Source: Bacillus multifaciens | GTDB lineage: Bacteria > Bacillota > Bacilli > Bacillales > Bacillaceae_G | Direction of reading: 5' to 3' | Length of the DNA: 64,000 nucleotides | NCBI RefSeq assembly: GCF_030756675.1 | Contig: NZ_JAVBXD010000013.1 | Location: 38,401 to 102,400, forward strand | Shown here: piece by piece, positions 1-64,000 of the stretch | Position numbering within the stretch: the stretch's first letter is position 1 | Layout of the letters: every line of letters begins with the position of its first letter | The notes under the pieces: generated by a model | Told to the model about the DNA's origin: nothing | Seen by the model: only the letters and a program-made list of their open reading frames with translations | The model's database searches: none | Position numbers and translations under genes: made by a program

Positions 1-1
1 A

Positions 2-103
2 ATAATAGAAGAAGCAGTAGAGGAAATAGAAGAAGACGCAGTGGAAGAATTAGAAATAGAAGAAGAACAAGAAGAATCATTTTTTGGGGATGATGAGGAA
101 TAA
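2..103 (+). CDS. C-terminal end of an acidic protein (partial)
   Basis: An open frame enters from the left edge and stops at the TAA at 101-103. The visible 33 residues are almost all Glu, Asp, Ile and Val and end in SFFGDDEE. This is a highly acidic, low-complexity tail; the body of the protein lies outside the window. No function can be given. The run of GAA/GAT codons would also give a long acidic stretch by chance in an AG-rich tract, but the clean stop and absence of other stops in this frame favour coding. Confidence 0.45.
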   Translation: MIEEAVEEIEEDAVEELEIEEEQEESFFGDDEE

Positions 104-140
104 TTGAAAGAGTGTTCTGTACATGCAAATAAAGAAAATC

Positions 141-164
141 TCCACTGATGGAAGTTTCACTTTA
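141..164. repeat. Short repeat shared with 48433-48456
   Basis: The segment TGATGGAAGTTTCACTTTAT also occurs at about 48438, where it leads into a tandem ATCGGCG repeat. Here it abuts the broken 3' end of the IS4 transposase remnant, so it probably marks a recombination or deletion junction. Confidence 0.5.
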
Positions 165-476
165 TTTTAAATGAAGAAAAATCGCTTGAAAGAACTCGGT
201 TGGTACTTGATTTAGTCGACGTCCAAGCTGCGAGAAACTAATTGATTCCAGATTTGTTGTCTGGCTGAGTTCTTCTGAAAATAAACAGTCTGAAAGTGCC
301 CGTAAACTCTCCGTTTCATGGAGCTGTGCGTAAAGTAGTGCCTTTAAAAAAGAAGGCATAAAAAGCTTCTTCGTATAGCGATGTAAGTGATAGGCTTTCA
401 CCTGTTTAGTGATTAAATGGTCTGAAATCGGTAAAAACCATTGTTCAAATGATGTTTTTCGTGTAATCTTATCCAT
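162..476 (-). pseudogene. IS4-family transposase, N-terminal remnant
   Basis: About 104 residues read from ATG 476 (AAGGAT ribosome site just upstream) as MDKITRKTSFEQWFLPIS and continue with the SLRALSD and SISFSQLGRRL motifs. This matches the N-terminal DUF4372-type domain of IS4 transposases such as those in Bacillus. Full-length family members are roughly 370 residues and carry the DDE catalytic core, which is absent. The frame runs into unrelated sequence near 165 and stops. It cannot transpose. The frame can be extended upstream to 521 but that part has no ribosome site. Confidence 0.75.
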
Positions 477-636
477 GAGTTTGATCCTTTTTAGTGGATT
501 GGGATAGGTTACTACCACCAACCATTATAAAGGATTTTTTTATGCAAAAATGATATTACAGATAATTCTGTCTATCCAGGGGTGTTGAATTATTTTAATG
601 CGACGCTAGCGAATGAAAATAGATATTATTAAAATA

Positions 637-690
637 ATAAATGGCTCCATACGTTACGTGTTTACACGTAACGTATGGAGCCATTTTCTT
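637..690. terminator. Perfect 20-bp stem intrinsic terminator
   Basis: Inverted repeat 641-660 / 665-684 (ATGGCTCCATACGTTACGTG and its complement, 4-nt loop). It has A-rich sequence before and TTTTCTT after, so it can terminate in both directions. It insulates the ABC operon at 791 from the left. Confidence 0.85.
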
Positions 691-702
691 ATATGACAAA
701 AA

Positions 703-739
703 TGTAAGATAAATGTAAGTTTAATCTATGGCAGATAAT
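703..739 (+). promoter_or_regulatory. Candidate response-regulator direct repeat and -10 of the ABC operon
   Basis: TGTAAG occurs at 703-708 and 714-719, an 11-bp period typical of OmpR/PhoB-family response-regulator sites. A -10-like GATAAT lies at 734-739, 50 bp before the ABC ATPase start. BceAB-type transporters are normally controlled by a BceR-type regulator of this family. The assignment is inference from spacing; no regulator gene is in the window. Confidence 0.4.
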
Positions 740-790
740 GCTTGAAAGGAGCAAAATAGGAACAGGAAAACAAAGTACAGGAGGATTTAT

Positions 791-1552
791 ATGAAAACAC
801 CAGTTGTAGACGTGAAAAATATTCAAAAAGTATACGGTAAAAAAGGTGAGAGCCAATCACATGCATTAAAAGGCGTATCATTCTCCATTCAAGAAGGTGA
901 ATTTGTTGGGATTATGGGACCATCTGGTTCTGGGAAAACAACATTATTAAATGTTATTTCAACATTAGATAAGGCGACGGACGGCATTGTTGAAATTGCA
1001 GGTACAGATATTACGAAAATGAAGCAAGGAGAATTATCTGATTTCCGTTCACAAAAATTAGGCTTCATATTCCAAGATTTTAACTTACTAGAAAATCTAT
1101 CAATTTATGAAAACATTGCATTGCCTCTTTCACTGCAAGGCGTTCCTTCAAAAAAGATTGGACCGAAAGTAGAAAAGGTAGCGGAAATGCTAGGGATTTC
1201 AGAGATTCTTCAAAAATATCCATCTGAAGTATCTGGCGGACAAAAGCAACGTTCAGCAGCGGCACGTGCACTTGTACATGAACCAGCCATTATTTTAGGT
1301 GACGAGCCAACAGGAGCACTTGATTCAAAAAACGCAGCAAGTTTGCTAGATGCGATGACAAGCTTAAATGAAGAACAAGGTGTTTCTATTATGATGGTTA
1401 CGCATGACCCCTACAGTGCAAGTTATTGCCGACGTATTTTATTTATCCAAGATGGTGAGTTATATAAAGAAATTCATCGCGGTGGTACACGGGAAGAATT
1501 TTACAAAGAAATTTTAGATGTGCTGGCAGACTTAGGCACACAAAAAGCGTAA
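791..1552 (+). CDS. BceA-type ABC transporter ATP-binding protein
   Basis: 253 residues with Walker A GPSGSGKT at about 43-50, Q-loop in IFQDFNLL, signature SGGQKQR at 148-154 and Walker B IILGDEPTGALD around 168-177. The MacB/LolD-like layout and the following 10-TM FtsX-type permease place it in the peptide-antibiotic (bacitracin/BceAB, YxdLM, VraDE) detoxification class. It should energise its membrane partner, starting 16 bp downstream. The ribosome site is ACAGGAGG before ATG 791. No BceRS two-component pair is adjacent, unlike most such operons, so substrate and sensor are unknown. Confidence 0.85.
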   Translation: MKTPVVDVKNIQKVYGKKGESQSHALKGVSFSIQEGEFVGIMGPSGSGKTTLLNVISTLDKATDGIVEIAGTDITKMKQGELSDFRSQKLGFIFQDFNLLENLSIYENIALPLSLQGVPSKKIGPKVEKVAEMLGISEILQKYPSEVSGGQKQRSAAARALVHEPAIILGDEPTGALDSKNAASLLDAMTSLNEEQGVSIMMVTHDPYSASYCRRILFIQDGELYKEIHRGGTREEFYKEILDVLADLGTQKA

Positions 1553-1568
1553 GAAAGGAGAGGTAGAT

Positions 1569-3413
1569 ATGTTATTTAAGCTTTCCATGTCAGGACTGAA
1601 AAGTAAGCTGAAAGACTATATCGTTTTACTAACTGGTCTTGTTATGTCAATTTCTATTTTTTATATGTTCCAAACGCTTGCGCTGAATAAAGCGTTTCTT
1701 GAATCTAATTCCGTTATTAGTACAGCAATCGGATTTGTCTTTCATGCTGGTTCATTCTTATTAGCAATTATAACGTTCTTCTATATTTTATATGCGAACT
1801 CGTTCTTATTATCTCTTCGTCAAAAAGAGTTCGGTATGTATATGATGTTAGGAGCAAAAAAGCATAAGGTTACATTGCTTATGTTTATAGAAACAATTGT
1901 AATTGGATTCGTGTCTCTTATAATCGGGATTGCAGTTGGTGCAGGGCTAGCACAAGGAATCGGTCAGTTACTTATGAAGCAGCTTGAGTTTCATGCGGAC
2001 GGTTATCATGCATTTTATGTTCCATCGATGACGGTTACATGTATTTTCTTCGTTTCATTATTTGTGTTATCAGCAATTATGAATAGTATTAAATTATCAC
2101 GTATTTCAGTATTGCAGCTTGTGCATGCAGATGCGCAAGCAGAGCGCGTTACTGTAAAAGGAAAAATGACTGTTGTTGTTGCATTTCTTGCACTAATCTT
2201 ATTAGCAATTGGTTATGCTGCTATGATTTATATGGACAAATTACAACAATTTGGTATCATCATTGCATTGATTACAACAACATCTGGAACGTATATGTTG
2301 TTTGCTTCTGTCCTTCCGCTTGTAATCAAAAAGCTGAAAAGTAATAAAAAGCGAAGTGAAAAAGGGCTTAATGCTTTTACATTTGCACAGCTAAACTTCC
2401 GTATTAATAGCTTAACGAGAGTGTTAGCAACGGTAGCGATGTTAGTTGCACTTGGTGCGGGGGCTATTTCTGGTGGTATGGCATTTAAAAATAACAGTAT
2501 GATGATGGTTGATGGTTTTGTAATCTATGATTCGGTCATCCATAACCCAACAGCAGAAGAGAAGAAAATATTAGATGATATTACATTCAATGAGAAAAAT
2601 GAATATCGTTATAAAGTCGATGATAAATTTGTTTATTATTTAAAAGAAGATTTAGAGAAACATCCCCCATTAATACATGATGGTGTAGGAAAAGAAAGCT
2701 TTGGTAAATTCAAGCGTGTTTCAGGAGAGCTTCCTGTAGGTGCCGTTTCGAAAGAGGGTCAAGAAAAAGTAGTAGTAATCCCAGAAAAATGGGGCGAGGC
2801 GCTAGAAAGTATTCAGCCAGTTTATTTATACCGCAATCAAGCGATCAAAATTGTCGATCAGAAGATGTACAATGAAGTAAAAGGAAAAGAAGGCATTGCC
2901 TTCATTGGAAAAACAGATGATTTTATTGCACACAAAAATGGGTGGAAAAAACTTGATGAGTTGCAACTAAAGAAATATAAAGATGTAAAAGCAAATGATT
3001 TAGCAACGAAATATGCGATGTATACTGGATTTTATGGCTTTGCGAGCGGAACCGTATTTATGGGCTTCTTCTTAGGAATTGCGTTCCTAGCAATGATGGC
3101 AAGCTGTTTAATGTTTAAAATCCTATCAGGAGCATCAAAAGATATTACACGTTACAACATGCTTCGTAAAATTGGTGTACGTCGTGAGTTGTTAACGAAG
3201 TCAATTTATAAAGAATTGTTCTTAGTATTCTTATTCCCTGCAATTATCGGGATTGTGCACGTATTAATTGGAATGAATATTTTTAGCTTCATCTTAATTA
3301 ATCCATATTTCCGTATTTGGCTTCCAATTGTTATTTTCGTAGTCATTTACGCAATTTATTATTTCATTACCGTTCAATTGTATAAAGGAATTGTTCTTCC
3401 GAAAGAGGAATAG
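1569..3413 (+). CDS. BceB-type ABC transporter permease (FtsX domain)
   Basis: 614 residues, the usual length of BceB-like permeases. One N-terminal membrane helix is followed by a three-helix FtsX block (about 50-200), further helices near 200-315, an extracellular region of roughly 170-200 residues (about 315-510) and a second FtsX block ending LPKEE. The large extracellular loop is the hallmark of BceB proteins, where it recognises lipid-II-binding peptides and signals to the sensor kinase. It is co-transcribed with the ATPase at 791 (GAAAGGAGAGG ribosome site). A terminator follows at once. Substrate is not predictable from sequence. Confidence 0.85.
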   Translation: MLFKLSMSGLKSKLKDYIVLLTGLVMSISIFYMFQTLALNKAFLESNSVISTAIGFVFHAGSFLLAIITFFYILYANSFLLSLRQKEFGMYMMLGAKKHKVTLLMFIETIVIGFVSLIIGIAVGAGLAQGIGQLLMKQLEFHADGYHAFYVPSMTVTCIFFVSLFVLSAIMNSIKLSRISVLQLVHADAQAERVTVKGKMTVVVAFLALILLAIGYAAMIYMDKLQQFGIIIALITTTSGTYMLFASVLPLVIKKLKSNKKRSEKGLNAFTFAQLNFRINSLTRVLATVAMLVALGAGAISGGMAFKNNSMMMVDGFVIYDSVIHNPTAEEKKILDDITFNEKNEYRYKVDDKFVYYLKEDLEKHPPLIHDGVGKESFGKFKRVSGELPVGAVSKEGQEKVVVIPEKWGEALESIQPVYLYRNQAIKIVDQKMYNEVKGKEGIAFIGKTDDFIAHKNGWKKLDELQLKKYKDVKANDLATKYAMYTGFYGFASGTVFMGFFLGIAFLAMMASCLMFKILSGASKDITRYNMLRKIGVRRELLTKSIYKELFLVFLFPAIIGIVHVLIGMNIFSFILINPYFRIWLPIVIFVVIYAIYYFITVQLYKGIVLPKEE

Positions 3414-3421
3414 AACTTGGG

Positions 3422-3451
3422 AAATACCGAGCGATGGTGCTCGGTATTTTT
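3422..3451 (+). terminator. Terminator of the ABC operon
   Basis: TACCGAGC / GCTCGGTA stem at 3425-3446 followed by TTTTTT, directly after the permease stop. Confidence 0.85.
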
Positions 3452-3481
3452 TACATCTACAAGAATGATTTAGCATATTAA

Positions 3482-3658
3482 ACTGTTATAAAACCTTTTG
3501 TGTTAGATGACGGGAAAAGAATTACATTTCATGTAGTATCGTTTAGAGCTGAACAATACTATGACGAAGCATATGTTCAATGTGTTGGAAACAAAACGAT
3601 CTATCACTTAAATAAAGAAGATGCAACAGATATAGGAATGCAATTTGTTAATCGATAA
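3482..3658 (+). pseudogene. Fragment of an unidentified protein gene
   Basis: An open stretch of 58 codons between stops has protein-like composition (FVLDDGKRITFHVVSFRAEQ, then a Tyr/Asn-rich end FVNR) and is directly followed by a good terminator. It has no ATG, GTG or TTG start with a ribosome site. I read it as the surviving C-terminal end of a gene whose 5' part is lost. The family is not recognised. Confidence 0.35.
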
Positions 3659-3670
3659 TTTGCTAACTTT

Positions 3671-3708
3671 AAAAAGCACTTATGAAATTTTCAAAAGTGC
3701 TTTTTTTA
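3671..3708 (+). terminator. Intrinsic terminator
   Basis: AAAAGCACTT / AAGTGCTTTT stem with a run of seven T, just after the gene fragment at 3482-3658. Confidence 0.8.
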
Positions 3709-3732
3709 ATGAACAAGGATTTTATACACAAA

Positions 3733-3770
3733 TCCCCCCTTATCAAGAAGGGTAGCTTGATAAGGGGGGA
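3733..3770. other. Perfect 15-bp inverted repeat without T-tract
   Basis: TCCCCCCTTATCAAG at 3733-3747 and its exact complement at 3756-3770, with an 8-nt loop. There is no T-run on the plus side. It could be a terminator for the minus strand, an RNA stability hairpin or the end of the repeat that starts at 3771. Confidence 0.6.
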
Positions 3771-3990
3771 CGCTAAAAAGAAAGAGTAGGAGAAACACAA
3801 GCATGGAAGTGAACAGTAAAATAGTTAAATACTTAATTTTCGGAAAACTTTAAAACTAAAGGGTTTTTTCGTTTTTACTCTTTCTTTATGATATGAGTGT
3901 ATCATTAAAAATAAAATAAATCAACGAAAAAAAGACAATATTCTTATTAATTCGACATTTTTCGATAATTTGACAAATTTCATTCCAATA
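3771..3990 (+). repeat. Roughly 200-nt structured repeat, copy 1 (upstream of colA)
   Basis: The segment starts AAAGAAAGAGTAGGAG, has a core like TTAATTTTCGGAAAACTT and AAGGGTTTTTTCG, and closes with ACTCTTTCTTT, complementary to its start. It then continues through TTAAAAATAAAATAAATCAA and a tail with TTCGACATTTTT. Essentially the same succession is found at 62213-62420. The long closing stem suggests a folded RNA or a non-autonomous mobile repeat. It contains no gene. Confidence 0.6.
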
Positions 3991-4025
3991 GAATACTTTT
4001 CTCTAAAAAGCAGGGGGTTTTATGT

Positions 4026-4072
4026 AAAAAAATTTATACATGACTAAATTATGAGTGTATAAATTTTTTTGA
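4026..4072. terminator. Perfect 15-bp A/T inverted repeat, probably a terminator
   Basis: AAAAAAATTTATACA at 4026-4040 pairs with TGTATAAATTTTTTT at 4056-4070. The T-run follows the stem, as in an intrinsic terminator, and the symmetry allows use on both strands. It would shield colA from upstream transcription. Confidence 0.55.
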
Positions 4073-4184
4073 TTATTCCGTCTAAAATGTGGCTATTTTA
4101 TGAAATTTAATATTGGCACAGTTCTTGCAAAGATAAAATAGGGAAGGAGGAAGTTTAGCAGAATTTGCAATAAGGGAAGAGCTA

Positions 4185-4250
4185 TTGAAAATATTGGTGC
4201 TGATTTTACCAGTATCATGGGGGATACTGTTGTATAGTAAATGTGTATGA
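4185..4250 (+). CDS. Possible 21-residue hydrophobic peptide (TTG start)
   Basis: TTG at 4185 is preceded by AAGGGAAGAG and opens a frame reading MKILVLILPVSWGILLYS plus three residues before TGA. The product would be one short membrane-inserting peptide, ending 60 bp before colA. It could be a leader peptide or a chance frame; the region also holds the hairpin CAGTATC/GATACTG. Only conservation among strains would decide. Confidence 0.25.
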   Translation: MKILVLILPVSWGILLYSKCV

Positions 4251-4310
4251 AAAAAGTTTCGGTTTAAAAAGTCAGAATTTTCATTATTTTTAAGAAAAGA
4301 GGAAAATAGT

Positions 4311-6947
4311 ATGGTGAAACACTCGAAATTTTATAAACTGATGCTTGGTGTGGGACTTGTTACAATATCATGTAATGGGATGCACATTCAAGCAGAGACA
4401 AAAGAAACAACTGCGAAGAATGTATTACAGATGGAGCCGGTAGGAATACAGAAATCCGTTGATGAGATAGCGCACTCTTCGAATGTACAAGAAAATGCAT
4501 CCTTTACAAAACGGTTAAAGCTAGCAGATTTATCGCAGCGTCCACCGATGCCGAAAGAAAATACTAAACAGCTAGCTGAAGAAAGAAAATATTCAATGGC
4601 CGAATTAAATCAATTAAGCAATAAACAATTAACTGATCTTCTTGTTACGATTCAATGGTATCAAATTCCGGAATTATTTCAGTTTACGAATGATAGTTTG
4701 AAGTTTTATCAAGATGATAGCCGCATGCAAGCAATTATTGATAAACTAGCAGAACAAGGTCGAACGTATACGCAAGATGATTCAAAAGGAATTGAGACAT
4801 TAGGAGAAGCTTTACGTGCGGCATTTTATTTAGGTTTTTATCATGATGAATTAAGCAAACTAAATGAGCGTAGCTATCATGATAAATGTTTACCAGCTTT
4901 AAAAACGATTGCCAAAAATCCAAATTTCAAACTTGGCACATCGGAACAAAACAAAGTTGTTTCATTGTATGGAAAGCTAATTGGAAATGCATCAGCTGAT
5001 GCTGAAGTGATTCAATATGCAGGTAAAATCTTCAAACAATATAACGATAATCTTGCAACTTTCATTGAAGACTACACAAAAGGAAATGCTGTGTATGAAT
5101 TGATGAAAAATATTGATTTTGATGTTCAGACGTATATGTATGATACGGGCAAAGAACCAAAAGATACGATGTGGTATCGAAACATTGATAGTTTTATTAA
5201 TGAAATAAATCGTTTTGCATTAATTGGTACAGTAACAGATAAAAACGGATGGTTAATTAATAACGGAATTTACTATGCTGGCCGACTTGGTAAGCTTCAT
5301 AGTACACAGGCAATAGGACAGCAGGTTGTTACAAAAGCGATGCAGATTTATCCATATTTAGGACAGCAATATTTTGTTGCGTTAGAACAAATTACTACAA
5401 ATTATGGCGGAGTAGATGCGAACGGAAAAACAGTAAATTTAGATCAAATCCGAGAAGATGGTAAGAAGAAATATTTGCCTAAAACGTATACACTTGATGA
5501 CGGGGCAATCGTCTTGAAAGCGGGGGATAAAGTTAACGAAGACAAAATTAAACGTTTATACTGGGCGGCAAAAGAAGTACGATCTCAATTTTATCGTACA
5601 GTTGGTAGTGATAAGCCGCTCGAAAGTGGACATGCTGATGATGTGTTAACAATGGTGATTTATAATAGTCCGGATGAATATCAATTTAACCGTCAATTGT
5701 ACGGCTATGAAACGAATAATGGCGGAATTTACATTGAAGGAATTGGAACGTTCTTTACATATGAGCGTACACCACAGCAAAGTATTTATAGCTTAGAAGA
5801 ATTATTCCGTCATGAATTTACACACTATTTACAAGGCAGATACGAAGTTCCTGGATTATGGGGACAAGGAGACTTTTATCAAAATGAACGCTTAACCTGG
5901 TTTGAAGAAGGAAATGCGGAATTCTTTGCCGGATCAACACGATTAGATAGCGTTGTACCGCGAAAAAGTATAATTGGCGGATTATCCAATGATCCAGCGA
6001 AACGATATACGGCAGAGCAAACATTAAATGCAAAATACGGAACGTGGGATTTTTATAACTATTCGTTTGCATTGCAATCTTATATGTATAATAACCGTCC
6101 TGAAATGTTTGATAAAATACATGATTTAATTCGTACAAATGATACCTCAGGTTACGATGCGTATCGCTCTGTATTAAGTAAAGATAATCAATTAAATGCA
6201 GACTACCAATTTTATATGCAAATGTTGATTGATAATCGTGATAAGTATACAGTTCCACAAGTATCAGATGATTATTTAGCACAGCATGCTCCGAAAGCGA
6301 TTTCGGAGGTTGAAGCAGATATTACCAATGAAGCGAAGTTAAAAAATGTGAAAGTAACAAAGAATAAATCACAATTCTTTAACACATTTACACTACAAGG
6401 AACATATACAGGAAGTGCGTCAAAAGGAGAAAATGAGGACTGGAAAGCGATGAATCAAGCAACGAATGACATGCTGAAACATCTTTCCGAAAAAGAGTGG
6501 AGTGGATACAAAACATTGACTGCCTATTTCGTGAATTACCGCGTCAATTCAGCTGGACAAGTTGAATATGATGTTGTGTTTAGCGGAATAAATACGGAAG
6601 AAGATACTGCGGTAGAAAAAGAACCAAATAATACATTTGATAAAGCGAATCCACTGTCTTTAAATATATTATTACGAGGCAGCTTAAGTGATCAAGATCA
6701 AGTTGATCGGTTTGTTATTGATGTAAAAGATCCGAAAGATTTACAGATTACCGTTACGAATGAACAGAACCTTGGAATGAATTGGGTATTATATTCTGAA
6801 TTAGACTTAAATAATTATGCCGCATATGCAACAAAACGAGATGGAAATAAATTGCTTGGAAATTATAATGCGAAGCCAGGGAAATATTACTTAAGTGTAT
6901 ATAAATATAGCGGTGGAACAGGGAATTATACGGTAGAGGTAAAATAG
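4311..6947 (+). CDS. colA: Secreted microbial collagenase (M9)
   Basis: 878 residues with a short signal peptide ending near HIQAETK. The N-terminal activator (M9N) region is followed by the catalytic peptidase domain with the zinc motif HEFTH at 501-505 and the third ligand Glu533 in WFEEGNAEF, 32 residues after the first His as in clostridial ColG. A helper subdomain follows (about 665-765), then a single C-terminal PPC collagen-binding domain starting EKEPNNTFDKANPL (about 770). No PKD domain is visible between helper and PPC, so it is shorter than many Bacillus ColA proteins (around 960). It degrades native collagen outside the cell. The ribosome site is AAGAGG before ATG 4311. I find no good PlcR box. 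Confidence 0.92.
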   Translation: MVKHSKFYKLMLGVGLVTISCNGMHIQAETKETTAKNVLQMEPVGIQKSVDEIAHSSNVQENASFTKRLKLADLSQRPPMPKENTKQLAEERKYSMAELNQLSNKQLTDLLVTIQWYQIPELFQFTNDSLKFYQDDSRMQAIIDKLAEQGRTYTQDDSKGIETLGEALRAAFYLGFYHDELSKLNERSYHDKCLPALKTIAKNPNFKLGTSEQNKVVSLYGKLIGNASADAEVIQYAGKIFKQYNDNLATFIEDYTKGNAVYELMKNIDFDVQTYMYDTGKEPKDTMWYRNIDSFINEINRFALIGTVTDKNGWLINNGIYYAGRLGKLHSTQAIGQQVVTKAMQIYPYLGQQYFVALEQITTNYGGVDANGKTVNLDQIREDGKKKYLPKTYTLDDGAIVLKAGDKVNEDKIKRLYWAAKEVRSQFYRTVGSDKPLESGHADDVLTMVIYNSPDEYQFNRQLYGYETNNGGIYIEGIGTFFTYERTPQQSIYSLEELFRHEFTHYLQGRYEVPGLWGQGDFYQNERLTWFEEGNAEFFAGSTRLDSVVPRKSIIGGLSNDPAKRYTAEQTLNAKYGTWDFYNYSFALQSYMYNNRPEMFDKIHDLIRTNDTSGYDAYRSVLSKDNQLNADYQFYMQMLIDNRDKYTVPQVSDDYLAQHAPKAISEVEADITNEAKLKNVKVTKNKSQFFNTFTLQGTYTGSASKGENEDWKAMNQATNDMLKHLSEKEWSGYKTLTAYFVNYRVNSAGQVEYDVVFSGINTEEDTAVEKEPNNTFDKANPLSLNILLRGSLSDQDQVDRFVIDVKDPKDLQITVTNEQNLGMNWVLYSELDLNNYAAYATKRDGNKLLGNYNAKPGKYYLSVYKYSGGTGNYTVEVK

Positions 6948-6963
6948 TTGAATGTAACAGTTA

Positions 6964-7009
6964 AAAATCCCGCTACGGAGAAAAGATAGTTTCTCTGTGG
7001 CGGGATTTT
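6964..7009. terminator. Bidirectional terminator between colA and the next minus-strand gene
   Basis: AAATCCCGC ... GAGAAA / TTTCTC ... GCGGGATTT stem, A-run before and T-run after. It ends colA and also the convergent gene at 7008. Confidence 0.85.
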
Positions 7010-7337
7010 ACATTGTATCCTCATCGTATTCTGACAAATCATTATGTGATAACCAATTTTCGTAGAAATCATTTTTTGCTTTTTTTGAAAAAACAACAGC
7101 AGGAGTTTTATCTATTTCTTTGAGCAACTCTCTTGCTGTCGTTTCTCCAAAGTCTCTTATGTAGACTTTTTGATCTAATGGGAATTCCCATATCTTCCAA
7201 TTTGCTGCGTGTTCTTTTCCAACTGGATCCCGTAACCAGTAGAAGGCGATTTCTTTGTTGTAACTGACCACAACTTCATAATCATCTGTACCGATAGCAT
7301 AAGCTTTCAGTTCTTTCTCGTCTTTTCTTCTTTTCAT
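7008..7337 (-). CDS. Conserved hypothetical protein
   Basis: 109 residues, soluble, no membrane segment or signal. It starts MKRRKDEKELKAYAIGTDDY and ends in an acidic tail. Alternating beta-type stretches (YEVVVSYNKEIAFYWLRD, KVYIRDFGE) precede a helix (TTARELLKEID). A good ribosome site (GAGGAGGAGC) lies 3-4 nt before ATG 7337. It is a stand-alone unit. I do not recognise the family. Confidence 0.65.
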   Translation of the reverse strand: MKRRKDEKELKAYAIGTDDYEVVVSYNKEIAFYWLRDPVGKEHAANWKIWEFPLDQKVYIRDFGETTARELLKEIDKTPAVVFSKKAKNDFYENWLSHNDLSEYDEDTM

Positions 7338-7365
7338 GTGCTCCTCCTCTAGTTAATTTGAAGTC

Positions 7366-7490
7366 AGCCTTTTTTCCGTTATCGACCGTTTTTTGCAATA
7401 TATCGGCGCTTTTCACAATATATCGACCGCTCTTTAGAATATATCGGCGATTCGACACAATATAAAGACTCTTCGGCGATATTCGACATT
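7366..7490. repeat. Tandem ATATATCGGCG-type repeat, locus 1
   Basis: Roughly 20-nt units alternate between AATATATCGGCGnTTT and AATATATCGACCGnTCTTT and end in a CACAATATAAAGAC variant. The same family recurs at 18855, 48455 and 63826. It fills most of the gap between the gene at 7008 and the hydrolase at 7660, and contains no gene. Confidence 0.8.
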
Positions 7491-7659
7491 TAAGTAGTCG
7501 ATTCGCTGACCTGAGTCATACTAAAAAGCTCTTAAATCATAAGAATTAACGGAAGTATGTGAAATAGTCCATCCCCTTTTTTGGTCAACCCCATTTTATC
7601 AAAATAGTGAAACAATAAGTGTTATAATAAAAAAGAAACAAATAGGGTGGGGAATAGTA

Positions 7660-8187
7660 ATGAAACAAGCTTTAGTTGTCATTGATATGCAGGAGATTTT
7701 CTTTCTTGAACCGCAAAACTTTTTATATGATAAAGAACGCGTAGTTGAAAATATCAACAAATTAATTACGAAAGCTCACGAAAAAAATATCCCAGTTATT
7801 TTCATTCAACATACGGATGCAGAGGAAACAGATGAAATGTTTGAAGGGAAAGATGGCTGGCAATTACATAAGGAGCTAGTGAAAACTTCCTCAGATAAAG
7901 TGATTCAAAAAACGAAATGGGATGCATTTTATCAAACAGAGCTATTAAACTACTTACAAGAAAAAGAAATTGAGCAAATTATTTTTGCAGGAGCTCAAAC
8001 AGAGTTTTGTTTAGATACTACAATTCGAGCTGCTTATAGCTTAGGATATCAAAATAACCTTCTTGCTAAAAATACACATAGTACAATAACGAGTGCAGTA
8101 TTAGAAGCAAAGCAAATTATTCAGCATCATGAAAACATTTGGAATAACCGATTTTTAAAAATTGTCGAATTGGATACAGTGCTGTAA
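7660..8187 (+). CDS. Isochorismatase-family cysteine hydrolase
   Basis: 175 residues, the normal size for this single-domain family. The catalytic triad is visible: Asp9 in VVIDMQ, Lys84 in IQKTKWDAF and Cys117 in GAQTEFCLDTT. The family contains isochorismatases, nicotinamidases and related amidases; the active-site loop alone does not tell which substrate is used. It is cytoplasmic and monocistronic (GGTGGGGAATA ribosome site, terminator at 8190). Confidence 0.88.
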   Translation: MKQALVVIDMQEIFFLEPQNFLYDKERVVENINKLITKAHEKNIPVIFIQHTDAEETDEMFEGKDGWQLHKELVKTSSDKVIQKTKWDAFYQTELLNYLQEKEIEQIIFAGAQTEFCLDTTIRAAYSLGYQNNLLAKNTHSTITSAVLEAKQIIQHHENIWNNRFLKIVELDTVL

Positions 8188-8189
8188 AT

Positions 8190-8228
8190 AAAAGCTAGCA
8201 AACGATGTATTTGTTTGCTAGCTTTTTT
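8190..8228. terminator. Terminator between convergent genes
   Basis: AAAGCTAGCAAAC / GTTTGCTAGCTTT stem with T-run, serving the hydrolase and probably the convergent small gene at 8230. Confidence 0.88.
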
Positions 8229-8229
8229 G

Positions 8230-8412
8230 TTAACGAGTGATATACGTAATTGCAAAAATGACGATTAGCATTGCAATAAACCATAGATTATCACCGATAT
8301 CAAATTTCTTTTTATACTTTTCTTCTTTTAAACTGCGCACCTCATCTTTTAATTCAGTAACAGATGCCTTTAATTCGTTAATTTCTTGAGTTAACTTCGT
8401 CGTATTATCCAT
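8230..8412 (-). CDS. Small coiled-coil membrane protein
   Basis: 60 residues: an N-terminal heptad-like helix (INELKASVTELKDEVRSLK, about 10-32), a basic stretch, then one C-terminal transmembrane helix (LWFIAMLIVIFAITYI). It looks like a tail-anchored small protein. No function known to me. The ribosome site AAAAGAGAG lies just upstream. Confidence 0.7.
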   Translation of the reverse strand: MDNTTKLTQEINELKASVTELKDEVRSLKEEKYKKKFDIGDNLWFIAMLIVIFAITYITR

Positions 8413-8436
8413 TCTATTCTCTCTTTTCTTTTGTAT

Positions 8437-8838
8437 TTATCCTAAACTTCCACCTGGTAAAGAAATATGAAGATCATCCCCTATGCTTAACTGCCAGCCT
8501 TCAAAAAAGCTACTATCATGAAAAATATCTAAAAAGATATTTTCGTCAAATTCAATTGTTAAATCGGAAATGGGTGAAAAATGATGTACTTTTTGTACTT
8601 TCCGATTTCGTAGTAGTTTTTTTGCGATTTTACGAAATCTAGATCCATCCTGATTTGTAAGTTCATAGTCTGGTTTTCCTACTTGCACTTCACGAAGGTT
8701 TCTTATACGCCATGCACATTCTACTGTTAAGCATCCATCGTCAAATACGATGATAAGAGGAAGTTTTACTTCAGGGTTTATTTCTTTTACTGATTGACCA
8801 AGTAAATCTGAGAAATTGTACTCACTTATATTTTGCAT
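8437..8838 (-). CDS. Conserved hypothetical protein
   Basis: 133 residues, soluble, beta-rich by eye (LPLIIVFDDGCLTVECAWRIR; DLTIEFDENIFLDIF; LHISLPGGSLG). It resembles small Bacillus proteins of unknown function, possibly DUF6188-like or immunity-protein-like, but I cannot assign it firmly. AGGAGGTTATG supplies the ribosome site for ATG 8838. It is followed by the small membrane protein gene at 8412 on the same strand. Confidence 0.65.
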   Translation of the reverse strand: MQNISEYNFSDLLGQSVKEINPEVKLPLIIVFDDGCLTVECAWRIRNLREVQVGKPDYELTNQDGSRFRKIAKKLLRNRKVQKVHHFSPISDLTIEFDENIFLDIFHDSSFFEGWQLSIGDDLHISLPGGSLG

Positions 8839-8867
8839 ACATAACCTCCTGTTCTAAGAAAGGGTTA

Positions 8868-9359
8868 TTAAAATATCCAATCGAAGGCAGTATACATACC
8901 AAGTAGAGCAAACAAAATGATTAATATAAACGCCGAGATGCATCCAAAAGGAATGAGCTTATCCTGCCACGTTTCTTCAGGTTCTTCGATCATTTTTTCT
9001 TTTACTTTTTTTTGAAGAGAAGATGCGATAGGTTCAGAACATAACTTTTGAATTATCTCGTTATCTCCTTTAAATTTTAAGGCTCTAACTATCTGTTTAG
9101 CGTCGTTTCTCATAGATTTTTCAAATAGAGAACACGCTTCAATCATCTCAGGTGTTTTCTGCTCTTCTAAGTACCAATATCGACCAGCCATTGCAGGGTG
9201 TTGTAATTTGTAATAGATATCTCCTAATTTCTTACGAAGGTCTAATGCATTAGGATAAGTCGAAATTAAACCATGTAGTCGATCTCTTGCTTTTCCTAAA
9301 TCATTATTTTGAATATCGTTTTCGATCTTTTTTAACGTTTTTTCAGGTATGTTGTTAAT
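8868..9359 (-). CDS. DUF6584-like membrane protein with apparent ATT start
   Basis: The frame is open from a stop at 9372 to 8868 but contains no ATG, GTG or TTG until residue Met57 (9191), in the middle of a conserved segment (LGKARDRLHGLISTYP ... LGDIYYKLQHPAMAGRYWYLEE). A strong AAAGGAGAG ribosome site lies 9 nt before an in-frame ATT at 9359. I therefore place the start there, giving 163 residues: a helical TPR-like region typical of DUF6584 and one C-terminal membrane helix (CISAFILIILFALLGMY). An ATA that may replace an older ATG lies at 9350. Expression could be reduced. Confidence 0.65.
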   Translation of the reverse strand: MNNIPEKTLKKIENDIQNNDLGKARDRLHGLISTYPNALDLRKKLGDIYYKLQHPAMAGRYWYLEEQKTPEMIEACSLFEKSMRNDAKQIVRALKFKGDNEIIQKLCSEPIASSLQKKVKEKMIEEPEETWQDKLIPFGCISAFILIILFALLGMYTAFDWIF

Positions 9360-9375
9360 GAGATAACTCTCCTTT

Positions 9376-9780
9376 TCATTTTACAAATTGCTTAGGATAT
9401 TCTCTTATATGGTTTTCATCATCACGCCAATCGTACGTTTCTTGTTTCGGAATATGTAAAGTTTGATTGCCGATTTTCACTGTAGTTTCATCAACCCATT
9501 CAACGAGTGGATCGTTATCTGGGTAATTCCAGTATATCGTTTTAGTAGAATTCGTTTTCAGATGGACTAATTCGCCTCTAACAGCGTCTGCACTTAATGA
9601 TCCGCCATCATGGAAATAAGTTTTCAGTTTATAATCTCCATTTGGGGATTCAATCGTTCGAATTAATTTTCCGGTTGGAACACCTTGCAAACTAAAAAAC
9701 TTCCAATATACAAAACAAGCTCCAACAATTAACGTAGAAAGTAATACAATTCCTACTTTTGTTTTCTTGATTTTATTCAT
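9376..9780 (-). CDS. DUF5412-family membrane-anchored protein
   Basis: 134 residues: N-terminal signal anchor (VGIVLLSTLIVGACFVYW, about 9-26) and an extracytoplasmic beta-rich domain with IESPNGDYKLKTYFHDGGSLS and IYWNYPDNDPLVEWVDETTVKI, the pattern of DUF5412 proteins in Bacilli. Function unknown. It starts with AAGGGAGAAGCAA before ATG 9780 and precedes the DUF6584 gene on the same strand by 17 bp, so the two are probably co-transcribed. Confidence 0.75.
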   Translation of the reverse strand: MNKIKKTKVGIVLLSTLIVGACFVYWKFFSLQGVPTGKLIRTIESPNGDYKLKTYFHDGGSLSADAVRGELVHLKTNSTKTIYWNYPDNDPLVEWVDETTVKIGNQTLHIPKQETYDWRDDENHIREYPKQFVK

Positions 9781-9977
9781 TTGCTTCTCCCTTAAAAATG
9801 GTTATATGTATTTTATACCATTTTGTGGATAATTTCTATGTATGGTCAGGTGCCTGTGTTTTTAGAGGAAATCGCTTAGAAGGAAAGGAATTCGAAAATA
9901 TTTTTTATTTTTTTGTCACAAATAGCGAATTTATGGTTTCTTTATAGTAACAGTAGCTAATAAGGAGGAAGAAATGA

Positions 9978-10523
9978 GTGGAGGTGAAAGCTTCATTGTT
10001 AAATATATATGAACAAGATTCAGTTTCCAATATAGAGTTTCAAGATGTATTTAAAGAATATTATGCTCATGTTGTGAGACAAATTATGAGGATTGTGCGA
10101 GATCAAGCAATTGCTGAAGATTTAGCGCAGGAAGTATTTTTGCAATTATATCATACAGAATGGAAACAGATTGAAAGTTTATCAGCATGGCTTGCAAAGG
10201 CATCCATTTATGCAGCATATAACTATTTGCGATCTGAAAAAAGGCATCAAGCAAGAATCGAAAAAGAAGCAAATTATAAACAGTCAATTAGTAGTCCATC
10301 ATCGGAAGAACAATGTATTCAAAAAGAAGAAATTACTCGTGTACAAAGTACATTAAAAGAAATGGATGAACGTGAACGTACCCTCTTATTAATGAAGTTT
10401 TCTGGATTTCAATACAAAGAAATCGCGGAGGCTACTCATATGGAAGTATCCTCGGTTGGAACATTACTAGCACGTGCGAAAGCGAAATTTCGGAAGATGT
10501 ATAGAGGGATGAAGGAGGGGTAA
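9978..10523 (+). CDS. ECF-type RNA polymerase sigma factor
   Basis: 181 residues with sigma region 2 (EYYAHVVRQIMRIVRDQAIAEDLAQEVFLQLY, about 27-60) and region 4 helix-turn-helix (RERTLLLMKFSGFQYKEIAEATHMEVSSVGTLLARAKAKFRKMY). GTG 9978 lies 9 nt after TAAGGAGG; an ATG at 9974 is out of frame. It is followed after 3 bp by a zinc-finger anti-sigma factor, so it is probably held inactive at the membrane until an envelope signal frees it. Target promoters cannot be deduced; ECF operons are often self-activated. Confidence 0.92.
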   Translation: MEVKASLLNIYEQDSVSNIEFQDVFKEYYAHVVRQIMRIVRDQAIAEDLAQEVFLQLYHTEWKQIESLSAWLAKASIYAAYNYLRSEKRHQARIEKEANYKQSISSPSSEEQCIQKEEITRVQSTLKEMDERERTLLLMKFSGFQYKEIAEATHMEVSSVGTLLARAKAKFRKMYRGMKEG

Positions 10524-10526
10524 CAA

Positions 10527-11702
10527 ATGAAATGCCAAGATATTGGATTTATTCAGGCGTATTTAGATGGAGAATTAAACCGCGATGACAGAAAGCAATA
10601 TATTCAGCATCTTGACCAATGTAAAGCATGTCAACAGAAGTTAGAAGAGGTGAGCAAACTTAATCAATGGGAACAAGTGATATTGGATGATGAATTTGCA
10701 AACGTTAGTCAAGATATTGATATCAATGTTGATAAAGCTTGGAAAACCTTTGAACAAAATATCCGAACTCATAAAACAAAAGAAACAAACAGTGAAGAAA
10801 TTAAAAAGAAGGGAAGATGGCATAACATGAAGAAATCATCTAAACGTTGGATTACTGCAGCAGCAGCGGCGGCAGTTGTGTGTGTGTCTTTAACAGTTCC
10901 AGAAGTACGGGCAGGAGCAAGCAACTTGTTATCGATTTTTCGAGTAAAGGATGTGCAGTTCGTTCAACTTACCGATTCGGACTTACGTGAAATTGAAGGA
11001 TGGATCTCTAAAACGGAAGAAGGAGAGAAGTCCATTAAAGGAATTGGGAAAATAGGAATTAAAGATAATGGAAGCAAAAAAGATGCTCATTTTCAGTCAG
11101 AACAGCAAGCAAAAGAAGCTGGATATGCTGTTCCAAAAGTACCAAATGGATATCGTATAACGAGTGTGGATGCGAACCCGTCATTTATTATGCAATTTGA
11201 ACTCGATACAGAAAAAGCTAATAAGTTGTTGAAACAACTACAGAGTAATACGCAGTTTGAAAGTGCTTTGAATGGCAAGCAGTTTTCAATCACAGTTCCA
11301 GAATCAGTACGTACACAAATAGAAGTTGAGGGTAATCGAACATCAAGCGCTTTTTCTTATAATGTGATTGATGCACCAAAAATTTCTGTTCCAGAAGGTG
11401 TAGATGTTGCGAAATTACAAAAAACAGTTTTAGAGCTTCCGATTATTCCTGGAAATGTGAAAACGCAACTTGCAGGTATTCAAGATTGGACACATACATT
11501 GCCGATTCCTTATGTAGCAAAAGATGCAAAAGTATCAGAGACAAAGGTTCAAGGAGTAAAGGCCGTTTTATATAATACAGAATATGAAAACGTGCTGATT
11601 TGGGAGAAAGACGGAAAAATGCACATGATCGAGCAACATAAAGAGCAGGGGAAAGATATGAATGCAAACGATCTTACTAAACTTGCAAATGAATTAAAAT
11701 AA
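10527..11702 (+). CDS. Membrane-bound anti-sigma factor (zf-HC2)
   Basis: 391 residues. The N-terminal cytoplasmic part has the anti-sigma zinc motif HLDQCKAC (about 31-38, with a Cys near the start). One transmembrane helix (WITAAAAAAVVCVSLTVP, about 109-126) leads to a large extracytoplasmic domain of about 260 residues, ending with a DUF4367-like segment (VLYNTEYENVLIWEKDGKMHMIE). It should bind and inhibit the sigma factor encoded 3 bp upstream. The ABC pair starting 65 bp later is probably in the same operon. Confidence 0.88.
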   Translation: MKCQDIGFIQAYLDGELNRDDRKQYIQHLDQCKACQQKLEEVSKLNQWEQVILDDEFANVSQDIDINVDKAWKTFEQNIRTHKTKETNSEEIKKKGRWHNMKKSSKRWITAAAAAAVVCVSLTVPEVRAGASNLLSIFRVKDVQFVQLTDSDLREIEGWISKTEEGEKSIKGIGKIGIKDNGSKKDAHFQSEQQAKEAGYAVPKVPNGYRITSVDANPSFIMQFELDTEKANKLLKQLQSNTQFESALNGKQFSITVPESVRTQIEVEGNRTSSAFSYNVIDAPKISVPEGVDVAKLQKTVLELPIIPGNVKTQLAGIQDWTHTLPIPYVAKDAKVSETKVQGVKAVLYNTEYENVLIWEKDGKMHMIEQHKEQGKDMNANDLTKLANELK

Positions 11703-11767
11703 TGATTGGACAAGAGCGGCTCCGCAAAAAGGGGCGGCTCTGTTCCTGTATGGAGCGGAGGTAAAAC

Positions 11768-12733
11768 ATGAACGAAGACTGGATTATTCAAACAAAGAAC
11801 TTAACAAAACAATATAACGGAAAAGGCGGTATCCGTAACATTTCATTAGACGTTCCGCGCGGTACTGTATTCGGATTTATAGGTCCGAACGGTGCCGGAA
11901 AAAGTACGTTTGTGCGAACGATGCTTGGATTGATTCATCCGGATTCTGGAACGGCGCAAATGCTAGGACAGCCGATTGGGACAATTGAATCAAAACGACG
12001 CATTGGCTATTTACCTGAGCTGTTTCGCTATCCAGATTGGCTGACTGGTTGGCAGTTACTTGAAACGCATGCGAAATTATGCGATCTTCCTTTTCGGGAG
12101 CGGAAAGCAAAAATGAATGAGGTTATTGAAAAGGTAGGTCTAAAGGGAAGGGAGAAAGAAAAAATTCGCGGTTATTCAAAAGGAATGCAGCAGCGTATCG
12201 GGCTTGCTTGTGCCCTGCTTTCTGATCCTGAATTGATTTTCTTAGATGAGCCAACATCAGCACTTGATCCAATCGGGCGAAAAGAAGTGCGTCATTTAAT
12301 GGAAGAGCTTCGTGACCAAGGGAAAACAGTATTTTTGAACAGCCATCTATTAAATGAAATTGAACATGTATGTGATCACGTGGCGATTATTAATAAAGGA
12401 GAGCTAATTGTCCAAGGAGATTGGCGCTCATTGATGATGATTCAAACGGAAGTTGAAGTAACACTCGGTGAGAAGAGCGAATTATTTTTTAAACAACTGC
12501 CTTCGTTTATTAAAAATGTAAGGAAGATAGAAGAACGTGAAAATCGTAAACGTTGGATTATAACGCTGCAACAAGAAAATGACATTCCTAGATTGTTAGA
12601 AGCATTTGTAGCACTACACATTCCTGTGTATCAGTTAAATCCGGTTCACCCGCATTTGGAAGATGTGTTTATGTACTGGGTAAATAAGAAAGAGGGGACG
12701 CAGCATGTGGACAATCGCCAAGTTATCATTTAA
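11768..12733 (+). CDS. ABC-2 transporter ATP-binding protein
   Basis: 321 residues with Walker A GPNGAGKST (about 39-47), signature YSKGMQQRI, Walker B LIFLDEPTSALDP and the H-loop in LNSHLLNE, followed by a roughly 90-residue C-terminal extension usual for DrrA/BcrA/YxlF-type exporters. GGAGCGGAGG before ATG 11768 is the ribosome site. It overlaps the permease gene by 29 nt. Position after a sigma/anti-sigma pair resembles the B. subtilis sigY-yxl arrangement, suggesting an envelope-stress or antimicrobial export role (inference). Confidence 0.88.
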   Translation: MNEDWIIQTKNLTKQYNGKGGIRNISLDVPRGTVFGFIGPNGAGKSTFVRTMLGLIHPDSGTAQMLGQPIGTIESKRRIGYLPELFRYPDWLTGWQLLETHAKLCDLPFRERKAKMNEVIEKVGLKGREKEKIRGYSKGMQQRIGLACALLSDPELIFLDEPTSALDPIGRKEVRHLMEELRDQGKTVFLNSHLLNEIEHVCDHVAIINKGELIVQGDWRSLMMIQTEVEVTLGEKSELFFKQLPSFIKNVRKIEERENRKRWIITLQQENDIPRLLEAFVALHIPVYQLNPVHPHLEDVFMYWVNKKEGTQHVDNRQVII

Positions 12734-13577
12734 AGAAATTTTGCTAAAACGTATTTTTACCATTACGCTATGTATGACTTTTGCCTTTTTACTATTTTAT
12801 GGAGTGGCCATTCATTATGCCGTCAGTGAAATCCTTCCAGGAGAATCTAGTGGTATTTCGGCAGCACAAGATTTTATGAGCAAAACTTTTATTTCTACAC
12901 AACTTCTAGGGGTTGGGTTATACTTTTCTTCGTTTATTACTGCACTGTTAGCTATTTTAAGTAGTGTTGGAAGTATTGCTAATGAAATTGAAAGTCATCA
13001 AATTGATACATGGTTAACGAGACCGATTTCACGCTTTTCCTTTTTAATGGGGAAATGGATCGGCTTATGCTTGTTACTGATTGCGTACGCGGCCTTCCTG
13101 TTTATAAGTATCGTGATTATTCATCAAACAATGGGAGGTAGTACGTTCCATTTAGATTTCACAGCCGCGCAGATTATAAAAGCATTGGCTCTTTTCTTAC
13201 TCCAGCCTGTTATTTTAATTAGTATCGCAATATTACTAAGCACGCGTATGGCAACATTAAATGCTGGCATTGTGTTAATTATTTTATACGGAACTGGATT
13301 TATTGGCGGATTTGTTGAACAAATCGGTACATTGGCACAAAAAACAGCACTTGTGAACATGGGCATAATCGCAAGCCTTTTATTCCCAATTGATACAATG
13401 TATCGTAAAATGACAATCTACTTATTCGATTCATCAGACAATCCTTTATCAATCGCCTCACAAGGAGTGTTCGGGAGTGTTTCAACACCGAGTAACATGA
13501 TGGTTGTTTATGCTGTTTTATATGTGTTAGCAGCTATTTTTATAGCGATTCGTACATTTAAATCACGTGATTTATAG
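12705..13577 (+). CDS. ABC-2 transporter permease
   Basis: 290 residues with six membrane helices: about 17-36 (IFTITLCMTFAFLLFYGVAI), 60-90, 105-130, 155-180, 190-210 and a last one near 265-283 (VVYAVLYVLAAIFIAI). The motif IANEIESHQIDTWLTRPISR between helices 2 and 3 is typical of ABC-2 permeases. ATG 12705 lies inside the ATPase gene with GAGGGGACG as ribosome site, implying translational coupling. Substrate unknown. Confidence 0.86.
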   Translation: MWTIAKLSFKEILLKRIFTITLCMTFAFLLFYGVAIHYAVSEILPGESSGISAAQDFMSKTFISTQLLGVGLYFSSFITALLAILSSVGSIANEIESHQIDTWLTRPISRFSFLMGKWIGLCLLLIAYAAFLFISIVIIHQTMGGSTFHLDFTAAQIIKALALFLLQPVILISIAILLSTRMATLNAGIVLIILYGTGFIGGFVEQIGTLAQKTALVNMGIIASLLFPIDTMYRKMTIYLFDSSDNPLSIASQGVFGSVSTPSNMMVVYAVLYVLAAIFIAIRTFKSRDL

Positions 13578-13617
13578 GAGGATGAAACTTTAGTGTATTT
13601 TCCCAATCCTGTAAAGT

Positions 13618-13719
13618 GTGAGAAATAACCATTTCGATTTTGAGATTAGTATAAGCTTTATCCGACTATTTGCAGGAGATGAAAAAATACTGACGGAAGA
13701 CTCACTTTATATATTATAG
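13618..13719 (+). CDS. Possible 33-residue ORF or gene remnant
   Basis: GTG 13618 opens a frame with protein-like composition (MRNNHFDFEISISFIRLFAG, then DEKILTEDSLYIL). There is no convincing ribosome site, and an in-frame TAA sits just before the GTG, so it may be the end of a lost gene. A hairpin follows directly. Family not recognised. Confidence 0.3.
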   Translation: MRNNHFDFEISISFIRLFAGDEKILTEDSLYIL

Positions 13720-13721
13720 TT

Positions 13722-13752
13722 AAAGCTCCTTCAATTGTAGAGAAGGAGCTTT
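13722..13752. terminator. Stem-loop, probable terminator
   Basis: AAAGCTCCTTC / GAAGGAGCTTT with a 9-nt loop. The T-run after it is short (TTAATT), so it may end transcription weakly for the ABC operon. Confidence 0.6.
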
Positions 13753-13816
13753 AATTATGAGTTTAAGGATAATATTTACTATGATATAATTCCAATAAAT
13801 GGAGATAAGGAATGTT

Positions 13817-13978
13817 ATGGAATTTATTGAATCAATAGACCCTTTTCTGATGCAGTTGTTCATTGTTCCGCTTATAGTAATTGGATTAGGGCTTTTAGTA
13901 TCTATTCTTGAAAGGTATTTGTTGCAACCCTTTGGAAACGTTCCATCCAAGTTTTCAAGCGATTATGAAAGTTATTAA
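13817..13978 (+). CDS. Small single-pass membrane protein (53 aa)
   Basis: ATG 13817 follows ATAAGGAATGTT. The product begins MEFIESIDPFLMQLFIVP, has one strong transmembrane helix (about 13-32, MQLFIVPLIVIGLGLLVSIL) and a polar tail ending SSDYESY. Composition and ribosome site support a real small gene. The dispersed 140-bp repeat starts immediately after its stop. Function unknown; a small holin/toxin-like peptide cannot be excluded. Confidence 0.55.
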   Translation: MEFIESIDPFLMQLFIVPLIVIGLGLLVSILERYLLQPFGNVPSKFSSDYESY

Positions 13979-13979
13979 T

Positions 13980-14119
13980 GTGTTGAACGTGGTAGATTCC
14001 TTTCTTGACACGCTGTTTTTGTCGTTCATTGACCGTTTCTATGCGTGGCCAGATGCTCTCGCCTGCCTAAAAAAAGAGGGTTTTTATATCGATTTTTTAA
14101 TTTGTATTTATATAGTTTA
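13980..14119 (-). repeat. Dispersed stem-loop repeat, copy A (antisense orientation)
   Basis: Contains the complement of the conserved core CTGGCCnCGCATAGAAACGGTCA, then AAAAGAGGGTTTTTAT and a terminal GTATTTATATAG. It belongs to the family also found at 28867, 34975, 47525, 53952, 54130, 56352, 56518 and 63537. This is the only copy not in the sense direction of the gene in front of it. Confidence 0.75.
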
Positions 14120-14228
14120 TATTTCATTATCTGAATTTCACCAACTATTAATCAGTTGCCTTCTTATTTAAAAACGACTACAATTTTATTGTTATATAAG
14201 AACGAAAAAAAAGAATCGGAGGGGAACT

Positions 14229-15422
14229 ATGCCAAGGAAAGTATGGCTATTAGTAGCCGGGATGATTATTAATGTCACGGGTGCTTCTTTTTTATGGCCT
14301 TTTAATACAATTTACTTACATGATCATTTAGGAAAGTCATTATCTGTGGCTGGAATGGTATTAATGATTAACTCGTTAACCGGAGTAATTGGTAATTTAC
14401 TCGGCGGTGTTTTATTTGATAAGTGGGGCGGATATAAGTCGATTTTAGTTGGAATTGTGATTACATTATTAGCGATTTTAGGTCTTGTATTTTTCCATGG
14501 CTGGCCATTTTATATTATTTGGCTTGCGTTAATTGGATTTGGTTCTGGAATGGTCTTCCCGGCGATGTATGCGATGGTCGGAACGGTTTGGCCAGAAGGC
14601 GGCCGAAGAGCATTTAATGCGATGTACGTTGGACAAAATGTTGGGATCGCTGTTGGAACGGCGTGCGGTGGTTTAGTTGCCTCTTATCGCTTCGATTACA
14701 TTTTCTTAGCGAACTTTATTTTATACTTTATTTTCTTCTTAATTGCTTTTATTGGATTCCGAGGTATGGAAGATAAGAAAGAAAAACGTGTAGCGGTAAA
14801 AGAAAAGACGAAAAACGGTTGGTCACTTACACCAGGATTCAAGGCGCTTCTTATTGTGTGTGTTGCATATGCTTTATGCTGGGTTACGTATGTACAGTGG
14901 CAAGGGGCGATTGCGACGCATATGCAGGAGCTGAATATTAGTCTTCGCCATTATAGTTTATTATGGACGATCAACGGGGCGATGATTGTTTGTGCACAGC
15001 CGTTAATCAGTATGATTATTCGCGCGATGAAACGTTCTTTAAAACAACAAATTATGATCGGAATTGGTATTTTCGCAGTGTCGTTTATCGTGTTAAGTCA
15101 AGCGCAGCAATTTACAATGTTCCTTGTCGCGATGGTGACATTAACAATTGGTGAATTATTTGTTTGGCCAGCTGTGCCAACGATTGCGAATATCCTTGCA
15201 CCAAAAGATAAGCTTGGCTTTTATCAAGGTGTTGTAAATAGTGCAGCGACTGTTGGAAAAATGTTTGGACCGGTTGTTGGCGGAGCAATTGTTGATTTAT
15301 ATAATATGGAAGTATTATTTATCGCGATCATGGTCATGCTTGTAATAGCAATTATCGCAACGAGTATGTATGATAAGAAAGTACGTGTTGAAGAAACAGT
15401 AGACGAAAAAATTGCAGTTTAG
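14229..15422 (+). CDS. yttB: MFS transporter, YttB-like
   Basis: 397 residues with 12 predicted membrane helices. The MFS A-motif lies between helices 2 and 3 (GNLLGGVLFDKWGGYKS). There is a basic central loop (EDKKEKRVAVKEKTKNG, about 180-196) and a second half-motif later. It lies just upstream of leuS, as does yttB in B. subtilis, which supports the ortholog call. Members are predicted drug or sugar exporters; substrate unknown. ATCGGAGGGG precedes ATG 14229. Confidence 0.82.
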   Translation: MPRKVWLLVAGMIINVTGASFLWPFNTIYLHDHLGKSLSVAGMVLMINSLTGVIGNLLGGVLFDKWGGYKSILVGIVITLLAILGLVFFHGWPFYIIWLALIGFGSGMVFPAMYAMVGTVWPEGGRRAFNAMYVGQNVGIAVGTACGGLVASYRFDYIFLANFILYFIFFLIAFIGFRGMEDKKEKRVAVKEKTKNGWSLTPGFKALLIVCVAYALCWVTYVQWQGAIATHMQELNISLRHYSLLWTINGAMIVCAQPLISMIIRAMKRSLKQQIMIGIGIFAVSFIVLSQAQQFTMFLVAMVTLTIGELFVWPAVPTIANILAPKDKLGFYQGVVNSAATVGKMFGPVVGGAIVDLYNMEVLFIAIMVMLVIAIIATSMYDKKVRVEETVDEKIAV

Positions 15423-15484
15423 TTTGACGGAACATGTAACTTGTTTTAGAATATATTTTAAATAACTCATATGTAATAACAGTG

Positions 15485-15743
15485 AGAAGGAGTAGTAGTA
15501 ATAGAAACTGGTTTAGAGAATTGACGGTCGGTGCAAGTCAATCCACGTTTCGTTATGAACTCGCCTTTGAGTTGCAGTTGTGAAACAAAGTAGCAATTGC
15601 CGTCCATCCACGTTACGGATCTAAGCGAATGTATATTAGTGCTTGTTCAAAAAGGAGGATAAAGAAATCGGATAGCGATCTTTACCGGACGTTTTGAACA
15701 TCCTTTATTACATTAATTTAGGGTGGTACCGCGGGAATCTATA
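15485..15743 (+). promoter_or_regulatory. T-box riboswitch (leucine) of leuS
   Basis: The leader has the T-box core AGGGTGGTACCGCGG at 15720-15734 (pairs with the uncharged tRNA CCA end), the Stem I apical hairpin ATTGAC ... GTCAAT with GGTCGGTG, and a GAACTCGCCTTTGAG specifier region in which CTC (15560-15562) is the likely leucine codon. Low charged tRNA-Leu should stabilise the antiterminator and raise leuS expression. The class is certain from the core; the specifier placement is my reading of the fold. Confidence 0.93.
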
Positions 15744-15778
15744 ACCTCTCGTCCCTTTTCTGGGATGAGGGGTTTTTT
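15744..15778 (+). terminator. T-box terminator
   Basis: CCTCTCGTCCC / GGGATGAGGGG stem followed by TTTTTT. It is mutually exclusive with the antiterminator that includes the T-box core just upstream. Confidence 0.92.
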
Positions 15779-15825
15779 GTATTTTTGGCGGTGAAAATAT
15801 ATAGAATTTGAATGGAGGGTATTTC

Positions 15826-18234
15826 ATGAGCTTCAATCATCAAGAAATTGAAAAGAAGTGGCAAGCGTATTGGGAAGAAAATAAAACATTCCGTACGCCA
15901 GATGAAACAGAAAAACCAAAATTTTACGCACTAGATATGTTCCCATATCCATCAGGTGCAGGGCTGCACGTAGGACATCCAGAAGGATATACAGCAACGG
16001 ACATTTTATCTCGTATGAAACGTATGCAAGGCTATAACGTTCTTCATCCGATGGGATGGGATGCATTCGGTCTTCCAGCTGAGCAATATGCACTTGATAC
16101 TGGAAACAGCCCAGCTGAATTTACAGAGAAAAACATTAACACGTTCCGTAACCAAATTAAAGCATTAGGCTTCTCTTATGATTGGGACCGTGAAGTAAAT
16201 ACAACAGATCCAAACTACTACAAGTGGACGCAATGGATCTTCTTACAGCTATTTGAAAAAGGATTAGCTTACGTAGATGAAATCCCTGTAAACTGGTGCC
16301 CAGCACTTGGTACAGTACTTGCGAACGAAGAAGTAATCGATGGCGTGAGTGAGCGCGGCGGACATCCTGTTGAACGTCGTCCGATGAAACAATGGATGCT
16401 GAAAATCACTGCATATGCAGATCGTCTTCTAGAAGACTTAGATGAACTTGACTGGCCAGAGAGCCTAAAAGATATGCAGCGCAACTGGATTGGCCGTTCT
16501 GAAGGTGCTGAGGTTCACTTCAAAATTGACGGTACAGATGAGAAATTTACTGTATTTACAACGCGTCCAGATACATTATTCGGTGCAACGTACTGTGTAC
16601 TTGCTCCAGAACACGCGCTTGTTGCAGAAATTACAACAGCAGAGCAAAAAGAAGCAGTGGAAGCGTACATTGATTCTGTAAAAGCGAAAAGTGATTTAGA
16701 GCGTACAGAACTTGCGAAAGAAAAAACCGGTGTATTCACTGGTGCTTATGCAGTTAACCCAGTAAACGGTGAGAAATTACCAATCTGGATCGCTGACTAT
16801 GTACTTGCTACTTACGGAACAGGTGCTGTAATGGCAGTTCCAGCTCATGATGAGCGCGATTACGAATTTGCAAAAACATTTGCCCTTCCTATGAAAGAAG
16901 TTGTAAAAGGCGGAGACATCACAAAAGAAGCACATACGGATGATGGCGAACACGTAAACTCTGCATTTCTAGATGGTTTAAATAAAGAAGAAGCAATTGT
17001 AAAAATGATTGAGTGGCTTGAAGTAACAAGTGCAGGAAATCAAAAAGTAACATACCGTCTTCGTGACTGGTTATTCAGCCGTCAACGTTACTGGGGAGAG
17101 CCAATCCCAGTTATCCATTGGGAAGATGGCACAATGACAGCTGTGAAAGAAGAAGAATTACCATTAGTTCTTCCAAAAACAGAGAACATTCGTCCATCTG
17201 GTACAGGAGAATCTCCACTTGCAAACATCGAAGAGTGGGTAAATGTTGTCGATCCTGAGACTGGTAAAAAAGGTCGTCGTGAAACAAACACAATGCCGCA
17301 ATGGGCAGGTAGCTGCTGGTATTACCTACGTTACATGGATCCAAACAACAGCGAAGCACTTGTAGATCCTGAAAAAGTAAAACAATGGCTTCCAGTTGAT
17401 ATTTATATCGGTGGTGCAGAGCATGCAGTACTTCACTTACTATATGCACGCTTCTGGCATAAAGTATTATATGATATCGGTGTGGTTCCAACGAAAGAGC
17501 CATTCCAACAACTATTTAACCAAGGTATGATTTTAGGAGAAAACAACGAGAAAATGAGTAAATCAAAAGGTAACGTTGTAAATCCTGATGATATCGTAGC
17601 AAGTCATGGTGCAGATACACTTCGTCTATACGAAATGTTCATGGGGCCATTAGATGCTTCGATTGCTTGGTCTGAAAATGGCCTTGACGGAGCACGTCGT
17701 TTCTTAGATCGTGTATGGCGTCTATTTGTTCAAGACAATGGTGAACTAAGTGAGAAAATTACAGATGCACCAAACAAAAATCTTGAAAAAGTATATCACC
17801 AAACAGTGAAGAAAGTAACGGAAGATTATGCAGAGCTGCGCTTTAACACGGCAATTTCTCAAATGATGATGTTTATTAACGATGCATATAAAGCAGAAAC
17901 ACTTCCGAAAGAATATGTAGAAGGTTTCGTGAAAATGATTGCACCAGTTGCACCGCACGTTGCGGAAGAACTTTGGAGCAAGCTTGGATATAGCGAAACA
18001 ATTTCATATGCAAGCTGGCCAACATTTGATGAGTCTAAACTTGTAGAAGACGAAGTGGAAATCGTTGTTCAAGTCATGGGTAAAGTACGTGCGAAGTTAA
18101 CAATGAAAAAAGACGCATCAAAAGAAGAAATGGAACAACTTGCACTTGAAGCAATTAAAGAACAAATTAAAGGGAAAACAGTTCGTAAAGTAATTGTTGT
18201 TCCTGGAAAACTTGTAAATATCGTAGCGAACTAA
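15826..18234 (+). CDS. leuS: Leucyl-tRNA synthetase
   Basis: 802 residues, class I synthetase of the bacterial LeuRS type. HIGH motif in [17 protein letters not shown] (about 42-58), CP1 editing domain with the [12 protein letters not shown] threonine-rich motif (about 247-258), KMSKS motif ([10 protein letters not shown], about 575-585) and a C-terminal anticodon-binding region ending GKLVNIVAN. It charges tRNA-Leu and edits mischarged products. ATG 15826 is preceded by ATGGAGGG; an upstream ATG at 15808 has no such site. It is controlled by the T-box leader. Confidence 0.98.
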
Positions 18235-18237
18235 TGA

Positions 18238-18268
18238 AAAAGGGCACCTATTTTTAGGTGCTCTTTTT
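18238..18268 (+). terminator. leuS terminator
   Basis: AGGGCACCT / AGGTGCTCTTTTT stem with T-run a few bases after the leuS stop. Confidence 0.88.
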
Positions 18269-18378
18269 ATGTTTTAAACGGGATGAAAGAGTTGAATTTT
18301 AGCATAGACAAACACCTATTTTTCTTTTTGCAATATGATAACATCGACACGTTAAATTCGGAGGAAGAGGTGAACGGA

Positions 18379-18615
18379 ATGAATTATAGTGAACAACGAC
18401 AAATGCCAAGTCCATATGGTATGGGCGGATTTCCGCAGGCGCAAGTAGGACATCATCCACATGGAGGCTATCCTTATGGCTATCATCATGTGGGGTATCA
18501 TCCATATCATCATCATTATCCATATCATCACCATGGCTATCAACATGTTATTTATCATCCGCATCATCATCATCACCATGGCCATCATTATGGCATGCCG
18601 TATCAAGGCCAATAA
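18379..18615 (+). CDS. His/Tyr/Gly-rich small protein, probably spore-associated
   Basis: 78 residues from ATG 18379 (GGAGGAAGAGGTGAAC upstream), with about one residue in three histidine, in runs such as YHPYHHHYPYHHHGY and HPHHHHHHGHH. There is no membrane segment. Such compositions occur in Bacillus spore-coat or exosporium proteins and could bind metal; the link to spores is inference. A longer frame reaches back to 18283 but lacks a ribosome site. It is single-gene, closed by a terminator at 18638. Confidence 0.7.
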   Translation: MNYSEQRQMPSPYGMGGFPQAQVGHHPHGGYPYGYHHVGYHPYHHHYPYHHHGYQHVIYHPHHHHHHGHHYGMPYQGQ

Positions 18616-18637
18616 AATGTAAAATTTATCAACTATG

Positions 18638-18672
18638 TAAAATCTCCTTCTATGCAAGGAGATTTTTTATTT
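18638..18672 (+). terminator. Intrinsic terminator
   Basis: AAAATCTCCTT / AAGGAGATTTTTT with a 6-nt loop. Confidence 0.85.
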
Positions 18673-18703
18673 GGGAATGATAAAAAAGAAGGGGGTGTTA
18701 CAT

Positions 18704-18814
18704 ATGGGTAAAGGAAGAAGCAATAACGCTGTAAAAAGACAGCCAAACTTTGATGATTCATCTAATTTCTCTAAAGGGAAACAAAGTCAAACGACAGCAC
18801 CGAAGAAGAAATAA
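18704..18814 (+). CDS. Small basic protein (36 aa), SASP-like
   Basis: ATG 18704 follows AGGGGGTGTTACAT, an excellent ribosome site. The product begins MGKGRSNNAVKRQPNFDD and ends in a Gln/Thr/Lys-rich tail (TTAPKKK). Size, high Lys/Asn/Gln content and lack of hydrophobic core resemble minor small acid-soluble spore proteins, but I cannot name the family. It has its own terminator at 18820. It was too short for a 60-residue cutoff. Confidence 0.6.
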   Translation: MGKGRSNNAVKRQPNFDDSSNFSKGKQSQTTAPKKK

Positions 18815-18819
18815 TATAG

Positions 18820-18847
18820 AAGGAGCCATCTGTAGATGGCTCCTTTT
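18820..18847 (+). terminator. Intrinsic terminator
   Basis: AAGGAGCCATC / GATGGCTCCTT, 4-nt loop, followed by TT. Confidence 0.85.
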
Positions 18848-18854
18848 CAAAGTA

Positions 18855-18985
18855 TTCATATATCGGCGATTTTTAGCATATATCGACCGTTTTTCATCAT
18901 ATATCGGCGACTTTTAAGATATATCGGCGACTTTTAAGATATATCGGCGCTTCGACACAACATAAAGACCCCTCGACAATAAATG
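18855..18985. repeat. Tandem ATATATCGGCG-type repeat, locus 2
   Basis: Five to six units of about 19-20 nt (CATATATCGGCGATTTTTAG, CATATATCGACCGTTTTTCA, then GATATATCGGCGACTTTTAA twice), ending in the CGACACAACATAAAGACCCC variant. The two adjacent identical units show recent local duplication. Confidence 0.82.
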
Positions 18986-18999
18986 ACAAGATCTCACCG

Positions 19000-19428
19000 T
19001 TATTTTCCTACTTTTTCAAGTGCTTCTTGACGCTGGCGTTCAATTTCAGCACGAAGTTGTGGTTCTGGTGCTTCCCATCCTTCAGGTTTTAAAATTTTGC
19101 CGTCACCTTCGCGGAAGCGTGGTTTTCCGTCTGGGAATAATTTTGCCATGTTTGCATTGTTTACAATTTCAAATCCTTTATCAGGACGTACACCCATTTC
19201 GGCAAACGTTCCAAATGCAAAGTAAATTAAGTCAATTAGTGCATCATATTGATCTTCTACTGTGTTTGCTTCTAAGAACTCTTCTAGTTCTTCTTGCATG
19301 AAGCTTGCACGAATTTTTGCACGCTCTTCTGTTAATTTTGTTGGTGCATCTGCAACAGGGTGACCGAATATTTCATGCATTTTCGCAACAAGCTCGTAAC
19401 CTTTATCTAAACCTTTTTCGTTTGTCAT
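19000..19428 (-). CDS. MazG-like nucleotide pyrophosphohydrolase (PRA-PH-like)
   Basis: 142 residues, all-helical. The acidic metal-binding pattern EELEEFLEA (about 47-55) and DALIDLIYFAFGTFAEMG (about 62-79) matches the all-alpha NTP-PPase/phosphoribosyl-ATP pyrophosphohydrolase-like fold. It probably cleaves a non-canonical or modified nucleoside triphosphate; substrate unknown. ATG 19428 has AAGGATGAAATAAC upstream. It is monocistronic. Confidence 0.8.
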   Translation of the reverse strand: MTNEKGLDKGYELVAKMHEIFGHPVADAPTKLTEERAKIRASFMQEELEEFLEANTVEDQYDALIDLIYFAFGTFAEMGVRPDKGFEIVNNANMAKLFPDGKPRFREGDGKILKPEGWEAPEPQLRAEIERQRQEALEKVGK

Positions 19429-19513
19429 GTTATTTCATCCTTTCTCGTTCTTTTCCGACTGTTATTGTAACATGATTTCGGTTAGGGCTGTGTACATTCT
19501 ACTTTTACAAATG

Positions 19514-19696
19514 CTATTCTTTTTTTTCTGTTAAGGATAGCGCGATATCTATTCCAAACATTCCAATGATAAGTACCGGTACTGTTACAAGGAGATAACG
19601 TGTAAGGGAAGCGTTTTTTAAATATGTATGAGCAAATAAAAAGACAGTACAAAAGAGAATGATATGTAACATAGGCTTTATCAATTTTTTAGACAC
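19514..19696 (-). CDS. Small two-helix membrane protein
   Basis: 60 residues with helices at about 8-24 (PMLHIILFCTVFLFAHTYL) and 33-54 (YLLVTVPVLIIGMFGIDIALSL) and a charged end. The start is GTG 19696 with GAGGTGGCACC upstream. It is conserved-looking but of unknown function. Confidence 0.6.
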   Translation of the reverse strand: MSKKLIKPMLHIILFCTVFLFAHTYLKNASLTRYLLVTVPVLIIGMFGIDIALSLTEKKE

Positions 19697-19800
19697 GGTG
19701 CCACCTCATTTATAATTCTTACCTTTTAGTATATGGAATGAAATGTACTATGAAAAGCCATTTTGCGTTTGATCCTCTTTCAAATTAAGAGGAGTTTTTA

Positions 19801-19914
19801 GGTTCATCACCGTAACATGGGGTTGATTTTTTGAAAATGAATCATTTTTAATACACCACTCGGAGTGGAGTGTGCATCTATCTATATGTCACCCCCGTCT
19901 TTTGGTGATGAACC
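19801..19914. mobile_element. 114-bp MITE, ISL3-like ends, copy 1
   Basis: Perfect 11-bp terminal inverted repeats (GGTTCATCACC / GGTGATGAACC), with weaker pairing to about 26 bp. It is flanked by an exact 8-bp target duplication AGTTTTTA (19793-19800 and 19915-19922). It has no coding capacity, so transposase must have acted in trans; 8-bp duplications fit ISL3-family elements. The right duplication includes the gerIC stop codon (19920-19922). The ends are identical to the 210-bp copy at 44096. Confidence 0.92.
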
Positions 19915-19919
19915 AGTTT

Positions 19920-21026
19920 TTATTCAATAACTCCTGAATTTGTAATATCAACCTCATATTGTACTTTTACCGGAACATCTTTGTACATTTTTCTCCATTC
20001 TTTTAATTGAAATGGTCTGTAGTGCTCTTTAAATTTGGCACCTAAAGCAAGTGAGTCTGCACCTAGAGATTGAAGTTTTTTAACTAATTTTGCACCATCT
20101 GTATTCAAGTTCTTTACGACATCTTTTCGTATTATTTCTACATTTTTTTTATTTTCTAAGTTCGTATGTTTTGAAATCTCTTGAATACGCGCTGCCATTT
20201 TTACGCGAATAACAAAGGAAGGTTTTCCGTCCTTTACATGTACATGATAAGAAGGGGAAGAACGAATATTGTTAATGATCGTATAGCCTAACTTTGTTTT
20301 AAACTCATGGGAATCCAGTTGGCTTTTCTCGAGCAGCGTTTTGAAAAGAAACATATCTTTTTCTTCTACTTTTCCGACATATTTATCTTGTTTGAAAAGA
20401 GCAATACTTGTAACTTTAATGCTATTCTTTTTTTTCTTTAATATAGGCATATACGTATCTTGTCCGTCACGATAATATCGGAAAGTTTGCATGTATAAAT
20501 TATCGTTTGGTAAGAGACCTGTTTTCATATTATGTTCCAGCATTTTTTTGATGTAAATTGCTACGTTAGAAGCAGTGCTGTATTTGCCCGATAAAAGTTT
20601 CTCACCTTCGTTATTACCGCCTCCTTCTAGGATACCGACATATACTAAGTTTCCGATATTTACATCGCGAATAAGTGTATCGAATGCACTAGAGAGCCCT
20701 TTTTTAGCTAATTTTTCTGTGAAAAGAGTAACGCGTATTTGTCCGCTTGCAAGAGGCTGTCCCGATTCTAAAGAGGTTGTTGTTTTCACTTGTTTAATTG
20801 TATTTCCATACCCTTGAAGTACTTGTACTTTATTTCCTTTTCTTTGAATTGGACACACGTAAGTTACTTTTACTCTTCCACGGTCTGAACCCGCATCTGA
20901 AGCGACATCAAAAACAGCACCTTGAATAAGGCTAATATCGTCAATGATATTTTTTGGGACACATGCGGTTGTAAAAAGTAAACATAAGCTAAAAAGGAAT
21001 ATTACTTGTTTCTTAATGTTTTCCAT
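19920..21026 (-). CDS. gerIC: Germinant receptor lipoprotein subunit C (GerI/GerH type)
   Basis: 368 residues of the Ger(x)C family. Hydrophobic signal MENIKKQVIFLFSLCLLF leads to a lipobox-like TTAC (Cys22), so the protein is lipid-anchored on the outside of the spore inner membrane. Family features include GQIRVTLFTEKLAKKGLSS, NLYMQTFRYYRDGQDTY and a C-terminal helical domain (LVKKLQSLGADSLALGAKFKEHYR). The ATG at 21026 overlaps gerIB by 25 nt, implying coupling; an upstream in-frame start at 21083 lies inside gerIB. The MITE sits directly after the stop. Confidence 0.9.
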   Translation of the reverse strand: MENIKKQVIFLFSLCLLFTTACVPKNIIDDISLIQGAVFDVASDAGSDRGRVKVTYVCPIQRKGNKVQVLQGYGNTIKQVKTTTSLESGQPLASGQIRVTLFTEKLAKKGLSSAFDTLIRDVNIGNLVYVGILEGGGNNEGEKLLSGKYSTASNVAIYIKKMLEHNMKTGLLPNDNLYMQTFRYYRDGQDTYMPILKKKKNSIKVTSIALFKQDKYVGKVEEKDMFLFKTLLEKSQLDSHEFKTKLGYTIINNIRSSPSYHVHVKDGKPSFVIRVKMAARIQEISKHTNLENKKNVEIIRKDVVKNLNTDGAKLVKKLQSLGADSLALGAKFKEHYRPFQLKEWRKMYKDVPVKVQYEVDITNSGVIE

Positions 21027-22096
21027 TTCTTTTTCACCCACATTATAAGAAATAAGATTGGGATGTATACAAACACAATCCAAAAGCTTGCTTTTGATAT
21101 ATAAGAGATAAAATTATTAATGTCATGCCGTTCTGTTAGGAGCTGTGAGATAATGACGGTTATGAATAATAAAGAAAGTAATATGTACTTTTGTTTTACA
21201 TGAAAGACTTCGTGTAATCCTCTTGTTGCAGCCCATAATGGTAAGACAATACTTGCAATGACAATGAGGGCATAGCCAGAAATCGCAATATATTCTAGAC
21301 GCTCAATGAAAGGAAGATGAATGACTTGCGTGATCGATAGCTGTGACCAAATTGTCTTTGACAATTGTTTTTCGCTAAAAAAGGTAAAAGCAAGGATTGT
21401 ACTTAATAAATATAAAAAGTTAGAATATAAAACACCATATTGTGCAAATTTATGAGATTTCTCAGGCGTTTTGATAAATGGATACATCATCAAAATAACT
21501 TCAAAACTAATCAGTGTATAAGTCGATGCTTGAGCTGCTTTTAAAATATCCCCAAAAGAATGATTGAATATAGGAAGTAGGTTTCCGAAATTTCCATATT
21601 TAATGACCACAAGTAGCAGCATGATATATCCGCATGTAGCGACAACAGAAACAACGCAAATACCGGTCATAACTCGAAAGCCGGATGAAATAATGTAATA
21701 ACTAAGTATCGATAAAAAGATTGTTAATTTCCATGTGGCGGCCGTTGGGAACATCCAAACTTGAATAATTTCTACGTACGTGCGCATAACGGAGACACTG
21801 ACAAGAAAGAAATATGCCATAAAGATTAGAGTGCATGCATTGCCTATCCATTTTCCGAATAGATGTTGATGTAATGTAATCAAGTTTCCGTTTACACCTT
21901 CTAATAAACGGTATATCATCCACATAAGAATATGAACGATGATACCCGCAATAATAACCCCGATCCATGCATCGTATCCGGCCGCTTTTGCAATAACACG
22001 TGCAAATCCAAGAACACCAACACCGAATTGCGCGCCATGGACTAAGAAAAAAACAAAAATGGGAGATACTTTATAGTTGATTTTAACTGTACTCAT
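21002..22096 (-). CDS. gerIB: Germinant receptor permease-like subunit B
   Basis: 364 residues with 10 predicted membrane helices, of the GerAB / amino-acid-permease superfamily (starts MSTVKINYKVSPIFVFFLVHG; motif GVGVLGFARVIAKAAGYDAW). GerB subunits bind the germinant. ATG 22096 has GAGGAGCGCAT upstream; a start at 22120 is possible but weaker. It lies between gerIA and gerIC in an A-B-C operon on the minus strand, expected to be expressed in the forespore under sigma G. Confidence 0.92.
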   Translation of the reverse strand: MSTVKINYKVSPIFVFFLVHGAQFGVGVLGFARVIAKAAGYDAWIGVIIAGIIVHILMWMIYRLLEGVNGNLITLHQHLFGKWIGNACTLIFMAYFFLVSVSVMRTYVEIIQVWMFPTAATWKLTIFLSILSYYIISSGFRVMTGICVVSVVATCGYIMLLLVVIKYGNFGNLLPIFNHSFGDILKAAQASTYTLISFEVILMMYPFIKTPEKSHKFAQYGVLYSNFLYLLSTILAFTFFSEKQLSKTIWSQLSITQVIHLPFIERLEYIAISGYALIVIASIVLPLWAATRGLHEVFHVKQKYILLSLLFITVIISQLLTERHDINNFISYISKASFWIVFVYIPILFLIMWVKKKWKTLRNK

Positions 22097-22112
22097 ATGC
22101 GCTCCTCGCTTT

Positions 22113-23954
22113 TTATTCATCGAAATCTGTCATACGTTTTTTAGACACTTCTTTTACATAACGACTAACATGTTGTGGTCTTTCTTGAACCCCGCGCGTA
22201 GTTATTTTAGATAAGGGCATTCGTACGAAGGCGTCTTTTGCTAACTGTTTGCGAAATGGATAAACAAATGCATACGGTTTTCGAAGAGATGATAATCGAA
22301 AAAGCCGTGTTAATAGAATGATAAATCCTAGCGAAATTCCTAATAATCCCCATAACTCGGCAAGTATGAGAAAGGGGAAGCGAAGTAAACGAATAGCATT
22401 TCCCATTTTATAAATCGGTGTAATAAACGATGCAAGTGCAGATAGGGCGACGATGATTAATAAAATATTACTTGTTAATCCCGCTTGGACTGATGCCTGT
22501 CCGATAACGATACCGCCTACAATACCGAGCGTCTGCCCGACCTTCATCGGTAATCGGGCTCCTGCTTCGCGGAGAAGATCAATAGCTAACTCCAGAAAAA
22601 TAGCCTCTATGATAGGTGGAAATGGTACTTGTGCCCGCGATAAAATCAATGTCTCAAGCAAGTCACTTGGAATTAATTCATAGTGATAACTAAGCACGGC
22701 TACATATAGGGGCGTTGCACAAATGGAAAACGTAACTGCGACAAGACGTAATAAACGGGAAAACGTTGCATAAAACCATGACACGCTGTAATCTTCTGGA
22801 GAGATAAAGAAATCCAGTAGAGATACAGGTGATAATAAAACATTTGGCGAGCCATCAACAAATATAGCAATTTTGCCATCAATGAGCCCGTTGCTGACAC
22901 GATCAGCCCGTTCTGTATTAATAAATGTTGGAAAAATAGATGTATTGCCCATTAGCTGGGGAATATAATAGCTATCATTAATTTGCTCATATTGAATTGT
23001 GTTTAAGGTATCTTCTAAATATGTAACGTTTTCTTTTTCTGCTACATTACTCAAATACATGATAACAACTTTTGTTTTGGAGAATTCTCCAATTAACAGT
23101 TCTTTCGTTTTCAATTCAAGAACTGGCAACCGTTTTCGAACAAGGTTTATGTTTGTATCGATATCCTCTACAAATCCTTCTTGCGGTCCGATAACTGTTG
23201 ATTCGTTCAATGGGATAGTCGGTAATCTATATTTTTCAATTGCAATGTTTGCAAGTAGGCATTCCGTATCATGCTCATGTAGTTGAATGATAGCATGCCC
23301 TTTTAAAACCATTTCTTCAATTTTTTTCACGTCACTTGTAATGATGAGTCCGCTTATTGGAACCATTGCCTTTATTTCTTCTAGTGTTTGTGCAGTATGG
23401 TGCAATAAAGCAGGCATTAAATAATTTTGTAATCTCATCCCATCCATTGACGTACGAAAAAATGAGATCCAATAAGGTTTAGCTGGGTCGTCAGAAGTTT
23501 GATAGCGAACAAAATCGCTTGATTCTCGTAATTTTTTGATAAGCTCTTGTAGTGAATGCGCAGTTTCATGCTCTGGTTTACTAAAGTCAAAAATGCCGTT
23601 TTGACTTTGCTTTGATTGTTGATTCGTTGTAGTTTGCTTGTTTGCTTGAGTTTGCTGTTGATTTGCTTGCTGCTTGTTTGTCTGCTGTTTGTTGTTTTGA
23701 GCCTGCTGTTGGTTTGCTTGTTGTTTGTTGTTTTGAGCTTGTTGCTTGTTTGTCTGCTGTTTGTTGTTTTGAGCCTGCTGTTGGTTTGCTTGTTGTTTGT
23801 TGTTTTGAGCTTGTTGCTGATTTTCCTGCTGCTTGTTCGTTTGCGCTACTTGATTACTGTTTGTTTGTTCATTTTGTTTCTTTTTCGTATCTGTATTGTT
23901 CTTTTCTACTTGCTTATTATCGTTCTTCTTTTTGTGAAACCATTTGAAAAACAT
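22113..23954 (-). CDS. gerIA: Germinant receptor subunit A with Gln/Asn-rich repeat N-terminus
   Basis: 613 residues from ATG 23954 (AAGAGGGAATACAT upstream). The N-terminus is a basic start (MFFKWFHKKKNDNKQ), then about 100 residues made of Q, N, K, A and T with a 12/24-residue repeat. The GerA-family domain follows: a cytoplasmic region, then membrane helices (about 395-560) with VLSYHYELIPSDLLETLILSR and GARLPMKVGQTLGIVGGIVIGQ. A repeat-bearing N-terminus is characteristic of GerIA/GerHA in the B. cereus group (inosine receptor). The frame extends upstream to 24275 without start signals; I exclude that part. Confidence 0.9.
   Translation of the reverse strand: MFFKWFHKKKNDNKQVEKNNTDTKKKQNEQTNSNQVAQTNKQQENQQQAQNNKQQANQQQAQNNKQQTNKQQAQNNKQQANQQQAQNNKQQTNKQQANQQQTQANKQTTTNQQSKQSQNGIFDFSKPEHETAHSLQELIKKLRESSDFVRYQTSDDPAKPYWISFFRTSMDGMRLQNYLMPALLHHTAQTLEEIKAMVPISGLIITSDVKKIEEMVLKGHAIIQLHEHDTECLLANIAIEKYRLPTIPLNESTVIGPQEGFVEDIDTNINLVRKRLPVLELKTKELLIGEFSKTKVVIMYLSNVAEKENVTYLEDTLNTIQYEQINDSYYIPQLMGNTSIFPTFINTERADRVSNGLIDGKIAIFVDGSPNVLLSPVSLLDFFISPEDYSVSWFYATFSRLLRLVAVTFSICATPLYVAVLSYHYELIPSDLLETLILSRAQVPFPPIIEAIFLELAIDLLREAGARLPMKVGQTLGIVGGIVIGQASVQAGLTSNILLIIVALSALASFITPIYKMGNAIRLLRFPFLILAELWGLLGISLGFIILLTRLFRLSSLRKPYAFVYPFRKQLAKDAFVRMPLSKITTRGVQERPQHVSRYVKEVSKKRMTDFDE
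23671..23814. repeat. In-frame 72-bp tandem repeat (VNTR) in gerIA
   Basis: Two 72-bp units (starting 23671 and 23743), each made of two similar 36-bp halves, encode a 24-residue repeat rich in Gln and Asn (NKQQAQNNKQQANQQQAQNN). Being a multiple of three, copy-number change keeps the frame, so length variation between strains is expected. Confidence 0.85.
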
Positions 23955-24183
23955 ATGTATTCCCTCTTTACCCAAATAAGATAACTTTAGTCTGTGGGAA
24001 TTTTTATATATTATACATATATTTGTGTGCGAAAAAGTGAAATACGAATAGCGCGGGAAGCAATTTTGGATACAGAGTAATATGAGTTTTAGAGGAAATA
24101 ATAATTGAATAAATAAAGGAAATGTGGAGGGGGAAAATGTAAGTAAAGAGATTGAAAATGTATGAATGAAAGGAGAGTAATAG

Positions 24184-25144
24184 ATGAAAACAACACGTTC
24201 TTGTAAAATCAAAACCATCAAAATGGAACAAAGGGAACAACTTCTTGATTTGATTCGTACATTCGAAAGTGCCAAACGTTATAGTTTTAATCGTTTAACA
24301 GAAGGACATCACGATAAAGAATTGATCAAGAAATTACAACACGTGTATTCCTTAAATAAACGTTATTGTGAAGATGCAGTTTTACAAGCACAAACCATCA
24401 TTTCCTCTCAAAAAGAACTCCTTCCTGTTTATGTAGAAAATAATCAAAAAAAGTTAGAACAAACCATACAAAAAATAGAAGAATATGAAAGTGGTCGAAA
24501 AAGACCAAAAAAAGTACTATTAGACGTTTGTTTAAACGGTTTACGAAAGCGAAAACAAAAATTAGAACAAAAAATTGCGATGTATGAAACGCATATTGCA
24601 AACGGTACATTACCGCCTGTTATTTTCTCAACATGTTGGCGGCATTGTGCTAGAAGATTTACATTTTCAACAATCTCATGATACAGACAAATACAGTAAT
24701 CGCAAATTTTATCAGTTTACTTACAAGAAGATGGTAAGTAGTTTAATCAGAATGGGGCTTCGCAATGGATTTTCCGTCAAAACGGTGAACCCTGCTTATA
24801 CAAGCGTGATTGGAAAACTAAAATATAGTAAAAAGTATGGGATTAGCGTTCATGAAACTGCTGCGTTTACGATTGCACGTCGTGGACTCGGACTACAAGA
24901 AAAACTACCAAAAGAAATGATTTCTTTGTTACAAAACCAAATCTCAACAAAACTTCATATTCTTATTGCTTCATTGGAAGAAAGCAATAAGAATACAAAG
25001 AAGGTATATAAGAAATGGTTACAAACCATCGCAACATGGAAAGACCATCACAACTGGAAATTATGGAGTATCCTTCATAAAACAGTGTATATGAGTAATC
25101 AACAAATTTTATTTCAAATCAAGAAGGGAGGGAACCTGGTTTAA
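24184..25144 (+). pseudogene. TnpB (IS200/IS605 OrfB) with deletion and frameshift
   Basis: Frame 1 (24184-24640) encodes the TnpB N-terminal helical region (MKTTRSCKIKTIKMEQREQL ... LRKRKQKLEQKIAMYE). Near 24640 it switches to another frame (to 25144) with GGIVLEDLHF (RuvC-II Glu), NPAYTSVIGKLKYSKKYG and HETAAFTIARRGLGL. The middle third, including the RuvC-I Asp and the wedge region, is missing, so the nuclease is dead. The HETAA-IARR ending is the variant TnpB type that lacks the usual CxxC zinc knuckle. No tnpA accompanies it. GAAAGGAGAG precedes ATG 24184. Confidence 0.85.
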
Positions 25145-25355
25145 AACTTATATCCCTTTGCGTATAGTTGACTCGGATGAATGATTATGCGCAAAACAAG
25201 ACCGTTCCTAACAGGAACCTGCCGTTATTCTTTCACAGTAGGTGAAATGAGAAGGTGATAGCCTTGCGGACAGGAAAAAGGTGAGATTCCTTTTCGGTAG
25301 TTGGCTTTTGTCTTGGTTCGCCAACGTTTTGATAGATTTTTATAAGTTTTTTAAA
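25145..25355 (+). other. Structured right end of the TnpB element (omega-RNA-like)
   Basis: The region between tnpB and the MetX-like gene is rich in stem-loops: GTTCCT/AGGAAC (about 25203-25218), AGGAAAAAGG/CCTTTT (about 25274-25295) and GTTGGC/GCCAAC (about 25302-25326). IS200/605 right ends carry such hairpins and encode the guide (omega/re) RNA of TnpB. No gene is expected here. That this is an omega-RNA remnant is inference. Confidence 0.45.
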
Positions 25356-25367
25356 CCAGGCGAAAAG

Positions 25368-26474
25368 ATGTTATATGTACAAAAGCAAGTATTTCGGCTA
25401 GAGAAATATACATTTGAAGACGGTACATCAATTCCAATCCAAATTGGCTATGAAACATACGGTACGTTAAACCGTGAAAAATCAAATGCTATTTTAGTTT
25501 GTCATTATTTTAGTGCAACGAGTCATGCGGCAGGAAAGTATACAGAGCAAGACTTAGTTCCAGGTTGGTGGGATGAGTTAATTGGACCCGGAAAAGCGAT
25601 AGATACAAATAAATATTTTGTGATTTGTACAGATAATCTTTGTAATGTACAAGTGAAAAATCCTTATGTTGTGACAACAGGACCAAAAACGATAAATCCA
25701 GAAACAGGCGCAGAGTATGGAATGAAATTTCCAGTCTTCACGTTTCGTGATATGGCTCGTATTCAGTATGAATTAATAAAGGATATGGGGATTATTAGGC
25801 TGCACACAGTTATTGGTCCATCTGCTGGAGGTATGATTGCCCAGCAATGGGCTGTTCATTATCCGCATATGATGGAACGAATGATTGGCGTGATTACAAA
25901 TCCGCAAAATCCAGTTGTAACGTCTATTAATGTTTTGCAACATGCAATCGATGCAATTCAATTAGACCCAGCTTGGAAAGAGGGAAATTACGGAGAGCAG
26001 CAGCCCATAAAAGGTTTGCACTTAGCAGCGAAAATGATGTTTATAAATGCATATGATGCCCACTATTATGAAACGAAATTTCCGCGGGACAGTACAGAAT
26101 CAGCACCGTATCAAGACTTCAGTACATTAACTTCATTTGAAGAAGCAATTAACGAAGCAACGTTACAGAATATCGCCTATGTTGATGCAAATTCATGGAT
26201 GTACACCGCAAAAGCAACTATATTACATGATATTGCTCATGGGTTTTCTTCATTAGAAGAAGCGCTTCGGCAAGTAGAAGCGAGCGTCCTGATGATTCCT
26301 TGTAAGCAAGATATACTACAGCCTTCCCGCTATAATTATCAGATGGTCGAATTGTTGAGAAAGAACGGGAATTTTGCAGAAGTGTATGAAATTGAAAGTA
26401 TATACGGACATATGGCAGGTGTGTTTGAGACGTATTTATTTGCTGGAAAAGTGCATCAATTTCTTAATCAGTAA
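25368..26474 (+). CDS. MetX-like alpha/beta hydrolase
   Basis: 368 residues of the homoserine O-acetyltransferase-like alpha/beta-hydrolase group: LVCHYFSATSHAAGKY, the oxyanion/nucleophile region GPSAGGMIAQQW (Ser about 146), a late Asp in IPCKQDIL and the final His in YGHMAGVFE. True MetX has GGSLGGMQ at the nucleophile, so substrate may differ. I start at ATG 25368 (weak CCAGGCG site); the frame extends to 25281 but that part is the TnpB element end. The insertion 5' of the gene may have replaced its promoter. Confidence 0.75.
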   Translation: MLYVQKQVFRLEKYTFEDGTSIPIQIGYETYGTLNREKSNAILVCHYFSATSHAAGKYTEQDLVPGWWDELIGPGKAIDTNKYFVICTDNLCNVQVKNPYVVTTGPKTINPETGAEYGMKFPVFTFRDMARIQYELIKDMGIIRLHTVIGPSAGGMIAQQWAVHYPHMMERMIGVITNPQNPVVTSINVLQHAIDAIQLDPAWKEGNYGEQQPIKGLHLAAKMMFINAYDAHYYETKFPRDSTESAPYQDFSTLTSFEEAINEATLQNIAYVDANSWMYTAKATILHDIAHGFSSLEEALRQVEASVLMIPCKQDILQPSRYNYQMVELLRKNGNFAEVYEIESIYGHMAGVFETYLFAGKVHQFLNQ

Positions 26475-26559
26475 ATCCCAAGTATGATGTAACTCCTACA
26501 CATAACTTGTTTTCTAAGTGGTGCATGCTAAAATTGAGGGGAAAGAAGGAGGAGAGTTC

Positions 26560-26865
26560 ATGACTGAAGTGAAAACAATTATGCCAGAAGAAGTACAAGA
26601 GCGTTTAGAAAAAGGAGAAACGCTATTTTTAGTAGATGTGCGTGAAGATGAAGAAGTAGCATACGGAAAAATTCCAGAAGCAGTTCATATTAAAATGGGG
26701 GATATTCCGCATAAAGTAGATTTATTTGATAAAGAAAATGAATATATTTTTATTTGCCGCTCTGGTATGCGCAGCGAAAATGTTTGCCATTATTTAAATG
26801 ATCTAGGTTATAAGACAGTAAACATGGTTGGCGGTATGATGCAGTATGAAGGAAAAGTAAAGTAA
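26560..26865 (+). CDS. Rhodanese-like sulfurtransferase
   Basis: 101 residues, a single rhodanese domain with the CDC25-like N motif LFLVDVREDEEVAYGKIPEA and the catalytic loop CRSGMRS (Cys66), whose basic residues suit sulfur transfer from thiosulfate or a persulfide donor. ATG 26560 is preceded by AAGGAGGAGAGTTC; the frame reaches 26518 without a better start. It is monocistronic with a terminator at 26902. Confidence 0.9.
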   Translation: MTEVKTIMPEEVQERLEKGETLFLVDVREDEEVAYGKIPEAVHIKMGDIPHKVDLFDKENEYIFICRSGMRSENVCHYLNDLGYKTVNMVGGMMQYEGKVK

Positions 26866-26901
26866 AACGCTACTGCCAGTTAAAGTGTAATTATTCTTTT
26901 G

Positions 26902-26936
26902 AAAACTTGAAACGCGTCCGTTTCAAGTTTTTTTCT
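26902..26936 (+). terminator. Rhodanese gene terminator
   Basis: AAAACTTGAAACG / CGTTTCAAGTTTT with a 4-nt loop and T-run. Confidence 0.9.
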
Positions 26937-26988
26937 TTTGCATACAGTGTAGAAAGCAGGAGATATTGTTAAGAAAGGTGGCTCAAGA

Positions 26989-27210
26989 GTGAATTCACTT
27001 ATTCGAAAAATCAAAATTATAAACAATAAGGGAGCAATCAATATGGGGAATTGTTACGATCTTTCTCCATTTGTTGCGACGAAGGTATTTAGCGGGGCTG
27101 GTGGATCAAGTGCTGCGACATTTTTAAATGGGAAGTTAACGCCGCCAAGAGCACCACAAGGCACTGAATTTATTCCGCCGCTAGAGGAAAGTTCAACAGC
27201 CGGAGTATAA
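26989..27210 (+). CDS. GerPA/GerPF-family spore protein, small
   Basis: 73 residues from GTG 26989 (AAAGGTGGCTCAAGA upstream). The segment RKIKIINNKGAINMGNCYDL followed by SPFVATKVFSGAGGSSAATF matches the GerPA/GerPF signature (KIxxNSxGxxxxGDxxxxSPxxxxKxxxGAGxxN). GerP proteins help germinants cross the coat. This is a separate locus from the gerPABCDEF operon. It is followed 18 bp later by a related gene. Confidence 0.75.
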   Translation: MNSLIRKIKIINNKGAINMGNCYDLSPFVATKVFSGAGGSSAATFLNGKLTPPRAPQGTEFIPPLEESSTAGV

Positions 27211-27228
27211 TAGAAAGGTTGTATAAAA

Positions 27229-27582
27229 ATGGGAGCTTGTATTAAGGAATTTGTTATCGTCAATAATTCTGGGAATATTTTCACAGGCGATAATTTACGA
27301 GATACTTCGTTTGTTGCTTCGAAAACATTTACGGGATCAACCGGACCAACGTGTATAGATGTTGTCGTCGTTATTGGGAATACAAATGAAGTTTGCTTAC
27401 GACCAGGTGATACAGTGACAACTACGATTACACGAGGTACTGGACTAACAGGTAGTGGTTCAAGTAGTGGACAAAGTAATAGCTCAAATAGCCAAAGCAG
27501 TAGTTCAAATAGTAGCGGTGGGAGTGGTTTACCAGCAGCTCCTAGTACAGAGAATATAGATTCTGGAGTAGAATTTTCGTAA
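27229..27582 (+). CDS. GerPA/GerPF-like spore protein with Ser/Asn-rich tail
   Basis: 117 residues. The N-terminal part (IKEFVIVNNSGNIFTGDNLR, then DTSFVASKTFTGSTGP) aligns by eye with the preceding gene and the GerPA/PF family. The C-terminal 45 residues are a low-complexity Ser/Gly/Asn/Gln run (SGSSSGQSNSSNSQSSSSNS) ending ENIDSGVEFS. GAAAGGTTG is the ribosome site. It is probably co-transcribed with 26989 and forespore or mother-cell expressed (inference). Tandem terminators follow. Confidence 0.7.
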   Translation: MGACIKEFVIVNNSGNIFTGDNLRDTSFVASKTFTGSTGPTCIDVVVVIGNTNEVCLRPGDTVTTTITRGTGLTGSGSSSGQSNSSNSQSSSSNSSGGSGLPAAPSTENIDSGVEFS

Positions 27583-27620
27583 AAGAACTATTATGTATTT
27601 CAATGAAATGCTTTATAAGT

Positions 27621-27651
27621 AAGACCCCCGTTTCTTTAAGCGGGGGTCTTA
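27621..27651 (+). terminator. First of two tandem hairpins
   Basis: AAGACCCCCG / CGGGGGTCTT. The T-run is short because the second hairpin begins inside the 3' arm. Confidence 0.75.
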
Positions 27652-27703
27652 CTACTTCTAAAAATCCGATTCGTTCAATGAATCGGATTTTTAGAAGTAG
27701 TAA
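27649..27703. terminator. Second hairpin, perfect 24-bp stem
   Basis: 27649-27672 pairs perfectly with 27680-27703 across a 7-nt loop (GTTCAAT). It is much longer than a normal terminator. It overlaps the first hairpin by two bases. Confidence 0.75.
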
Positions 27704-27798
27704 TTTGGTTATAGATTTTAATATAGTATAATCGCAGATAGAAGTACGGACATTTTAGGGATATAGTACTAAAATGTATACTAATGGAGAGTGATGAG

Positions 27799-28122
27799 AT
27801 GGAGAAGGAGAGTATACGTCGTTGTTCGGTAGAAGTCACATTAGATGTAATCGGTGGGAAATGGAAAGGCGTTATTCTATTTCATTTAATAAATGGAGAA
27901 ATTCGCTTTAATCAATTTTTACGATTGATGCCCGGTATTACGCAACGAATGTTAACGAGACAATTAAGAGAGCTAGAGGCTGATGGTGTGATTCATCGTG
28001 AAGTATATAAGGAAGTACCTCCGAAGGTTGAATACTCATTAACCGAATTTGGAAAGTCATTGATTCCTATTATTGTAATGATGCGTGATTGGGGAAATGA
28101 ATATCGAATGCAAATAGAGTAG
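27799..28122 (+). CDS. HxlR-family transcriptional regulator
   Basis: 107 residues, winged helix of the HxlR/DUF24 type: Cys9 in RRCSVEVTLDVIGGKWKGVI, then RFNQFLRLMPGITQRMLTRQLRELEADGVI and the wing REVYKEVPPKVEYSLTEFG. The conserved N-terminal Cys is the redox/electrophile sensor in YodB and HypR. ATG 27799 has GGAGAGTGATGAG upstream; ATG 27784 is an alternative. The near-palindrome TAGTACTAAAATGTATACTA (27764-27783) just before it is a candidate autoregulatory operator. Confidence 0.87.
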   Translation: MEKESIRRCSVEVTLDVIGGKWKGVILFHLINGEIRFNQFLRLMPGITQRMLTRQLRELEADGVIHREVYKEVPPKVEYSLTEFGKSLIPIIVMMRDWGNEYRMQIE

Positions 28123-28128
28123 GGATAA

Positions 28129-28163
28129 AAGAAGTGTGCAATTAAGGTTGCACACTTCTTTTC
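28129..28163. terminator. Terminator between hxlR-type gene and narI
   Basis: AAGAAGTGTGCAA / TTGCACACTTCTT stem with T-run on both strands. It ends the regulator gene and the narGHJI operon, which converge here. Confidence 0.9.
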
Positions 28164-28164
28164 A

Positions 28165-28848
28165 TTAAAATTTTACCGGTTTTCTTTTCCGATAAATGAT
28201 ATAACTGCGTCGTAAGTATTTCACTGGTACGCTAAAGACATGAACAAGTCTTGTAAATGGCCACGTTGCAAACAGTCCCATGGCGGCGATGATGTGAATT
28301 TTAAACCAAATTGGCACCTCCGCCATATATTCCGCTTTAGGCTGGAATATAAAGAGGCTGCGGAACCACGGGCCAATTGTTGTTCGATAATCAAAACCGT
28401 TTGAATCGATATTTAAAAATGTAGAAGAAAGTCCTGCAAGCATTACAATGAGCAACAAGATAAGAGCGATATAATCTCCAGTTGTACTTGTTGCAATAAT
28501 CCGTTTTACCGTAAAGCGACGATACGTTAAAATGAATAATCCGATTACAGAAGCAATACCTGCCGGAAGGCCGAAGCCAATTGCCATTATATGATACGTA
28601 TGTTCAGAAATGCCAAGGGAACTGTAGACAGATTCGGGGATTAAAATTCCCATAACATGCCCGCCAATTACGAACATAATACCAAAATGAAATAGTAAAC
28701 TTCCGATTCGGAGCATTTTCTTCTCTAATAGTTCACTAGATTTTGATGTCCAGCCCAATTGATCGTAGTTGTATCTAAAAATATGTCCACCAATGAAAAT
28801 AGCTAAAATGATATAAGGGAAGATTACCCATAAAAATTGATCCATCAT
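28165..28848 (-). CDS. narI: Nitrate reductase gamma subunit (cytochrome b)
   Basis: 227 residues, five membrane helices. Heme-ligand histidines are visible in HIFRYNYDQ and LLFHFGIMFVIGGHVMG, with two more near the C-terminus (WFKIHIIAAMG, TRLVHVFSVP). It takes electrons from menaquinol and passes them to NarH. ATG 28848 follows GAAAGGAGTGAGTCAAGA; the frame extends to 29016 through a repeat and is not used. It is last gene of narGHJI. Unusually it is separated from narJ by about 180 bp of dispersed repeat. Confidence 0.95.
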   Translation of the reverse strand: MMDQFLWVIFPYIILAIFIGGHIFRYNYDQLGWTSKSSELLEKKMLRIGSLLFHFGIMFVIGGHVMGILIPESVYSSLGISEHTYHIMAIGFGLPAGIASVIGLFILTYRRFTVKRIIATSTTGDYIALILLLIVMLAGLSSTFLNIDSNGFDYRTTIGPWFRSLFIFQPKAEYMAEVPIWFKIHIIAAMGLFATWPFTRLVHVFSVPVKYLRRSYIIYRKRKPVKF

Positions 28849-28866
28849 TCTTGACTCACTCCTTTC

Positions 28867-29065
28867 TATATAAATCCATTTTGACTTTTCGACATATAGA
28901 TTGCTGCTATGCAGAAAAAAAGATTTTGCTACTTTCTTTCTCCTTTTGTTTGAACTTCGCATGTGGAAGAAAAAGGCCCTGCCCGCTTTTACACATGGCC
29001 AGACGTTCTCGCCCACCCAAAAAGAAAAGGCTTTTTATGTCGTTTTTTTAATTAGGATTTACATA
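28867..29065 (-). repeat. Dispersed stem-loop repeat, copy B, inside narGHJI
   Basis: Ends TATATAAATCC (28867) and GGATTTACATA (29065) are inverted relative to each other. The core is the complement of CTGGCCATGTGTAAAAGCGGG. It lies between narJ and narI and supplies the last codons and stop of narJ. It is transcribed in the sense direction of the operon. Confidence 0.8.
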
Positions 29066-29593
29066 GTTTATTTCATACTGCCATGCACGAATAGCTGTAA
29101 GGATGCATCGGACAATTGGTTCGTGCATACTGTTTGTGTCTTGTAATTGTTGATGCAATGCTTCAATATTGCTTTCATATTTTTTCATAATCGGTTCACT
29201 ATCTTCTTCACCAGCATTTGCGAGAAACTCTAACATAAGCGGTAAATAATCAGGCAGTTCTTTATCTGTTACAGCGAGGCCTGCTTTTTGATAGTGTTGT
29301 TTAAGTTCTAGTAGTTCAATCCCTCGTTCTCGTTGTTCACCAGTATTCATATAAGTGAGATACATATTTGTTTTTTTGCCAAAATCAAATGTATATACAA
29401 ATGATTGAATTAATTCATCGCTTGTTTTTTGCTTTGCTTGTTCGATAAATGTTGTAAGGATAGTGCGAATTTCCTCATGTTCGATAGTTTGAATATCACT
29501 TTGTAAATGAGTAAGCGCTTCTCTCCATCCCTGTTCAGGATAGGAGAGAAGAAAGGAAGAACAAGAGAAAGCTGTTTGTAAACTTTGATTCAT
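29048..29593 (-). CDS. narJ: Nitrate reductase assembly chaperone
   Basis: 181 residues of the NarJ/TorD family, all-helical: FLLSYPEQGWREAL near the N-terminus and the family motif PDYLPLMLEFLA (about 115-126). It inserts the molybdenum cofactor into NarG before the complex docks on NarI. The ribosome site is GGAGGTAAC before ATG 29593, 19 bp after narH. Its last residues (about YVNPN) are encoded within repeat copy B, so the native C-terminus was replaced or trimmed. Confidence 0.93.
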   Translation of the reverse strand: MNQSLQTAFSCSSFLLSYPEQGWREALTHLQSDIQTIEHEEIRTILTTFIEQAKQKTSDELIQSFVYTFDFGKKTNMYLTYMNTGEQRERGIELLELKQHYQKAGLAVTDKELPDYLPLMLEFLANAGEEDSEPIMKKYESNIEALHQQLQDTNSMHEPIVRCILTAIRAWQYEINYVNPN

Positions 29594-29612
29594 AATTGTT
29601 ACCTCCTTTATT

Positions 29613-31088
29613 CTAAGAAATTGTCATGCAAGAGCCAGGACCGCCGGCAAAGGAAAGACCACAGCTTCCTTGCTCGTTATAAAGATCTGCCACTTGTTCG
29701 CGGTGAGAAGTTGGGATGACGAAACGATCTTTATATTTCGCGATTGCAAGAAGACGATACATATCTTCAATGTCTTCTTTTGTTAAGTTTAGTTCTTTTA
29801 ATATATCTTCATTAGGTTCTTTATTTATTTGTAATGCTCTCATATGAGTACGCATGATAGCCATTTTTTTCAATGTAAGACGAATATGAGATTCATCGCC
29901 TGCAGTTAATAAATTTGCTAAGTATTGAATTGGAATACGCATATTATCAATAGCAGGGAAGATTTCTTCTGCTTGCCAGTTGCTTCCTTTTCCTTCGACC
30001 ATGTTCATAATTGGACTTAATGGTGGAATATACCAAACCATTGGCAATGTACGATACTCTGGATGAAGAGGAAGAGCAATTTTCCAATCGATAATCATTT
30101 TATAAATTGGTGATTGCTGAGCAGCTTTAATCCATTCTTCTGGGATACCTTGTTTCTTTGCTTCAGCAGCTACTTCTGGATCGTTTGGATCTAGGAATAC
30201 GTTAAGCTGAGACTCGTATAAGTCTTTTTCATCTGGTACAGATGCAGCTTCTTTTACTTTGTCAGCGTCATATAACATAACTCCGATATAACGAATACGT
30301 CCAACGCATGTTTCCGAACAAATTGTTGGCATACCAGCCTCAATGCGCGGGAAGCACATTGTACATTTTTCAGCTTTATTCGTTTGCCAGTTGAAATATA
30401 CTTTTTTATAAGGGCAAGAAGATACACAGAATCTCCAAGCACGGCATGCATTTTGGTCAACAAGAACAATGCCATCTTCATCACGCTTATACATAGAACC
30501 GGATGGACAAGAAGATACGCATGACGGATTGATGCAGTGTTCACAAATACGCGGTAAGTACATCATGAATACATTTTCAAAATCCGTTTTAATTTCTTCT
30601 TCCATTTTCTTGACGTTTGGGTCTTGTAAGCCTGTTATATGCCCGCCTGCTAAATCATCTTCCCAGTTTGGTCCCCATTCAATTTTATCGATAAATTCAC
30701 CTGTAATAGCTGACTTCGGACGAGCAACTGGTTGGTGCTTTCGCTGTGGACTGTTTGTTAATGTTTCATAATCGTAGTTCCAAGGCTCAAAGTAATCATC
30801 AATTGTAGGTTGATCCGGGTTATGAAAAATGTTCATGAGACGCTTCGCTTTTGAACCGGATTTCAACTGAAGGTCTCCGTTTTTCAGCTCCCAGCCGCCT
30901 TTATATTTTTCTTGATCTTCCCATTGTTTTGGATAGCCAATGCCCGGTTTTGTTTCCACGTTGTTAAAGTACATGTATTCAGCACCTGGACGATTCGTCC
31001 AGGTGTTTTTGCAGGTTACGCTACAAGTGTGACAGCCGATGCATTTATCAAGGTTCATTACCATTCCGACTTGCGCTTTAATCTTCAA
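29613..31088 (-). CDS. narH: Nitrate reductase beta subunit (iron-sulfur)
   Basis: 491 residues. Four cysteine groups for three [4Fe-4S] and one [3Fe-4S] clusters: CIGCHTCSVTC (about 16-26), CEHCINPSCVSSCP, CRAWRFCVSSCP (Trp in place of a Cys, the [3Fe-4S] site) and CTMCFPR. It transfers electrons from NarI heme to NarG. It overlaps narG by 11 nt. It ends CGLSFAGGPGSCMTIS. Confidence 0.97.
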   Translation of the reverse strand: MKIKAQVGMVMNLDKCIGCHTCSVTCKNTWTNRPGAEYMYFNNVETKPGIGYPKQWEDQEKYKGGWELKNGDLQLKSGSKAKRLMNIFHNPDQPTIDDYFEPWNYDYETLTNSPQRKHQPVARPKSAITGEFIDKIEWGPNWEDDLAGGHITGLQDPNVKKMEEEIKTDFENVFMMYLPRICEHCINPSCVSSCPSGSMYKRDEDGIVLVDQNACRAWRFCVSSCPYKKVYFNWQTNKAEKCTMCFPRIEAGMPTICSETCVGRIRYIGVMLYDADKVKEAASVPDEKDLYESQLNVFLDPNDPEVAAEAKKQGIPEEWIKAAQQSPIYKMIIDWKIALPLHPEYRTLPMVWYIPPLSPIMNMVEGKGSNWQAEEIFPAIDNMRIPIQYLANLLTAGDESHIRLTLKKMAIMRTHMRALQINKEPNEDILKELNLTKEDIEDMYRLLAIAKYKDRFVIPTSHREQVADLYNEQGSCGLSFAGGPGSCMTIS

Positions 31089-34000
31089 GCCAATCTACCT
31101 CCTTCAGTTTGCGGATGACGACATTTAAGTCGCGTTGGTTTCCAGTTGGGCCATAGTAGTTAAAGCCGTAACTTAATTGACCGTATCCGCCAATCATATG
31201 AGTTGGTTTTACGTGAATACGCGTCGGGCTATTATGTGTTCCGCCGCGGTTACTTGTTAAATTCGTACCAGGCACGTTAATATGGCGATCTTGTGCATGG
31301 TGCATAAAGGCCATTCCCCGCGGCATGCGGTGTGTGACAACAGCGCGTGCAACAACAACGCCGTTTCGGTTAAAGCACTCAATCCAATCATTATCAGCAA
31401 CACCGGCTTCAGCAGCGTCATCTTTATTCATCCATACTGTTGGTCCGCCGCGGAACAGTGTTAACATCGGCAGTGCATCAAAATACATACTATGAATGGA
31501 CCACTTATTATGCGGCGTTAAGTAGTTCAGCGTAATTTCTTTTCCTTCTACTTCAGGACGAGATTTACGGAACGGCTTATGCTGTAAAATTGGTTTGAAC
31601 GTTGCCATTGTTTCACCAAATTCTTTCATCATGTCGTGATCTAAGTAGAAAGATTGACGCCCTGTTATTGTTCGCCACGGAATGAGGCGCTCTACATTTG
31701 TTGTAAATGGTGAATAGCGGCGTCCTCCTTTTTCTGAACCACTAAAAGCAGGTGATGTAATAACCGTTTTTGGCTGCGCTGTAATTTGTTCGAATGTGAA
31801 GCATTCTTCTTCACGCTCTTCTGCCAAATCACGCAGTTGTAAATCCGTTTGTTTTTCAAGCGCTTCCCATGCTTTTACTGCCATATGACCATTTGTTGTT
31901 GAAGAAAGAGTTAAGACTGCTTCAGCAGCATTGATTGCTTCTGTTATGTTAGGGCATCCTTTCGCGATGGAGTCTGTACGGATGACACCTAATTTACTCT
32001 TTAATTGTTCATATTCTTTTTCCGCAGACCAAGAGATGCCTTTCGTGCCAATCGGTTGCTTTCCAACGTTTGGTCCAAGTGCGGTCATTTTGTCATAAAT
32101 CGTTTTATAATCACGTTCCACAACATGAATTTGCGGCATTGTTTTACCTGGGATTGGTTCACATTCTCCTTTGCTCCAATCTTTAATTTGTCCAAGCGGT
32201 TGTGCTAATTCTTGCGGTGTATCGTGAAGAAGCGGTGTTGCAACAACTTCTTTCATTGGCTCAAGGTCTAATTTTTGCGCTAAATCAGAAACTGCTTTTG
32301 AAAGAGAGCAGAAAATATCCCAATCAGAACGAGCTTCCCACGGTGAACCAATTGCCGGATTAAATGGATGCACGAACGGATGCATATCGGTACTGCTTAA
32401 ATCATGCTTTTCATACCACGTTGAAGCAGGAAGAACGATATCAGAGTATAGTGCTGTTCCAGCCATACGGAAATCTAAGTTGATAAGTAGATCTAGTTTT
32501 CCTTCAGGTGCTTCTTCATGCCACTTTATTTCTTCTGGTCGTAATGAATCACTATCGTCGTTCATTAATCCATTTGTCGTACCTAATAAATGTTTTAAGA
32601 AATACTCGTGTCCTTTACCAGAACTTGAGATTAAGTTCGCGCGCCATACGAATAAATTGCGCGGGAAGTTGTTTTTGTTATCAGGGTCTTCAATCGCAAA
32701 TTTGAGTTCTTTGTTTTTTAGCTTCTCTGCAACATATTTCCCGATTTCTTCCTGGGTTGTTGCACCACTAGCGACCGCTTCTGTATATAATTCAATTCCG
32801 TTTTTCTCGAAAGTCGGATAGGATGGTAACCAACCGAGTCTTGCGGCCAACACATTGTAATCACCGTGATGTTGATAACGTGAGTTGCCGACAACTGGTG
32901 ACGCTAAATGTCCAACTGGTGTATCTTCATAGCGCCACTGGTCTGTAACGAAATAGAAGAAGGATGTACCGTTTTGCAGTTTTGGCGGACCTTGCCAATC
33001 CTTTGCAGTTGCAATAGTTTGCCAACCTTCTGCTGGGCGTAATTTTTCTTGGCCGACATAATGAGCCCAGCCGCCGCCGTTTACCCCTTGTGCGCCAACA
33101 AGCAGAACGAGGTTTAAGACAGCACGGTAAATTGTATCAGAGTTAAACCAATGGTTAATACCAGCGCCGACAATAATCATCGAACGTCCATTTGTATCAA
33201 CGGCATTTTGCGCAAATTCACGAGCGATTTGAATAATAAGTTCTCGTTTTACACCTGTCATTTTTTCTTGCCATGCTGGTGTAAACGGAACATCTTCATC
33301 AAAGCTCTTCGGTTCTGGGCCGCCAAGACCGCGGTCGACGCCGTAGTTTGCTAATGTTAAATCATAGACAGTTGTTACGAAAAGATCTCCGTTTGGCGTT
33401 GTAATCTTTTTCACTGGAATGGTACGTTCTAATACTTCATTTCCGTCATCAGAAAAGTATGGAATTTGTACGGTTCCAATTGCATCCTCCATACCAAGTA
33501 AAGAAAGACGCGGATCAATTTTTTCGCCTGTTTGTTCATCTTCTAAACGTAAGTTCCATTTTTTCTCGTTATCCCAGCGTGATCCCATTGTGCCGTGCGG
33601 CGTAGCGAAATCAAGACTGTTATCGTTCCAAAGAACAGGTTTCCATTCGCCAAGCTTTGTTTCCCGGCCGATATCAGTGGCATTTAAGAAACGATCTGCA
33701 ACAAATTGACCTTCTTGCTGTTTTAACGTGACAAGGAACGGGAAATCAGTGTATTGTTTTGCATAATTTATGAAGTAGTCTACTTGTTTGTCCACGTAGA
33801 ATTCTTGTAAAATAACGTGCCCCATTGCCATTGCAAGTGCACCGTCTGTTCCTTGTTTTACGCTGATCCAGTCATCAGCGAATTTTGTTGATTCGGCAAA
33901 ATCAGGGCTAACAGAAACAACTTTTGTTCCTTTATAGCGCACTTCTGCTAAGAAGTGGGCATCTGGTGTCCGTGTTAGCGGAACGTTAGAGCCCCATGTC

Positions 34001-34761
34001 ATAATGTAACCAGCATTGTACCAATCACTACTTTCTGGCACGTCTGTTTGATCCCCCCAAATTTGCGGCGAAGCTGGCGGTAAGTCAGCATACCAATCGT
34101 AGAAACTCAGCATCGGCCCGCCCATAAGCTGCATAAAGCGGCTGCCTGCTGCGTGACTTAACATTGACATCGCAGGAATTGGCGAGAAGCCAACATTTCG
34201 ATCTGGACCGTATTTGATTACTGTATATAGTAAGGAAGCAGAAACGAGCTGTAATACTTCATCCCAATTTGCACGAATGAAGCCGCCTTTTCCGCGAGCA
34301 CTTTTATATGCGCGTGCTTTTTCTGGATTTTCAACAATGCTTTTCCAAGCATCTAACGGCGATTCATGTTTTTGTAGTTCTTCTTGCCACATATTCCAAA
34401 GGACGCCGCGTACATATGGGTATTTCACGCGAAGCGGACTATAAATATACCAAGAAAAGCTTGCTCCGCGCGGACATCCGCGTGGCTCAAAGTCTGGCAT
34501 ATCAGGACCAGTAGACGGATAATTTAGTTCTTGTCCTTCCCAGGTGACAATTCCATCCTTTACGTAAATATTCCAGCTGCAAGAACCGGTGCAGTTTACA
34601 CCATGTGTGGAGCGGATTACTTTATCATGTTGCCATCGTTTTCGATAGGCATTTTCCCATTCCCGGTCTTCATACGTTTCTTGCGTATGATTATCGTTAT
34701 AACGATCTATTGGAGAAAAATATTTTAAACGTTGCATGAGTGGTGATAGTTTCTTTTTCAT
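31078..34761 (-). CDS. narG: Respiratory nitrate reductase alpha subunit
   Basis: 1227 residues, molybdopterin oxidoreductase. The FS0 cluster motif HGVNCTGSCSW with the distal Cys in RGCPRGASF, the Mo-ligand Asp region FYDWYADLPPASPQIWG and the MGD-binding segment TWGSNVPLTRTPDAHF are all present. It reduces nitrate to nitrite on the cytoplasmic face. ATG 34761 has AAAAGGAGTGAACAAT upstream; the frame extends to 34842 across the promoter and is not used. It is first gene of narGHJI, under the Fnr-type promoter at 34794-34843. Confidence 0.97.
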   Translation of the reverse strand: MKKKLSPLMQRLKYFSPIDRYNDNHTQETYEDREWENAYRKRWQHDKVIRSTHGVNCTGSCSWNIYVKDGIVTWEGQELNYPSTGPDMPDFEPRGCPRGASFSWYIYSPLRVKYPYVRGVLWNMWQEELQKHESPLDAWKSIVENPEKARAYKSARGKGGFIRANWDEVLQLVSASLLYTVIKYGPDRNVGFSPIPAMSMLSHAAGSRFMQLMGGPMLSFYDWYADLPPASPQIWGDQTDVPESSDWYNAGYIMTWGSNVPLTRTPDAHFLAEVRYKGTKVVSVSPDFAESTKFADDWISVKQGTDGALAMAMGHVILQEFYVDKQVDYFINYAKQYTDFPFLVTLKQQEGQFVADRFLNATDIGRETKLGEWKPVLWNDNSLDFATPHGTMGSRWDNEKKWNLRLEDEQTGEKIDPRLSLLGMEDAIGTVQIPYFSDDGNEVLERTIPVKKITTPNGDLFVTTVYDLTLANYGVDRGLGGPEPKSFDEDVPFTPAWQEKMTGVKRELIIQIAREFAQNAVDTNGRSMIIVGAGINHWFNSDTIYRAVLNLVLLVGAQGVNGGGWAHYVGQEKLRPAEGWQTIATAKDWQGPPKLQNGTSFFYFVTDQWRYEDTPVGHLASPVVGNSRYQHHGDYNVLAARLGWLPSYPTFEKNGIELYTEAVASGATTQEEIGKYVAEKLKNKELKFAIEDPDNKNNFPRNLFVWRANLISSSGKGHEYFLKHLLGTTNGLMNDDSDSLRPEEIKWHEEAPEGKLDLLINLDFRMAGTALYSDIVLPASTWYEKHDLSSTDMHPFVHPFNPAIGSPWEARSDWDIFCSLSKAVSDLAQKLDLEPMKEVVATPLLHDTPQELAQPLGQIKDWSKGECEPIPGKTMPQIHVVERDYKTIYDKMTALGPNVGKQPIGTKGISWSAEKEYEQLKSKLGVIRTDSIAKGCPNITEAINAAEAVLTLSSTTNGHMAVKAWEALEKQTDLQLRDLAEEREEECFTFEQITAQPKTVITSPAFSGSEKGGRRYSPFTTNVERLIPWRTITGRQSFYLDHDMMKEFGETMATFKPILQHKPFRKSRPEVEGKEITLNYLTPHNKWSIHSMYFDALPMLTLFRGGPTVWMNKDDAAEAGVADNDWIECFNRNGVVVARAVVTHRMPRGMAFMHHAQDRHINVPGTNLTSNRGGTHNSPTRIHVKPTHMIGGYGQLSYGFNYYGPTGNQRDLNVVIRKLKEVDWLED

Positions 34762-34793
34762 ATTGTTCACTCCTTTTTTGCGTCTCTCTTGCT

Positions 34794-34843
34794 TACTTTC
34801 ACTATAAGAGGGCACACAAAATAGAGATGTGATATCCATCACA
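34794..34843 (-). promoter_or_regulatory. Fnr-dependent promoter of narGHJI
   Basis: TGTGATATCCATCACA (34828-34843) is a perfect TGTGA-N6-TCACA Fnr palindrome. On the minus strand a -10 hexamer TATAGT lies at 34806-34801, predicting a start near 34794 with the site centred at -41.5, the class II activator position. The leader would be about 32 nt. Confidence 0.88.
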
Positions 34844-34894
34844 GTTCAACAGATTGTCAAAAAATTATTGATATATAAGGGAAAATGAAAAAAA

Positions 34895-34910
34895 TGTGAT
34901 ATTTTGCACA
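34895..34910. promoter_or_regulatory. Second Fnr-like site upstream of narG
   Basis: TGTGATATTTTGCACA matches the palindrome with one mismatch in the right arm. Its centre is at -108.5 relative to the predicted narG start, so it may be an auxiliary site; a weak TATCAA at its own -10 distance also exists. Confidence 0.5.
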
Positions 34911-34974
34911 TCGTAAAATATGTTTTGTATGTAAAGTAGGGGGGAGAAAGAAAAAAGAGCAGCATCCTCAATCA

Positions 34975-35172
34975 TATATCCATTTTAAATTTCCGACACA
35001 TAAGCTGCTGCTATGCAGAATAAAACATGATTGCTACATGCGTGCTCCCTTTGTTTGAAACCTCGCAATGTGGCAGGAGAAGGCTCTGACCGCTTCTATG
35101 CACGGCCAGATGCTCTCGTCCCTCCTTAAAAAGAAAAGGGTTTTTATGTCGGTTTTTTAACTTGTATATATA
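34975..35172 (-). repeat. Dispersed stem-loop repeat, copy C, after fnr
   Basis: Carries the complement of CTGGCCGTGCATAGAAGCGGTCA and of AGGCATG-type flanks, ending GTATATATAG five bases before the fnr stop codon. It lies between fnr and the narG promoter in the sense direction of fnr. Confidence 0.78.
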
Positions 35173-35177
35173 GAATG

Positions 35178-35870
35178 CTACTCAATACTACAAATAGAAG
35201 TAGGGCAATCTTCACAAGCGATTGCACATTTTAAAAAGTGTAAATTATGGATGGTAATCTTGCCTTTATGAATAGAAATAATGTCTTGTTTCTTTAAATC
35301 ATTTAACATGCGATTGACACTTTCACGGGAGGTTGCACAGAAGTTTGCAAGTTCTTGATTCGTTAATGGCAGATCGATAAGAATGCCATCTTCTTTTAAA
35401 ATGCCATAACTATTCGTCATGCGAATGAGAGTGGAATAGAGTGCTCCCTTTTTGCCGTGCAATACTAAATCACGAAACTTCGTTTGCATTCTTCGTAAAT
35501 GTTCACTAACCCACTTCATAAATTCAAAGGCAAGAGCTGGTTTTTCCAGCAATGCTTTTTCTAATGCATCCCGCTTAATGACGCCGATTTCTGCATGTTC
35601 AAGCACTTTTGCATTCAATAAATATTTGGCGTTTTCCGTAAAGAGTGTAAGTTCCCCAATAATATCATTCTCCGAACAAATGCGTAGTGTCAATTCTTGA
35701 CCGTCGGCGCTAATCTTACTAATTTGCACTTTTCCCGAGTGAATAATATATAGTTCTTTTGCCTCCATACCTTCTTGGAAAATATAATGGGCTTTGCTCA
35801 CTTGCATTTTATATTCAACAGATGCGAGTAATTCTTTTAAATCATTTGATAATGCAGTACTGTTTGCCAC
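35178..35870 (-). CDS. fnr: Fnr, oxygen-sensing CRP-family activator
   Basis: 230 residues: cyclic-nucleotide-binding-type beta barrel (FQEGMEAKELYIIHSGKVQI), long dimer helix, helix-turn-helix LTNQELANFCATSRESVNRML, and a C-terminal cluster CAIACEDCPTSIC. The C-x2-C-x4-C spacing (Cys219, 222, 227) matches the Bacillus-type [4Fe-4S] Fnr, where an Asp (here perhaps Asp134) is the fourth ligand; an extra Cys215 is present. I choose GTG 35870 with AAGGGGTGA upstream over GTG 35879. It activates nar and moa genes when oxygen is low. Confidence 0.95.
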   Translation of the reverse strand: MANSTALSNDLKELLASVEYKMQVSKAHYIFQEGMEAKELYIIHSGKVQISKISADGQELTLRICSENDIIGELTLFTENAKYLLNAKVLEHAEIGVIKRDALEKALLEKPALAFEFMKWVSEHLRRMQTKFRDLVLHGKKGALYSTLIRMTNSYGILKEDGILIDLPLTNQELANFCATSRESVNRMLNDLKKQDIISIHKGKITIHNLHFLKCAIACEDCPTSICSIE

Positions 35871-36010
35871 AGCAGTCACCCCTTTTTTCCGAATAGTCTA
35901 TTTCTTATTTTGAATATAAATATAGTGAAAATGCAAGCGTTTTTTTCCTTTTCCGAATTGTGAACAGTTTTTGAACACATTTGTGAAGAATTTTCGAATG
36001 AGGAAATTGA

Positions 36011-36060
36011 TGTGAGAAATATCACAACAAAGATTATTGTTCTTTTTTATGATGAAGACA
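36011..36060 (+). promoter_or_regulatory. Fnr-dependent promoter of moaA
   Basis: TGTGAGAAATATCACA (36011-36026) is a perfect Fnr palindrome. A -10 TATGAT at 36048-36053 puts the start near 36060 with the site centred at -41.5. It lies between divergent fnr and moaA; no -10 is in register for fnr on the other strand. Confidence 0.85.
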
Positions 36061-36169
36061 AATGAAAGGCACCCCAAAAAAAGATAAAGTGCAAGAGCAA
36101 AACCACCCTAGTGTAAAAATATATTATAATAGAATAAAAGTGTATATACAGCAAGAAGGAGGGGTGAAG

Positions 36170-37183
36170 ATGGCTGAGAAGATTGTAGATGTATGGCAGC
36201 GTCCACTTCAAGATTTACGCATTTCTGTTATTGATCGTTGTAATTTTCGGTGCATGTATTGTATGCCGGCTGAAGTGTTTGGGCCAGATTATGCGTTTTT
36301 AAAAGAAGAGTTTCTGCTTACGTTTGATGAGATTGAGCGATTGGCTAAGCTTTTTGTTCGCATGGGCGTCAAGAAAATTCGCTTAACTGGCGGCGAACCG
36401 TTACTTCGTAAAGATTTACCACAGCTCATTACACGTCTTGTGAAATTAGAAGGCTTAACAGATATTGGGCTGACAACGAACGGCATTCATTTAACGAAGC
36501 AGGCAAAGGCGTTAAAAGAAGCAGGTTTACAGCGAGTAAACGTCAGCTTAGATGCGTTAGATGATGATGTGTTTCGAAGTATTAACGGCCGCAATGTAAG
36601 TACAAAACCTATATTAAGAGGAATTGAAGAAGCAAGATCCGCCGGTTTAGAAGTCAAAGTCAATATGGTCGTGAAAAAAGGAATGAATGATAACCAAATT
36701 TTGAAGATGGCCGCTTATTGTAAAGAGCAGTGCATCCCTCTTCGCTTTATCGAATTTATGGATGTTGGAAGTACGAACGGTTGGAACTTTGAACAAGTCA
36801 TTACAAAGAAAGAGTTAATTGATATGATTGGACGTATGTATCCAATTGAACCGATAGATCCTCATTATTTCGGTGAAGTAGCCAAGCGATATCGATATGT
36901 TGGAACTGAGGCCGAAGTTGGTTTTATTACTTCTGTTTCTGAATCATTTTGTTCTTCTTGTACGAGAGCGCGCATTTCAGCAGAAGGTCAGTTGTATACC
37001 TGTTTATTTGCGACGACAGGAACAGATTTGCGAACGATGATCCGTGGTGGAATAGATGATGAGGAGTTGTTTCAGATCGTACAAGATGTATGGAATAAGC
37101 GTAATGATCGTTATTCAGATGAACGAACGGAAGAAAGTGCAAATAGCCGCCCGAAAATTGAAATGTCATATATTGGCGGATAG
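36170..37183 (+). CDS. moaA: GTP 3',8-cyclase (molybdenum cofactor)
   Basis: 337 residues, radical-SAM enzyme: CNFRCMYC (Cys24, 28, 31) binds the SAM cluster, and [18 protein letters not shown] near the C-terminus holds the second cluster. The C-terminal GG is needed in MoaA activation. It makes 3',8-cyclo-dihydro-GTP from GTP. ATG 36170 follows GAAGGAGGGGTGAAG; the frame's earlier ATG at 36062 lies at the predicted transcription start and is not used. It is first gene of moaA-moeB. Confidence 0.96.
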
Positions 37184-37198
37184 AGAGAAGGGGTTAAG

Positions 37199-38212
37199 AT
37201 GCAAGAGCGGTACTCACGGCAAATACTATTTTCTGAGATTGGGGAAGCTGGGCAGCGCAATTTAAATGAAAAACACGTATTAATCATTGGTGCTGGTGCA
37301 CTTGGTACAGCAAATGCTGAGGCACTTGTTCGGGCAGGAATTGGCAAGTTGACGATTGCAGATCGTGATTATGTTGAATGGAGTAATTTACAAAGGCAGC
37401 AATTATATACGGAAGAAGATGCGAGGTGTTATGTGCCGAAAGCAGTTGCAGCAGCGCAGCATTTGAGGCGAATAAATTCTGATGTAGCTATTAGGCCAGT
37501 TGTAACGGATGTAACGGTACAAGAAATGGAGCAGCTTGTGCAAAACGTAGATATCATAATTGATGCGACAGATAATTTCGATACGCGTCTTCTTATTAAC
37601 GATATTTCACAAAAGTATAACGTACCGTGGATATACGGTGGCTGTGTTGGGAGTTACGGTGTAACATATACAATTATTCCAGGGAAAACACCATGCTTTC
37701 GCTGTTTAATGGAGCATCCAACGAGCAGTGCAACGTGTGATACAGCGGGAATTATTCAACCAGCCGTGCAAATGGTTGTTGCGTATCAAGTTGCGGAAGC
37801 TTTAAAAATATTAGTTGGAGACTTTGAAGCACTAAGGGAAACGATGGTATCATTTGATCTTTGGAACAATCAGTATATGGCATTTAAAGTAAACAGGCAG
37901 AAGAAAGAAAACTGTCTATCGTGCGGCAAGCTTCGAACATATCCAAGCTTAAAGTTTGAAGCACAAACGAAAACAGAAGTATTATGCGGCCGCAATACAG
38001 TTCAAATTCGCCCAGGCATAAATCAGCCTCTTAACTTAGAAGAAATAGAAAAGCGCTTACAAAGAAGCGTGCCAGTACAGAGGACGCCGTATTTATTATC
38101 ATTTCACACTGATGAATATCGCTTCGTTTTATTTCAAGATGGGCGAGCCTTTGTTCATGGTACAAATGATATACAAGTGGCAAAACGACTATATGCACGT
38201 TACATAGGTTGA
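37199..38212 (+). CDS. moeB: MoeB/ThiF-type adenylyltransferase
   Basis: 337 residues, E1-like fold: nucleotide-binding GAGALG (31-36), DRDYVEWSNLQRQQL, IDATDNFDTR and zinc cysteines in CFRCLMEH and CLSCGK. The additional C-terminal 80 residues are poorly conserved (beta-grasp-like, IRPGINQPLNLEEIEKRL). It adenylates the C-terminal Gly of MoaD. It is in the moa region, 15 bp after moaA, which favours MoeB over ThiF. Confidence 0.88.
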   Translation: MQERYSRQILFSEIGEAGQRNLNEKHVLIIGAGALGTANAEALVRAGIGKLTIADRDYVEWSNLQRQQLYTEEDARCYVPKAVAAAQHLRRINSDVAIRPVVTDVTVQEMEQLVQNVDIIIDATDNFDTRLLINDISQKYNVPWIYGGCVGSYGVTYTIIPGKTPCFRCLMEHPTSSATCDTAGIIQPAVQMVVAYQVAEALKILVGDFEALRETMVSFDLWNNQYMAFKVNRQKKENCLSCGKLRTYPSLKFEAQTKTEVLCGRNTVQIRPGINQPLNLEEIEKRLQRSVPVQRTPYLLSFHTDEYRFVLFQDGRAFVHGTNDIQVAKRLYARYIG

Positions 38213-38243
38213 ATCCAAAGGTGAGTACCTTTGGATTCAACGA
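38208..38243. terminator. Terminator between moeB and moaC
   Basis: GTTGAATCCAAAGGT / ACCTTTGGATTCAAC, a perfect 15-bp stem with a 4-nt loop. The T-tract is poor on both strands, but position between convergent genes supports a bidirectional terminator. Confidence 0.7.
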
Positions 38244-38249
38244 GAGAAT

Positions 38250-38738
38250 TTAAGATAGATCTCGTGAATAATCACCGCTTTTGCCGCCTGTTTTTTCAAG
38301 CAAGTATGTTTCACCGATGATCATGCCTTTGTCGACAGCTTTGCACATGTCATATACAGTAAGAGCGGTAGCAGAAGCAGCTGTTAAGGCTTCCATTTCA
38401 ACACCAGTACTGCCTTCTGTTTTCACTTTTACTTCAATAAGCAAAAGATATTGTTCATCTGCAATATGCCAGTTAAAGGAAATATCGACACCTTTTAGAA
38501 GGAGTGGATGACACATCGGAATAATATCAGAAGTGCGCTTTGCCGCCATAATACCGGCAATTTGTGCAACGGCTAGGACATCGCCTTTTCCGATTTCATT
38601 ATGAGTGATTTTATTATAAATTCCTTTTGTCAAGGTGATGCTTGAACGAGCAATAGCTGTGCGCACAGTAATTTTCTTATCACTAATATCGACCATCTTG
38701 GCGCGGCCTTGGTCATTAAAATGAGTAAATGAAGACAT
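38250..38738 (-). CDS. moaC: Cyclic pyranopterin monophosphate synthase
   Basis: 162 residues. Family motifs: [64 protein letters not shown]. It forms cPMP from the MoaA product. ATG 38738 has TTGAAGGAGGAATTTC; the frame to 38855 crosses the promoter and is not used. It is on the opposite strand to the other moa genes but shares the Fnr-type control region with them. Confidence 0.96.
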
Positions 38739-38768
38739 GAAATTCCTCCTTGAAGTAATTGCTATTAT

Positions 38769-38818
38769 GATTAGCATTGTACAATAAAAATTGTAATAAA
38801 GATGTGATATTTTGCAAA
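38769..38818 (-). promoter_or_regulatory. Candidate Fnr-dependent promoter of moaC
   Basis: TGTGATATTTTGCAAA (38803-38818) has one perfect half-site and a degenerate other. On the minus strand TACAAT at 38781-38776 is a good -10 and places the site centre at -41.5 from a start near 38769, 31 nt before the moaC ATG. The identical geometry at narG and moaA supports it. Confidence 0.6.
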
Positions 38819-38830
38819 TGCGGGGTGAAA

Positions 38831-40126
38831 ATGATGCTAGAAAAACGAATACCAATTGCTGTTAGTGATGCAGTAGCACGTGTAATGGAGTATGCACGGC
38901 GCGGAGAAATTGAGCGCGTACCGCTTACGGAAAGTTATGGACGAATTCTTGGGGAAGATGTAGTTGCTGATCATGATGTGCCTCATTTCGACCGATCGCC
39001 GTACGATGGTTTTGCGGTCCGGGCAGAAGATACACAAAAAGCAAGTTATGAACATCCAGCCGAATTTGAAGTTGTCGGAGAAATTGGTGCTGGTTCTGTT
39101 TTTACGGAGGAAGTGAAGGCATTTCAAGCGGTGCGAATTATGACCGGTGCAGCGATTCCAACTGGCTGTGATGCGGTTGTCATGCTTGAGCTTACGGAAG
39201 GTTTTCAACAAGGCGAAAAGACATATATGAAATTGAAGCGTCCGTTTCAGTCAGGTGATAATATTTCACGCAAGGGTGAAGATGTCAGGAAACATCATGT
39301 GCTTGTCGAAAAAGGAACGACGATTAACCCAGGAGTGGCAGCGCTTCTTGCAACGTTTGGCTATAGTGAAGTAGCCACCGTAAAGCGTCCGGTTATTGGA
39401 ATTGTGACGACAGGAAGTGAATTGTTAGAAGTTCATCAGCCGCTTGAACCGGGGAAAATTCGCAACAGTAACTCATATATGATCGCTGCGCAAATTATGC
39501 GAGCAGGCGGAACGGTTCGGTATTATGGACAATTCGCAGATGACTTTGACACTTGCTATGAGATGGTGAAAAAGACAATGGAAGAAGTTGATATTCTCAT
39601 TACGACAGGCGGTGTGTCAGTTGGTGATTATGACTACTTACCAGCTATTTATGAGACTATTGGAGCGAACGTACTGTTCAATAAAGTAGCGATGCGCCCG
39701 GGAAGTGTAACGACAGTAGCGGAAGTAAATGGAAAGTTACTGTTTGGATTATCAGGGAATCCATCTGCTTGCTATGTTGGGTTTGAATTGTTTGTACATC
39801 CGGTTGTTCGAACATATCTACAGGTGAAAGAGCCTCATATGTACCGCGGTGATGCCATTTTAATGAAGGGGTTCCCGAAAGCAAATCCATTTACACGCTT
39901 TGTTAGAGGGAAAGTAGAAATTGAAAAGGGAAGGCTACAAGCCGTGCCAGTTGGACTTGATAAATCCAGTGCTATTTCTTCACTCGCCGATGCGAATGCG
40001 TTTATCGTTCTGCCAGGTGGCACGCGTGGTTTTGAAGAAGGTATGACGGTTACCGTCCTTTTATTAGACAAAGAGCAAGGAAGTGAGTGGCCGTGGAAAG
40101 AGCCGTTCCAGTCTTACAAATCGTAG
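38831..40126 (+). CDS. moeA: Molybdopterin molybdotransferase
   Basis: 431 residues. MoeA motifs: [58 protein letters not shown] and [17 protein letters not shown]. It inserts molybdate into adenylated molybdopterin. GGGGTGA lies close before ATG 38831; the next codon (38834) is also ATG and is equally likely. It heads moeA-mobB-moaE-moaD, with overlaps at each junction. Confidence 0.95.
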
Positions 40127-40608
40127 GATATCAAAATAGTGGGAAGACAACTTTGACAGAGAAGCTGATTAAAGCGCTAACGAATGAAGGTGTGAAAGTA
40201 GGCGCAATTAAGCATCACGGCCACGGAGGATATCCAGAATTGCCGCTGCAAAAAGATAGCGAACGCCATAGAGAGGCTGGAGCGATTGTCAGCGCGGTAG
40301 AAGGGGACGGATTATTGTCTTTATCCGCTAAGGGCGACTGGTCTTTAGAAAAACTCATTCGTTTGTATACATGTTTTGAAGCAGAAGTCATAATCGTTGA
40401 AGGCTATAAAAAAGAACGATACCCGAAAGTTGTTTTACTTCGGTCAGAGGAAGATGCTTCTTTATTAGAAAGTGTAGAAAATGTGATCGCTGTTATTGTA
40501 TGGGATGAGGCTTTAAAAACAGGACAAGAAAGCTATCAAGTTTTTCATATAACAGAAGATGAAAAGTTTATAAATTGGTTCGTCCAAAGAATGAGGGATG
40601 CAAAATGA
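40087..40608 (+). CDS. mobB: Molybdopterin-guanine dinucleotide biosynthesis adapter MobB
   Basis: 173 residues, P-loop GTPase: Walker [10 protein letters not shown] (14-22), then AIKHHGHGG and VIIVEGYKKERYPKVVLLR. MobB assists MobA in making the bis-MGD cofactor used by NarG; mobA itself is not in the window. GTG 40087 lies 40 bp inside moeA, with AAGGAAGTGA upstream, implying coupling. Confidence 0.93.
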   Translation: MAVERAVPVLQIVGYQNSGKTTLTEKLIKALTNEGVKVGAIKHHGHGGYPELPLQKDSERHREAGAIVSAVEGDGLLSLSAKGDWSLEKLIRLYTCFEAEVIIVEGYKKERYPKVVLLRSEEDASLLESVENVIAVIVWDEALKTGQESYQVFHITEDEKFINWFVQRMRDAK

Positions 40609-41075
40609 CAAAGACGTATTTTGAAGTAGTGGATACACCGATTTCTATTGAAGAAATAGCGCAGAAAGTGATTCGCCGTGAATGCGGCGCTGTGACGACA
40701 TTCATTGGTACAGTGCGCGAATTTACGAAAGGACGACGTACGCTTTATCTAGAATATGCTGCGTATCGTTCGATGGCAGAAAAGATGCTTGCCAAAATTG
40801 GAGAAGAAACGAAAGAAAAATGGCCAGGAACACATGTAGCAATTTCGCATCGCATCGGTACATTGCAAATTTCTGATATTGCGGTAGTTGTTGCTGTATC
40901 GACGCCGCACCGAAAAGCAGCATACGAGGCAAATGAGTACATTATGGAGCGTATTAAACAAATTGTTCCCATTTGGAAGAAAGAGTTTTGGGAAGACGGT
41001 GAGAAATGGATTGGCGATCAATTAGAGAAAACATCGTATCCAAACGGAGAACCAGAAAAGGAGAATGCGGAATGA
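40605..41075 (+). CDS. moaE: Molybdopterin synthase large subunit
   Basis: 156 residues. Motifs GAVTTFIGTVREFTKG, LYLEYAAYRSMAEKM, HRIGTLQISDIAVVVAVS and PIWKKEFWEDGEKWIG (active-site Lys in WKKE). The ATG at 40605 overlaps the mobB stop (ATGA). With MoaD it forms the heterotetramer that inserts sulfur into cPMP. Confidence 0.96.
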   Translation: MTKTYFEVVDTPISIEEIAQKVIRRECGAVTTFIGTVREFTKGRRTLYLEYAAYRSMAEKMLAKIGEETKEKWPGTHVAISHRIGTLQISDIAVVVAVSTPHRKAAYEANEYIMERIKQIVPIWKKEFWEDGEKWIGDQLEKTSYPNGEPEKENAE

Positions 41076-41305
41076 TTACAGTATTATTATTTGCTCATTT
41101 GCAAGAAGAAGCTGGAACACACCAATTACAAATTGATGCACAAAACCTTGCAGTAGCAGAGTTAAAGGAGCTTGTAACGAAAGACTATAATATCTCCCTT
41201 TCTCAGCACACAATGGTAGCAATTAATGAGGAATATGCGAATGAAGATGATATCATCCAAGATGGTGATGTAGTCGCATTGATTCCACCAGTAAGCGGCG
41301 GGTGA
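41072..41305 (+). CDS. moaD: Molybdopterin synthase sulfur carrier subunit
   Basis: 77 residues, ubiquitin-like beta-grasp protein ending in the essential Gly-Gly (LIPPVSGG). ATG 41072 overlaps the moaE stop by ATGA; the frame upstream lies inside moaE. It is thiocarboxylated at its C-terminus after MoeB activation. Confidence 0.95.
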   Translation: MITVLLFAHLQEEAGTHQLQIDAQNLAVAELKELVTKDYNISLSQHTMVAINEEYANEDDIIQDGDVVALIPPVSGG

Positions 41306-41310
41306 TTCTT

Positions 41311-41345
41311 TCCTGCCTAATCATGAAAGAGCGTGATTAGGCAGA
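41311..41345 (+). other. Stem-loop between moaD and narK
   Basis: CTGCCTAATCA / TGATTAGGCAG with a 10-nt loop and no T-run. Rather than a strong terminator it may be a processing or attenuation hairpin that lets some transcripts continue into narK, which has no convincing promoter of its own. Confidence 0.5.
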
Positions 41346-41396
41346 AGGGAAGCAATAGAAAATGTGAAATATTGAACAAAACAGGAGGAGAGACTG

Positions 41397-42566
41397 ATGA
41401 AAAGTCCGAATTTTCAGTTAGGATTACAAACTTCAAATCTTATACTTGGCTTTATGGTATGGGTGATTTTATCTTCTTTAATGCCATTTATTAAAGCAGA
41501 CATTGCATTAACAGCGGGGCAAATTTCTCTTGTCACGGCAGTACCAGTGATTTTAGGCTCTATTCTTCGCATTCCAATTGGTTACTGGACCAATCGTTAC
41601 GGAGCAAGAAAATTATTCTTTATTAGTTTTATTATTCTATTATTCCCTGTCTTTTATATTAGTATGGCAACATCGATGCTAGATTTAATTATTGGCGGTT
41701 TATTTGCTGGAATTGGCGGTGCTGTATTCTCTGTAGGGGTAACATCTCTTCTGAAATACTATCCGAAAGAAAAGCATGGTTTTGTAAACGGTATATACGG
41801 GATAGGAAATATAGGAACAGCGGTTACATCGTTCCTTGCACCAGTACTTGCAACTTCATTTGGCTGGAGAACAACGGTACAAATGTACTTAATATTACTC
41901 GCTGCATTTGCATTAGCAAACTTCCTGTTAGGAGATCGTAACGAGAAAAAGGTAAATACATCATTAACGGAACAAATTAAAGGTGTTTATAAAAATGAAA
42001 AGCTTTGGTTCTTATGTATTTTCTATTTCTTAACTTTCGGTTCGTTCGTCGCATTTACAGTTTATTTACCGAACTTCCTCGTATCTCACTTCGGCTTAGC
42101 GAAAGTAGATGCGGGATTACGTACAGCTGGTTTTATTGCATTAGCAACAATTATGCGTCCGATTGGCGGCTGGCTCGGCGACAAATTTAATCCATTTAAA
42201 ATTTTAATCTTTGTCTTTACCGGTTTAACATTAGCAGGAATTATTTTATCATTCATGCCAAAGATGAATGTATACACATTCGGTTGTTTATTAGTTGCTT
42301 TTTGCGCTGGTACTGGAAATGGAACAATCTTTAAACTTGTACCAATGTATTTCTCCAAGCAAGCTGGTATTGTAAATGGTCTTGTATCGGCACTTGGTGG
42401 ACTTGGTGGTTTCTTCCCGCCATTAATCTTAACGTTATTATTCCAACTGACAGGCCATTATGCAATTGGATTTATGGCGTTATCAGAAGTAGCACTTGCT
42501 TGTTTAGTTATTACAGTTTGGATGTATAGTCAAGAGAAGTTACTTGCGGTGTTACAGCATAGATAG
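41397..42566 (+). CDS. narK: Nitrate/nitrite transporter, MFS
   Basis: 389 residues, 12 membrane helices. The NNP signature is present as GIGGAVFSVGVTSLLKYYPKEKHGFVNGIYGIGNIGTA (split in the two conserved glycine-rich stretches) and again in the second half (AGTGNGTIFKLVPMYFSKQAGIVNGL). It exports nitrite or exchanges it for nitrate during anaerobic respiration. ACAGGAGGAGAG precedes ATG 41397. Confidence 0.94.
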   Translation: MKSPNFQLGLQTSNLILGFMVWVILSSLMPFIKADIALTAGQISLVTAVPVILGSILRIPIGYWTNRYGARKLFFISFIILLFPVFYISMATSMLDLIIGGLFAGIGGAVFSVGVTSLLKYYPKEKHGFVNGIYGIGNIGTAVTSFLAPVLATSFGWRTTVQMYLILLAAFALANFLLGDRNEKKVNTSLTEQIKGVYKNEKLWFLCIFYFLTFGSFVAFTVYLPNFLVSHFGLAKVDAGLRTAGFIALATIMRPIGGWLGDKFNPFKILIFVFTGLTLAGIILSFMPKMNVYTFGCLLVAFCAGTGNGTIFKLVPMYFSKQAGIVNGLVSALGGLGGFFPPLILTLLFQLTGHYAIGFMALSEVALACLVITVWMYSQEKLLAVLQHR

Positions 42567-42576
42567 GAAAAGAGGG

Positions 42577-42612
42577 TGTCTCCAAGTTGCGATTTTGGAG
42601 ACACCTTTTTGA
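42577..42612 (+). terminator. narK terminator
   Basis: GGTGTCTCCAA / TTGGAGACACC followed by TTTTT. Confidence 0.9.
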
Positions 42613-42728
42613 GTTTGAAAGAGAGTGTGTTCATAAGTTTACATAAATAAATGAGAGAGGAATTATCTCAATAGTATAAGCATACTAGTTTATAGAGTTT
42701 ATCTTTATGCATAAGGGGAATGAGGATA

Positions 42729-43067
42729 ATGAACAGGGTAGGAAAAGCTGATTTTGTTTCTGGATTTGTACCAAATCATAACCATGGGTCAGTGGATTAT
42801 ACATCTGTTGCGGGAGGACATGTACATCAATGCCTAGATGTAACATCTCCGCCCATTAAGACACAAGAGGGCGGGCACATACATTATACAGAAGGATATG
42901 TTTTGTTCGAAGATGGACATACGCACTATTACAAGGCGTACTCAGGACCAGCAATTCCAGTTGGAAACGGAATGCATGTTCATTATTACGATTTTTATAC
43001 GACGGAAGATAACGGGCATAAACATCGTATTAAGGGCGTAGATCAAGCTGCTCCAGGTGATAAATAA
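42729..43067 (+). CDS. YmaF-family His-rich protein
   Basis: 112 residues with periodic G-H-x-H units (PNHNHGSVDY, GGHVHQC, GGHIHYTEGY, DGHTHYY, GMHVHYYDFY, NGHKHRIKG), the layout of YmaF proteins of Bacilli. The His pairs could bind metal. Role unknown, spore association suspected in the family. ATG 42729 has ATGAGGATA upstream; ATG 42720 is too close to AAGGGG. Confidence 0.8.
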   Translation: MNRVGKADFVSGFVPNHNHGSVDYTSVAGGHVHQCLDVTSPPIKTQEGGHIHYTEGYVLFEDGHTHYYKAYSGPAIPVGNGMHVHYYDFYTTEDNGHKHRIKGVDQAAPGDK

Positions 43068-43097
43068 AAGCTCTCGTAGCTTAAAAGGAGTGATTGT

Positions 43098-44003
43098 ATG
43101 TCTCAAGACCAACCTGTCTCTGAACAATTTGTGATGGATCCTCAGCGAGCTATGCTCCTACCTCCAGAGCTGAAAGCAGCACCTTCTGAATCATTAACAG
43201 AACAATTATTTATTGAAAGGTCCTTAACAGAAAATCAATTTTGGCTGCGAATTATGAAGGAGCATGCCCTTTTTCTTAGTGAAGGGTTTGATAGACATGA
43301 GAAAAGTTTAATTCAACAAGTAGAAGTATTTTATCATTTGTTTGACCGGCATTTACAAAAAGCATTTTCTGTTCCTCACACAGTGCAAGCAGTTCGGAAA
43401 TTAAATGAAGAAAGTATTGAGCTAGTTTACGCTTTCCGTAATTATAAAAGAAATCTTTTAATTTTAATTATTAATTGTAAAGCAAAAGGGTTTAATTTCC
43501 CGCTATTAGTGGACCATACTGCACGAGAAGCGGAATATTTTATGAGGACACTCCAGAAATTTAACGAGGGAAAAATGGATCCGATTCAAGATTCAATCAT
43601 TAGTGAAAATGTATTTTGGTTACGAATCATGATGGAACACTCTCGTTTTATTGCATCTCTGCTTGATCAATCAGAAAGAAATTTAGTTCATACTGCGTCG
43701 AAATTCGGTGACGATTTTGAGGTTCTCCTCAATCAAGCTAGAGATGTTGAATCCATGTTATATAAGAAACAACCAACATATCCGATTATTGGTAAAATGA
43801 ATAAAGATAGCGAAAATGCGACTGTTGAATTAAGAAACTTCAAAAAAGCAGGACTGGAGTTCATCCAAACATGTCAAATTAAAAATGTAATTAATCCTTT
43901 ACTAGCGGATCATGTTTTAAGAGAAGCGAACCATTTCCTCTTTATGATCAGCGTTTTAGAACAGCGATTAAAACAAAAACAAATGGAACAATCCGGACAG
44001 TAA
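43098..44003 (+). CDS. DUF2935 protein, ferritin-like tandem domains
   Basis: 301 residues made of two similar all-helical halves, each with a NxFWLRIMxEHxxF motif (about 46-60 and 173-187) and a later LxDHxxREAxxF (about 134-147 and 274-287). The Glu-x-His pattern suggests a di-metal four-helix bundle. Family function is unknown. Thirty base pairs separate it from the YmaF gene, so they are probably one operon (AAAAGGAGTG site). Confidence 0.85.
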   Translation: MSQDQPVSEQFVMDPQRAMLLPPELKAAPSESLTEQLFIERSLTENQFWLRIMKEHALFLSEGFDRHEKSLIQQVEVFYHLFDRHLQKAFSVPHTVQAVRKLNEESIELVYAFRNYKRNLLILIINCKAKGFNFPLLVDHTAREAEYFMRTLQKFNEGKMDPIQDSIISENVFWLRIMMEHSRFIASLLDQSERNLVHTASKFGDDFEVLLNQARDVESMLYKKQPTYPIIGKMNKDSENATVELRNFKKAGLEFIQTCQIKNVINPLLADHVLREANHFLFMISVLEQRLKQKQMEQSGQ

Positions 44004-44095
44004 TCATATAGCTAGGATCTCTAGTTTTAATATGGATATTGAATCATACTCTACAAACCTTTATTATGAATATATTGGATGTTATGTATTATTTT

Positions 44096-44305
44096 GGTTC
44101 ATCACCGTAACATGGGGTTGATTTTTTGAAAATGAATCATTTTTATTAATACACTTCACTGTGAGTGGCGACTCCTGCCGGAATAGCGAGGAAAGTGAGA
44201 CCCCGCAGGCTTGCCGAGGAGGCTCGCTCTCGCCCGCGGAAAGCGTCCACTCGGAGTGGAGTATACATCTATCTATATGTCACCCCCGTCTTTTGGTGAT
44301 GAACC
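44096..44305. mobile_element. 210-bp MITE, ISL3-like ends, copy 2
   Basis: Same 11-bp inverted ends as the element at 19801, flanked by an exact 8-bp duplication ATTATTTT (44088-44095 and 44306-44313). The outer about 50 bp on each side match copy 1. The centre carries an extra GC-rich palindromic block of about 93 bp (GTGAGTGGCGACTCCTGCCG ... CCCGCGGAAAGCGTCCACTC) that resembles a recurrent Bacillaceae intergenic unit. A frame at 44161-44427 inside it is not a gene. Confidence 0.93.
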
Positions 44306-44399
44306 ATTATTTTGAAGTTTTTTATTTTTTGACATATCAATTGCAGAATTTGCGTTGGCTTTTATGTCAGTTATCTATACATAGTAAAGGTGGATTTAC

Positions 44400-44606
44400 A
44401 TGTTCTTTCAGAAATATAAAGGTTTAATTCTTGCAATAGCTGGTGCTGTTATTTACATTGTCACAACACTGTATTTGAAAGATTTAGAGTATGTATATCG
44501 AGTGTGTATTAAAATCTCTGCAGGAATCATGATAGTTGTTGGGGGTATTATAGTCGAGGATTCCAATCGCTTCTATAAAAAAAAGCAGAGAGATAACAAC
44601 GTATAA
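44400..44606 (+). CDS. Small two-helix membrane protein
   Basis: 68 residues: helix 1 about 9-26 (LILAIAGAVIYIVTTLYL), helix 2 about 38-53 (ISAGIMIVVGGIIVED), then a basic C-terminus. AAAGGTGGATTTAC precedes ATG 44400. No family recognised. Confidence 0.6.
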   Translation: MFFQKYKGLILAIAGAVIYIVTTLYLKDLEYVYRVCIKISAGIMIVVGGIIVEDSNRFYKKKQRDNNV

Positions 44607-44695
44607 TCGTTTGGAACGATATATGAACGGGGAGTGCCTGCTGAGTATAAACTTGGAGGCGCTTTGTTTTTATATAATAAAAAGGAGAAAAGTGT

Positions 44696-45001
44696 ATGAA
44701 AACAAGGTACATGGTTCAATTCGGGATCGCTATTGTATTCTTCAGCGTTTCTGCTCTTATTAGTTGGTACGAAGGAAGTAATTTAATCGAAGATTCATTT
44801 GAATGGAAGTATTCCGCTAAGTTTACGAATTATTTTCAAGGGCCAGTTTCAAGTTATGATGATATTTTGCAAATTGATTTCTTTGTATATGCAGCTAAAT
44901 TTTATCCTGTGCCAGTGCTGATTATGGTTGCGAGTTTTGGCTATATGTTGTTTTTAAGTGTGTATATTATTTTGAAAAAAAGGGACATTTATCCAGTTTA
45001 G
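44696..45001 (+). CDS. DUF4306 (YjdJ-like) membrane protein
   Basis: 101 residues: N-terminal helix (FGIAIVFFSVSALISWYEG), extracellular stretch with DSFEWKYSAKFTNYFQG, and a C-terminal helix (VLIMVASFGYMLFLSVYIILKK). This is the layout of DUF4306 proteins such as YjdJ. Function unknown. Its C-terminal 37 residues are closely repeated by the fragment at 46847. Confidence 0.78.
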   Translation: MKTRYMVQFGIAIVFFSVSALISWYEGSNLIEDSFEWKYSAKFTNYFQGPVSSYDDILQIDFFVYAAKFYPVPVLIMVASFGYMLFLSVYIILKKRDIYPV

Positions 45002-45104
45002 AAGTAGTTATGTATACTGGTAATCTGATTTCCCCTGAAAAACAGATGAGCGTTTCACACATTTCATTCATAGTACGATTTACTATTCTACTTTGTCATG
45101 AAGT

Positions 45105-45158
45105 AAAAAGAAATCAAATTTATCCTCATAAAAGGATATAATCTGATTTCTTTTTTTA
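45105..45158. terminator. Terminator between DUF4306 gene and LPXTG gene
   Basis: AAAAAGAAATCA ... ATCCT / AGGAT ... TGATTTCTTTTTTT, imperfect long stem with T-run; it serves the minus-strand LRR gene and possibly the plus-strand gene. Confidence 0.75.
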
Positions 45159-45164
45159 ATTCTA

Positions 45165-46766
45165 TTATTGTCCTTCTCGTTTCGCTTTTCTTCGCAAGAA
45201 CCAAGCTCCAAGGAGTGCAAGAACTCCGGCGATTCCTGTTGTTTCAACAGCAGAACCTGTTTTTGGAAGTGATTTTGATACGGTTGATTTGATAACTTGA
45301 CCGGTTCCATTTGTGTTACTGTTGTTATTGCCACTGTTAGAATTTCCGTTGTTACTGTTATTATTGTTATTCCCATTTTCATTGTTTGTATTATCTGTTT
45401 GTGAGAATACTAGTTTTGTTGCTTCACTTTCTAACCATTTATCAGTCTTTTTATATCGAATGAGGGCTTTTTTGCCTTCTTCAACTGAAATGTATCCATC
45501 AATCACAAAGTCATTCCATGTTTTCCCTTCATCAAGAGAGTATTCCATATGATTAGATACACCTAAAATCTTCTTGTTTTTCATATCAACAAAGACAACT
45601 GGCGCATCTGGACGATCACTGTGAGTGGAGAATTGATAATCAAAATAATAACCAAAATCAGTTTGCTCATTATCATTTTCAGGCTTGAAATTTTGCTGTA
45701 ACAATTCGATATGCTTTTTCGCAAATGGTCCATTTTTTAAATTAAATTTATTTTCTCCGATATTTAAATAAAGAAGTTTAGATGTATTTAAGTTAGGCAA
45801 GTCAGTCAGTGCATTGTTATTTAATTGTACATTGCGAAGTATTCCGCTTGAATTGAACTGTATAGAAGAAAGGGCATTGTGTTCCGCAAAGAGATCGTGC
45901 AATGCGACTTGATTTTCTAAGTTCAAACTTGTTAGGTTATTGTTCGCTACATCGAGTATTTGTAGTTTTGATTGTTTTGGTAAATGTAATTCTTTTATAC
46001 CATTATGTGCAGCTGACAGAACAGTTAGTTCAGTTTGCTTAGATACGTCTAAAACAGTAATTTGATTGTTTTCTAAATGCAAAGATTGGAGATCTTTATT
46101 TTCAGATAATGAAAGGGCATTGATTCCTAAGTTGCTTATAGCTAAGTGTTTTAGTTTCTTATTGCTTGATAGATCAATAGAAAGAGCAGATGCCTTGTTT
46201 ACTTTATTATTTGCATACAAATTGAGTTCTTCTAAATTTGATAATAAGTGAAATCCTTGTAAGGAAGTGAATGTTCCCTCATTCGTAATGTCAAGCATTG
46301 TTACTTGCTTTAATTCTTCTTCTGTTACTTTATCATTAGGTGTTTTTTCAAGCTCACTAGCAATTGCACTGGCAATGGTTGCGTCAGGGAATATTTCTGA
46401 AATTGTTTGTTTTACTGGCGCTTGTGTTTGTTGATTTACTTCCTTTTTTAAATTCTCCTCTTTTGTAGGTGCTGTTTGCTGAGGTGTTGGTTTATTTTCT
46501 TGAGAAGATGGAGCGGTTGTTTTGCTTTGTTCTTGTACAGGTTTCGTTTGTTCAATTGGCTTTTGTTGTTGTTCGGGCTTGGATTCTTGCTTTTGCGCAG
46601 CTTCAGGAGTATTCGTTTGTTTTGATTCAAGTTCTTTCTTATGTACAGTTTCTTTTGCTTCTTCTAAAGTGACAGTCTTCGTTTCGTTCGTTTGAGCGAA
46701 CGCGCTCATAGGTTGCAGTAATAAAGATGTAGCTGCGACAGCTTGTAAAGCGTGCTTTTTCTTCAC
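45165..46766 (-). CDS. LPXTG-anchored leucine-rich repeat surface protein
   Basis: 533 residues. Signal peptide ends near SAFA-QTNE (about 25). A Gln/Lys/Pro/Thr-rich linker (30-118) precedes an internalin-like cap (FPDATIASAIASELEK) and about ten LRR units (LEELNLYANN, LQSLHLENNQITVLDVS, LQILDVANNNLTSLNLEN). A beta-type domain follows (about 365-450), then an Asn/Gly/Ser-rich spacer and the sortase signal LPKTG (500-504), membrane helix and basic tail. It is covalently wall-attached and probably mediates adhesion. It has no NEAT domain, unlike IlsA. Confidence 0.92.
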   Translation of the reverse strand: MKKKHALQAVAATSLLLQPMSAFAQTNETKTVTLEEAKETVHKKELESKQTNTPEAAQKQESKPEQQQKPIEQTKPVQEQSKTTAPSSQENKPTPQQTAPTKEENLKKEVNQQTQAPVKQTISEIFPDATIASAIASELEKTPNDKVTEEELKQVTMLDITNEGTFTSLQGFHLLSNLEELNLYANNKVNKASALSIDLSSNKKLKHLAISNLGINALSLSENKDLQSLHLENNQITVLDVSKQTELTVLSAAHNGIKELHLPKQSKLQILDVANNNLTSLNLENQVALHDLFAEHNALSSIQFNSSGILRNVQLNNNALTDLPNLNTSKLLYLNIGENKFNLKNGPFAKKHIELLQQNFKPENDNEQTDFGYYFDYQFSTHSDRPDAPVVFVDMKNKKILGVSNHMEYSLDEGKTWNDFVIDGYISVEEGKKALIRYKKTDKWLESEATKLVFSQTDNTNNENGNNNNNSNNGNSNSGNNNSNTNGTGQVIKSTVSKSLPKTGSAVETTGIAGVLALLGAWFLRRKAKREGQ

Positions 46767-46846
46767 TAAAAACCACCTCTAAATTTTGAATTTTTTAAAA
46801 AATACCAATAAGAAATTTATACCAAAAATTACAATAATAATCAATA

Positions 46847-46981
46847 GTGATGGATTTTTTTGTAAAATTTTCTGTATATATAGCGAAATTTTACCTTATA
46901 CCAATCTTAAGTGTGGTTGCTAGTTTTGGATATATGTTACTTTTAGGTGTGTATATCATTTTTGAAAGAAAGGATGATAAA
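46847..46981 (+). pseudogene. Truncated second copy of the DUF4306 gene (3' part)
   Basis: The frame reads DFFVKFSVYIAKFY, IPILSVVASFGYML and LLGVYIIFERKD, closely matching the C-terminal end of the DUF4306 protein at 44696 (DFFVYAAKFY ... VASFGYMLFLSVYIILKKRD). The N-terminal half is missing. It has no convincing start signal, and the DHFR-like gene starts at its end. Confidence 0.7.
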
Positions 46982-46982
46982 A

Positions 46983-47510
46983 ATGAAACGAGAACGAAAA
47001 GTAATTTTATACATTGGAACTTCAATTGATGGATATATTGCAAGCGAAGATGGGACCTTAGAGTGGTTAGAATCAACAGAAACTGAAGGAGATAATGGAT
47101 ACGGTACCCTTCTTGAAAGAATTGATACTGTTGTAATAGGAAAAAGAACATATGACGTAATTCGTGGGTTTGATATGGATTATCCTTATGCTAACTACGC
47201 TAATTATGTTTTTTCAACTTCTGTAGATGGTAGAGATGAATATGCTCAATTTTTAAAAGAAAATGTAAAAACATTTATTACTAACTTAAAAAAACAGCCG
47301 GGAAAAGATATTTGGTTAATTGGTGGTGGTAATTTAGCACGAGAATTTTTCAAAGAAAACTTAATTGATGAATTTCAACTTGCAATCGCACCTATCATTT
47401 TAGGTAAAGGCATTTCTCTTTATACTGACGGTGACATTGAAACAAAATTCACACTAACAAAGATAGAACAACTTGGTCAACTTGCGATGTTACATTACGT
47501 TAAAAAATAA
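46983..47510 (+). CDS. Dihydrofolate reductase-like (RibD C-terminal domain) protein
   Basis: 175 residues: VILYIGTSIDGYIASEDGTLEWL at the N-terminus, VVIGKRTYDVIRGF in the middle, DIWLIGGGNLAREFFKENLIDEFQLAIAPIILGKG toward the end, the pattern of YwjB/YyaP-type RibD_C proteins. It probably binds NADPH; substrate unknown. ATG 46983 has AAAGGATGATAAAA upstream; earlier in-frame ATGs lie within the truncated DUF4306 copy. Confidence 0.85.
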   Translation: MKRERKVILYIGTSIDGYIASEDGTLEWLESTETEGDNGYGTLLERIDTVVIGKRTYDVIRGFDMDYPYANYANYVFSTSVDGRDEYAQFLKENVKTFITNLKKQPGKDIWLIGGGNLAREFFKENLIDEFQLAIAPIILGKGISLYTDGDIETKFTLTKIEQLGQLAMLHYVKK

Positions 47511-47524
47511 TGGTTACTCAGTTA

Positions 47525-47708
47525 CTTTATGAAAAACCGACAGAAAAGCATTTTTTTAAATGGGCGAGAGGGACTAGCCATGCATAGAAGCGGTCAGGAC
47601 CTTTTCCTGCCACGTGCAAGGTTTGAAAACAAAAGTAGACAATAAGTACAGGCCCCTACCCTTGTTCGCATGACAGCAGTCTATATGCCAAAAAATGAAT
47701 TTACAAGT
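47525..47708 (+). repeat. Dispersed stem-loop repeat, copy D
   Basis: Starts about 15 bp after the DHFR-like stop with GAAAAACCGACAGAAAAGCA. It carries the core CTAGCCATGCATAGAAGCGG then TCAGGACCTTTTCCTGCCACGTGC and ends GAATTTACAAGTA. In copy D the 5' stem arm is partly mutated. Confidence 0.78.
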
Positions 47709-47945
47709 AATAGACAGACACATCTTCACTAGAATCATACACTTTTCTAAATTTCTAAAAGGTATAGCTGAGTAGTTACAGATAATGTTTTAATAAGAAG
47801 CCAAATAAAAAAGTCGGTTCTTCTGTTAGTGAAGATAGTCGCTATTAGCTCTAAAGAAAGCATATCCCCTTCAAATTCATTCATAAAATAAAAAATCTTT
47901 AATACAATAAACCAATCCGTTCTTTTTCGAAAGGAGGGGTGGGAG

Positions 47946-48182
47946 ATGAGCCGTATAATTAAAATTGATATTACAGACAAGGTAGTGGCGAAATTTAAGA
48001 CAGATTATTTGGAATTATACTCTAATAAATTTATGATTGGTAAATTTTATGTCTATACTGAAGAGAAGCAATATGTATTAGAAGATGGTTATTTATATGA
48101 AGATGGTAAGTTTTATCGCCTCATTGATACGCGCCGAGATAACAGTCCAGCAGTAGAAGGCTGTGACTTAGGATGGTGTTAA
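47946..48182 (+). CDS. Conserved hypothetical protein upstream of cse60
   Basis: 78 residues, soluble, beta-rich (RIIKIDITDKVVAKFKTDYL; KFYVYTEEKQYVLEDGYLYE), ending CDLGWC. AAAGGAGGGGTGGGAG precedes ATG 47946. It is followed by cse60 with one base between stop and start, so the two are co-transcribed and a sporulation link is likely (inference). Confidence 0.65.
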   Translation: MSRIIKIDITDKVVAKFKTDYLELYSNKFMIGKFYVYTEEKQYVLEDGYLYEDGKFYRLIDTRRDNSPAVEGCDLGWC

Positions 48183-48183
48183 T

Positions 48184-48366
48184 GTGATTCGCGTGAAGAT
48201 CTTTGATGAAAGTCATGAAAAAGATTTAGAAGAGGCCATCAATGTCTTTTTGAAAAAAATGGACGAAGAACAAATTGTAGATATTAAGTACCAAGTATCG
48301 GTTTCGAACAATGATGAAGAGAGTCAAATTTATTGTTTCTCTGCGATGGTTGTATATCGGTCTTAA
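48184..48366 (+). CDS. cse60: Sporulation protein Cse60
   Basis: 60 residues, exactly the length of B. subtilis Cse60, and recognisable by VKIFDESHEKDLEEAINVFL, VDIKYQVSV and IYCFSAMVVYR. In B. subtilis it is made under sigma E in the mother cell; molecular role unknown. It starts with GTG 48184, with TTAGGATGG upstream inside the preceding gene. Terminator follows directly. Confidence 0.85.
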   Translation: MIRVKIFDESHEKDLEEAINVFLKKMDEEQIVDIKYQVSVSNNDEESQIYCFSAMVVYRS

Positions 48367-48402
48367 ATACAAAAAAGACGACGCGAAGTCGTCTTTTTTG
48401 TA
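48367..48402 (+). terminator. cse60 terminator
   Basis: ACAAAAAAGACGAC / GTCGTCTTTTTTGT with a 5-nt loop. Confidence 0.9.
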
Positions 48403-48429
48403 TTTATCCCGCTATTCGTGGACAGTAAG

Positions 48430-48545
48430 ACCCCCACCTGATGGAAGTTTCACTTTATCGGCGGAAATCCCTCATTTATCGGCGACTTTAAGCAATATAA
48501 AGACATTTCGATACAATATAAAGACCCCTTGACAACACCTGACAC
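48430..48545. repeat. Tandem ATCGGCG-type repeat, locus 3, degenerate
   Basis: Begins with TGATGGAAGTTTCACTTTAT (shared with 141-164), then TTTATCGGCGGAAATCCC, TTTATCGGCGACTTTAAG, CAATATAAAGACATTTCGATA and CAATATAAAGACCCC. It is the most diverged of the four loci. It fills the gap between cse60 and the exporter gene. Confidence 0.72.
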
Positions 48546-48597
48546 GAATCGCCCTTTCTACTGAGGTACAGTTATAACAGAATGTCTACTTCATTTT

Positions 48598-50046
48598 CTA
48601 CAGTGCAGTGCCTTTTTGCTGCGGTGCAACTGTTTCTTGTTGTTTAGATTGTATACATAGCCATGCAATAAATAAACTGATAACTGCTAATATAAATGTG
48701 CCGCTAAAGATAATATGAACACTAGAAGCGAGTACTTCTTGCGATCCAGTAGCAGTACTTCCATGCTCTGAAGTTACTAAGTTTACATTTCCGTCTCCTG
48801 CGCTGTGGATGACTGTATTGAAAATCGTTCCAAATATTGCTGCGCCTAGCGTTTGGCTAAATGTATTAATAAATGTATTTAACCCGACTGCTGTTCCGCG
48901 TTTATTCGCAGGGACAGAAGCTTGAATTGTGACCATAAAGATTGGTGTCATCAGTCCCATTCCCATGCCGAACATGCCCATTGCAATGTAAATAAGAGAT
49001 GGATGCGAATGAGTAGATAGTATGAATAACAAGAACGTTGAAGCGGATAAAATGCTGCCGCCAAGTAAAATAATTTGTTTTGTTTGTAAACGGCCAACTA
49101 AGTTACCAGACATCATCGCGCCAACTGTCCAAAATACAGGAATTGGCATTAGAATCATCCCAGCTTCCGTTGCGTTTTTTCCTAATACCCCTTGTGTCCA
49201 AATTGGAAGGTACATTGTAATACTAATAATCATCGCACCAGCAATTAATGTTAATACGTTGACGATAGATACAGTTCGGTTAGAGAACAGATCCAACGGA
49301 ATTAATGGTTCTGGTGATTTTTTTTCTACGAATAAGAAAAGGATAAATGCGAAAACTGCAAATACTAGTAGGCCGATAATTGTGATATCGCCCCAGTTTT
49401 GATGCTGACTTCCTGTTAGTAATGCATAAAGTAAGGAAATCGTACTAAGTGAGAAGATAACAGCACCTGGATAATCGATATGATGTTTTGCAGGTTTGAT
49501 AGATTCTTTATAGGAAATCGCAATCATCGCACAAGCAAAGATTCCAAATGGAATGTTTAAGAAAAAGATATAACGCCAAGATAGTGAATCGACTAAAAAA
49601 CCGCCAACTAACGGTCCGACAACACCAGATACACCCCAAACGGCACTTAGCCAACCTTGCGCTTTTGCCCGATCTTTTGCTTCGCTATATAAGTCACCGA
49701 TAATTGTCATTGTAATCGGCATAACAGCACCTGCTCCTACTCCTTGCAGGGCGCGGAACAGAATTAATTGCTCCATTGATGTTGCAACGCCGCATAATGT
49801 AGAGCCGATTAAAAAGATGGCAGCTCCAATTAATAGTACTTTTTTACGTCCAAATAAATCTGCTAGCTTTCCGTAAATCGGTGTTGTTACTGCGGTCGCT
49901 AACATATAAATCGCATATACCCAGCTTACAAGTCCTACTCCTGAAAGTTCGCTTGTAATGCGAGGCACCGCTGTGCTAACAATCGTTCCTTCAACAGCAG
50001 AAAGAAACGTCATTAACATTAAAGATATCATTACTTTTGTTCTCAT
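48598..50046 (-). CDS. DHA2-family (14-TM) MFS drug exporter
   Basis: 482 residues with 14 predicted membrane helices. The DHA2 signatures are visible: LSAVEGTIVSTAVPRI in helix 1, GKLADLFGRKKVLL (motif A) and GWLSAVWGVSGVVGPLVGGFL (motif C, antiporter). It is related to MDR pumps such as LmrB/Bmr3/EmrB; the natural substrate is unknown. AAAGGGGAAAACAG precedes ATG 50046. It is monocistronic. Confidence 0.88.
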   Translation of the reverse strand: MRTKVMISLMLMTFLSAVEGTIVSTAVPRITSELSGVGLVSWVYAIYMLATAVTTPIYGKLADLFGRKKVLLIGAAIFLIGSTLCGVATSMEQLILFRALQGVGAGAVMPITMTIIGDLYSEAKDRAKAQGWLSAVWGVSGVVGPLVGGFLVDSLSWRYIFFLNIPFGIFACAMIAISYKESIKPAKHHIDYPGAVIFSLSTISLLYALLTGSQHQNWGDITIIGLLVFAVFAFILFLFVEKKSPEPLIPLDLFSNRTVSIVNVLTLIAGAMIISITMYLPIWTQGVLGKNATEAGMILMPIPVFWTVGAMMSGNLVGRLQTKQIILLGGSILSASTFLLFILSTHSHPSLIYIAMGMFGMGMGLMTPIFMVTIQASVPANKRGTAVGLNTFINTFSQTLGAAIFGTIFNTVIHSAGDGNVNLVTSEHGSTATGSQEVLASSVHIIFSGTFILAVISLFIAWLCIQSKQQETVAPQQKGTAL

Positions 50047-50078
50047 CTGTTTTCCCCTTTTGCTTTTTTACAATTACA

Positions 50079-50113
50079 AATGAAAAGGAGACTAGTAATT
50101 AGACTCCTTTTTT
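50079..50113. terminator. Terminator-like hairpin between the exporter and ytfP
   Basis: AAAAGGAG ... CTCCTTTTTT stem with interrupted centre. It lies downstream of ytfP on the minus strand and before the exporter gene, and probably ends ytfP transcription. Confidence 0.65.
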
Positions 50114-50117
50114 ACTA

Positions 50118-51383
50118 CTATATGGTAGCATTTTGACCAGCAGTCATTCCAGCAATTCGGCCTGTAACGAATGCGGAAGTAATATTATACCCGCCCGTAT
50201 AACCGTGAATATCAAGAATCTCTCCGCAGAAGTATAAGCCGTTCATGACCTTGGATGACATTTCTTTCGGATTAATTTCTTTCACTGACACCCCGCCGCC
50301 TGTTACGAATGCTTTTTCAAGTGGCTGCGTTCCATTTACGCTAAAGGTAAATCCTTTGAAGTCTGCAGCAAGAGCGCGGATTTTTTCATGAGAAATTTGC
50401 CCGCATTGCTGACTGCCGTCAATTTCATTTTTCTCTAATAGGAATAAGAAATAACGCTCAGGGACATAGCCTTTTAGTACATTCTTTACTGCTTTTTTCG
50501 GATCTTCTTTCATTTGTTTCATCATACGCTGGAATAGTTGTTCGCTGTGTTCTTCTGGGAGCGCATCGATGCTCATTGTTACTTTGTTTGTTTTAAACTT
50601 TTTCATCGTTTTCAGGGCGAACTGGCTGCAGCGAAGTGCTGCTGGCCCAGATACACCGAAATGGGTAAAGAGCATATCCATTTTGTGAGAGATAACTGCT
50701 TTTCCTTTTGGATTTAATACGCTTAGTTCTACATCACGAAGCGCTATGCCCTGTAATGTACGGTCGCGAATAAATGGTTCACTAGAAAGGAGTGGTACTT
50801 CCGTCGGGAATAATTCTGTAATGGCATGCCCTGCTTTTTCCGCCCAAGCATAACCATCTCCAGTAGAGCCTGTATGCGGCACTGATTTCCCGCCAACGGC
50901 AATAACAACATGGTTCGTTTCAATCACTTCACCATTTTGCAGAATGACCGCTTTCGTTTGTCCATTTTCATATTCTACAGTTTTAACAGGGAGATTTGTC
51001 CGAATGGTAACGCGCAGTTCTTTTAAACGTGTTAATAACGCGTCTACAACGGACTGAGCTTTGTTTGATACAGGAAACATTCGTCCATGATCTTCTTCTT
51101 TTAATTTAACACCAAGTTTTTCGAAGAACTGAATAATGTCTTCGTTATTAAAAATAGAAAAGGCGCTATATAAGAAACGACCATTTCCCGGAATATGTTT
51201 TACAATTTCATCAAGCGGAAGACGGTTTGTTACGTTGCAGCGTCCGCCGCCAGAAATAGCAAGCTTTCTTCCTAATTTGTCACCTTTATCAAGAAGTAAC
51301 ACGCGAGCACCTTCTTCAGCAGCACCGATCGCTGCCATTAATCCTGAAGGACCTCCACCAATGACAATTACATCATAATGCAT
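50118..51383 (-). CDS. ytfP: HI0933/BaiN-type flavoprotein (YtfP)
   Basis: 421 residues. N-terminal FAD-binding Rossmann motif [20 protein letters not shown], family motif [16 protein letters not shown], and a C-terminal FAD segment [19 protein letters not shown] and [25 protein letters not shown](P)/FAD-dependent oxidoreductase of unknown substrate. ATG 51383 has ATGAGGTCG upstream; the frame to 51416 is less well supported. It is divergent from murJ, as ytfP and ytgP are neighbours in B. subtilis. Confidence 0.88.
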
Positions 51384-51536
51384 ATTAATCGACCTCATTT
51401 TCTTATTTTGCTGCATTCAAGAATATCATGTTTTCATAGAAAAGAAAAATGGAGGGATATGCTGTTTCGAGGAGAAAGTATGGTACAATACAAAAGTTGG
51501 AGTTCAGCGTTTGAAATAATGTAGGAGGATTTTTTT

Positions 51537-53186
51537 ATGTCCGATTCAAAATTTTTGCGCGGAACGCTTATTGTGACGCTTGGGACATTTTTAGTGAAGT
51601 TCCTCGGCATGATTTATATTTTTCCGTTTCATGCGTTAGTTGGCACAGAAGGCGGGACGTTATACACGTATGGATATATTCCATATACAATCTTTTTAAG
51701 TATCGCAACGGCAGGGGTGCCGCTTGCAGTTTCGAAGTTTGTTTCGAAATATAATGCGCTTGGAGATTATAAGACGAGCCGGAGAATGTTTCGCTCTGGT
51801 ATGGTTATGATGATCATAAGCGGCATACTTTCCTTTTTAGTCTTGTATATGACAGCACCGTTATTTGCGGAGGCAATGCTAGGGAAGAATAGTTTACATA
51901 ACAGCTTAGAAGATGTCACAATGATTATCCGTCTCGTTAGCTTTGCACTTCTTGTTGTACCAGCGGCGAGTTTAATTCGCGGTTATTTTCAAGGGTACCA
52001 ATCAATGGGGCCAACGACCGTTTCACAAATTATTGAACAAATTATTCGTATTGTATTTTTACTTATCGGTAGTTTTATCGTTATAAAAGTGATGAAAGGT
52101 TCAGTCGCAACAGCAGTTGGCGTGGCGACATTCGCAGCGTTTGTTTCCGCTGTCGGAGCATTGGCTGTCCTCATTTGGTATTGGATGAAGCGAAAGCATC
52201 ATTTAGATCAATACATCATCAATCAAACCGTAGCAGAATCAACAGTTGGGACGTTTGATTTATTTAAAGAACTGTTTGCCTATGCGATTCCTTATGTTGT
52301 CATTGGGTTAACGATTCCGCTTTATCAGCAAATTGACACGTTAACGTTTAACGCAATTATGCAAGCCATTGGACAAGGGGATATTGCCGAACGTGCTCTT
52401 GGTATTTTTACAATGTGGACGCATAAGTTAATTATGATTCCAGTATCGCTTGCAACGGCGTACAGCTTAACGCTCGTACCAGCGATTACTAAGTCGTTTA
52501 CAGAAGGACAGTTCCGTTATTTGAAGCAGCAAATTACCCAAACGTTTCAAGTGAATATGTTTTTAACATTACCAGCTGTCGTTGGAATATCCACTTTAGC
52601 GTATCCAATTTATACAGCGTTTTATGAAGCTGATCCGCTCGGTGGAAAAGTATTAATGTGGTACGCGCCAGTCGCGTTATTGTTTGCATTATTTACAGTA
52701 ACAGCAGCTATTTTGCAAGGGATTAACCAGCAAAAGCATGCGATCATTGCACTTGGCATGGGCGTTATTTTAAAATTCTTATGTAATGTGGTGTTCATTC
52801 GTTATTTTGGAACAATTGGTGCAGTTGTAGCAACGGGTGTAGGATTCGCTGTATCCATTTGGTATACAAATAAACAAATTCGAAAATACGCGCACTTTTC
52901 ATTTGCGCTTGTGTATAAACGAACGTTTCAAATTGCAGTATTAACAGCTGGGATGGTTGTGGTAGTTAAGATATTATTATGGATTCTTTCCTTTATGCTT
53001 CCATTTGAGACAAGTCGCCCTGCGGCACTTGTTACAGTCTTCATTTGTGCAATCGGAGGAGCGGCTGTGTATGGCTATTTAGCATTCCGTACCGGCGTAA
53101 TAGAGCGAGTATTTGGCGGTGAATTTTTAGAGAAGATTCAGCGCAAACTTGGTGATAGATTGAAGATCAAAACGAAAGGGGCGTAA
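51537..53186 (+). CDS. murJ: Lipid II flippase MurJ (YtgP)
   Basis: 549 residues, 14 membrane helices, MOP/MVF superfamily. It begins KFLRGTLIVTLGTFLVKFLGMIYIFPF, with conserved QIIEQIIRIVFLL and a basic last loop (RKLGDRLKIKTKGA). B. subtilis YtgP was shown to be the lipid-II flippase MurJ; gene order (ytfP-ytgP-ytzG) matches. It moves the peptidoglycan precursor across the membrane. GTAGGAGGATTT precedes ATG 51537. Confidence 0.9.
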   Translation: MSDSKFLRGTLIVTLGTFLVKFLGMIYIFPFHALVGTEGGTLYTYGYIPYTIFLSIATAGVPLAVSKFVSKYNALGDYKTSRRMFRSGMVMMIISGILSFLVLYMTAPLFAEAMLGKNSLHNSLEDVTMIIRLVSFALLVVPAASLIRGYFQGYQSMGPTTVSQIIEQIIRIVFLLIGSFIVIKVMKGSVATAVGVATFAAFVSAVGALAVLIWYWMKRKHHLDQYIINQTVAESTVGTFDLFKELFAYAIPYVVIGLTIPLYQQIDTLTFNAIMQAIGQGDIAERALGIFTMWTHKLIMIPVSLATAYSLTLVPAITKSFTEGQFRYLKQQITQTFQVNMFLTLPAVVGISTLAYPIYTAFYEADPLGGKVLMWYAPVALLFALFTVTAAILQGINQQKHAIIALGMGVILKFLCNVVFIRYFGTIGAVVATGVGFAVSIWYTNKQIRKYAHFSFALVYKRTFQIAVLTAGMVVVVKILLWILSFMLPFETSRPAALVTVFICAIGGAAVYGYLAFRTGVIERVFGGEFLEKIQRKLGDRLKIKTKGA

Positions 53187-53207
53187 ATTGTGCGCCTCTC
53201 TTTTTCT
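53172..53207 (+). terminator. Weak terminator after murJ
   Basis: AGGGGCG / CGCCTCT followed by CTTTTT, overlapping the murJ stop codon. Some read-through into ytzG is likely. Confidence 0.55.
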
Positions 53208-53230
53208 AATTATATAAAGCAGGTGAAACG

Positions 53231-53959
53231 ATGAGATTAGATAAATTATTAGCAAACATGGGCCATGGTAGCCGTAAAGAAGTGAAAAAACTATTAAAGG
53301 ACGGCGTTGTCAAAATAGATGGCGTATCAGTGAAAGATGCAAAATATCATGTGAACGTAGAAGAACAAGAAGTTACGATTCACGGTGAAGTAGTGGAGTA
53401 TAAAGAATTTGTATACTTAATGATGCATAAACCACAAGGGGTCATTTCTGCAACAGAAGATGACAATCATGAAACAGTTATTGATTTATTAGAAATGGAA
53501 GATGCGATTTTTGATCCGTTTCCAGTGGGAAGACTTGATATCGATACAGAAGGTTTTCTTTTATTAACGAATGACGGAAAGTTAACGCATCAACTTCTTT
53601 CTCCGAAAAAGCACGTTCCGAAAAAATACTTTGCAAGAGTAGCTGGAAAAGTGACAGAAGAAGATGTTGCTGCGTTCAAAAAAGGCGTTATTCTAGATGA
53701 TGGATATGAAACAAAACCAGGTGAGCTAACAATTCTCCAAAGCGATGACGTGTCTGAAATTGAACTTGTTATTACAGAAGGTAAGTTTCATCAAGTAAAG
53801 CGCATGTTTGAAGCAGTAGGGAAAAAGGTTGTGTACTTAAAACGCACAGAGATGGGTCCTTTAGTATTAGATGAGGAACTAGAGCTTGGACAGTACCGTG
53901 AATTAACAGACGAAGAAGTAGAGATGCTGAAATCCTATCATACTCAAATAGAAATATAA
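53231..53959 (+). CDS. ytzG: 16S/23S rRNA pseudouridine synthase, RsuA/RluB family (YtzG)
   Basis: 242 residues: N-terminal S4 RNA-binding domain (RLDKLLANMGHGSRKEVKKL), catalytic domain with VGRLDIDTEGFLLLTNDG (catalytic Asp in RLD, about 104-106) and EGKFHQVKRMFEAVGKKV. It converts a uridine in ribosomal RNA; the exact position is not deducible. The ribosome site is AGCAGGTGAAACG before ATG 53231. A stem-loop repeat begins at its stop codon. Confidence 0.9.
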   Translation: MRLDKLLANMGHGSRKEVKKLLKDGVVKIDGVSVKDAKYHVNVEEQEVTIHGEVVEYKEFVYLMMHKPQGVISATEDDNHETVIDLLEMEDAIFDPFPVGRLDIDTEGFLLLTNDGKLTHQLLSPKKHVPKKYFARVAGKVTEEDVAAFKKGVILDDGYETKPGELTILQSDDVSEIELVITEGKFHQVKRMFEAVGKKVVYLKRTEMGPLVLDEELELGQYRELTDEEVEMLKSYHTQIEI

Positions 53960-54118
53960 GTTGAAAAAAGAACATAAAAACCCTCTTTTTTAAGGTGGGA
54001 GAGAGGTCCTGGTGATGCATAGAAGCGGTCAGGGCCTTTTTTTTGCTACGTACGATGTTAAAACAGAGAGATGAAACGAGAGCAGGTCACTTTATGTTTT
54101 CGATAGTGGTGAATTAGC
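53952..54118 (+). repeat. Dispersed stem-loop repeat, copy E
   Basis: Begins AATATAAGTTG at the ytzG stop codon and carries CTGGTGATGCATAGAAGCGG then TCAGGGCC at 54009-54036. It is followed about 10 bp later by copy F, so this is a tandem pair. Confidence 0.8.
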
Positions 54119-54129
54119 GGTTGAGAATA

Positions 54130-54286
54130 GAATAGACAAGTGTAAAAACGCTCTTTTTTAGATGAGAGGGAGGTTCTGGCCGTGCATAGAAGCGGTCAGG
54201 TTCTTTTTTTGCTACGTGCGAAGGTAAAATATAGAGGGAAAACGAGTAGAAATCACTTTTTGTTTTGGCTAGCACAGATTTATATC
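54130..54286 (+). repeat. Dispersed stem-loop repeat, copy F
   Basis: Core CTGGCCGTGCATAGAAGCGG then TCAGG at about 54175-54199, and the end AGATTTATAT. Head-to-tail with copy E, with clearly different sequence outside the core, so the pair is not a recent duplication. Confidence 0.8.
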
Positions 54287-54298
54287 ATAATCAAAAAG

Positions 54299-54330
54299 AC
54301 CCCCATTCTTCTATTAAGAATGGGGGTATG
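54299..54330. terminator. Terminator between the E/F repeats and ytzE
   Basis: ACCCCCATTCTT / AAGAATGGGGGT, 5-nt loop; A-run before it acts as T-run for the minus-strand gene ytzE. Confidence 0.8.
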
Positions 54331-54355
54331 TATATACTAAATCAGGTTATACTCA

Positions 54356-54580
54356 TTACGAGGTCATTCTCACTTTCTTTCCTGTTGTTGTCCACTTGCC
54401 GCGGCAAGGGCTATACACGAGCTCATTAAATTGCAACACATTCAGATCGCGTTGTATCGTTCGCGGTGTGATCCCAAACTCATCTACAAGGTCTTGCGTC
54501 GTTACGGTGCCTTTCTCATTAATGTAAATATAGATTGATTTAATGCGTGTTAGCATACGAGTAGTTGTAGGTTTTATCAA
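54356..54580 (-). CDS. ytzE: DeoR-type helix-turn-helix protein (YtzE)
   Basis: 74 residues comprising only the DeoR N-terminal winged helix: RIKSIYIYINEKGTVTTQDL then VDEFGITPRTIQRDLNVLQF. There is no sugar-binding domain. Size and neighbourhood (pepV, ytzG) match B. subtilis YtzE. It probably binds DNA; targets are unknown. AGGAGTGGTTTTTTG upstream of ATG 54580. Confidence 0.85.
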   Translation of the reverse strand: MIKPTTTRMLTRIKSIYIYINEKGTVTTQDLVDEFGITPRTIQRDLNVLQFNELVYSPCRGKWTTTGKKVRMTS

Positions 54581-54939
54581 AAAACCACTCCTCTACAAGT
54601 TTTTTGACCCATTCAGGAAAGAAGGTCGTTATTTTCATTGTACTCCAGATGAAAAAAAACATGCTCTAACTTGCTCAAATTTTACAAAATTTTAATGTGA
54701 GATAGAGTTTGTAGAAAGAAAGTTGTTGATATTCTGTTTCTCTTTATCAATTATCTCATAAATTTCTACGTAAAACGTCAAATTCCTGCAAAAAAATTAA
54801 AATAATAAGAAAAAAATATGAAAAAGCTAATTTTAATTATCTGAAATATTAAAATTGTTCGTTATTAGACTGGAGCTTGCTAGCATAAAAAGGGTTCGTT
54901 TGCTATGATGAAAGAGAGAACAAAGAAGAAGGTGGAAGT
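54581..54939. other. AT-rich gap between ytzE and pepV
   Basis: 359 bp between divergent genes. I see a GTAGAAA (54710-54716) / TTTCTAC (54764-54770) inverted repeat around a T-rich centre and AAGAAGGTGG as the pepV ribosome site. No gene or known element is seen. Confidence 0.5.
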
Positions 54940-56346
54940 ATGACAAATATAAATTGGATGCAAGAAGTAGAGAAACGAAAAGATGCTCTTATTCATGATG
55001 TACAGCAATTTTTACAAATTAAAAGTGTATGGGAAGAAGAAACAGCAAAAGAAGGTGCACCGTTTGGAGAAGGTGTAGCAAAAGCATTATCTTTCATGTT
55101 AGATAAGGGAGAGACTGATGGATTTCTTTCTAAAAATTTAGAGGGATATGCAGGGCATTTAGAGATGGGACAAGGAGAAGAAATTGTTGGTATTTTATGT
55201 CATGTTGATGTAGTACCAGAAGGAGACGGCTGGACGACGCCTGCATATAGCGCGGATATTCGCGACGGTAAAATCTTTGCACGCGGTGCGATTGATGATA
55301 AAGGTCCAACAATGGCAGCTTACTATGCAATGAAAATTGTAAAAGAATTAGGATTGCCTCTTTCGAAACGCGTTCGCATGATTTTAGGAACGGATGAAGA
55401 AAGTAACTGGAAGTGTGTAGACCATTACTTTAAACACGAAGAAATGCCAACAATGGGATTTGCTCCAGATGCAGATTTTCCAATTATTAATGCGGAAAAA
55501 GGAATTTGCGATTTATATGTAGTTCAAAATAAAAAGGAACATACAGCAGGAGAAAATGTATTAGTATCCTTCTCATCCGGGCGCCGATTAAATATGGTTC
55601 CTGATTTCGCAGAAGCTGTCCTAACGAGCGAAAAAGCAACAGAACTTGCAAGTCAGTATGAACAATATATACAAGAAGCAAAGAAAAACGGGAAAGCAAT
55701 TGTGGAAGGAAATACAATCAAACTGCAAGTAGAAGGGATTTCGGCACACGGTTCTACGCCGGAACAAGGAGAAAATGCAGGTTTAACACTTGTGAATTTC
55801 TTAACGACAATCTCTTTAGATGAGCAAGGTGGGGCATTTGCTAGCTTAGCTGCGGAAACATTTACAAATGATACGCTTGGAGAAAAAGCCGGCATTGCGT
55901 ATGCAGATGAGATTACAGGTCCATTAACAGTAAACGTTGGTCTTCTTTCTTATACAAAAGAAGAAGGCGGTAAACTTGGATTGAATATTCGCTATCCAGT
56001 TACAACAAACCTAGAAGGAACGCTGCAAACATTAACAAATTATGTGAATGCAAAAGACTTTGCTATCACAAATGTATCAGATTCTCGTCCGCATCATGTT
56101 GATAAAGATCATGTATTAATTCGTACACTTCAGCGTGTATACGAAGAGCAAACAGGAGAAAAAGCCGAGTTGTTAGCAATTGGCGGCGGTACATATGCAC
56201 GTTCATTGAAAGCTGGGGTTGCGTTCGGTCCGCTATTCCCAGGGAAAGAAGAATTAGCACATCAAAAAGATGAGTATATCGAAATTGAAGATTTACTGAA
56301 AGCAACAGCGATTTATGCACATGCAATTTATGAATTAGCGAAATAG
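54940..56346 (+). CDS. pepV: Dipeptidase PepV (M20)
   Basis: 468 residues, M20A metallopeptidase of the PepV type. Zinc-ligand segments GILCHVDVVPEGDGW, ARGAIDDKGPTMAAYY, LGTDEESNWKCVDHYF and DADFPIINAEKG are all present, with the dimerisation-like insert and a final GGGTYARSLK. It hydrolyses dipeptides in the cytoplasm. GAAGAAGGTGGAAGT precedes ATG 54940. Same neighbourhood as in B. subtilis. Confidence 0.94.
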   Translation: MTNINWMQEVEKRKDALIHDVQQFLQIKSVWEEETAKEGAPFGEGVAKALSFMLDKGETDGFLSKNLEGYAGHLEMGQGEEIVGILCHVDVVPEGDGWTTPAYSADIRDGKIFARGAIDDKGPTMAAYYAMKIVKELGLPLSKRVRMILGTDEESNWKCVDHYFKHEEMPTMGFAPDADFPIINAEKGICDLYVVQNKKEHTAGENVLVSFSSGRRLNMVPDFAEAVLTSEKATELASQYEQYIQEAKKNGKAIVEGNTIKLQVEGISAHGSTPEQGENAGLTLVNFLTTISLDEQGGAFASLAAETFTNDTLGEKAGIAYADEITGPLTVNVGLLSYTKEEGGKLGLNIRYPVTTNLEGTLQTLTNYVNAKDFAITNVSDSRPHHVDKDHVLIRTLQRVYEEQTGEKAELLAIGGGTYARSLKAGVAFGPLFPGKEELAHQKDEYIEIEDLLKATAIYAHAIYELAK

Positions 56347-56351
56347 TAGTA

Positions 56352-56515
56352 TGGAAATGAAAAACCAAAAAACCGTTCTTTTTTAGGTGGCGAGAGGAAC
56401 TGGCGATGCGTAGAGGCGGTCAGGGCCTATTCCTGCCACGTGCCGTGTGGAAACAAAGAGAGAAAACAAGCGTAGGGCATATTTTATTTTCCTTACCGGC
56501 GGCAGATGTACCGAA
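56352..56515 (+). repeat. Dispersed stem-loop repeat, copy G
   Basis: Starts about 6 bp after the pepV stop. Core CTGGCGATGCGTAGAGGCGG then TCAGGGCCTATTCCTGCCACGTGC. Tandem with copy H. Confidence 0.8.
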
Positions 56516-56517
56516 AA

Positions 56518-56672
56518 GAATATTAAAACCTTTATTTTTAAGGGAGGCGAGAGGGACTGACCGTGCATAGAAACGGTCAGGGCCTATTCCTGCCACGTGC
56601 TGTGCGAAAACAAAGATAGGAAACGAGTGCGAGGTCACTTTGTGTTTTCCGTACAGGCGATTTATGTGTTGA
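56518..56672 (+). repeat. Dispersed stem-loop repeat, copy H
   Basis: Core CTGACCGTGCATAGAAACGG then TCAGGGCCTATTCCTGCCACGTGC. The 7-bp stem CTGACCG/CGGTCAG is perfect here, making it the best template of the family. It ends GGCGATTTATGTG. Confidence 0.82.
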
Positions 56673-56709
56673 ACAATCGAACTTTCATTAGTGAAGTAAA
56701 CAATGGACG

Positions 56710-56741
56710 AACCGCTCTCGATAAGGAGAGCGGCTTCTTTC
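56710..56741 (+). terminator. Terminator before thpR
   Basis: CCGCTCTC / GAGAGCGG, 6-nt loop, followed by CTTCTTT. It ends transcripts from the pepV/repeat region. Confidence 0.7.
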
Positions 56742-56805
56742 ATATGTATGGAGAATCAGCTTCACACGAATAATAGATGTATCCTGGGAAAAGGAGAGAG
56801 AAAAG

Positions 56806-57354
56806 ATGGCGAGACATTATTTTATTGCAGTGAAATTACCAAATGAGATAAAGAACATACTAGCAGAGTGGAAAGAAATAATAGAAGGAACAACGCCGTT
56901 TCGTTCTTGGGTCTATACAGAAGATTATCACATTACACTTTCGTTTTTAGGAAGTGCTGAGGAAGGGCAACTTGAGAAGCTAAAACTAGACTTGCAGCAA
57001 CTGGCTAAAATGTCGCGTTTTTCACTTACATTGCAAGGGTGTCATACATTTGGTGTAAAAGAACAGCCGCGTGTGTTTTGGGTAGGAGTGGAAGAAGAAC
57101 GTGCTTTGTTTGATTTACAAAAACAAGTGTATACGATATGTGAGCAAAATGGTTTTCAATTGGAAACGCGGCCGTATCATCCTCATATTACTGTAGCTCG
57201 TAAATGGAAGGGAGAAGAAGCATTTGATAAAAGTCAGCTTCCTGCCCTGCCGCCGTATATATTTGAAGTGGCAACAGTAACGTTATATGAAACGCATGTA
57301 GAACGAGTGCCGAAGTATGAAGCGATTTATGAAATATCTTTACAGAATGCATAA
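56806..57354 (+). CDS. thpR: RNA 2',3'-cyclic phosphodiesterase
   Basis: 182 residues, 2H phosphoesterase (LigT) fold. The two HxTx motifs are HITL (42-45) and HITV (127-130, in YHPHITVARKW). It begins RHYFIAVKLPNEIKNIL, typical of ThpR/YtlP. It opens 2',3'-cyclic phosphates on RNA. GGAGAGAGAAAAG precedes ATG 56806. Confidence 0.93.
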   Translation: MARHYFIAVKLPNEIKNILAEWKEIIEGTTPFRSWVYTEDYHITLSFLGSAEEGQLEKLKLDLQQLAKMSRFSLTLQGCHTFGVKEQPRVFWVGVEEERALFDLQKQVYTICEQNGFQLETRPYHPHITVARKWKGEEAFDKSQLPALPPYIFEVATVTLYETHVERVPKYEAIYEISLQNA

Positions 57355-57356
57355 GC

Positions 57357-57371
57357 TTGAAAACGTTTTCT
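57357..57371 (+). promoter_or_regulatory. CcpA cre site upstream of pulA
   Basis: TTGAAAACGTTTTCT matches the cre consensus WTGNAANCGNWNNCW at every defined position. It lies 57 bp before the pullulanase start, in the thpR-pulA gap, so carbon catabolite repression of pulA is predicted. Confidence 0.82.
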
Positions 57372-57427
57372 GATTTTTTGAATATACTATAGAAAATGGA
57401 ATGTCTCTTGGGAGGGTGTGGATACAT

Positions 57428-59569
57428 ATGTTAAGCATACAGCGTACGTTTGAAGCATATTTAGATGAAATGGACAAAATTACTGTTTTACTTCCGCATG
57501 CGTACGGGACGAGTGGCATATTCCATTTAAAGCAAGGCACAACTGAATGGGAACTTCCAATTACTTGTGTTACCTCTCTTCCACATGCAACGAAATATGA
57601 ATGTAAAGTGAATGAACCCATTACATTGAGTAACTGTTATATCATACGCGATGAACAGGGGGCAGAAACGGACTTACAGATGGGTGCTGTTATTCGGACA
57701 GAGAAATTTGATGAGTTATATATGTATGAAGGAAGCGATTTAGGTGCCTCTTATTGCAGTAATCAAACTGTATTTAAAGTGTGGGCGCCAACAGCTACGA
57801 AAGCAAAAATTCGTATTTATGAAACAGGGGCAGTATATAAAGATTATGAAATGGAAGGGCAAGAAAAAGGTGTTTGGAGTTGTGAGTTAGCGGGAGACTG
57901 GGACGGTGCGAAGTATACCTTTCTTGTTTGTATTAATTTAATTTGGAGAGAAGCGGTTGATCCATATGCAAAATCAGTGTCTATAAACGGTACGTACGGA
58001 ATTGTCATAAACCTTGCGAAAACGTCTGTGCACGATGAGGAAGCATTACCTATCATGACTTCTATGACGGATGCTGTTATTTATGAGGGACATATTCGTG
58101 ATATGACAGTTCATCCTCATAGCGGCGCAATGTATAAAGGGAAATATCTTGGTCTAACAGAAGAAGGAACGACAGGAGAACGAGGAACGTTAACAGGCCT
58201 TTCTTATATAAAGGAATTAGGCGTTACACATATTGAGCTATTACCAATTCATCATTATGCCGGAGTCGATGAGAAGCAGCCATTTGCAACGTATAATTGG
58301 GGGTATAATCCGCTATTTTATAATGTTCCAAATGGTAGCTATGCAACAAATCCATTTAATCCGTACAACCGAATTGTTGAATGTAAACAAATGATTCAAG
58401 CGCTTCATCGAAATGGTCTGCGCGTCATTATCGATGTTGTTTATAACCATGTGTATGAAAGAGAAACATCTTCTTTTGAGAAGCTTGTACCTGGATATTA
58501 TTTTCGGCACGATGAAAATGGAATGCCGTCAAATGGGACGGGGGTTGGGAATGATATTGCCTCAGAGCGTAGTATGGTACGCAAGTTTATTGTCGATTCC
58601 ATTTTATATTGGTTAACAGAGTATAAGGTGAATGGTTTCCGGTTTGATTTAATGGGGATTTTAGATGTTGAGACAATGAACGAAATTCGTCAGAAGGTAA
58701 ATGAAGTAAAAGAGCATGTCATATTATTAGGTGAAGGATGGGATTTACAAACACCACTTGCTGCGGATCAGAAGGCAACGTTACAAAATGCAGCGAAACT
58801 ACCACATATCGCGCAGTTTAATGATCAATTTCGCGATGGGATTAAAGGAAGTACTTTTGACGTGCAAAAACGTGGGTATGCACTTGGCGAGACAACAAAT
58901 AAAGAGCATATCCAATACTTGCTTACAGGAAGTATCCCTTATATTAAAGAAAGTAGCTTATTTATAGAACCTGTACAAAGCATTAACTATGTAGAATGTC
59001 ACGATAACATGACGATGTGGGATAAGATTAGCGGCAGCAGTAAAGAAGAGGAGCATATGCAAAAACGCCGCCATCGCCTTGCAACAACGATGACATTATT
59101 AGCACAAGGCATTCCGTTTTTACATGCTGGTCAAGAATTTTATCGTACAAAGCAAGGAAACGAAAATAGTTATAACGCCCTGGACTGTGTCAATCAAATG
59201 AACTGGAATCAAAAAGAGCGCGAAGAAGAAACCGTTTCTTATCTAAAAGGAATCATTCGAATTCGCAAATCACACGGTGCCTTTCGTTTTTCATCTTCTG
59301 AATTAATTAGGCAGCATATGTCTTTTTTAGATACAACTCCGTCTGTCATTGCATATTATTTACAAGATGTGCAGCAATTTGGAAAATGGAAAGAAATTGT
59401 TGTGCTATTTCATAACGGAACAGAGGAGCAAACCGTTTCTTTACCTAAAGGTGGTACATGGCACATCCTTGCAAATGAGGAAAAGGCAAATGAAGATCCA
59501 ATTTCTTCATTTGAGGGAGATACAATTGCCATTGCTCCGATTAGCACGTATATATTGACGAAATTGTGA
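57428..59569 (+). CDS. pulA: Type I pullulanase
   Basis: 713 residues, GH13_14. N-terminal accessory domain (about 1-105), CBM48 (FKVWAPTATKAKIRIYE), then the catalytic barrel: motif YNWGYNPLFYNVP (Asn where YNWGYDP is usual), VIIDVVYNHVY, GFRFDLMG with nucleophile Asp407, acid/base Glu436 in LLGEGWD and the HDN motif in ECHDNMTMWD. It has no signal peptide, so it acts inside the cell on glycogen or imported maltodextrins. ATG 57428 has GGGAGGGTGTGG upstream. A perfect cre lies in front. Confidence 0.94.
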   Translation: MLSIQRTFEAYLDEMDKITVLLPHAYGTSGIFHLKQGTTEWELPITCVTSLPHATKYECKVNEPITLSNCYIIRDEQGAETDLQMGAVIRTEKFDELYMYEGSDLGASYCSNQTVFKVWAPTATKAKIRIYETGAVYKDYEMEGQEKGVWSCELAGDWDGAKYTFLVCINLIWREAVDPYAKSVSINGTYGIVINLAKTSVHDEEALPIMTSMTDAVIYEGHIRDMTVHPHSGAMYKGKYLGLTEEGTTGERGTLTGLSYIKELGVTHIELLPIHHYAGVDEKQPFATYNWGYNPLFYNVPNGSYATNPFNPYNRIVECKQMIQALHRNGLRVIIDVVYNHVYERETSSFEKLVPGYYFRHDENGMPSNGTGVGNDIASERSMVRKFIVDSILYWLTEYKVNGFRFDLMGILDVETMNEIRQKVNEVKEHVILLGEGWDLQTPLAADQKATLQNAAKLPHIAQFNDQFRDGIKGSTFDVQKRGYALGETTNKEHIQYLLTGSIPYIKESSLFIEPVQSINYVECHDNMTMWDKISGSSKEEEHMQKRRHRLATTMTLLAQGIPFLHAGQEFYRTKQGNENSYNALDCVNQMNWNQKEREEETVSYLKGIIRIRKSHGAFRFSSSELIRQHMSFLDTTPSVIAYYLQDVQQFGKWKEIVVLFHNGTEEQTVSLPKGGTWHILANEEKANEDPISSFEGDTIAIAPISTYILTKL

Positions 59570-59664
59570 CGAATCGACCCTTGACGATGCGAATGTAATA
59601 AATGTAGAATTAATCAAGGTGGCTATTCAGTTAAGTTGCCAGTCTATTATTATTTTTGTAAAAT

Positions 59665-59708
59665 AAAGTAAAAGAGTGAGCAGCTTGTTTGTTTTTTCAC
59701 TTTTACTT
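59665..59708 (+). terminator. Hairpin after pulA
   Basis: AAGTAAAAGAGTGA / TCACTTTTACTT, imperfect long stem with T-rich loop, between pulA and ytmP. Confidence 0.55.
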
Positions 59709-59806
59709 ACATTGAAGCAGAATGAATGGAAACCCAGGGCATATGTTTGGAAATGTTGTGGTTTTTCTTTTCATAACTATAAAAGATAAGGATTTGTTAA
59801 CGGGTA

Positions 59807-60604
59807 ATGAACATGGAATGGTTGGAACAATTGTTAGGAAAAGAGTGGAAAGTAATGCCGGCCGGAGGGGCGACAGGGGATGCCTACATTGCGCACAACG
59901 AACAGCATAAAATCTTTTTAAAGCGTAATTCATCGCCCTTTCTTGCGGTATTGTCAGCAGAAGGAATTGTTCCGAAGTTACTTTGGACAAGGCGATTAAC
60001 AAATGGTGATGTAATTTCGGCACAAAAATGGCTCCCAGGACAAAAATTAGAACCAGAGGATATGAATTCTGAGCGAGTGGCAGTATTGCTGAAAAAAATT
60101 CATTCTTCTGAAGCGTTAGTGCACATGATTCAAAAGCTTGGGAAACAGCCTTTGCATGCGCAAGATATATTAGAAGAAGCGCTTCGCACTTTGCAAGAGG
60201 ATGTAAAGCAAAATGAAGTCATTCAAAAAGGACTTCAGTATTTACAAAAGTCCCTTCAGAATGTAGAATTTGAACATCTTGCTGTTTGTCATTGCGATGT
60301 CAATCATAACAATTGGTTAGTAACAGATGATAACGAATTGTTTTTAATTGATTGGGATGGAGCAGTTATTGCAGACCCAGCTCTTGATATTGGGATGCTG
60401 CTTCATTGGTATGTTCCAAGAGAGGAATGGCACGAATGGCTTGAGCATTACGGATTAGAACTTACTGATTCTTTGCTAAGCCGTATGAAATGGTATGTTA
60501 TACTGCAATGTATGATTTTCGTACAATTATATAGAACAAAAAATAAGCAAGTAGAAGCAGAATATTGGCTTCAATATTTAATGCAACTACTCGCTTCAGA
60601 ATAA
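59807..60604 (+). CDS. ytmP: Aminoglycoside phosphotransferase-like kinase (YtmP)
   Basis: 265 residues, APH/choline-kinase fold: catalytic loop VCHCDVNHNNWLV (about 163-175) and metal-binding LIDWDGAVIADPALDIG (about 183-199). Substrate unknown. ATG 59807 (or 59813) after GGGTAATGAAC. It lies next to ytzH and trmB as in B. subtilis. Confidence 0.87.
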   Translation: MNMEWLEQLLGKEWKVMPAGGATGDAYIAHNEQHKIFLKRNSSPFLAVLSAEGIVPKLLWTRRLTNGDVISAQKWLPGQKLEPEDMNSERVAVLLKKIHSSEALVHMIQKLGKQPLHAQDILEEALRTLQEDVKQNEVIQKGLQYLQKSLQNVEFEHLAVCHCDVNHNNWLVTDDNELFLIDWDGAVIADPALDIGMLLHWYVPREEWHEWLEHYGLELTDSLLSRMKWYVILQCMIFVQLYRTKNKQVEAEYWLQYLMQLLASE

Positions 60605-60605
60605 G

Positions 60606-60884
60606 TTAAGAAAAACTATCCATTCCTGTAATCCATTGTGACAGTTGTTCTTGATGACCAGAAATATGGTTATCTAAATCTGGAGAATATTTACCCGATT
60701 GACTATAGTAATATACATCGTTTAACATAGATTTAACCTCATTACTCACACTGTCATTTACGAGCAATGATTGAATGAGACGTTCTAATTGTTCACATTC
60801 AGAAACCGTTCCACAGCAATCACTTTGATGATTGACTAAGATGTCTTTTAAGATTGTCATTTGATGTTCATGATTAAGTGGCAT
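60606..60884 (-). CDS. ytzH: YtzH-like protein
   Basis: 92 residues, helical: LNHEHQMTILKDILVNHQSD, CCGTVSECEQLERLIQSLL, and a C-terminal SGHQEQLSQWITGMDSFS. Recognised by sequence type and by position between ytmP and trmB. Function unknown. It is convergent with ytmP (stop codons 1 bp apart). AAAAGGATGTGTTAAA upstream. Confidence 0.82.
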   Translation of the reverse strand: MPLNHEHQMTILKDILVNHQSDCCGTVSECEQLERLIQSLLVNDSVSNEVKSMLNDVYYYSQSGKYSPDLDNHISGHQEQLSQWITGMDSFS

Positions 60885-60940
60885 TTTAACACATCCTTTT
60901 CAGTTGTTATCGTAACAATGAAACGAGCGTAACGAACCGC

Positions 60941-60980
60941 TGATGGAAATTGTATTTTATACACTTTGTAGTTTCCATCA
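60941..60980 (+). other. Inverted repeat in the trmB leader
   Basis: TGATGGAAA / TTTCCATCA around a 22-nt A/T-rich loop, in the region between ytzH and trmB. It could be a leader hairpin or an operator. A smaller GTTGTTA/TAACAAT stem lies at 60903-60919. Confidence 0.4.
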
Positions 60981-61081
60981 AAATAGTAAATTTTATACTT
61001 GAAAGAAACGGACCGAGTGCTCGTACGTACTTGGTTTTTTATATGATACACACATCTTGGAGTGCAGAGAGGGAGAGAACT

Positions 61082-61735
61082 ATGCGTTTAAGACATAAAC
61101 CATATGCAATGGACCGAACGAAAGAATATTCACAGTTTGTAATTGGAAATCCAGAAGAGAGTAACGGAAAATGGAACGAGTTATTTGGAAATGACAACCC
61201 GATTCACATTGAAGTTGGAACAGGCCGCGGCCGCTTCATGTACGAAATGGCAAAAGCAAATCCAAACGTAAACTATATTGGAATTGAAAAATTCACAAGT
61301 GTAATTGTAGATGCACTTGATAAATTAATTGAAGAACCATTGTCGAACTTAAAACTAATTAATAAAGATGCAGAAGATTTAACAGTATTCTTTGCGGAGA
61401 ATGAAATTGATCGCGTATATTTAAACTTCTCTGATCCATGGCCAAAGAATCGTCATGAAAAGCGTCGTTTAACGTATAAAACATTTTTACGTAACTATGA
61501 AACAGTACTTGTAAAAGGCGGGGAAATTCATTTCAAAACAGATAACCAAGCTTTATTTGAATACTCTCTTACAAGTATGGCGGAATATGGCATGCTGCTG
61601 CCTTATATTAGCTTAGATCTTCACAAAAGTGACTTCGAAGGAAACATTATGACGGAATACGAAGAAAAATTCTCAAGCAAGGGAAATCGTATTTACCGCG
61701 TTGAAGGAAAATATCGTACAGAACCTGCGCAATAA
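61082..61735 (+). CDS. trmB: tRNA (guanine46-N7)-methyltransferase
   Basis: 217 residues. SAM-binding motif [17 protein letters not shown] (about 41-57), then [18 protein letters not shown] and the TrmB signature [16 protein letters not shown] (about 118-133), [13 protein letters not shown]. It methylates G46 of tRNA. ATG 61082 follows GAGGGAGAGAACT; the frame to 60950 is not used. Confidence 0.95.
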
Positions 61736-61750
61736 TGCGCGGGTTTTTTA
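61722..61750 (+). terminator. trmB terminator
   Basis: AACCTGCGCA / TGCGCGGGTTTTTT with a 4-nt loop, overlapping the stop codon. Confidence 0.85.
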
Positions 61751-61753
61751 TTA

Positions 61754-62104
61754 TTACAAAGTATCGGGAAGGTTCACCCATATTACCGCACCCATTGGAT
61801 GTTTGTATGGTATTGGTTCTTTCAATGGAGTTGGATTTTGGAAAATCCAAGCATGTGTGTACTTGTACGGTTCTTGAAGACAATTTTGGGCTGGTACTTT
61901 ATGAAATGATTCACTTTGTTGATATTCTTCAAGACTTAATTTCTTGCTATCTATTAAATCAACAGTTCCAAATACCATTCCACTGCCACTTTTAATAAGA
62001 GCTATTTTTCCTCGTATCTTCGTGTTAGCTCCTCTTATTTCCCAAGTTTTTTTACCTTCTAAAATTAGCTCAATCCAAGGTGATCTAATGATGAGACCTT
62101 TCAT
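61754..62104 (-). CDS. ASCH-domain protein
   Basis: 116 residues, single ASCH (PUA-like) domain: KGLIIRSPWIELILEGKKTW then EIRGANTKIRGKIALIKSGS, with the conserved GKKTWEIR motif, and a terminal YKHPMGAVIWVNL. ASCH proteins bind RNA or act as amidohydrolases on acetylated nucleosides. ATG 62104 has AGGTGGTGGC upstream; GTG 62119 is possible. It converges on trmB. Confidence 0.85.
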   Translation of the reverse strand: MKGLIIRSPWIELILEGKKTWEIRGANTKIRGKIALIKSGSGMVFGTVDLIDSKKLSLEEYQQSESFHKVPAQNCLQEPYKYTHAWIFQNPTPLKEPIPYKHPMGAVIWVNLPDTL

Positions 62105-62212
62105 TGTTTGTGCCACCACCTAATAATTAATAACTATATTTTACCACGAATAGAGGAGTGTAATAGAAAAGAAAAAAGCTGCCACAAAGTCTAGCTTCGT
62201 GACAACTTCTTG

Positions 62213-62420
62213 AAAGGATAAAGAAAGAGCGGGAGCAGCACAAGAATGTCAATGAAAGTTAAAAAGGTTTTAAAAACTTAATTTTCAGAAAACTTATAAG
62301 CTTAAGGGTTTTTCGCTACTCTTTCTTTATTAATTAAGAGTTTAGCATTAAAAATAAAATAAATCAACGAAAAATAGACAATTTTCTTTAAAATTCGACA
62401 TTTTTAATAATTGATCTAAG
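62213..62420 (+). repeat. Roughly 200-nt structured repeat, copy 2 (upstream of the S66 gene)
   Basis: AAAGAAAGAGCGGGAGCAGC ... ACTTAATTTTCAGAAAACTT ... AAGGGTTTTTCGCTACTCTTTCTTT, then TTAAAAATAAAATAAATCAA and TTCGACATTTTT. It aligns almost throughout with 3771-3990. An imperfect AAGCTGCCACAAAG / CTTCGTGACAACTT hairpin precedes it (62175-62207). Confidence 0.6.
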
Positions 62421-62503
62421 AACACTTCTATTAATTTCATGTATCTAGGAAGTTAGGTTATAGTAAAGAAATATCATATATGTTTATATAGGAGTGAAAA
62501 GAA

Positions 62504-63487
62504 GTGTTTCAGTTAAACAAAGGAGATCAAATAGGAGTTTTTTCACCATCATTACCAGGTACATATACATCACCTACTAGATTCGAGCGTTCAAAACAAT
62601 TTATGGAAAGTAAAGGATTTATTATCGTTGAAGGAAGTCTTACTAGAAAGTGTGATGGTTATCGATCTGGGAGTATAAAAGATCGTGCTCAAGAGGTGAA
62701 CGAATTCATTTGGAATCGAGAAATTAAGTGTATGATGTCGTCTGTTGGAGGAAGCAATTCGAATTCGTTACTTCCTTATTTAGACTACGAAGCAATAAAA
62801 AAACATCCGAAAATTTTCGTTGGGTATTCTGATGTCACTGCCATTTTATTAGGTATTTATGCGAAAACAGGTATGACAACATTTTATGGCCCGTCCTTAA
62901 TTTCATCATTGGGAGAATTTCCTCCATATGTAAATAATACATTTTCATCATTTGAAGATGTGTTAATAAAAAATGCAGCACTTCCATATGAGTATCCTGT
63001 ATATCCTGTTTGGACAGATGAGCAATTAAATTGGCAGACACAAAATCGGCCGAAAGCAAGTTATCCGAATGAATGGGTTTGCGTCAAAGAAGGCGTCGCA
63101 ACTGGTCGGTTAATAGCTGGGAATTTAATGACGATATTAAGTATATGGGGAAGTCCTTATATGCCTGTTATTCATGAGGGAGATATTTTAATGATCGAGG
63201 ACTGTAAAAAAACAGCAGCGATCGTTGAAAAGCATTTTAGTTTCTTGAAAATAAACGGTGTATTTGAAAAGATTGGCGGGATCATCTTAGGAAAACATGA
63301 ACAATTTGACGATCAAGGAATAGGGTTGACACCATATGATATTTTGCTCGAAGTAATCGGAGACACAGATATTCCAATCTTAGCTGATTTTGATTGTTGT
63401 CACACACATCCGATTGTTACAATGCCTATTGGCGGAACGATTGAATTAAATGCAACGCAGAAGACGGTTCGGATTTTGGAGTTTTAA
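62504..63487 (+). CDS. S66-family peptidase (MccF / LD-carboxypeptidase-like)
   Basis: 327 residues. Nucleophile Ser109 in the FVGYSDVTA elbow, region AGNLMTILSIWGSPYMP (catalytic Glu region) and His in CCHTHPIVTMP complete the S66 Ser-His-Glu pattern. MccF members cleave microcin C-like aminoacyl nucleotides; LdcA members cleave muropeptides. The sequence is closer to MccF by length and motifs, with immunity or self-defence as possible role (inference). GTG 62504 follows TATAGGAGTGAAAAGAA. Confidence 0.87.
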   Translation: MFQLNKGDQIGVFSPSLPGTYTSPTRFERSKQFMESKGFIIVEGSLTRKCDGYRSGSIKDRAQEVNEFIWNREIKCMMSSVGGSNSNSLLPYLDYEAIKKHPKIFVGYSDVTAILLGIYAKTGMTTFYGPSLISSLGEFPPYVNNTFSSFEDVLIKNAALPYEYPVYPVWTDEQLNWQTQNRPKASYPNEWVCVKEGVATGRLIAGNLMTILSIWGSPYMPVIHEGDILMIEDCKKTAAIVEKHFSFLKINGVFEKIGGIILGKHEQFDDQGIGLTPYDILLEVIGDTDIPILADFDCCHTHPIVTMPIGGTIELNATQKTVRILEF

Positions 63488-63536
63488 GGAGCTTGCATTG
63501 ATAGTAGAAAACATAGGAGAAAATTTAGGGAAGCTT

Positions 63537-63741
63537 ATATATAAATACAAATTGAAAAACCGACATAAAAACCCCCTTTTTTTAGGGGAGGGAGAGAGCG
63601 TCTGACTGTTCATAGGAGCGGTCAGGACCTTTTCCTGCCACATGCCAGGTTTGAAACAAAAGGAGCAGACCAGTAGCCGGGCATGGTGTATTCTGCATAG
63701 TTGCGATTTGTGTGTTAAAAAATCAAAGTGGATTTATATAT
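63537..63741 (+). repeat. Dispersed stem-loop repeat, copy I
   Basis: About 50 bp after the S66 stop. The ends TATATAAATACAAATTG and CAAAGTGGATTTATATA are clear inverted repeats, the best preserved termini of the family. Core CTGACTGTTCATAGGAGCGG then TCAGGACCTTTTCCTGCCACATGC. The frame at 63642-63926 is not a gene. Confidence 0.82.
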
Positions 63742-63793
63742 CATATAACGCACTGAAATTATGTCTTAACTTACTTAAAGTACAGGGGCTGAC

Positions 63794-63822
63794 CCAAAAG
63801 GCACAAAAGTGCCTTTTGAACT
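63794..63822. terminator. Short strong hairpin
   Basis: CAAAAGGCAC / GTGCCTTTTG with a 4-nt loop of A, between the repeat copy I and the tandem repeat. It is terminator-like in shape, with little T after it. Confidence 0.5.
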
Positions 63823-63825
63823 CAG

Positions 63826-63903
63826 TCTATTTTCCGTTATCGACCGCTCTTTGCAATATATCGGCGCTTTTCACGATATATCGACCGCTCTTTGTAATAT
63901 ATG
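63826..63903. repeat. Tandem ATATATCGGCG-type repeat, locus 4, interrupted
   Basis: Nearly identical to the first 75 bp of locus 1 (7370-7445), including TTTTCCGTTATCGACCG and the following units, but it stops inside a unit at ATATAT/GGTTCTG. Confidence 0.8.
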
Positions 63904-64000
63904 GTTCTGTCAAGAAGTCTGTGTAAATTAATGAGACTTAGTACTTAGGTCTATCCAGTATTTAGTTATATGTTTTTTTCTCTTAGGGGAGGAGGAGTGA
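63904..64000 (+). other. Unassigned right-edge segment, possible IS end
   Basis: Starts GGTTCTGTCAAGAAGTCTGTGTAAATTA exactly where the tandem repeat breaks off and ends with AGGGGAGGAGGAGTGA, a strong ribosome-site-like sequence at the window edge. This would fit the left end and gene start of an insertion sequence (Mutator/IS256-like ends often contain TGTGTAAA), but the gene itself is outside. Confidence 0.3.

Follow-up and report, generated by a model that had tools for sequence, protein, structure and literature searches.

The stretch of DNA analysed here, a window of 64 kb, contains nine copies (c1 to c9) of a short repeat, all of which had been listed in the earlier note and all of which were recovered by profile scans of the window. 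Three profiles were used, one of them trained on the nine window copies, and the scans returned exactly nine copies and no tenth, the weakest with an E value of 1.1e-19. Within the window, the CCTTTTCCTGCCACGTGC block was matched five times at up to 3 mismatches versus 0.03 matches expected, and the left terminal repeat four times at the same tolerance versus 0 in shuffles.

On the minus strand, c1 (14030..14114) comprises the left end and stem only, being truncated after the stem and cut off beside the C-terminal remnant of an IS1595-type transposase (13902..14028, minus), which was assigned to its family by eye and is likely a bystander. An E. panaciterrae copy (locus L128) likewise adjoins an apparent C-terminal end of an IS1595-type transposase, again as judged by eye. 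The full-length c2 (28867..29065, minus) is situated between narJ (29048..29593, minus) and narI, and its left end contains the narJ stop codon; c3 (34972..35174, minus) is almost complete in length, begins 3 bp past the stop codon of a Crp/Fnr-type gene (35178..35879, minus) and is followed by a gene taken as narG on the basis of position and length only. On the plus strand, c4 (47521..47698) lies 10 bp downstream of a RibD_C-domain gene (stop at 47510), and the left end of c5 (53953..54124) extends into the final part of a pseudouridine synthase gene (53231..53959), to which, as at c2, the left part of the element supplies the stop codon. Copy c6 (54137..54290, plus) stands in tandem behind c5, 177 bp from the stop, and in the same way c8 (56515..56679, plus), with a stem of exactly CTGACCG/CGGTCAG, stands behind c7 (56352..56517, plus) at 168 bp from the stop of pepV (56346). 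The full-length c9 (63538..63740, plus) begins 50 bp past the stop codon (63487) of an S66 peptidase gene and has both terminal inverted repeats, the left one at 63538..63566 on the plus strand (TATATAAATACAAATTGAAAAACCGACAT) and the right one, read inwards, at 63709..63740 on the minus strand (TATATAAATCCACTTTG...). Both ends were detected by pattern in c2 and c9, the right end of c3 was recognised by eye only, and the ends of c4 to c8 have decayed. Copies c2 to c9 are co-oriented with the gene that precedes them and c1 alone is not, in agreement with the eight of nine given in the earlier note; a count of seven of eight results when c9 is omitted as a window-edge case, c9 nevertheless being co-directional with its front gene. 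The accompanying statement that most copies begin near a stop codon was likewise borne out in the window, where six of the nine (c2, c3, c4, c5, c7 and c9) have starts that range from 18 bp within the reading frame to 50 bp past its stop codon.

The element is approximately 155-203 bp long and contains no genes. Most copies in which both ends were found measured 162-201 bp, and at this length they are too short to hold a transposase gene. Intact copies have imperfect terminal inverted repeats of the form TATATAA...CGACAT, represented in the window by c2, c9 and, in part, c3. Searches of Ectobacillus panaciterrae DSM 19096 (G001), E. antri (G003), a congener (G006) and a relative (G002) at no more than one mismatch yielded 36+36 (72 in total), 15+7, 6+1 and 0 matches to the terminal repeat, respectively, and the reversed-sequence control gave 0 in all four genomes. 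Two related genomes were thus rich in copies and a third had fewer; in E. antri the element occurs at no fewer than 40 places. A word search found no single interior motif common to all copy groups, and GAAGCGGTCA, allowing one mismatch, was carried by 93% of the E. panaciterrae copies (n = 95) and 88% of those in the window (n = 8) versus 2% of 46 copies from G003 and G006. The element looks like a MITE and not like a conserved RNA gene.

Occupied and empty sites were compared at three loci, all of them in relatives and not in the window lineage, and one clean pair was obtained. At this locus (L188) the insert in E. antri has TA at both sides, a target duplication, and in G006 the flanks join at a single TA; L195 did not give a clean comparison, and at L207 both genomes compared carried the insert. 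A TA target is a feature of IS630/Tc1-mariner elements. An IS630-type (PF13358) element of 1.18 kb in G006 (L262) has inverted ends TATATAAGTGATTTAATTTTTCGACAT, two loci of E. panaciterrae (L264 and L266) have ends of the same type, and an IS630-type element of G002 (L261) has ends CTATATAAGT; for L261 and L262 these ends emerged as inverted repeats independently of the MITE sequence, whereas L264 and L266 were picked for their look-alike ends. When compared with the left end of L262, MITE right ends (window c2, G001 and G003) beat 2000 of 2000 shuffles, and only 3 of 2000 shuffles were as good as the right end of c9. Just 14 of the 42 comparisons between MITE and IS ends reached the level of 5 or fewer in 2000 shuffles, and the left ends were mostly weak, with 501 of 2000 shuffles as good as the c9 left end against the L262 left end. 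No intact IS630 copy with exactly the ends of the MITE was found in the genomes searched: the IS630-type transposase of G006 has one in-frame stop, the three IS630-type matches in E. panaciterrae are all partial, and G002 has IS630 with the MITE absent. Pairing of ends within 2.5 kb as a search for an autonomous copy returned one long pair only (2,118 bp, at L150), which includes a further copy of the element and is on a contig with no PF13358 match. IS1595 was rejected as a partner, as no TATATAA-type end was present at up to 6 mismatches in nine loci with IS1595-type transposases. We consider it probable (roughly 0.8) that the nine repeats are a MITE-like element, likely spread at TA sites by an IS630-type transposase, with most copies lying just behind genes and in sense; such a transposase would move the element in trans.

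Direction relative to genes was analysed for 169 deduplicated copies, for 156 of which both neighbours were called. Between tandem genes, 64 copies were co-directional versus 30 opposite (p = 6e-4), and the bias, for which the earlier note had proposed the test, also holds outside the window (57:29). Within 100 bp of a stop codon there were 43 sense versus 10 antisense copies (38:10 without the window), and near start codons 24 versus 5. The bias came mainly from E. panaciterrae (41:18), as E. antri alone gave 14:10 (p = 0.54); in E. panaciterrae old copies stood at 13:2 versus 21:13 for young ones, both being small numbers. A plain count of same-direction copies was not high in the relatives (56 of 99, 19 of 42 and 7 of 14), where the bias was confined to tandem pairs and gene ends. 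The enrichment near stop codons implied by the earlier note was not seen among 148 copies outside the window, in which 17.6% lay within 50 bp of a stop versus 16.6% expected from random TA sites (33.1% versus 26.1% within 100 bp, p = 0.06); start codons were avoided, with 8.8% of copies within 50 bp versus 20.9% expected (p = 1e-4). Antisense copies may have been lost by selection.

Terminator-like hairpins were found in c5 (54005..54044, plus; followed by eight T, -13.5 kcal/mol) and c6 (54172..54210, plus; seven T, -13.6 kcal/mol). Behind this pair is a strong hairpin with a terminator score on the minus strand only (54299..54327, minus), and behind c7 and c8 is a hairpin resembling an intrinsic terminator (56712..56733, plus). 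At -5 kcal/mol or better, a hairpin followed by a T-run was present on the sense strand of five of the nine window copies, 68% of 40 sampled E. panaciterrae copies and 57% of 40 sampled copies from G003 and G006, versus 12-14% of shuffles; antisense values were 44% in the window (shuffles 21%) and 42% in G003 and G006 (shuffles 14%). At -8 kcal/mol or better, the window and E. panaciterrae had such hairpins on the sense strand only, whereas the two strands were alike in G003 and G006 (10% and 12%). A separate terminator scan listed the c6 and c9 hairpins in sense, with no further plus-strand site in the stretch from the gene preceding c5 to c6; c9 also has an antisense terminator-like site.

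A conserved structured RNA, as a 3'-UTR element with its seven-base-pair stem under selection, is improbable. The stem itself is only partly exact, and 84% of its pair cells in the window are standard pairs versus at most 50% when the pairing is slid; the folds of c9 (z = -4.5) and c3 (z = -4.6) surpass those of shuffles, and a direction bias does exist. The earlier note's argument from a conserved stem with changing bases did not survive, however, since no pair was changed on both sides in the window. When 71 of 108 E. panaciterrae copies, selected because both ends were present, were joined to 8 window copies, only 55.7% of cells were paired, a value equalled by shuffles, with a double change in one cell; the outer stem pairs were broken in most E. 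panaciterrae copies, the outermost in 67 of 76 sequences of the joint set. Neither c7 (z = 0.50) nor the interiors of the Ectobacillus copies (mean z -0.38 and 0.09) folded better than shuffles, RNAalifold found no common structure, and no Rfam match was returned, one of these searches being on c9 only. On absent compensatory change, lost pairing in the relatives and the missing RNAalifold structure, we rejected a conserved RNA hairpin; the tidy stem of nine copies failed comparison with 71 relatives, which is a caution for structural claims of this kind. A role in 3'-UTRs may follow from the places in which copies persist. The direction bias might instead arise without function, if insertion or survival is tied to replication direction as genes are, and this we regard as a tenable though not favoured account: BOX, RUP and SPRITE of the pneumococcus mirror coding bias at 60.8-63.3% as described in PMC3049150, near the 68% in tandem pairs here, but the bias is stronger at gene ends than in tandem pairs overall, and convergent pairs, a control for replication strand, lean the same way (15:6, p = 0.078).

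That the element is a portable transcription terminator, kept since its sense strand ends transcripts behind genes, appears unlikely. The excess of sense hairpins with T-runs over shuffles in three copy groups, the energies of the c5 and c6 hairpins, the separate scan and the sense bias near stops all favour it, but copies lie near stops no more often than expected for random TA sites, c2 sits within the nar operon, c7 and c8 are followed by another plus-strand terminator-like site, sense copies also prevail near start codons, and the strands of G003 and G006 copies are alike at -8 kcal/mol. A combined view, in which the IS630-borne family is a self-spreading, strand-specific 3'-end module with an interior diverged by lineage, a recurring sense terminator-like hairpin and survival mainly where copies are transcribed behind a gene, is more doubtful still. 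Under the MITE-like reading, which we prefer, sense copies would be transcribed into mRNA and form a predicted weak terminator hairpin, and the element may in this way affect transcription termination or mRNA stability. A separate matter is whether the element is a described B. cereus repeat (bcr1, bcr2 or bcr3, the MITE-like group A), for which the chances seem only slightly short of even. The resemblance to bcr repeats noted earlier stands for the MITE-like kind and by description: the window PepV shares 96-97% identity with proteins whose labels name species of the B. cereus group, bcr1-3 are called MITE-like and often lie in UTRs in the account of PMC3446304, and PMC6542083 gives bcr elements as 100-400 bp, mostly chromosomal and associated with TTTAT motifs. 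At their right ends c2 and c9 carry GGATTTATATA with this motif, which is inverted at the c9 left end. Against this, the family is abundant in Ectobacillus and so occurs outside the B. cereus group, to which bcr1 is restricted according to PMC6542083; nine copies in 64 kb are denser than the average of 39 bcr1 copies per strain given there; and c9 had no plasmid match in a collection that may lack B. cereus group plasmids, though some bcr1 copies are described as plasmid-borne.

Among known systems, bcr1-bcr3 as described in PMC3446304, PMC6542083 and PMC8725734 share with the present element the bacterial group, intergenic location, MITE-like nature, TTTAT motif and frequent presence in UTRs; bcr1, compared by description and not by consensus, differs in its described confinement, versus the Ectobacillus relatives, TA duplication and IS630-type ends found here. 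RUP of S. pneumoniae (IS630-Spn1) is, in the accounts of PMC3049150 and PMC10969869, similarly short, present in many copies, bunched with other repeats and provided with ends like those of a resident IS630, but it is ~107 bp long versus ~155-203 bp here and of other sequence (no alignment was made), and a direction bias was measured here. SPRITE, as described in the same two papers, is interspersed, has a hairpin with a U-rich tract and often lies near gene 3' ends; its duplex spans 18 bp and no IS resembling it at the ends is reported there, whereas here the hairpin varies by lineage and the evidence points to an IS630 partner. Nezha, Correia/NEMIS and ERIC, likened by description and not by sequence, are bacterial MITEs of other hosts and partners that can alter mRNA fate once transcribed, ERIC in one orientation, as PMC3733652 and PMC3049150 describe them. 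A phage or plasmid origin was rejected, c9 having no match in phage and plasmid collections. Pattern scans of viral contigs gave 8 loci, in two of which BLAST of c9 found only 19- and 26-base matches, and viral locus L081 was a chance match within unrelated coding DNA. The element's sequence words did not occur in the published papers searched.

A puzzling "RNA-like" repeat thus becomes a transposon-like element for which a transposase family and a target site are indicated, and its direction bias is measurable and can be traced across Bacillus and Ectobacillus. If the window element is bcr1-like, the MITE-like bcr repeats would gain an IS630-type mode of movement and a range beyond the B. cereus group.

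All nine repeats that the earlier note had located in the window are present (minus strand for c1-c3, plus strand for c4-c9), and profile scans found no tenth copy there. Intact copies start with TATATAA and finish with TTATATA, their imperfect terminal inverted repeats being ~30 bp long and mostly carrying CGACAT at the inner end; lengths of 162-201 bp prevail among copies for which both ends were found. Ectobacillus panaciterrae (G001) has the same element, with 73-80% identity to the beginning of c9, in most cases its first 108 bp (41 matches; of 90 candidates, 40 were scored). With at most one mismatch allowed, the terminal-repeat pattern matched 72 times in E. panaciterrae, 22 times in E. 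antri (G003), 7 times in a congener (G006) and nowhere in E. funiculus (G002), while the reversed pattern, searched as a control, had no matches in these four genomes. Copies in E. antri and G006 possess the ends common to the family and a largely different interior.

An occupied/empty pair records the movement of this miniature inverted-repeat element. The empty site in G006 reads CTCCTTT-TA-GTTAT and its E. antri counterpart (locus L188) reads CTCCTTC-TA-TATAAGTAC...GACTTATA-TA-GTTAT, so that, apart from one differing base next to the insertion site, the single TA of the empty site flanks the insert on both sides; two further loci tried gave no clean pair. Duplication of TA is the mark of IS630/Tc1-mariner elements, and members of the IS630-type DDE domain (PF13358) occurred in all four genomes searched. 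One such element in G006 (L262; 1.18 kb, end TATATAAGTGATTTAATTTTTCGACAT) has terminal arms of 24 nt that are 88% complementary, two E. panaciterrae fragments (L264, L266) share its end type, and an element in E. funiculus has CTATATAAGT ends. MITE right ends from c2, E. panaciterrae and E. antri matched the left end of L262 better than all 2000 shuffles; MITE left ends matched IS ends weakly, and in 14 of the 42 end comparisons made, five or fewer of 2000 shuffles were as good. The MITE was likely moved by an IS630-type transposase, although no intact autonomous copy was found among the IS630-type elements of the four genomes scanned; in G006 the transposase is interrupted by a single in-frame stop. 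Three IS630-type ends in E. antri each lie within ~90 bp of a locus cut-off; these ends (L267, L270, L272) are identical, which suggests a multi-copy IS630 element breaking the draft assembly.

Direct tandem copies occur in the window at 53953-54290 and 56352-56679, where c5 is followed by a second copy, c6, and c7 by c8, and at loci L125 and L154; in L125 the start of one copy falls inside another's TA-rich end, as though copies could serve as targets. C-terminal remnants of IS1595-type transposases, recognized by eye, adjoin truncated copies in the same direction in two species (13902-14028 and L128), perhaps by coincidence or through target preference.

Function as RNA had been proposed from a conserved stem with changing bases, a proposal that the stem itself did not bear out: 84% of stem cells pair in the window copies, and these contain no double changes. 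When eight window copies (c1 left out) were aligned with 71 of 108 E. panaciterrae copies (distinct, both ends, 175-210 bp), 55.7% of stem cells paired; among the 76 sequences that have letters at both positions, the outermost pair was broken in 67 and the next in 61. Shuffles gave equal values, and RNAalifold predicted no structure for this alignment. Full copies fold strongly (mean z = -4.72 in the window, -1.80 in E. panaciterrae, -1.20 in E. antri/G006), partly owing to the terminal repeats, without which the values were -2.09 (2 copies), -0.38 (25) and 0.09 (25), respectively. Hairpins followed by a T-run, at -5 kcal/mol or better, were scored in 9 window, 40 E. panaciterrae and 40 E. antri/G006 copies, and were found on the sense strand in 56%, 68% and 57% (shuffles 14%, 12% and 12%) and on the antisense strand in 44%, 17% and 42% (shuffles 21%, 24% and 14%). 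Among the 40 best-scoring E. panaciterrae copies 39 were terminator-like in sense and 2 in antisense; the percentages above, which come from a random sample of 40, are the fairer figure. The stem is followed by eight T in c5 and seven in c6. A separate scan called c6 and c9 terminator-like in sense, with one antisense site in c9, a plus-strand site behind c8 and a hairpin behind c6 that is terminator-like on the minus strand only. The sense-strand hairpins are putative transcription stops.

The counts made in the earlier note are confirmed: eight of the nine copies are oriented like the preceding gene, and six of nine start near a stop codon, at distances from 18 bp inside the gene end to 50 bp behind the stop. 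The left end of c2, between narJ and narI, overlaps the end of narJ and contains its stop codon, as does that of c5 for a pseudouridine synthase gene. With neighbouring genes called by a simple script, plain counts of copies in the direction of the front gene were 7/8 in the window (c9 left out), 56/99 in E. panaciterrae, 19/42 in E. antri and 7/14 in G006, but such counts mix contexts, since copies between convergent genes always count and those between divergent genes never do, regardless of how they are oriented. Discarding duplicates and shared insertions reduced the 176 copies from fetched loci and the window to 169, of which 156 had both neighbours called. In tandem gene pairs 64 copies were co-oriented with the genes and 30 opposed to them (p = 6e-4); p-values here and below are guides only, because the copies share ancestry and the orientation of genes tracks replication. 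The orientation bias extends beyond the window, both in tandem pairs (57 versus 29, p = 0.003; 41:18 in E. panaciterrae, 14:10 in E. antri, 2:1 in G006) and within 100 bp of a stop codon (38 sense, 10 antisense; 43 and 10 with the window). Near starts (up to 100 bp away) 24 were sense and 5 antisense, and between convergent genes the end closer to a stop was the left one in 15 cases and the right one in 6 (p = 0.078). Placement behind stops was not enriched: for 148 copies outside the window, compared with TA sites drawn at random from the same intergenic sequence, 17.6% lay within 50 bp (16.6% expected) and 33.1% within 100 bp (26.1% expected, p = 0.06), while positions within 50 bp of starts were depleted (8.8% versus 20.9%, p = 1e-4). 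Therefore, copy direction is biased relative to genes and avoidance of gene starts accounts for copy position, as would fit an element under purifying selection.

The PepV gene (54940-56346) places the host. Its product shares 96-97% identity with four protein clusters (P0001-P0004); among the best 120 of 1473 matches, the remaining B. cereus group proteins mostly show 79-85% identity and Ectobacillus-labelled entries 70-73%; from these identities we infer a deep-branching B. cereus group member or closest kin. No species-named B. cereus group genome was among the best 80 genome loci, the nearest of which were Ectobacillus species (69-74%). The four clusters bear four different labels (B. pseudomycoides, B. 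cytotoxicus, B. thuringiensis and Bacillus sp. FJAT-53711/B. yunxiaonensis), some of them probably mistaken.

Other repeats share the window. A pair at 19797-19921 and 44092-44312 has ends GGTTCATCACC...GGTGATGAACC and two blocks that are 92-94% alike, and resembles a further MITE family. Repeats of ATATATCGACCG / ATATATCGGCG units lie at 7357-7444, 18858-18945 and 63815-63902 (outer two 91% alike), a 71-bp repeat at 3892-3962 and 62335-62405 (89% alike), and a 36-nt-period repeat at 23598-23849 within a GerA-type spore germination gene. A T-box leader (Rfam RF00230, 136 bits) at 15473-15759 precedes a leucyl-tRNA synthetase gene.

Among known repeats, pneumococcal RUP comes closest; its ends are reported to resemble IS630-Spn1 (PMC3049150). 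By description, the likely local name for the element is that of the bcr1-3 repeats, which are MITE-like and known from the B. cereus group. Since PMC3446304 places 50.9% of bcr copies in one strain and 40.0% in another within an mRNA and associates bcr3 with longer mRNA half-life, a putative 3'-UTR effect of the window element is, by analogy, plausible.
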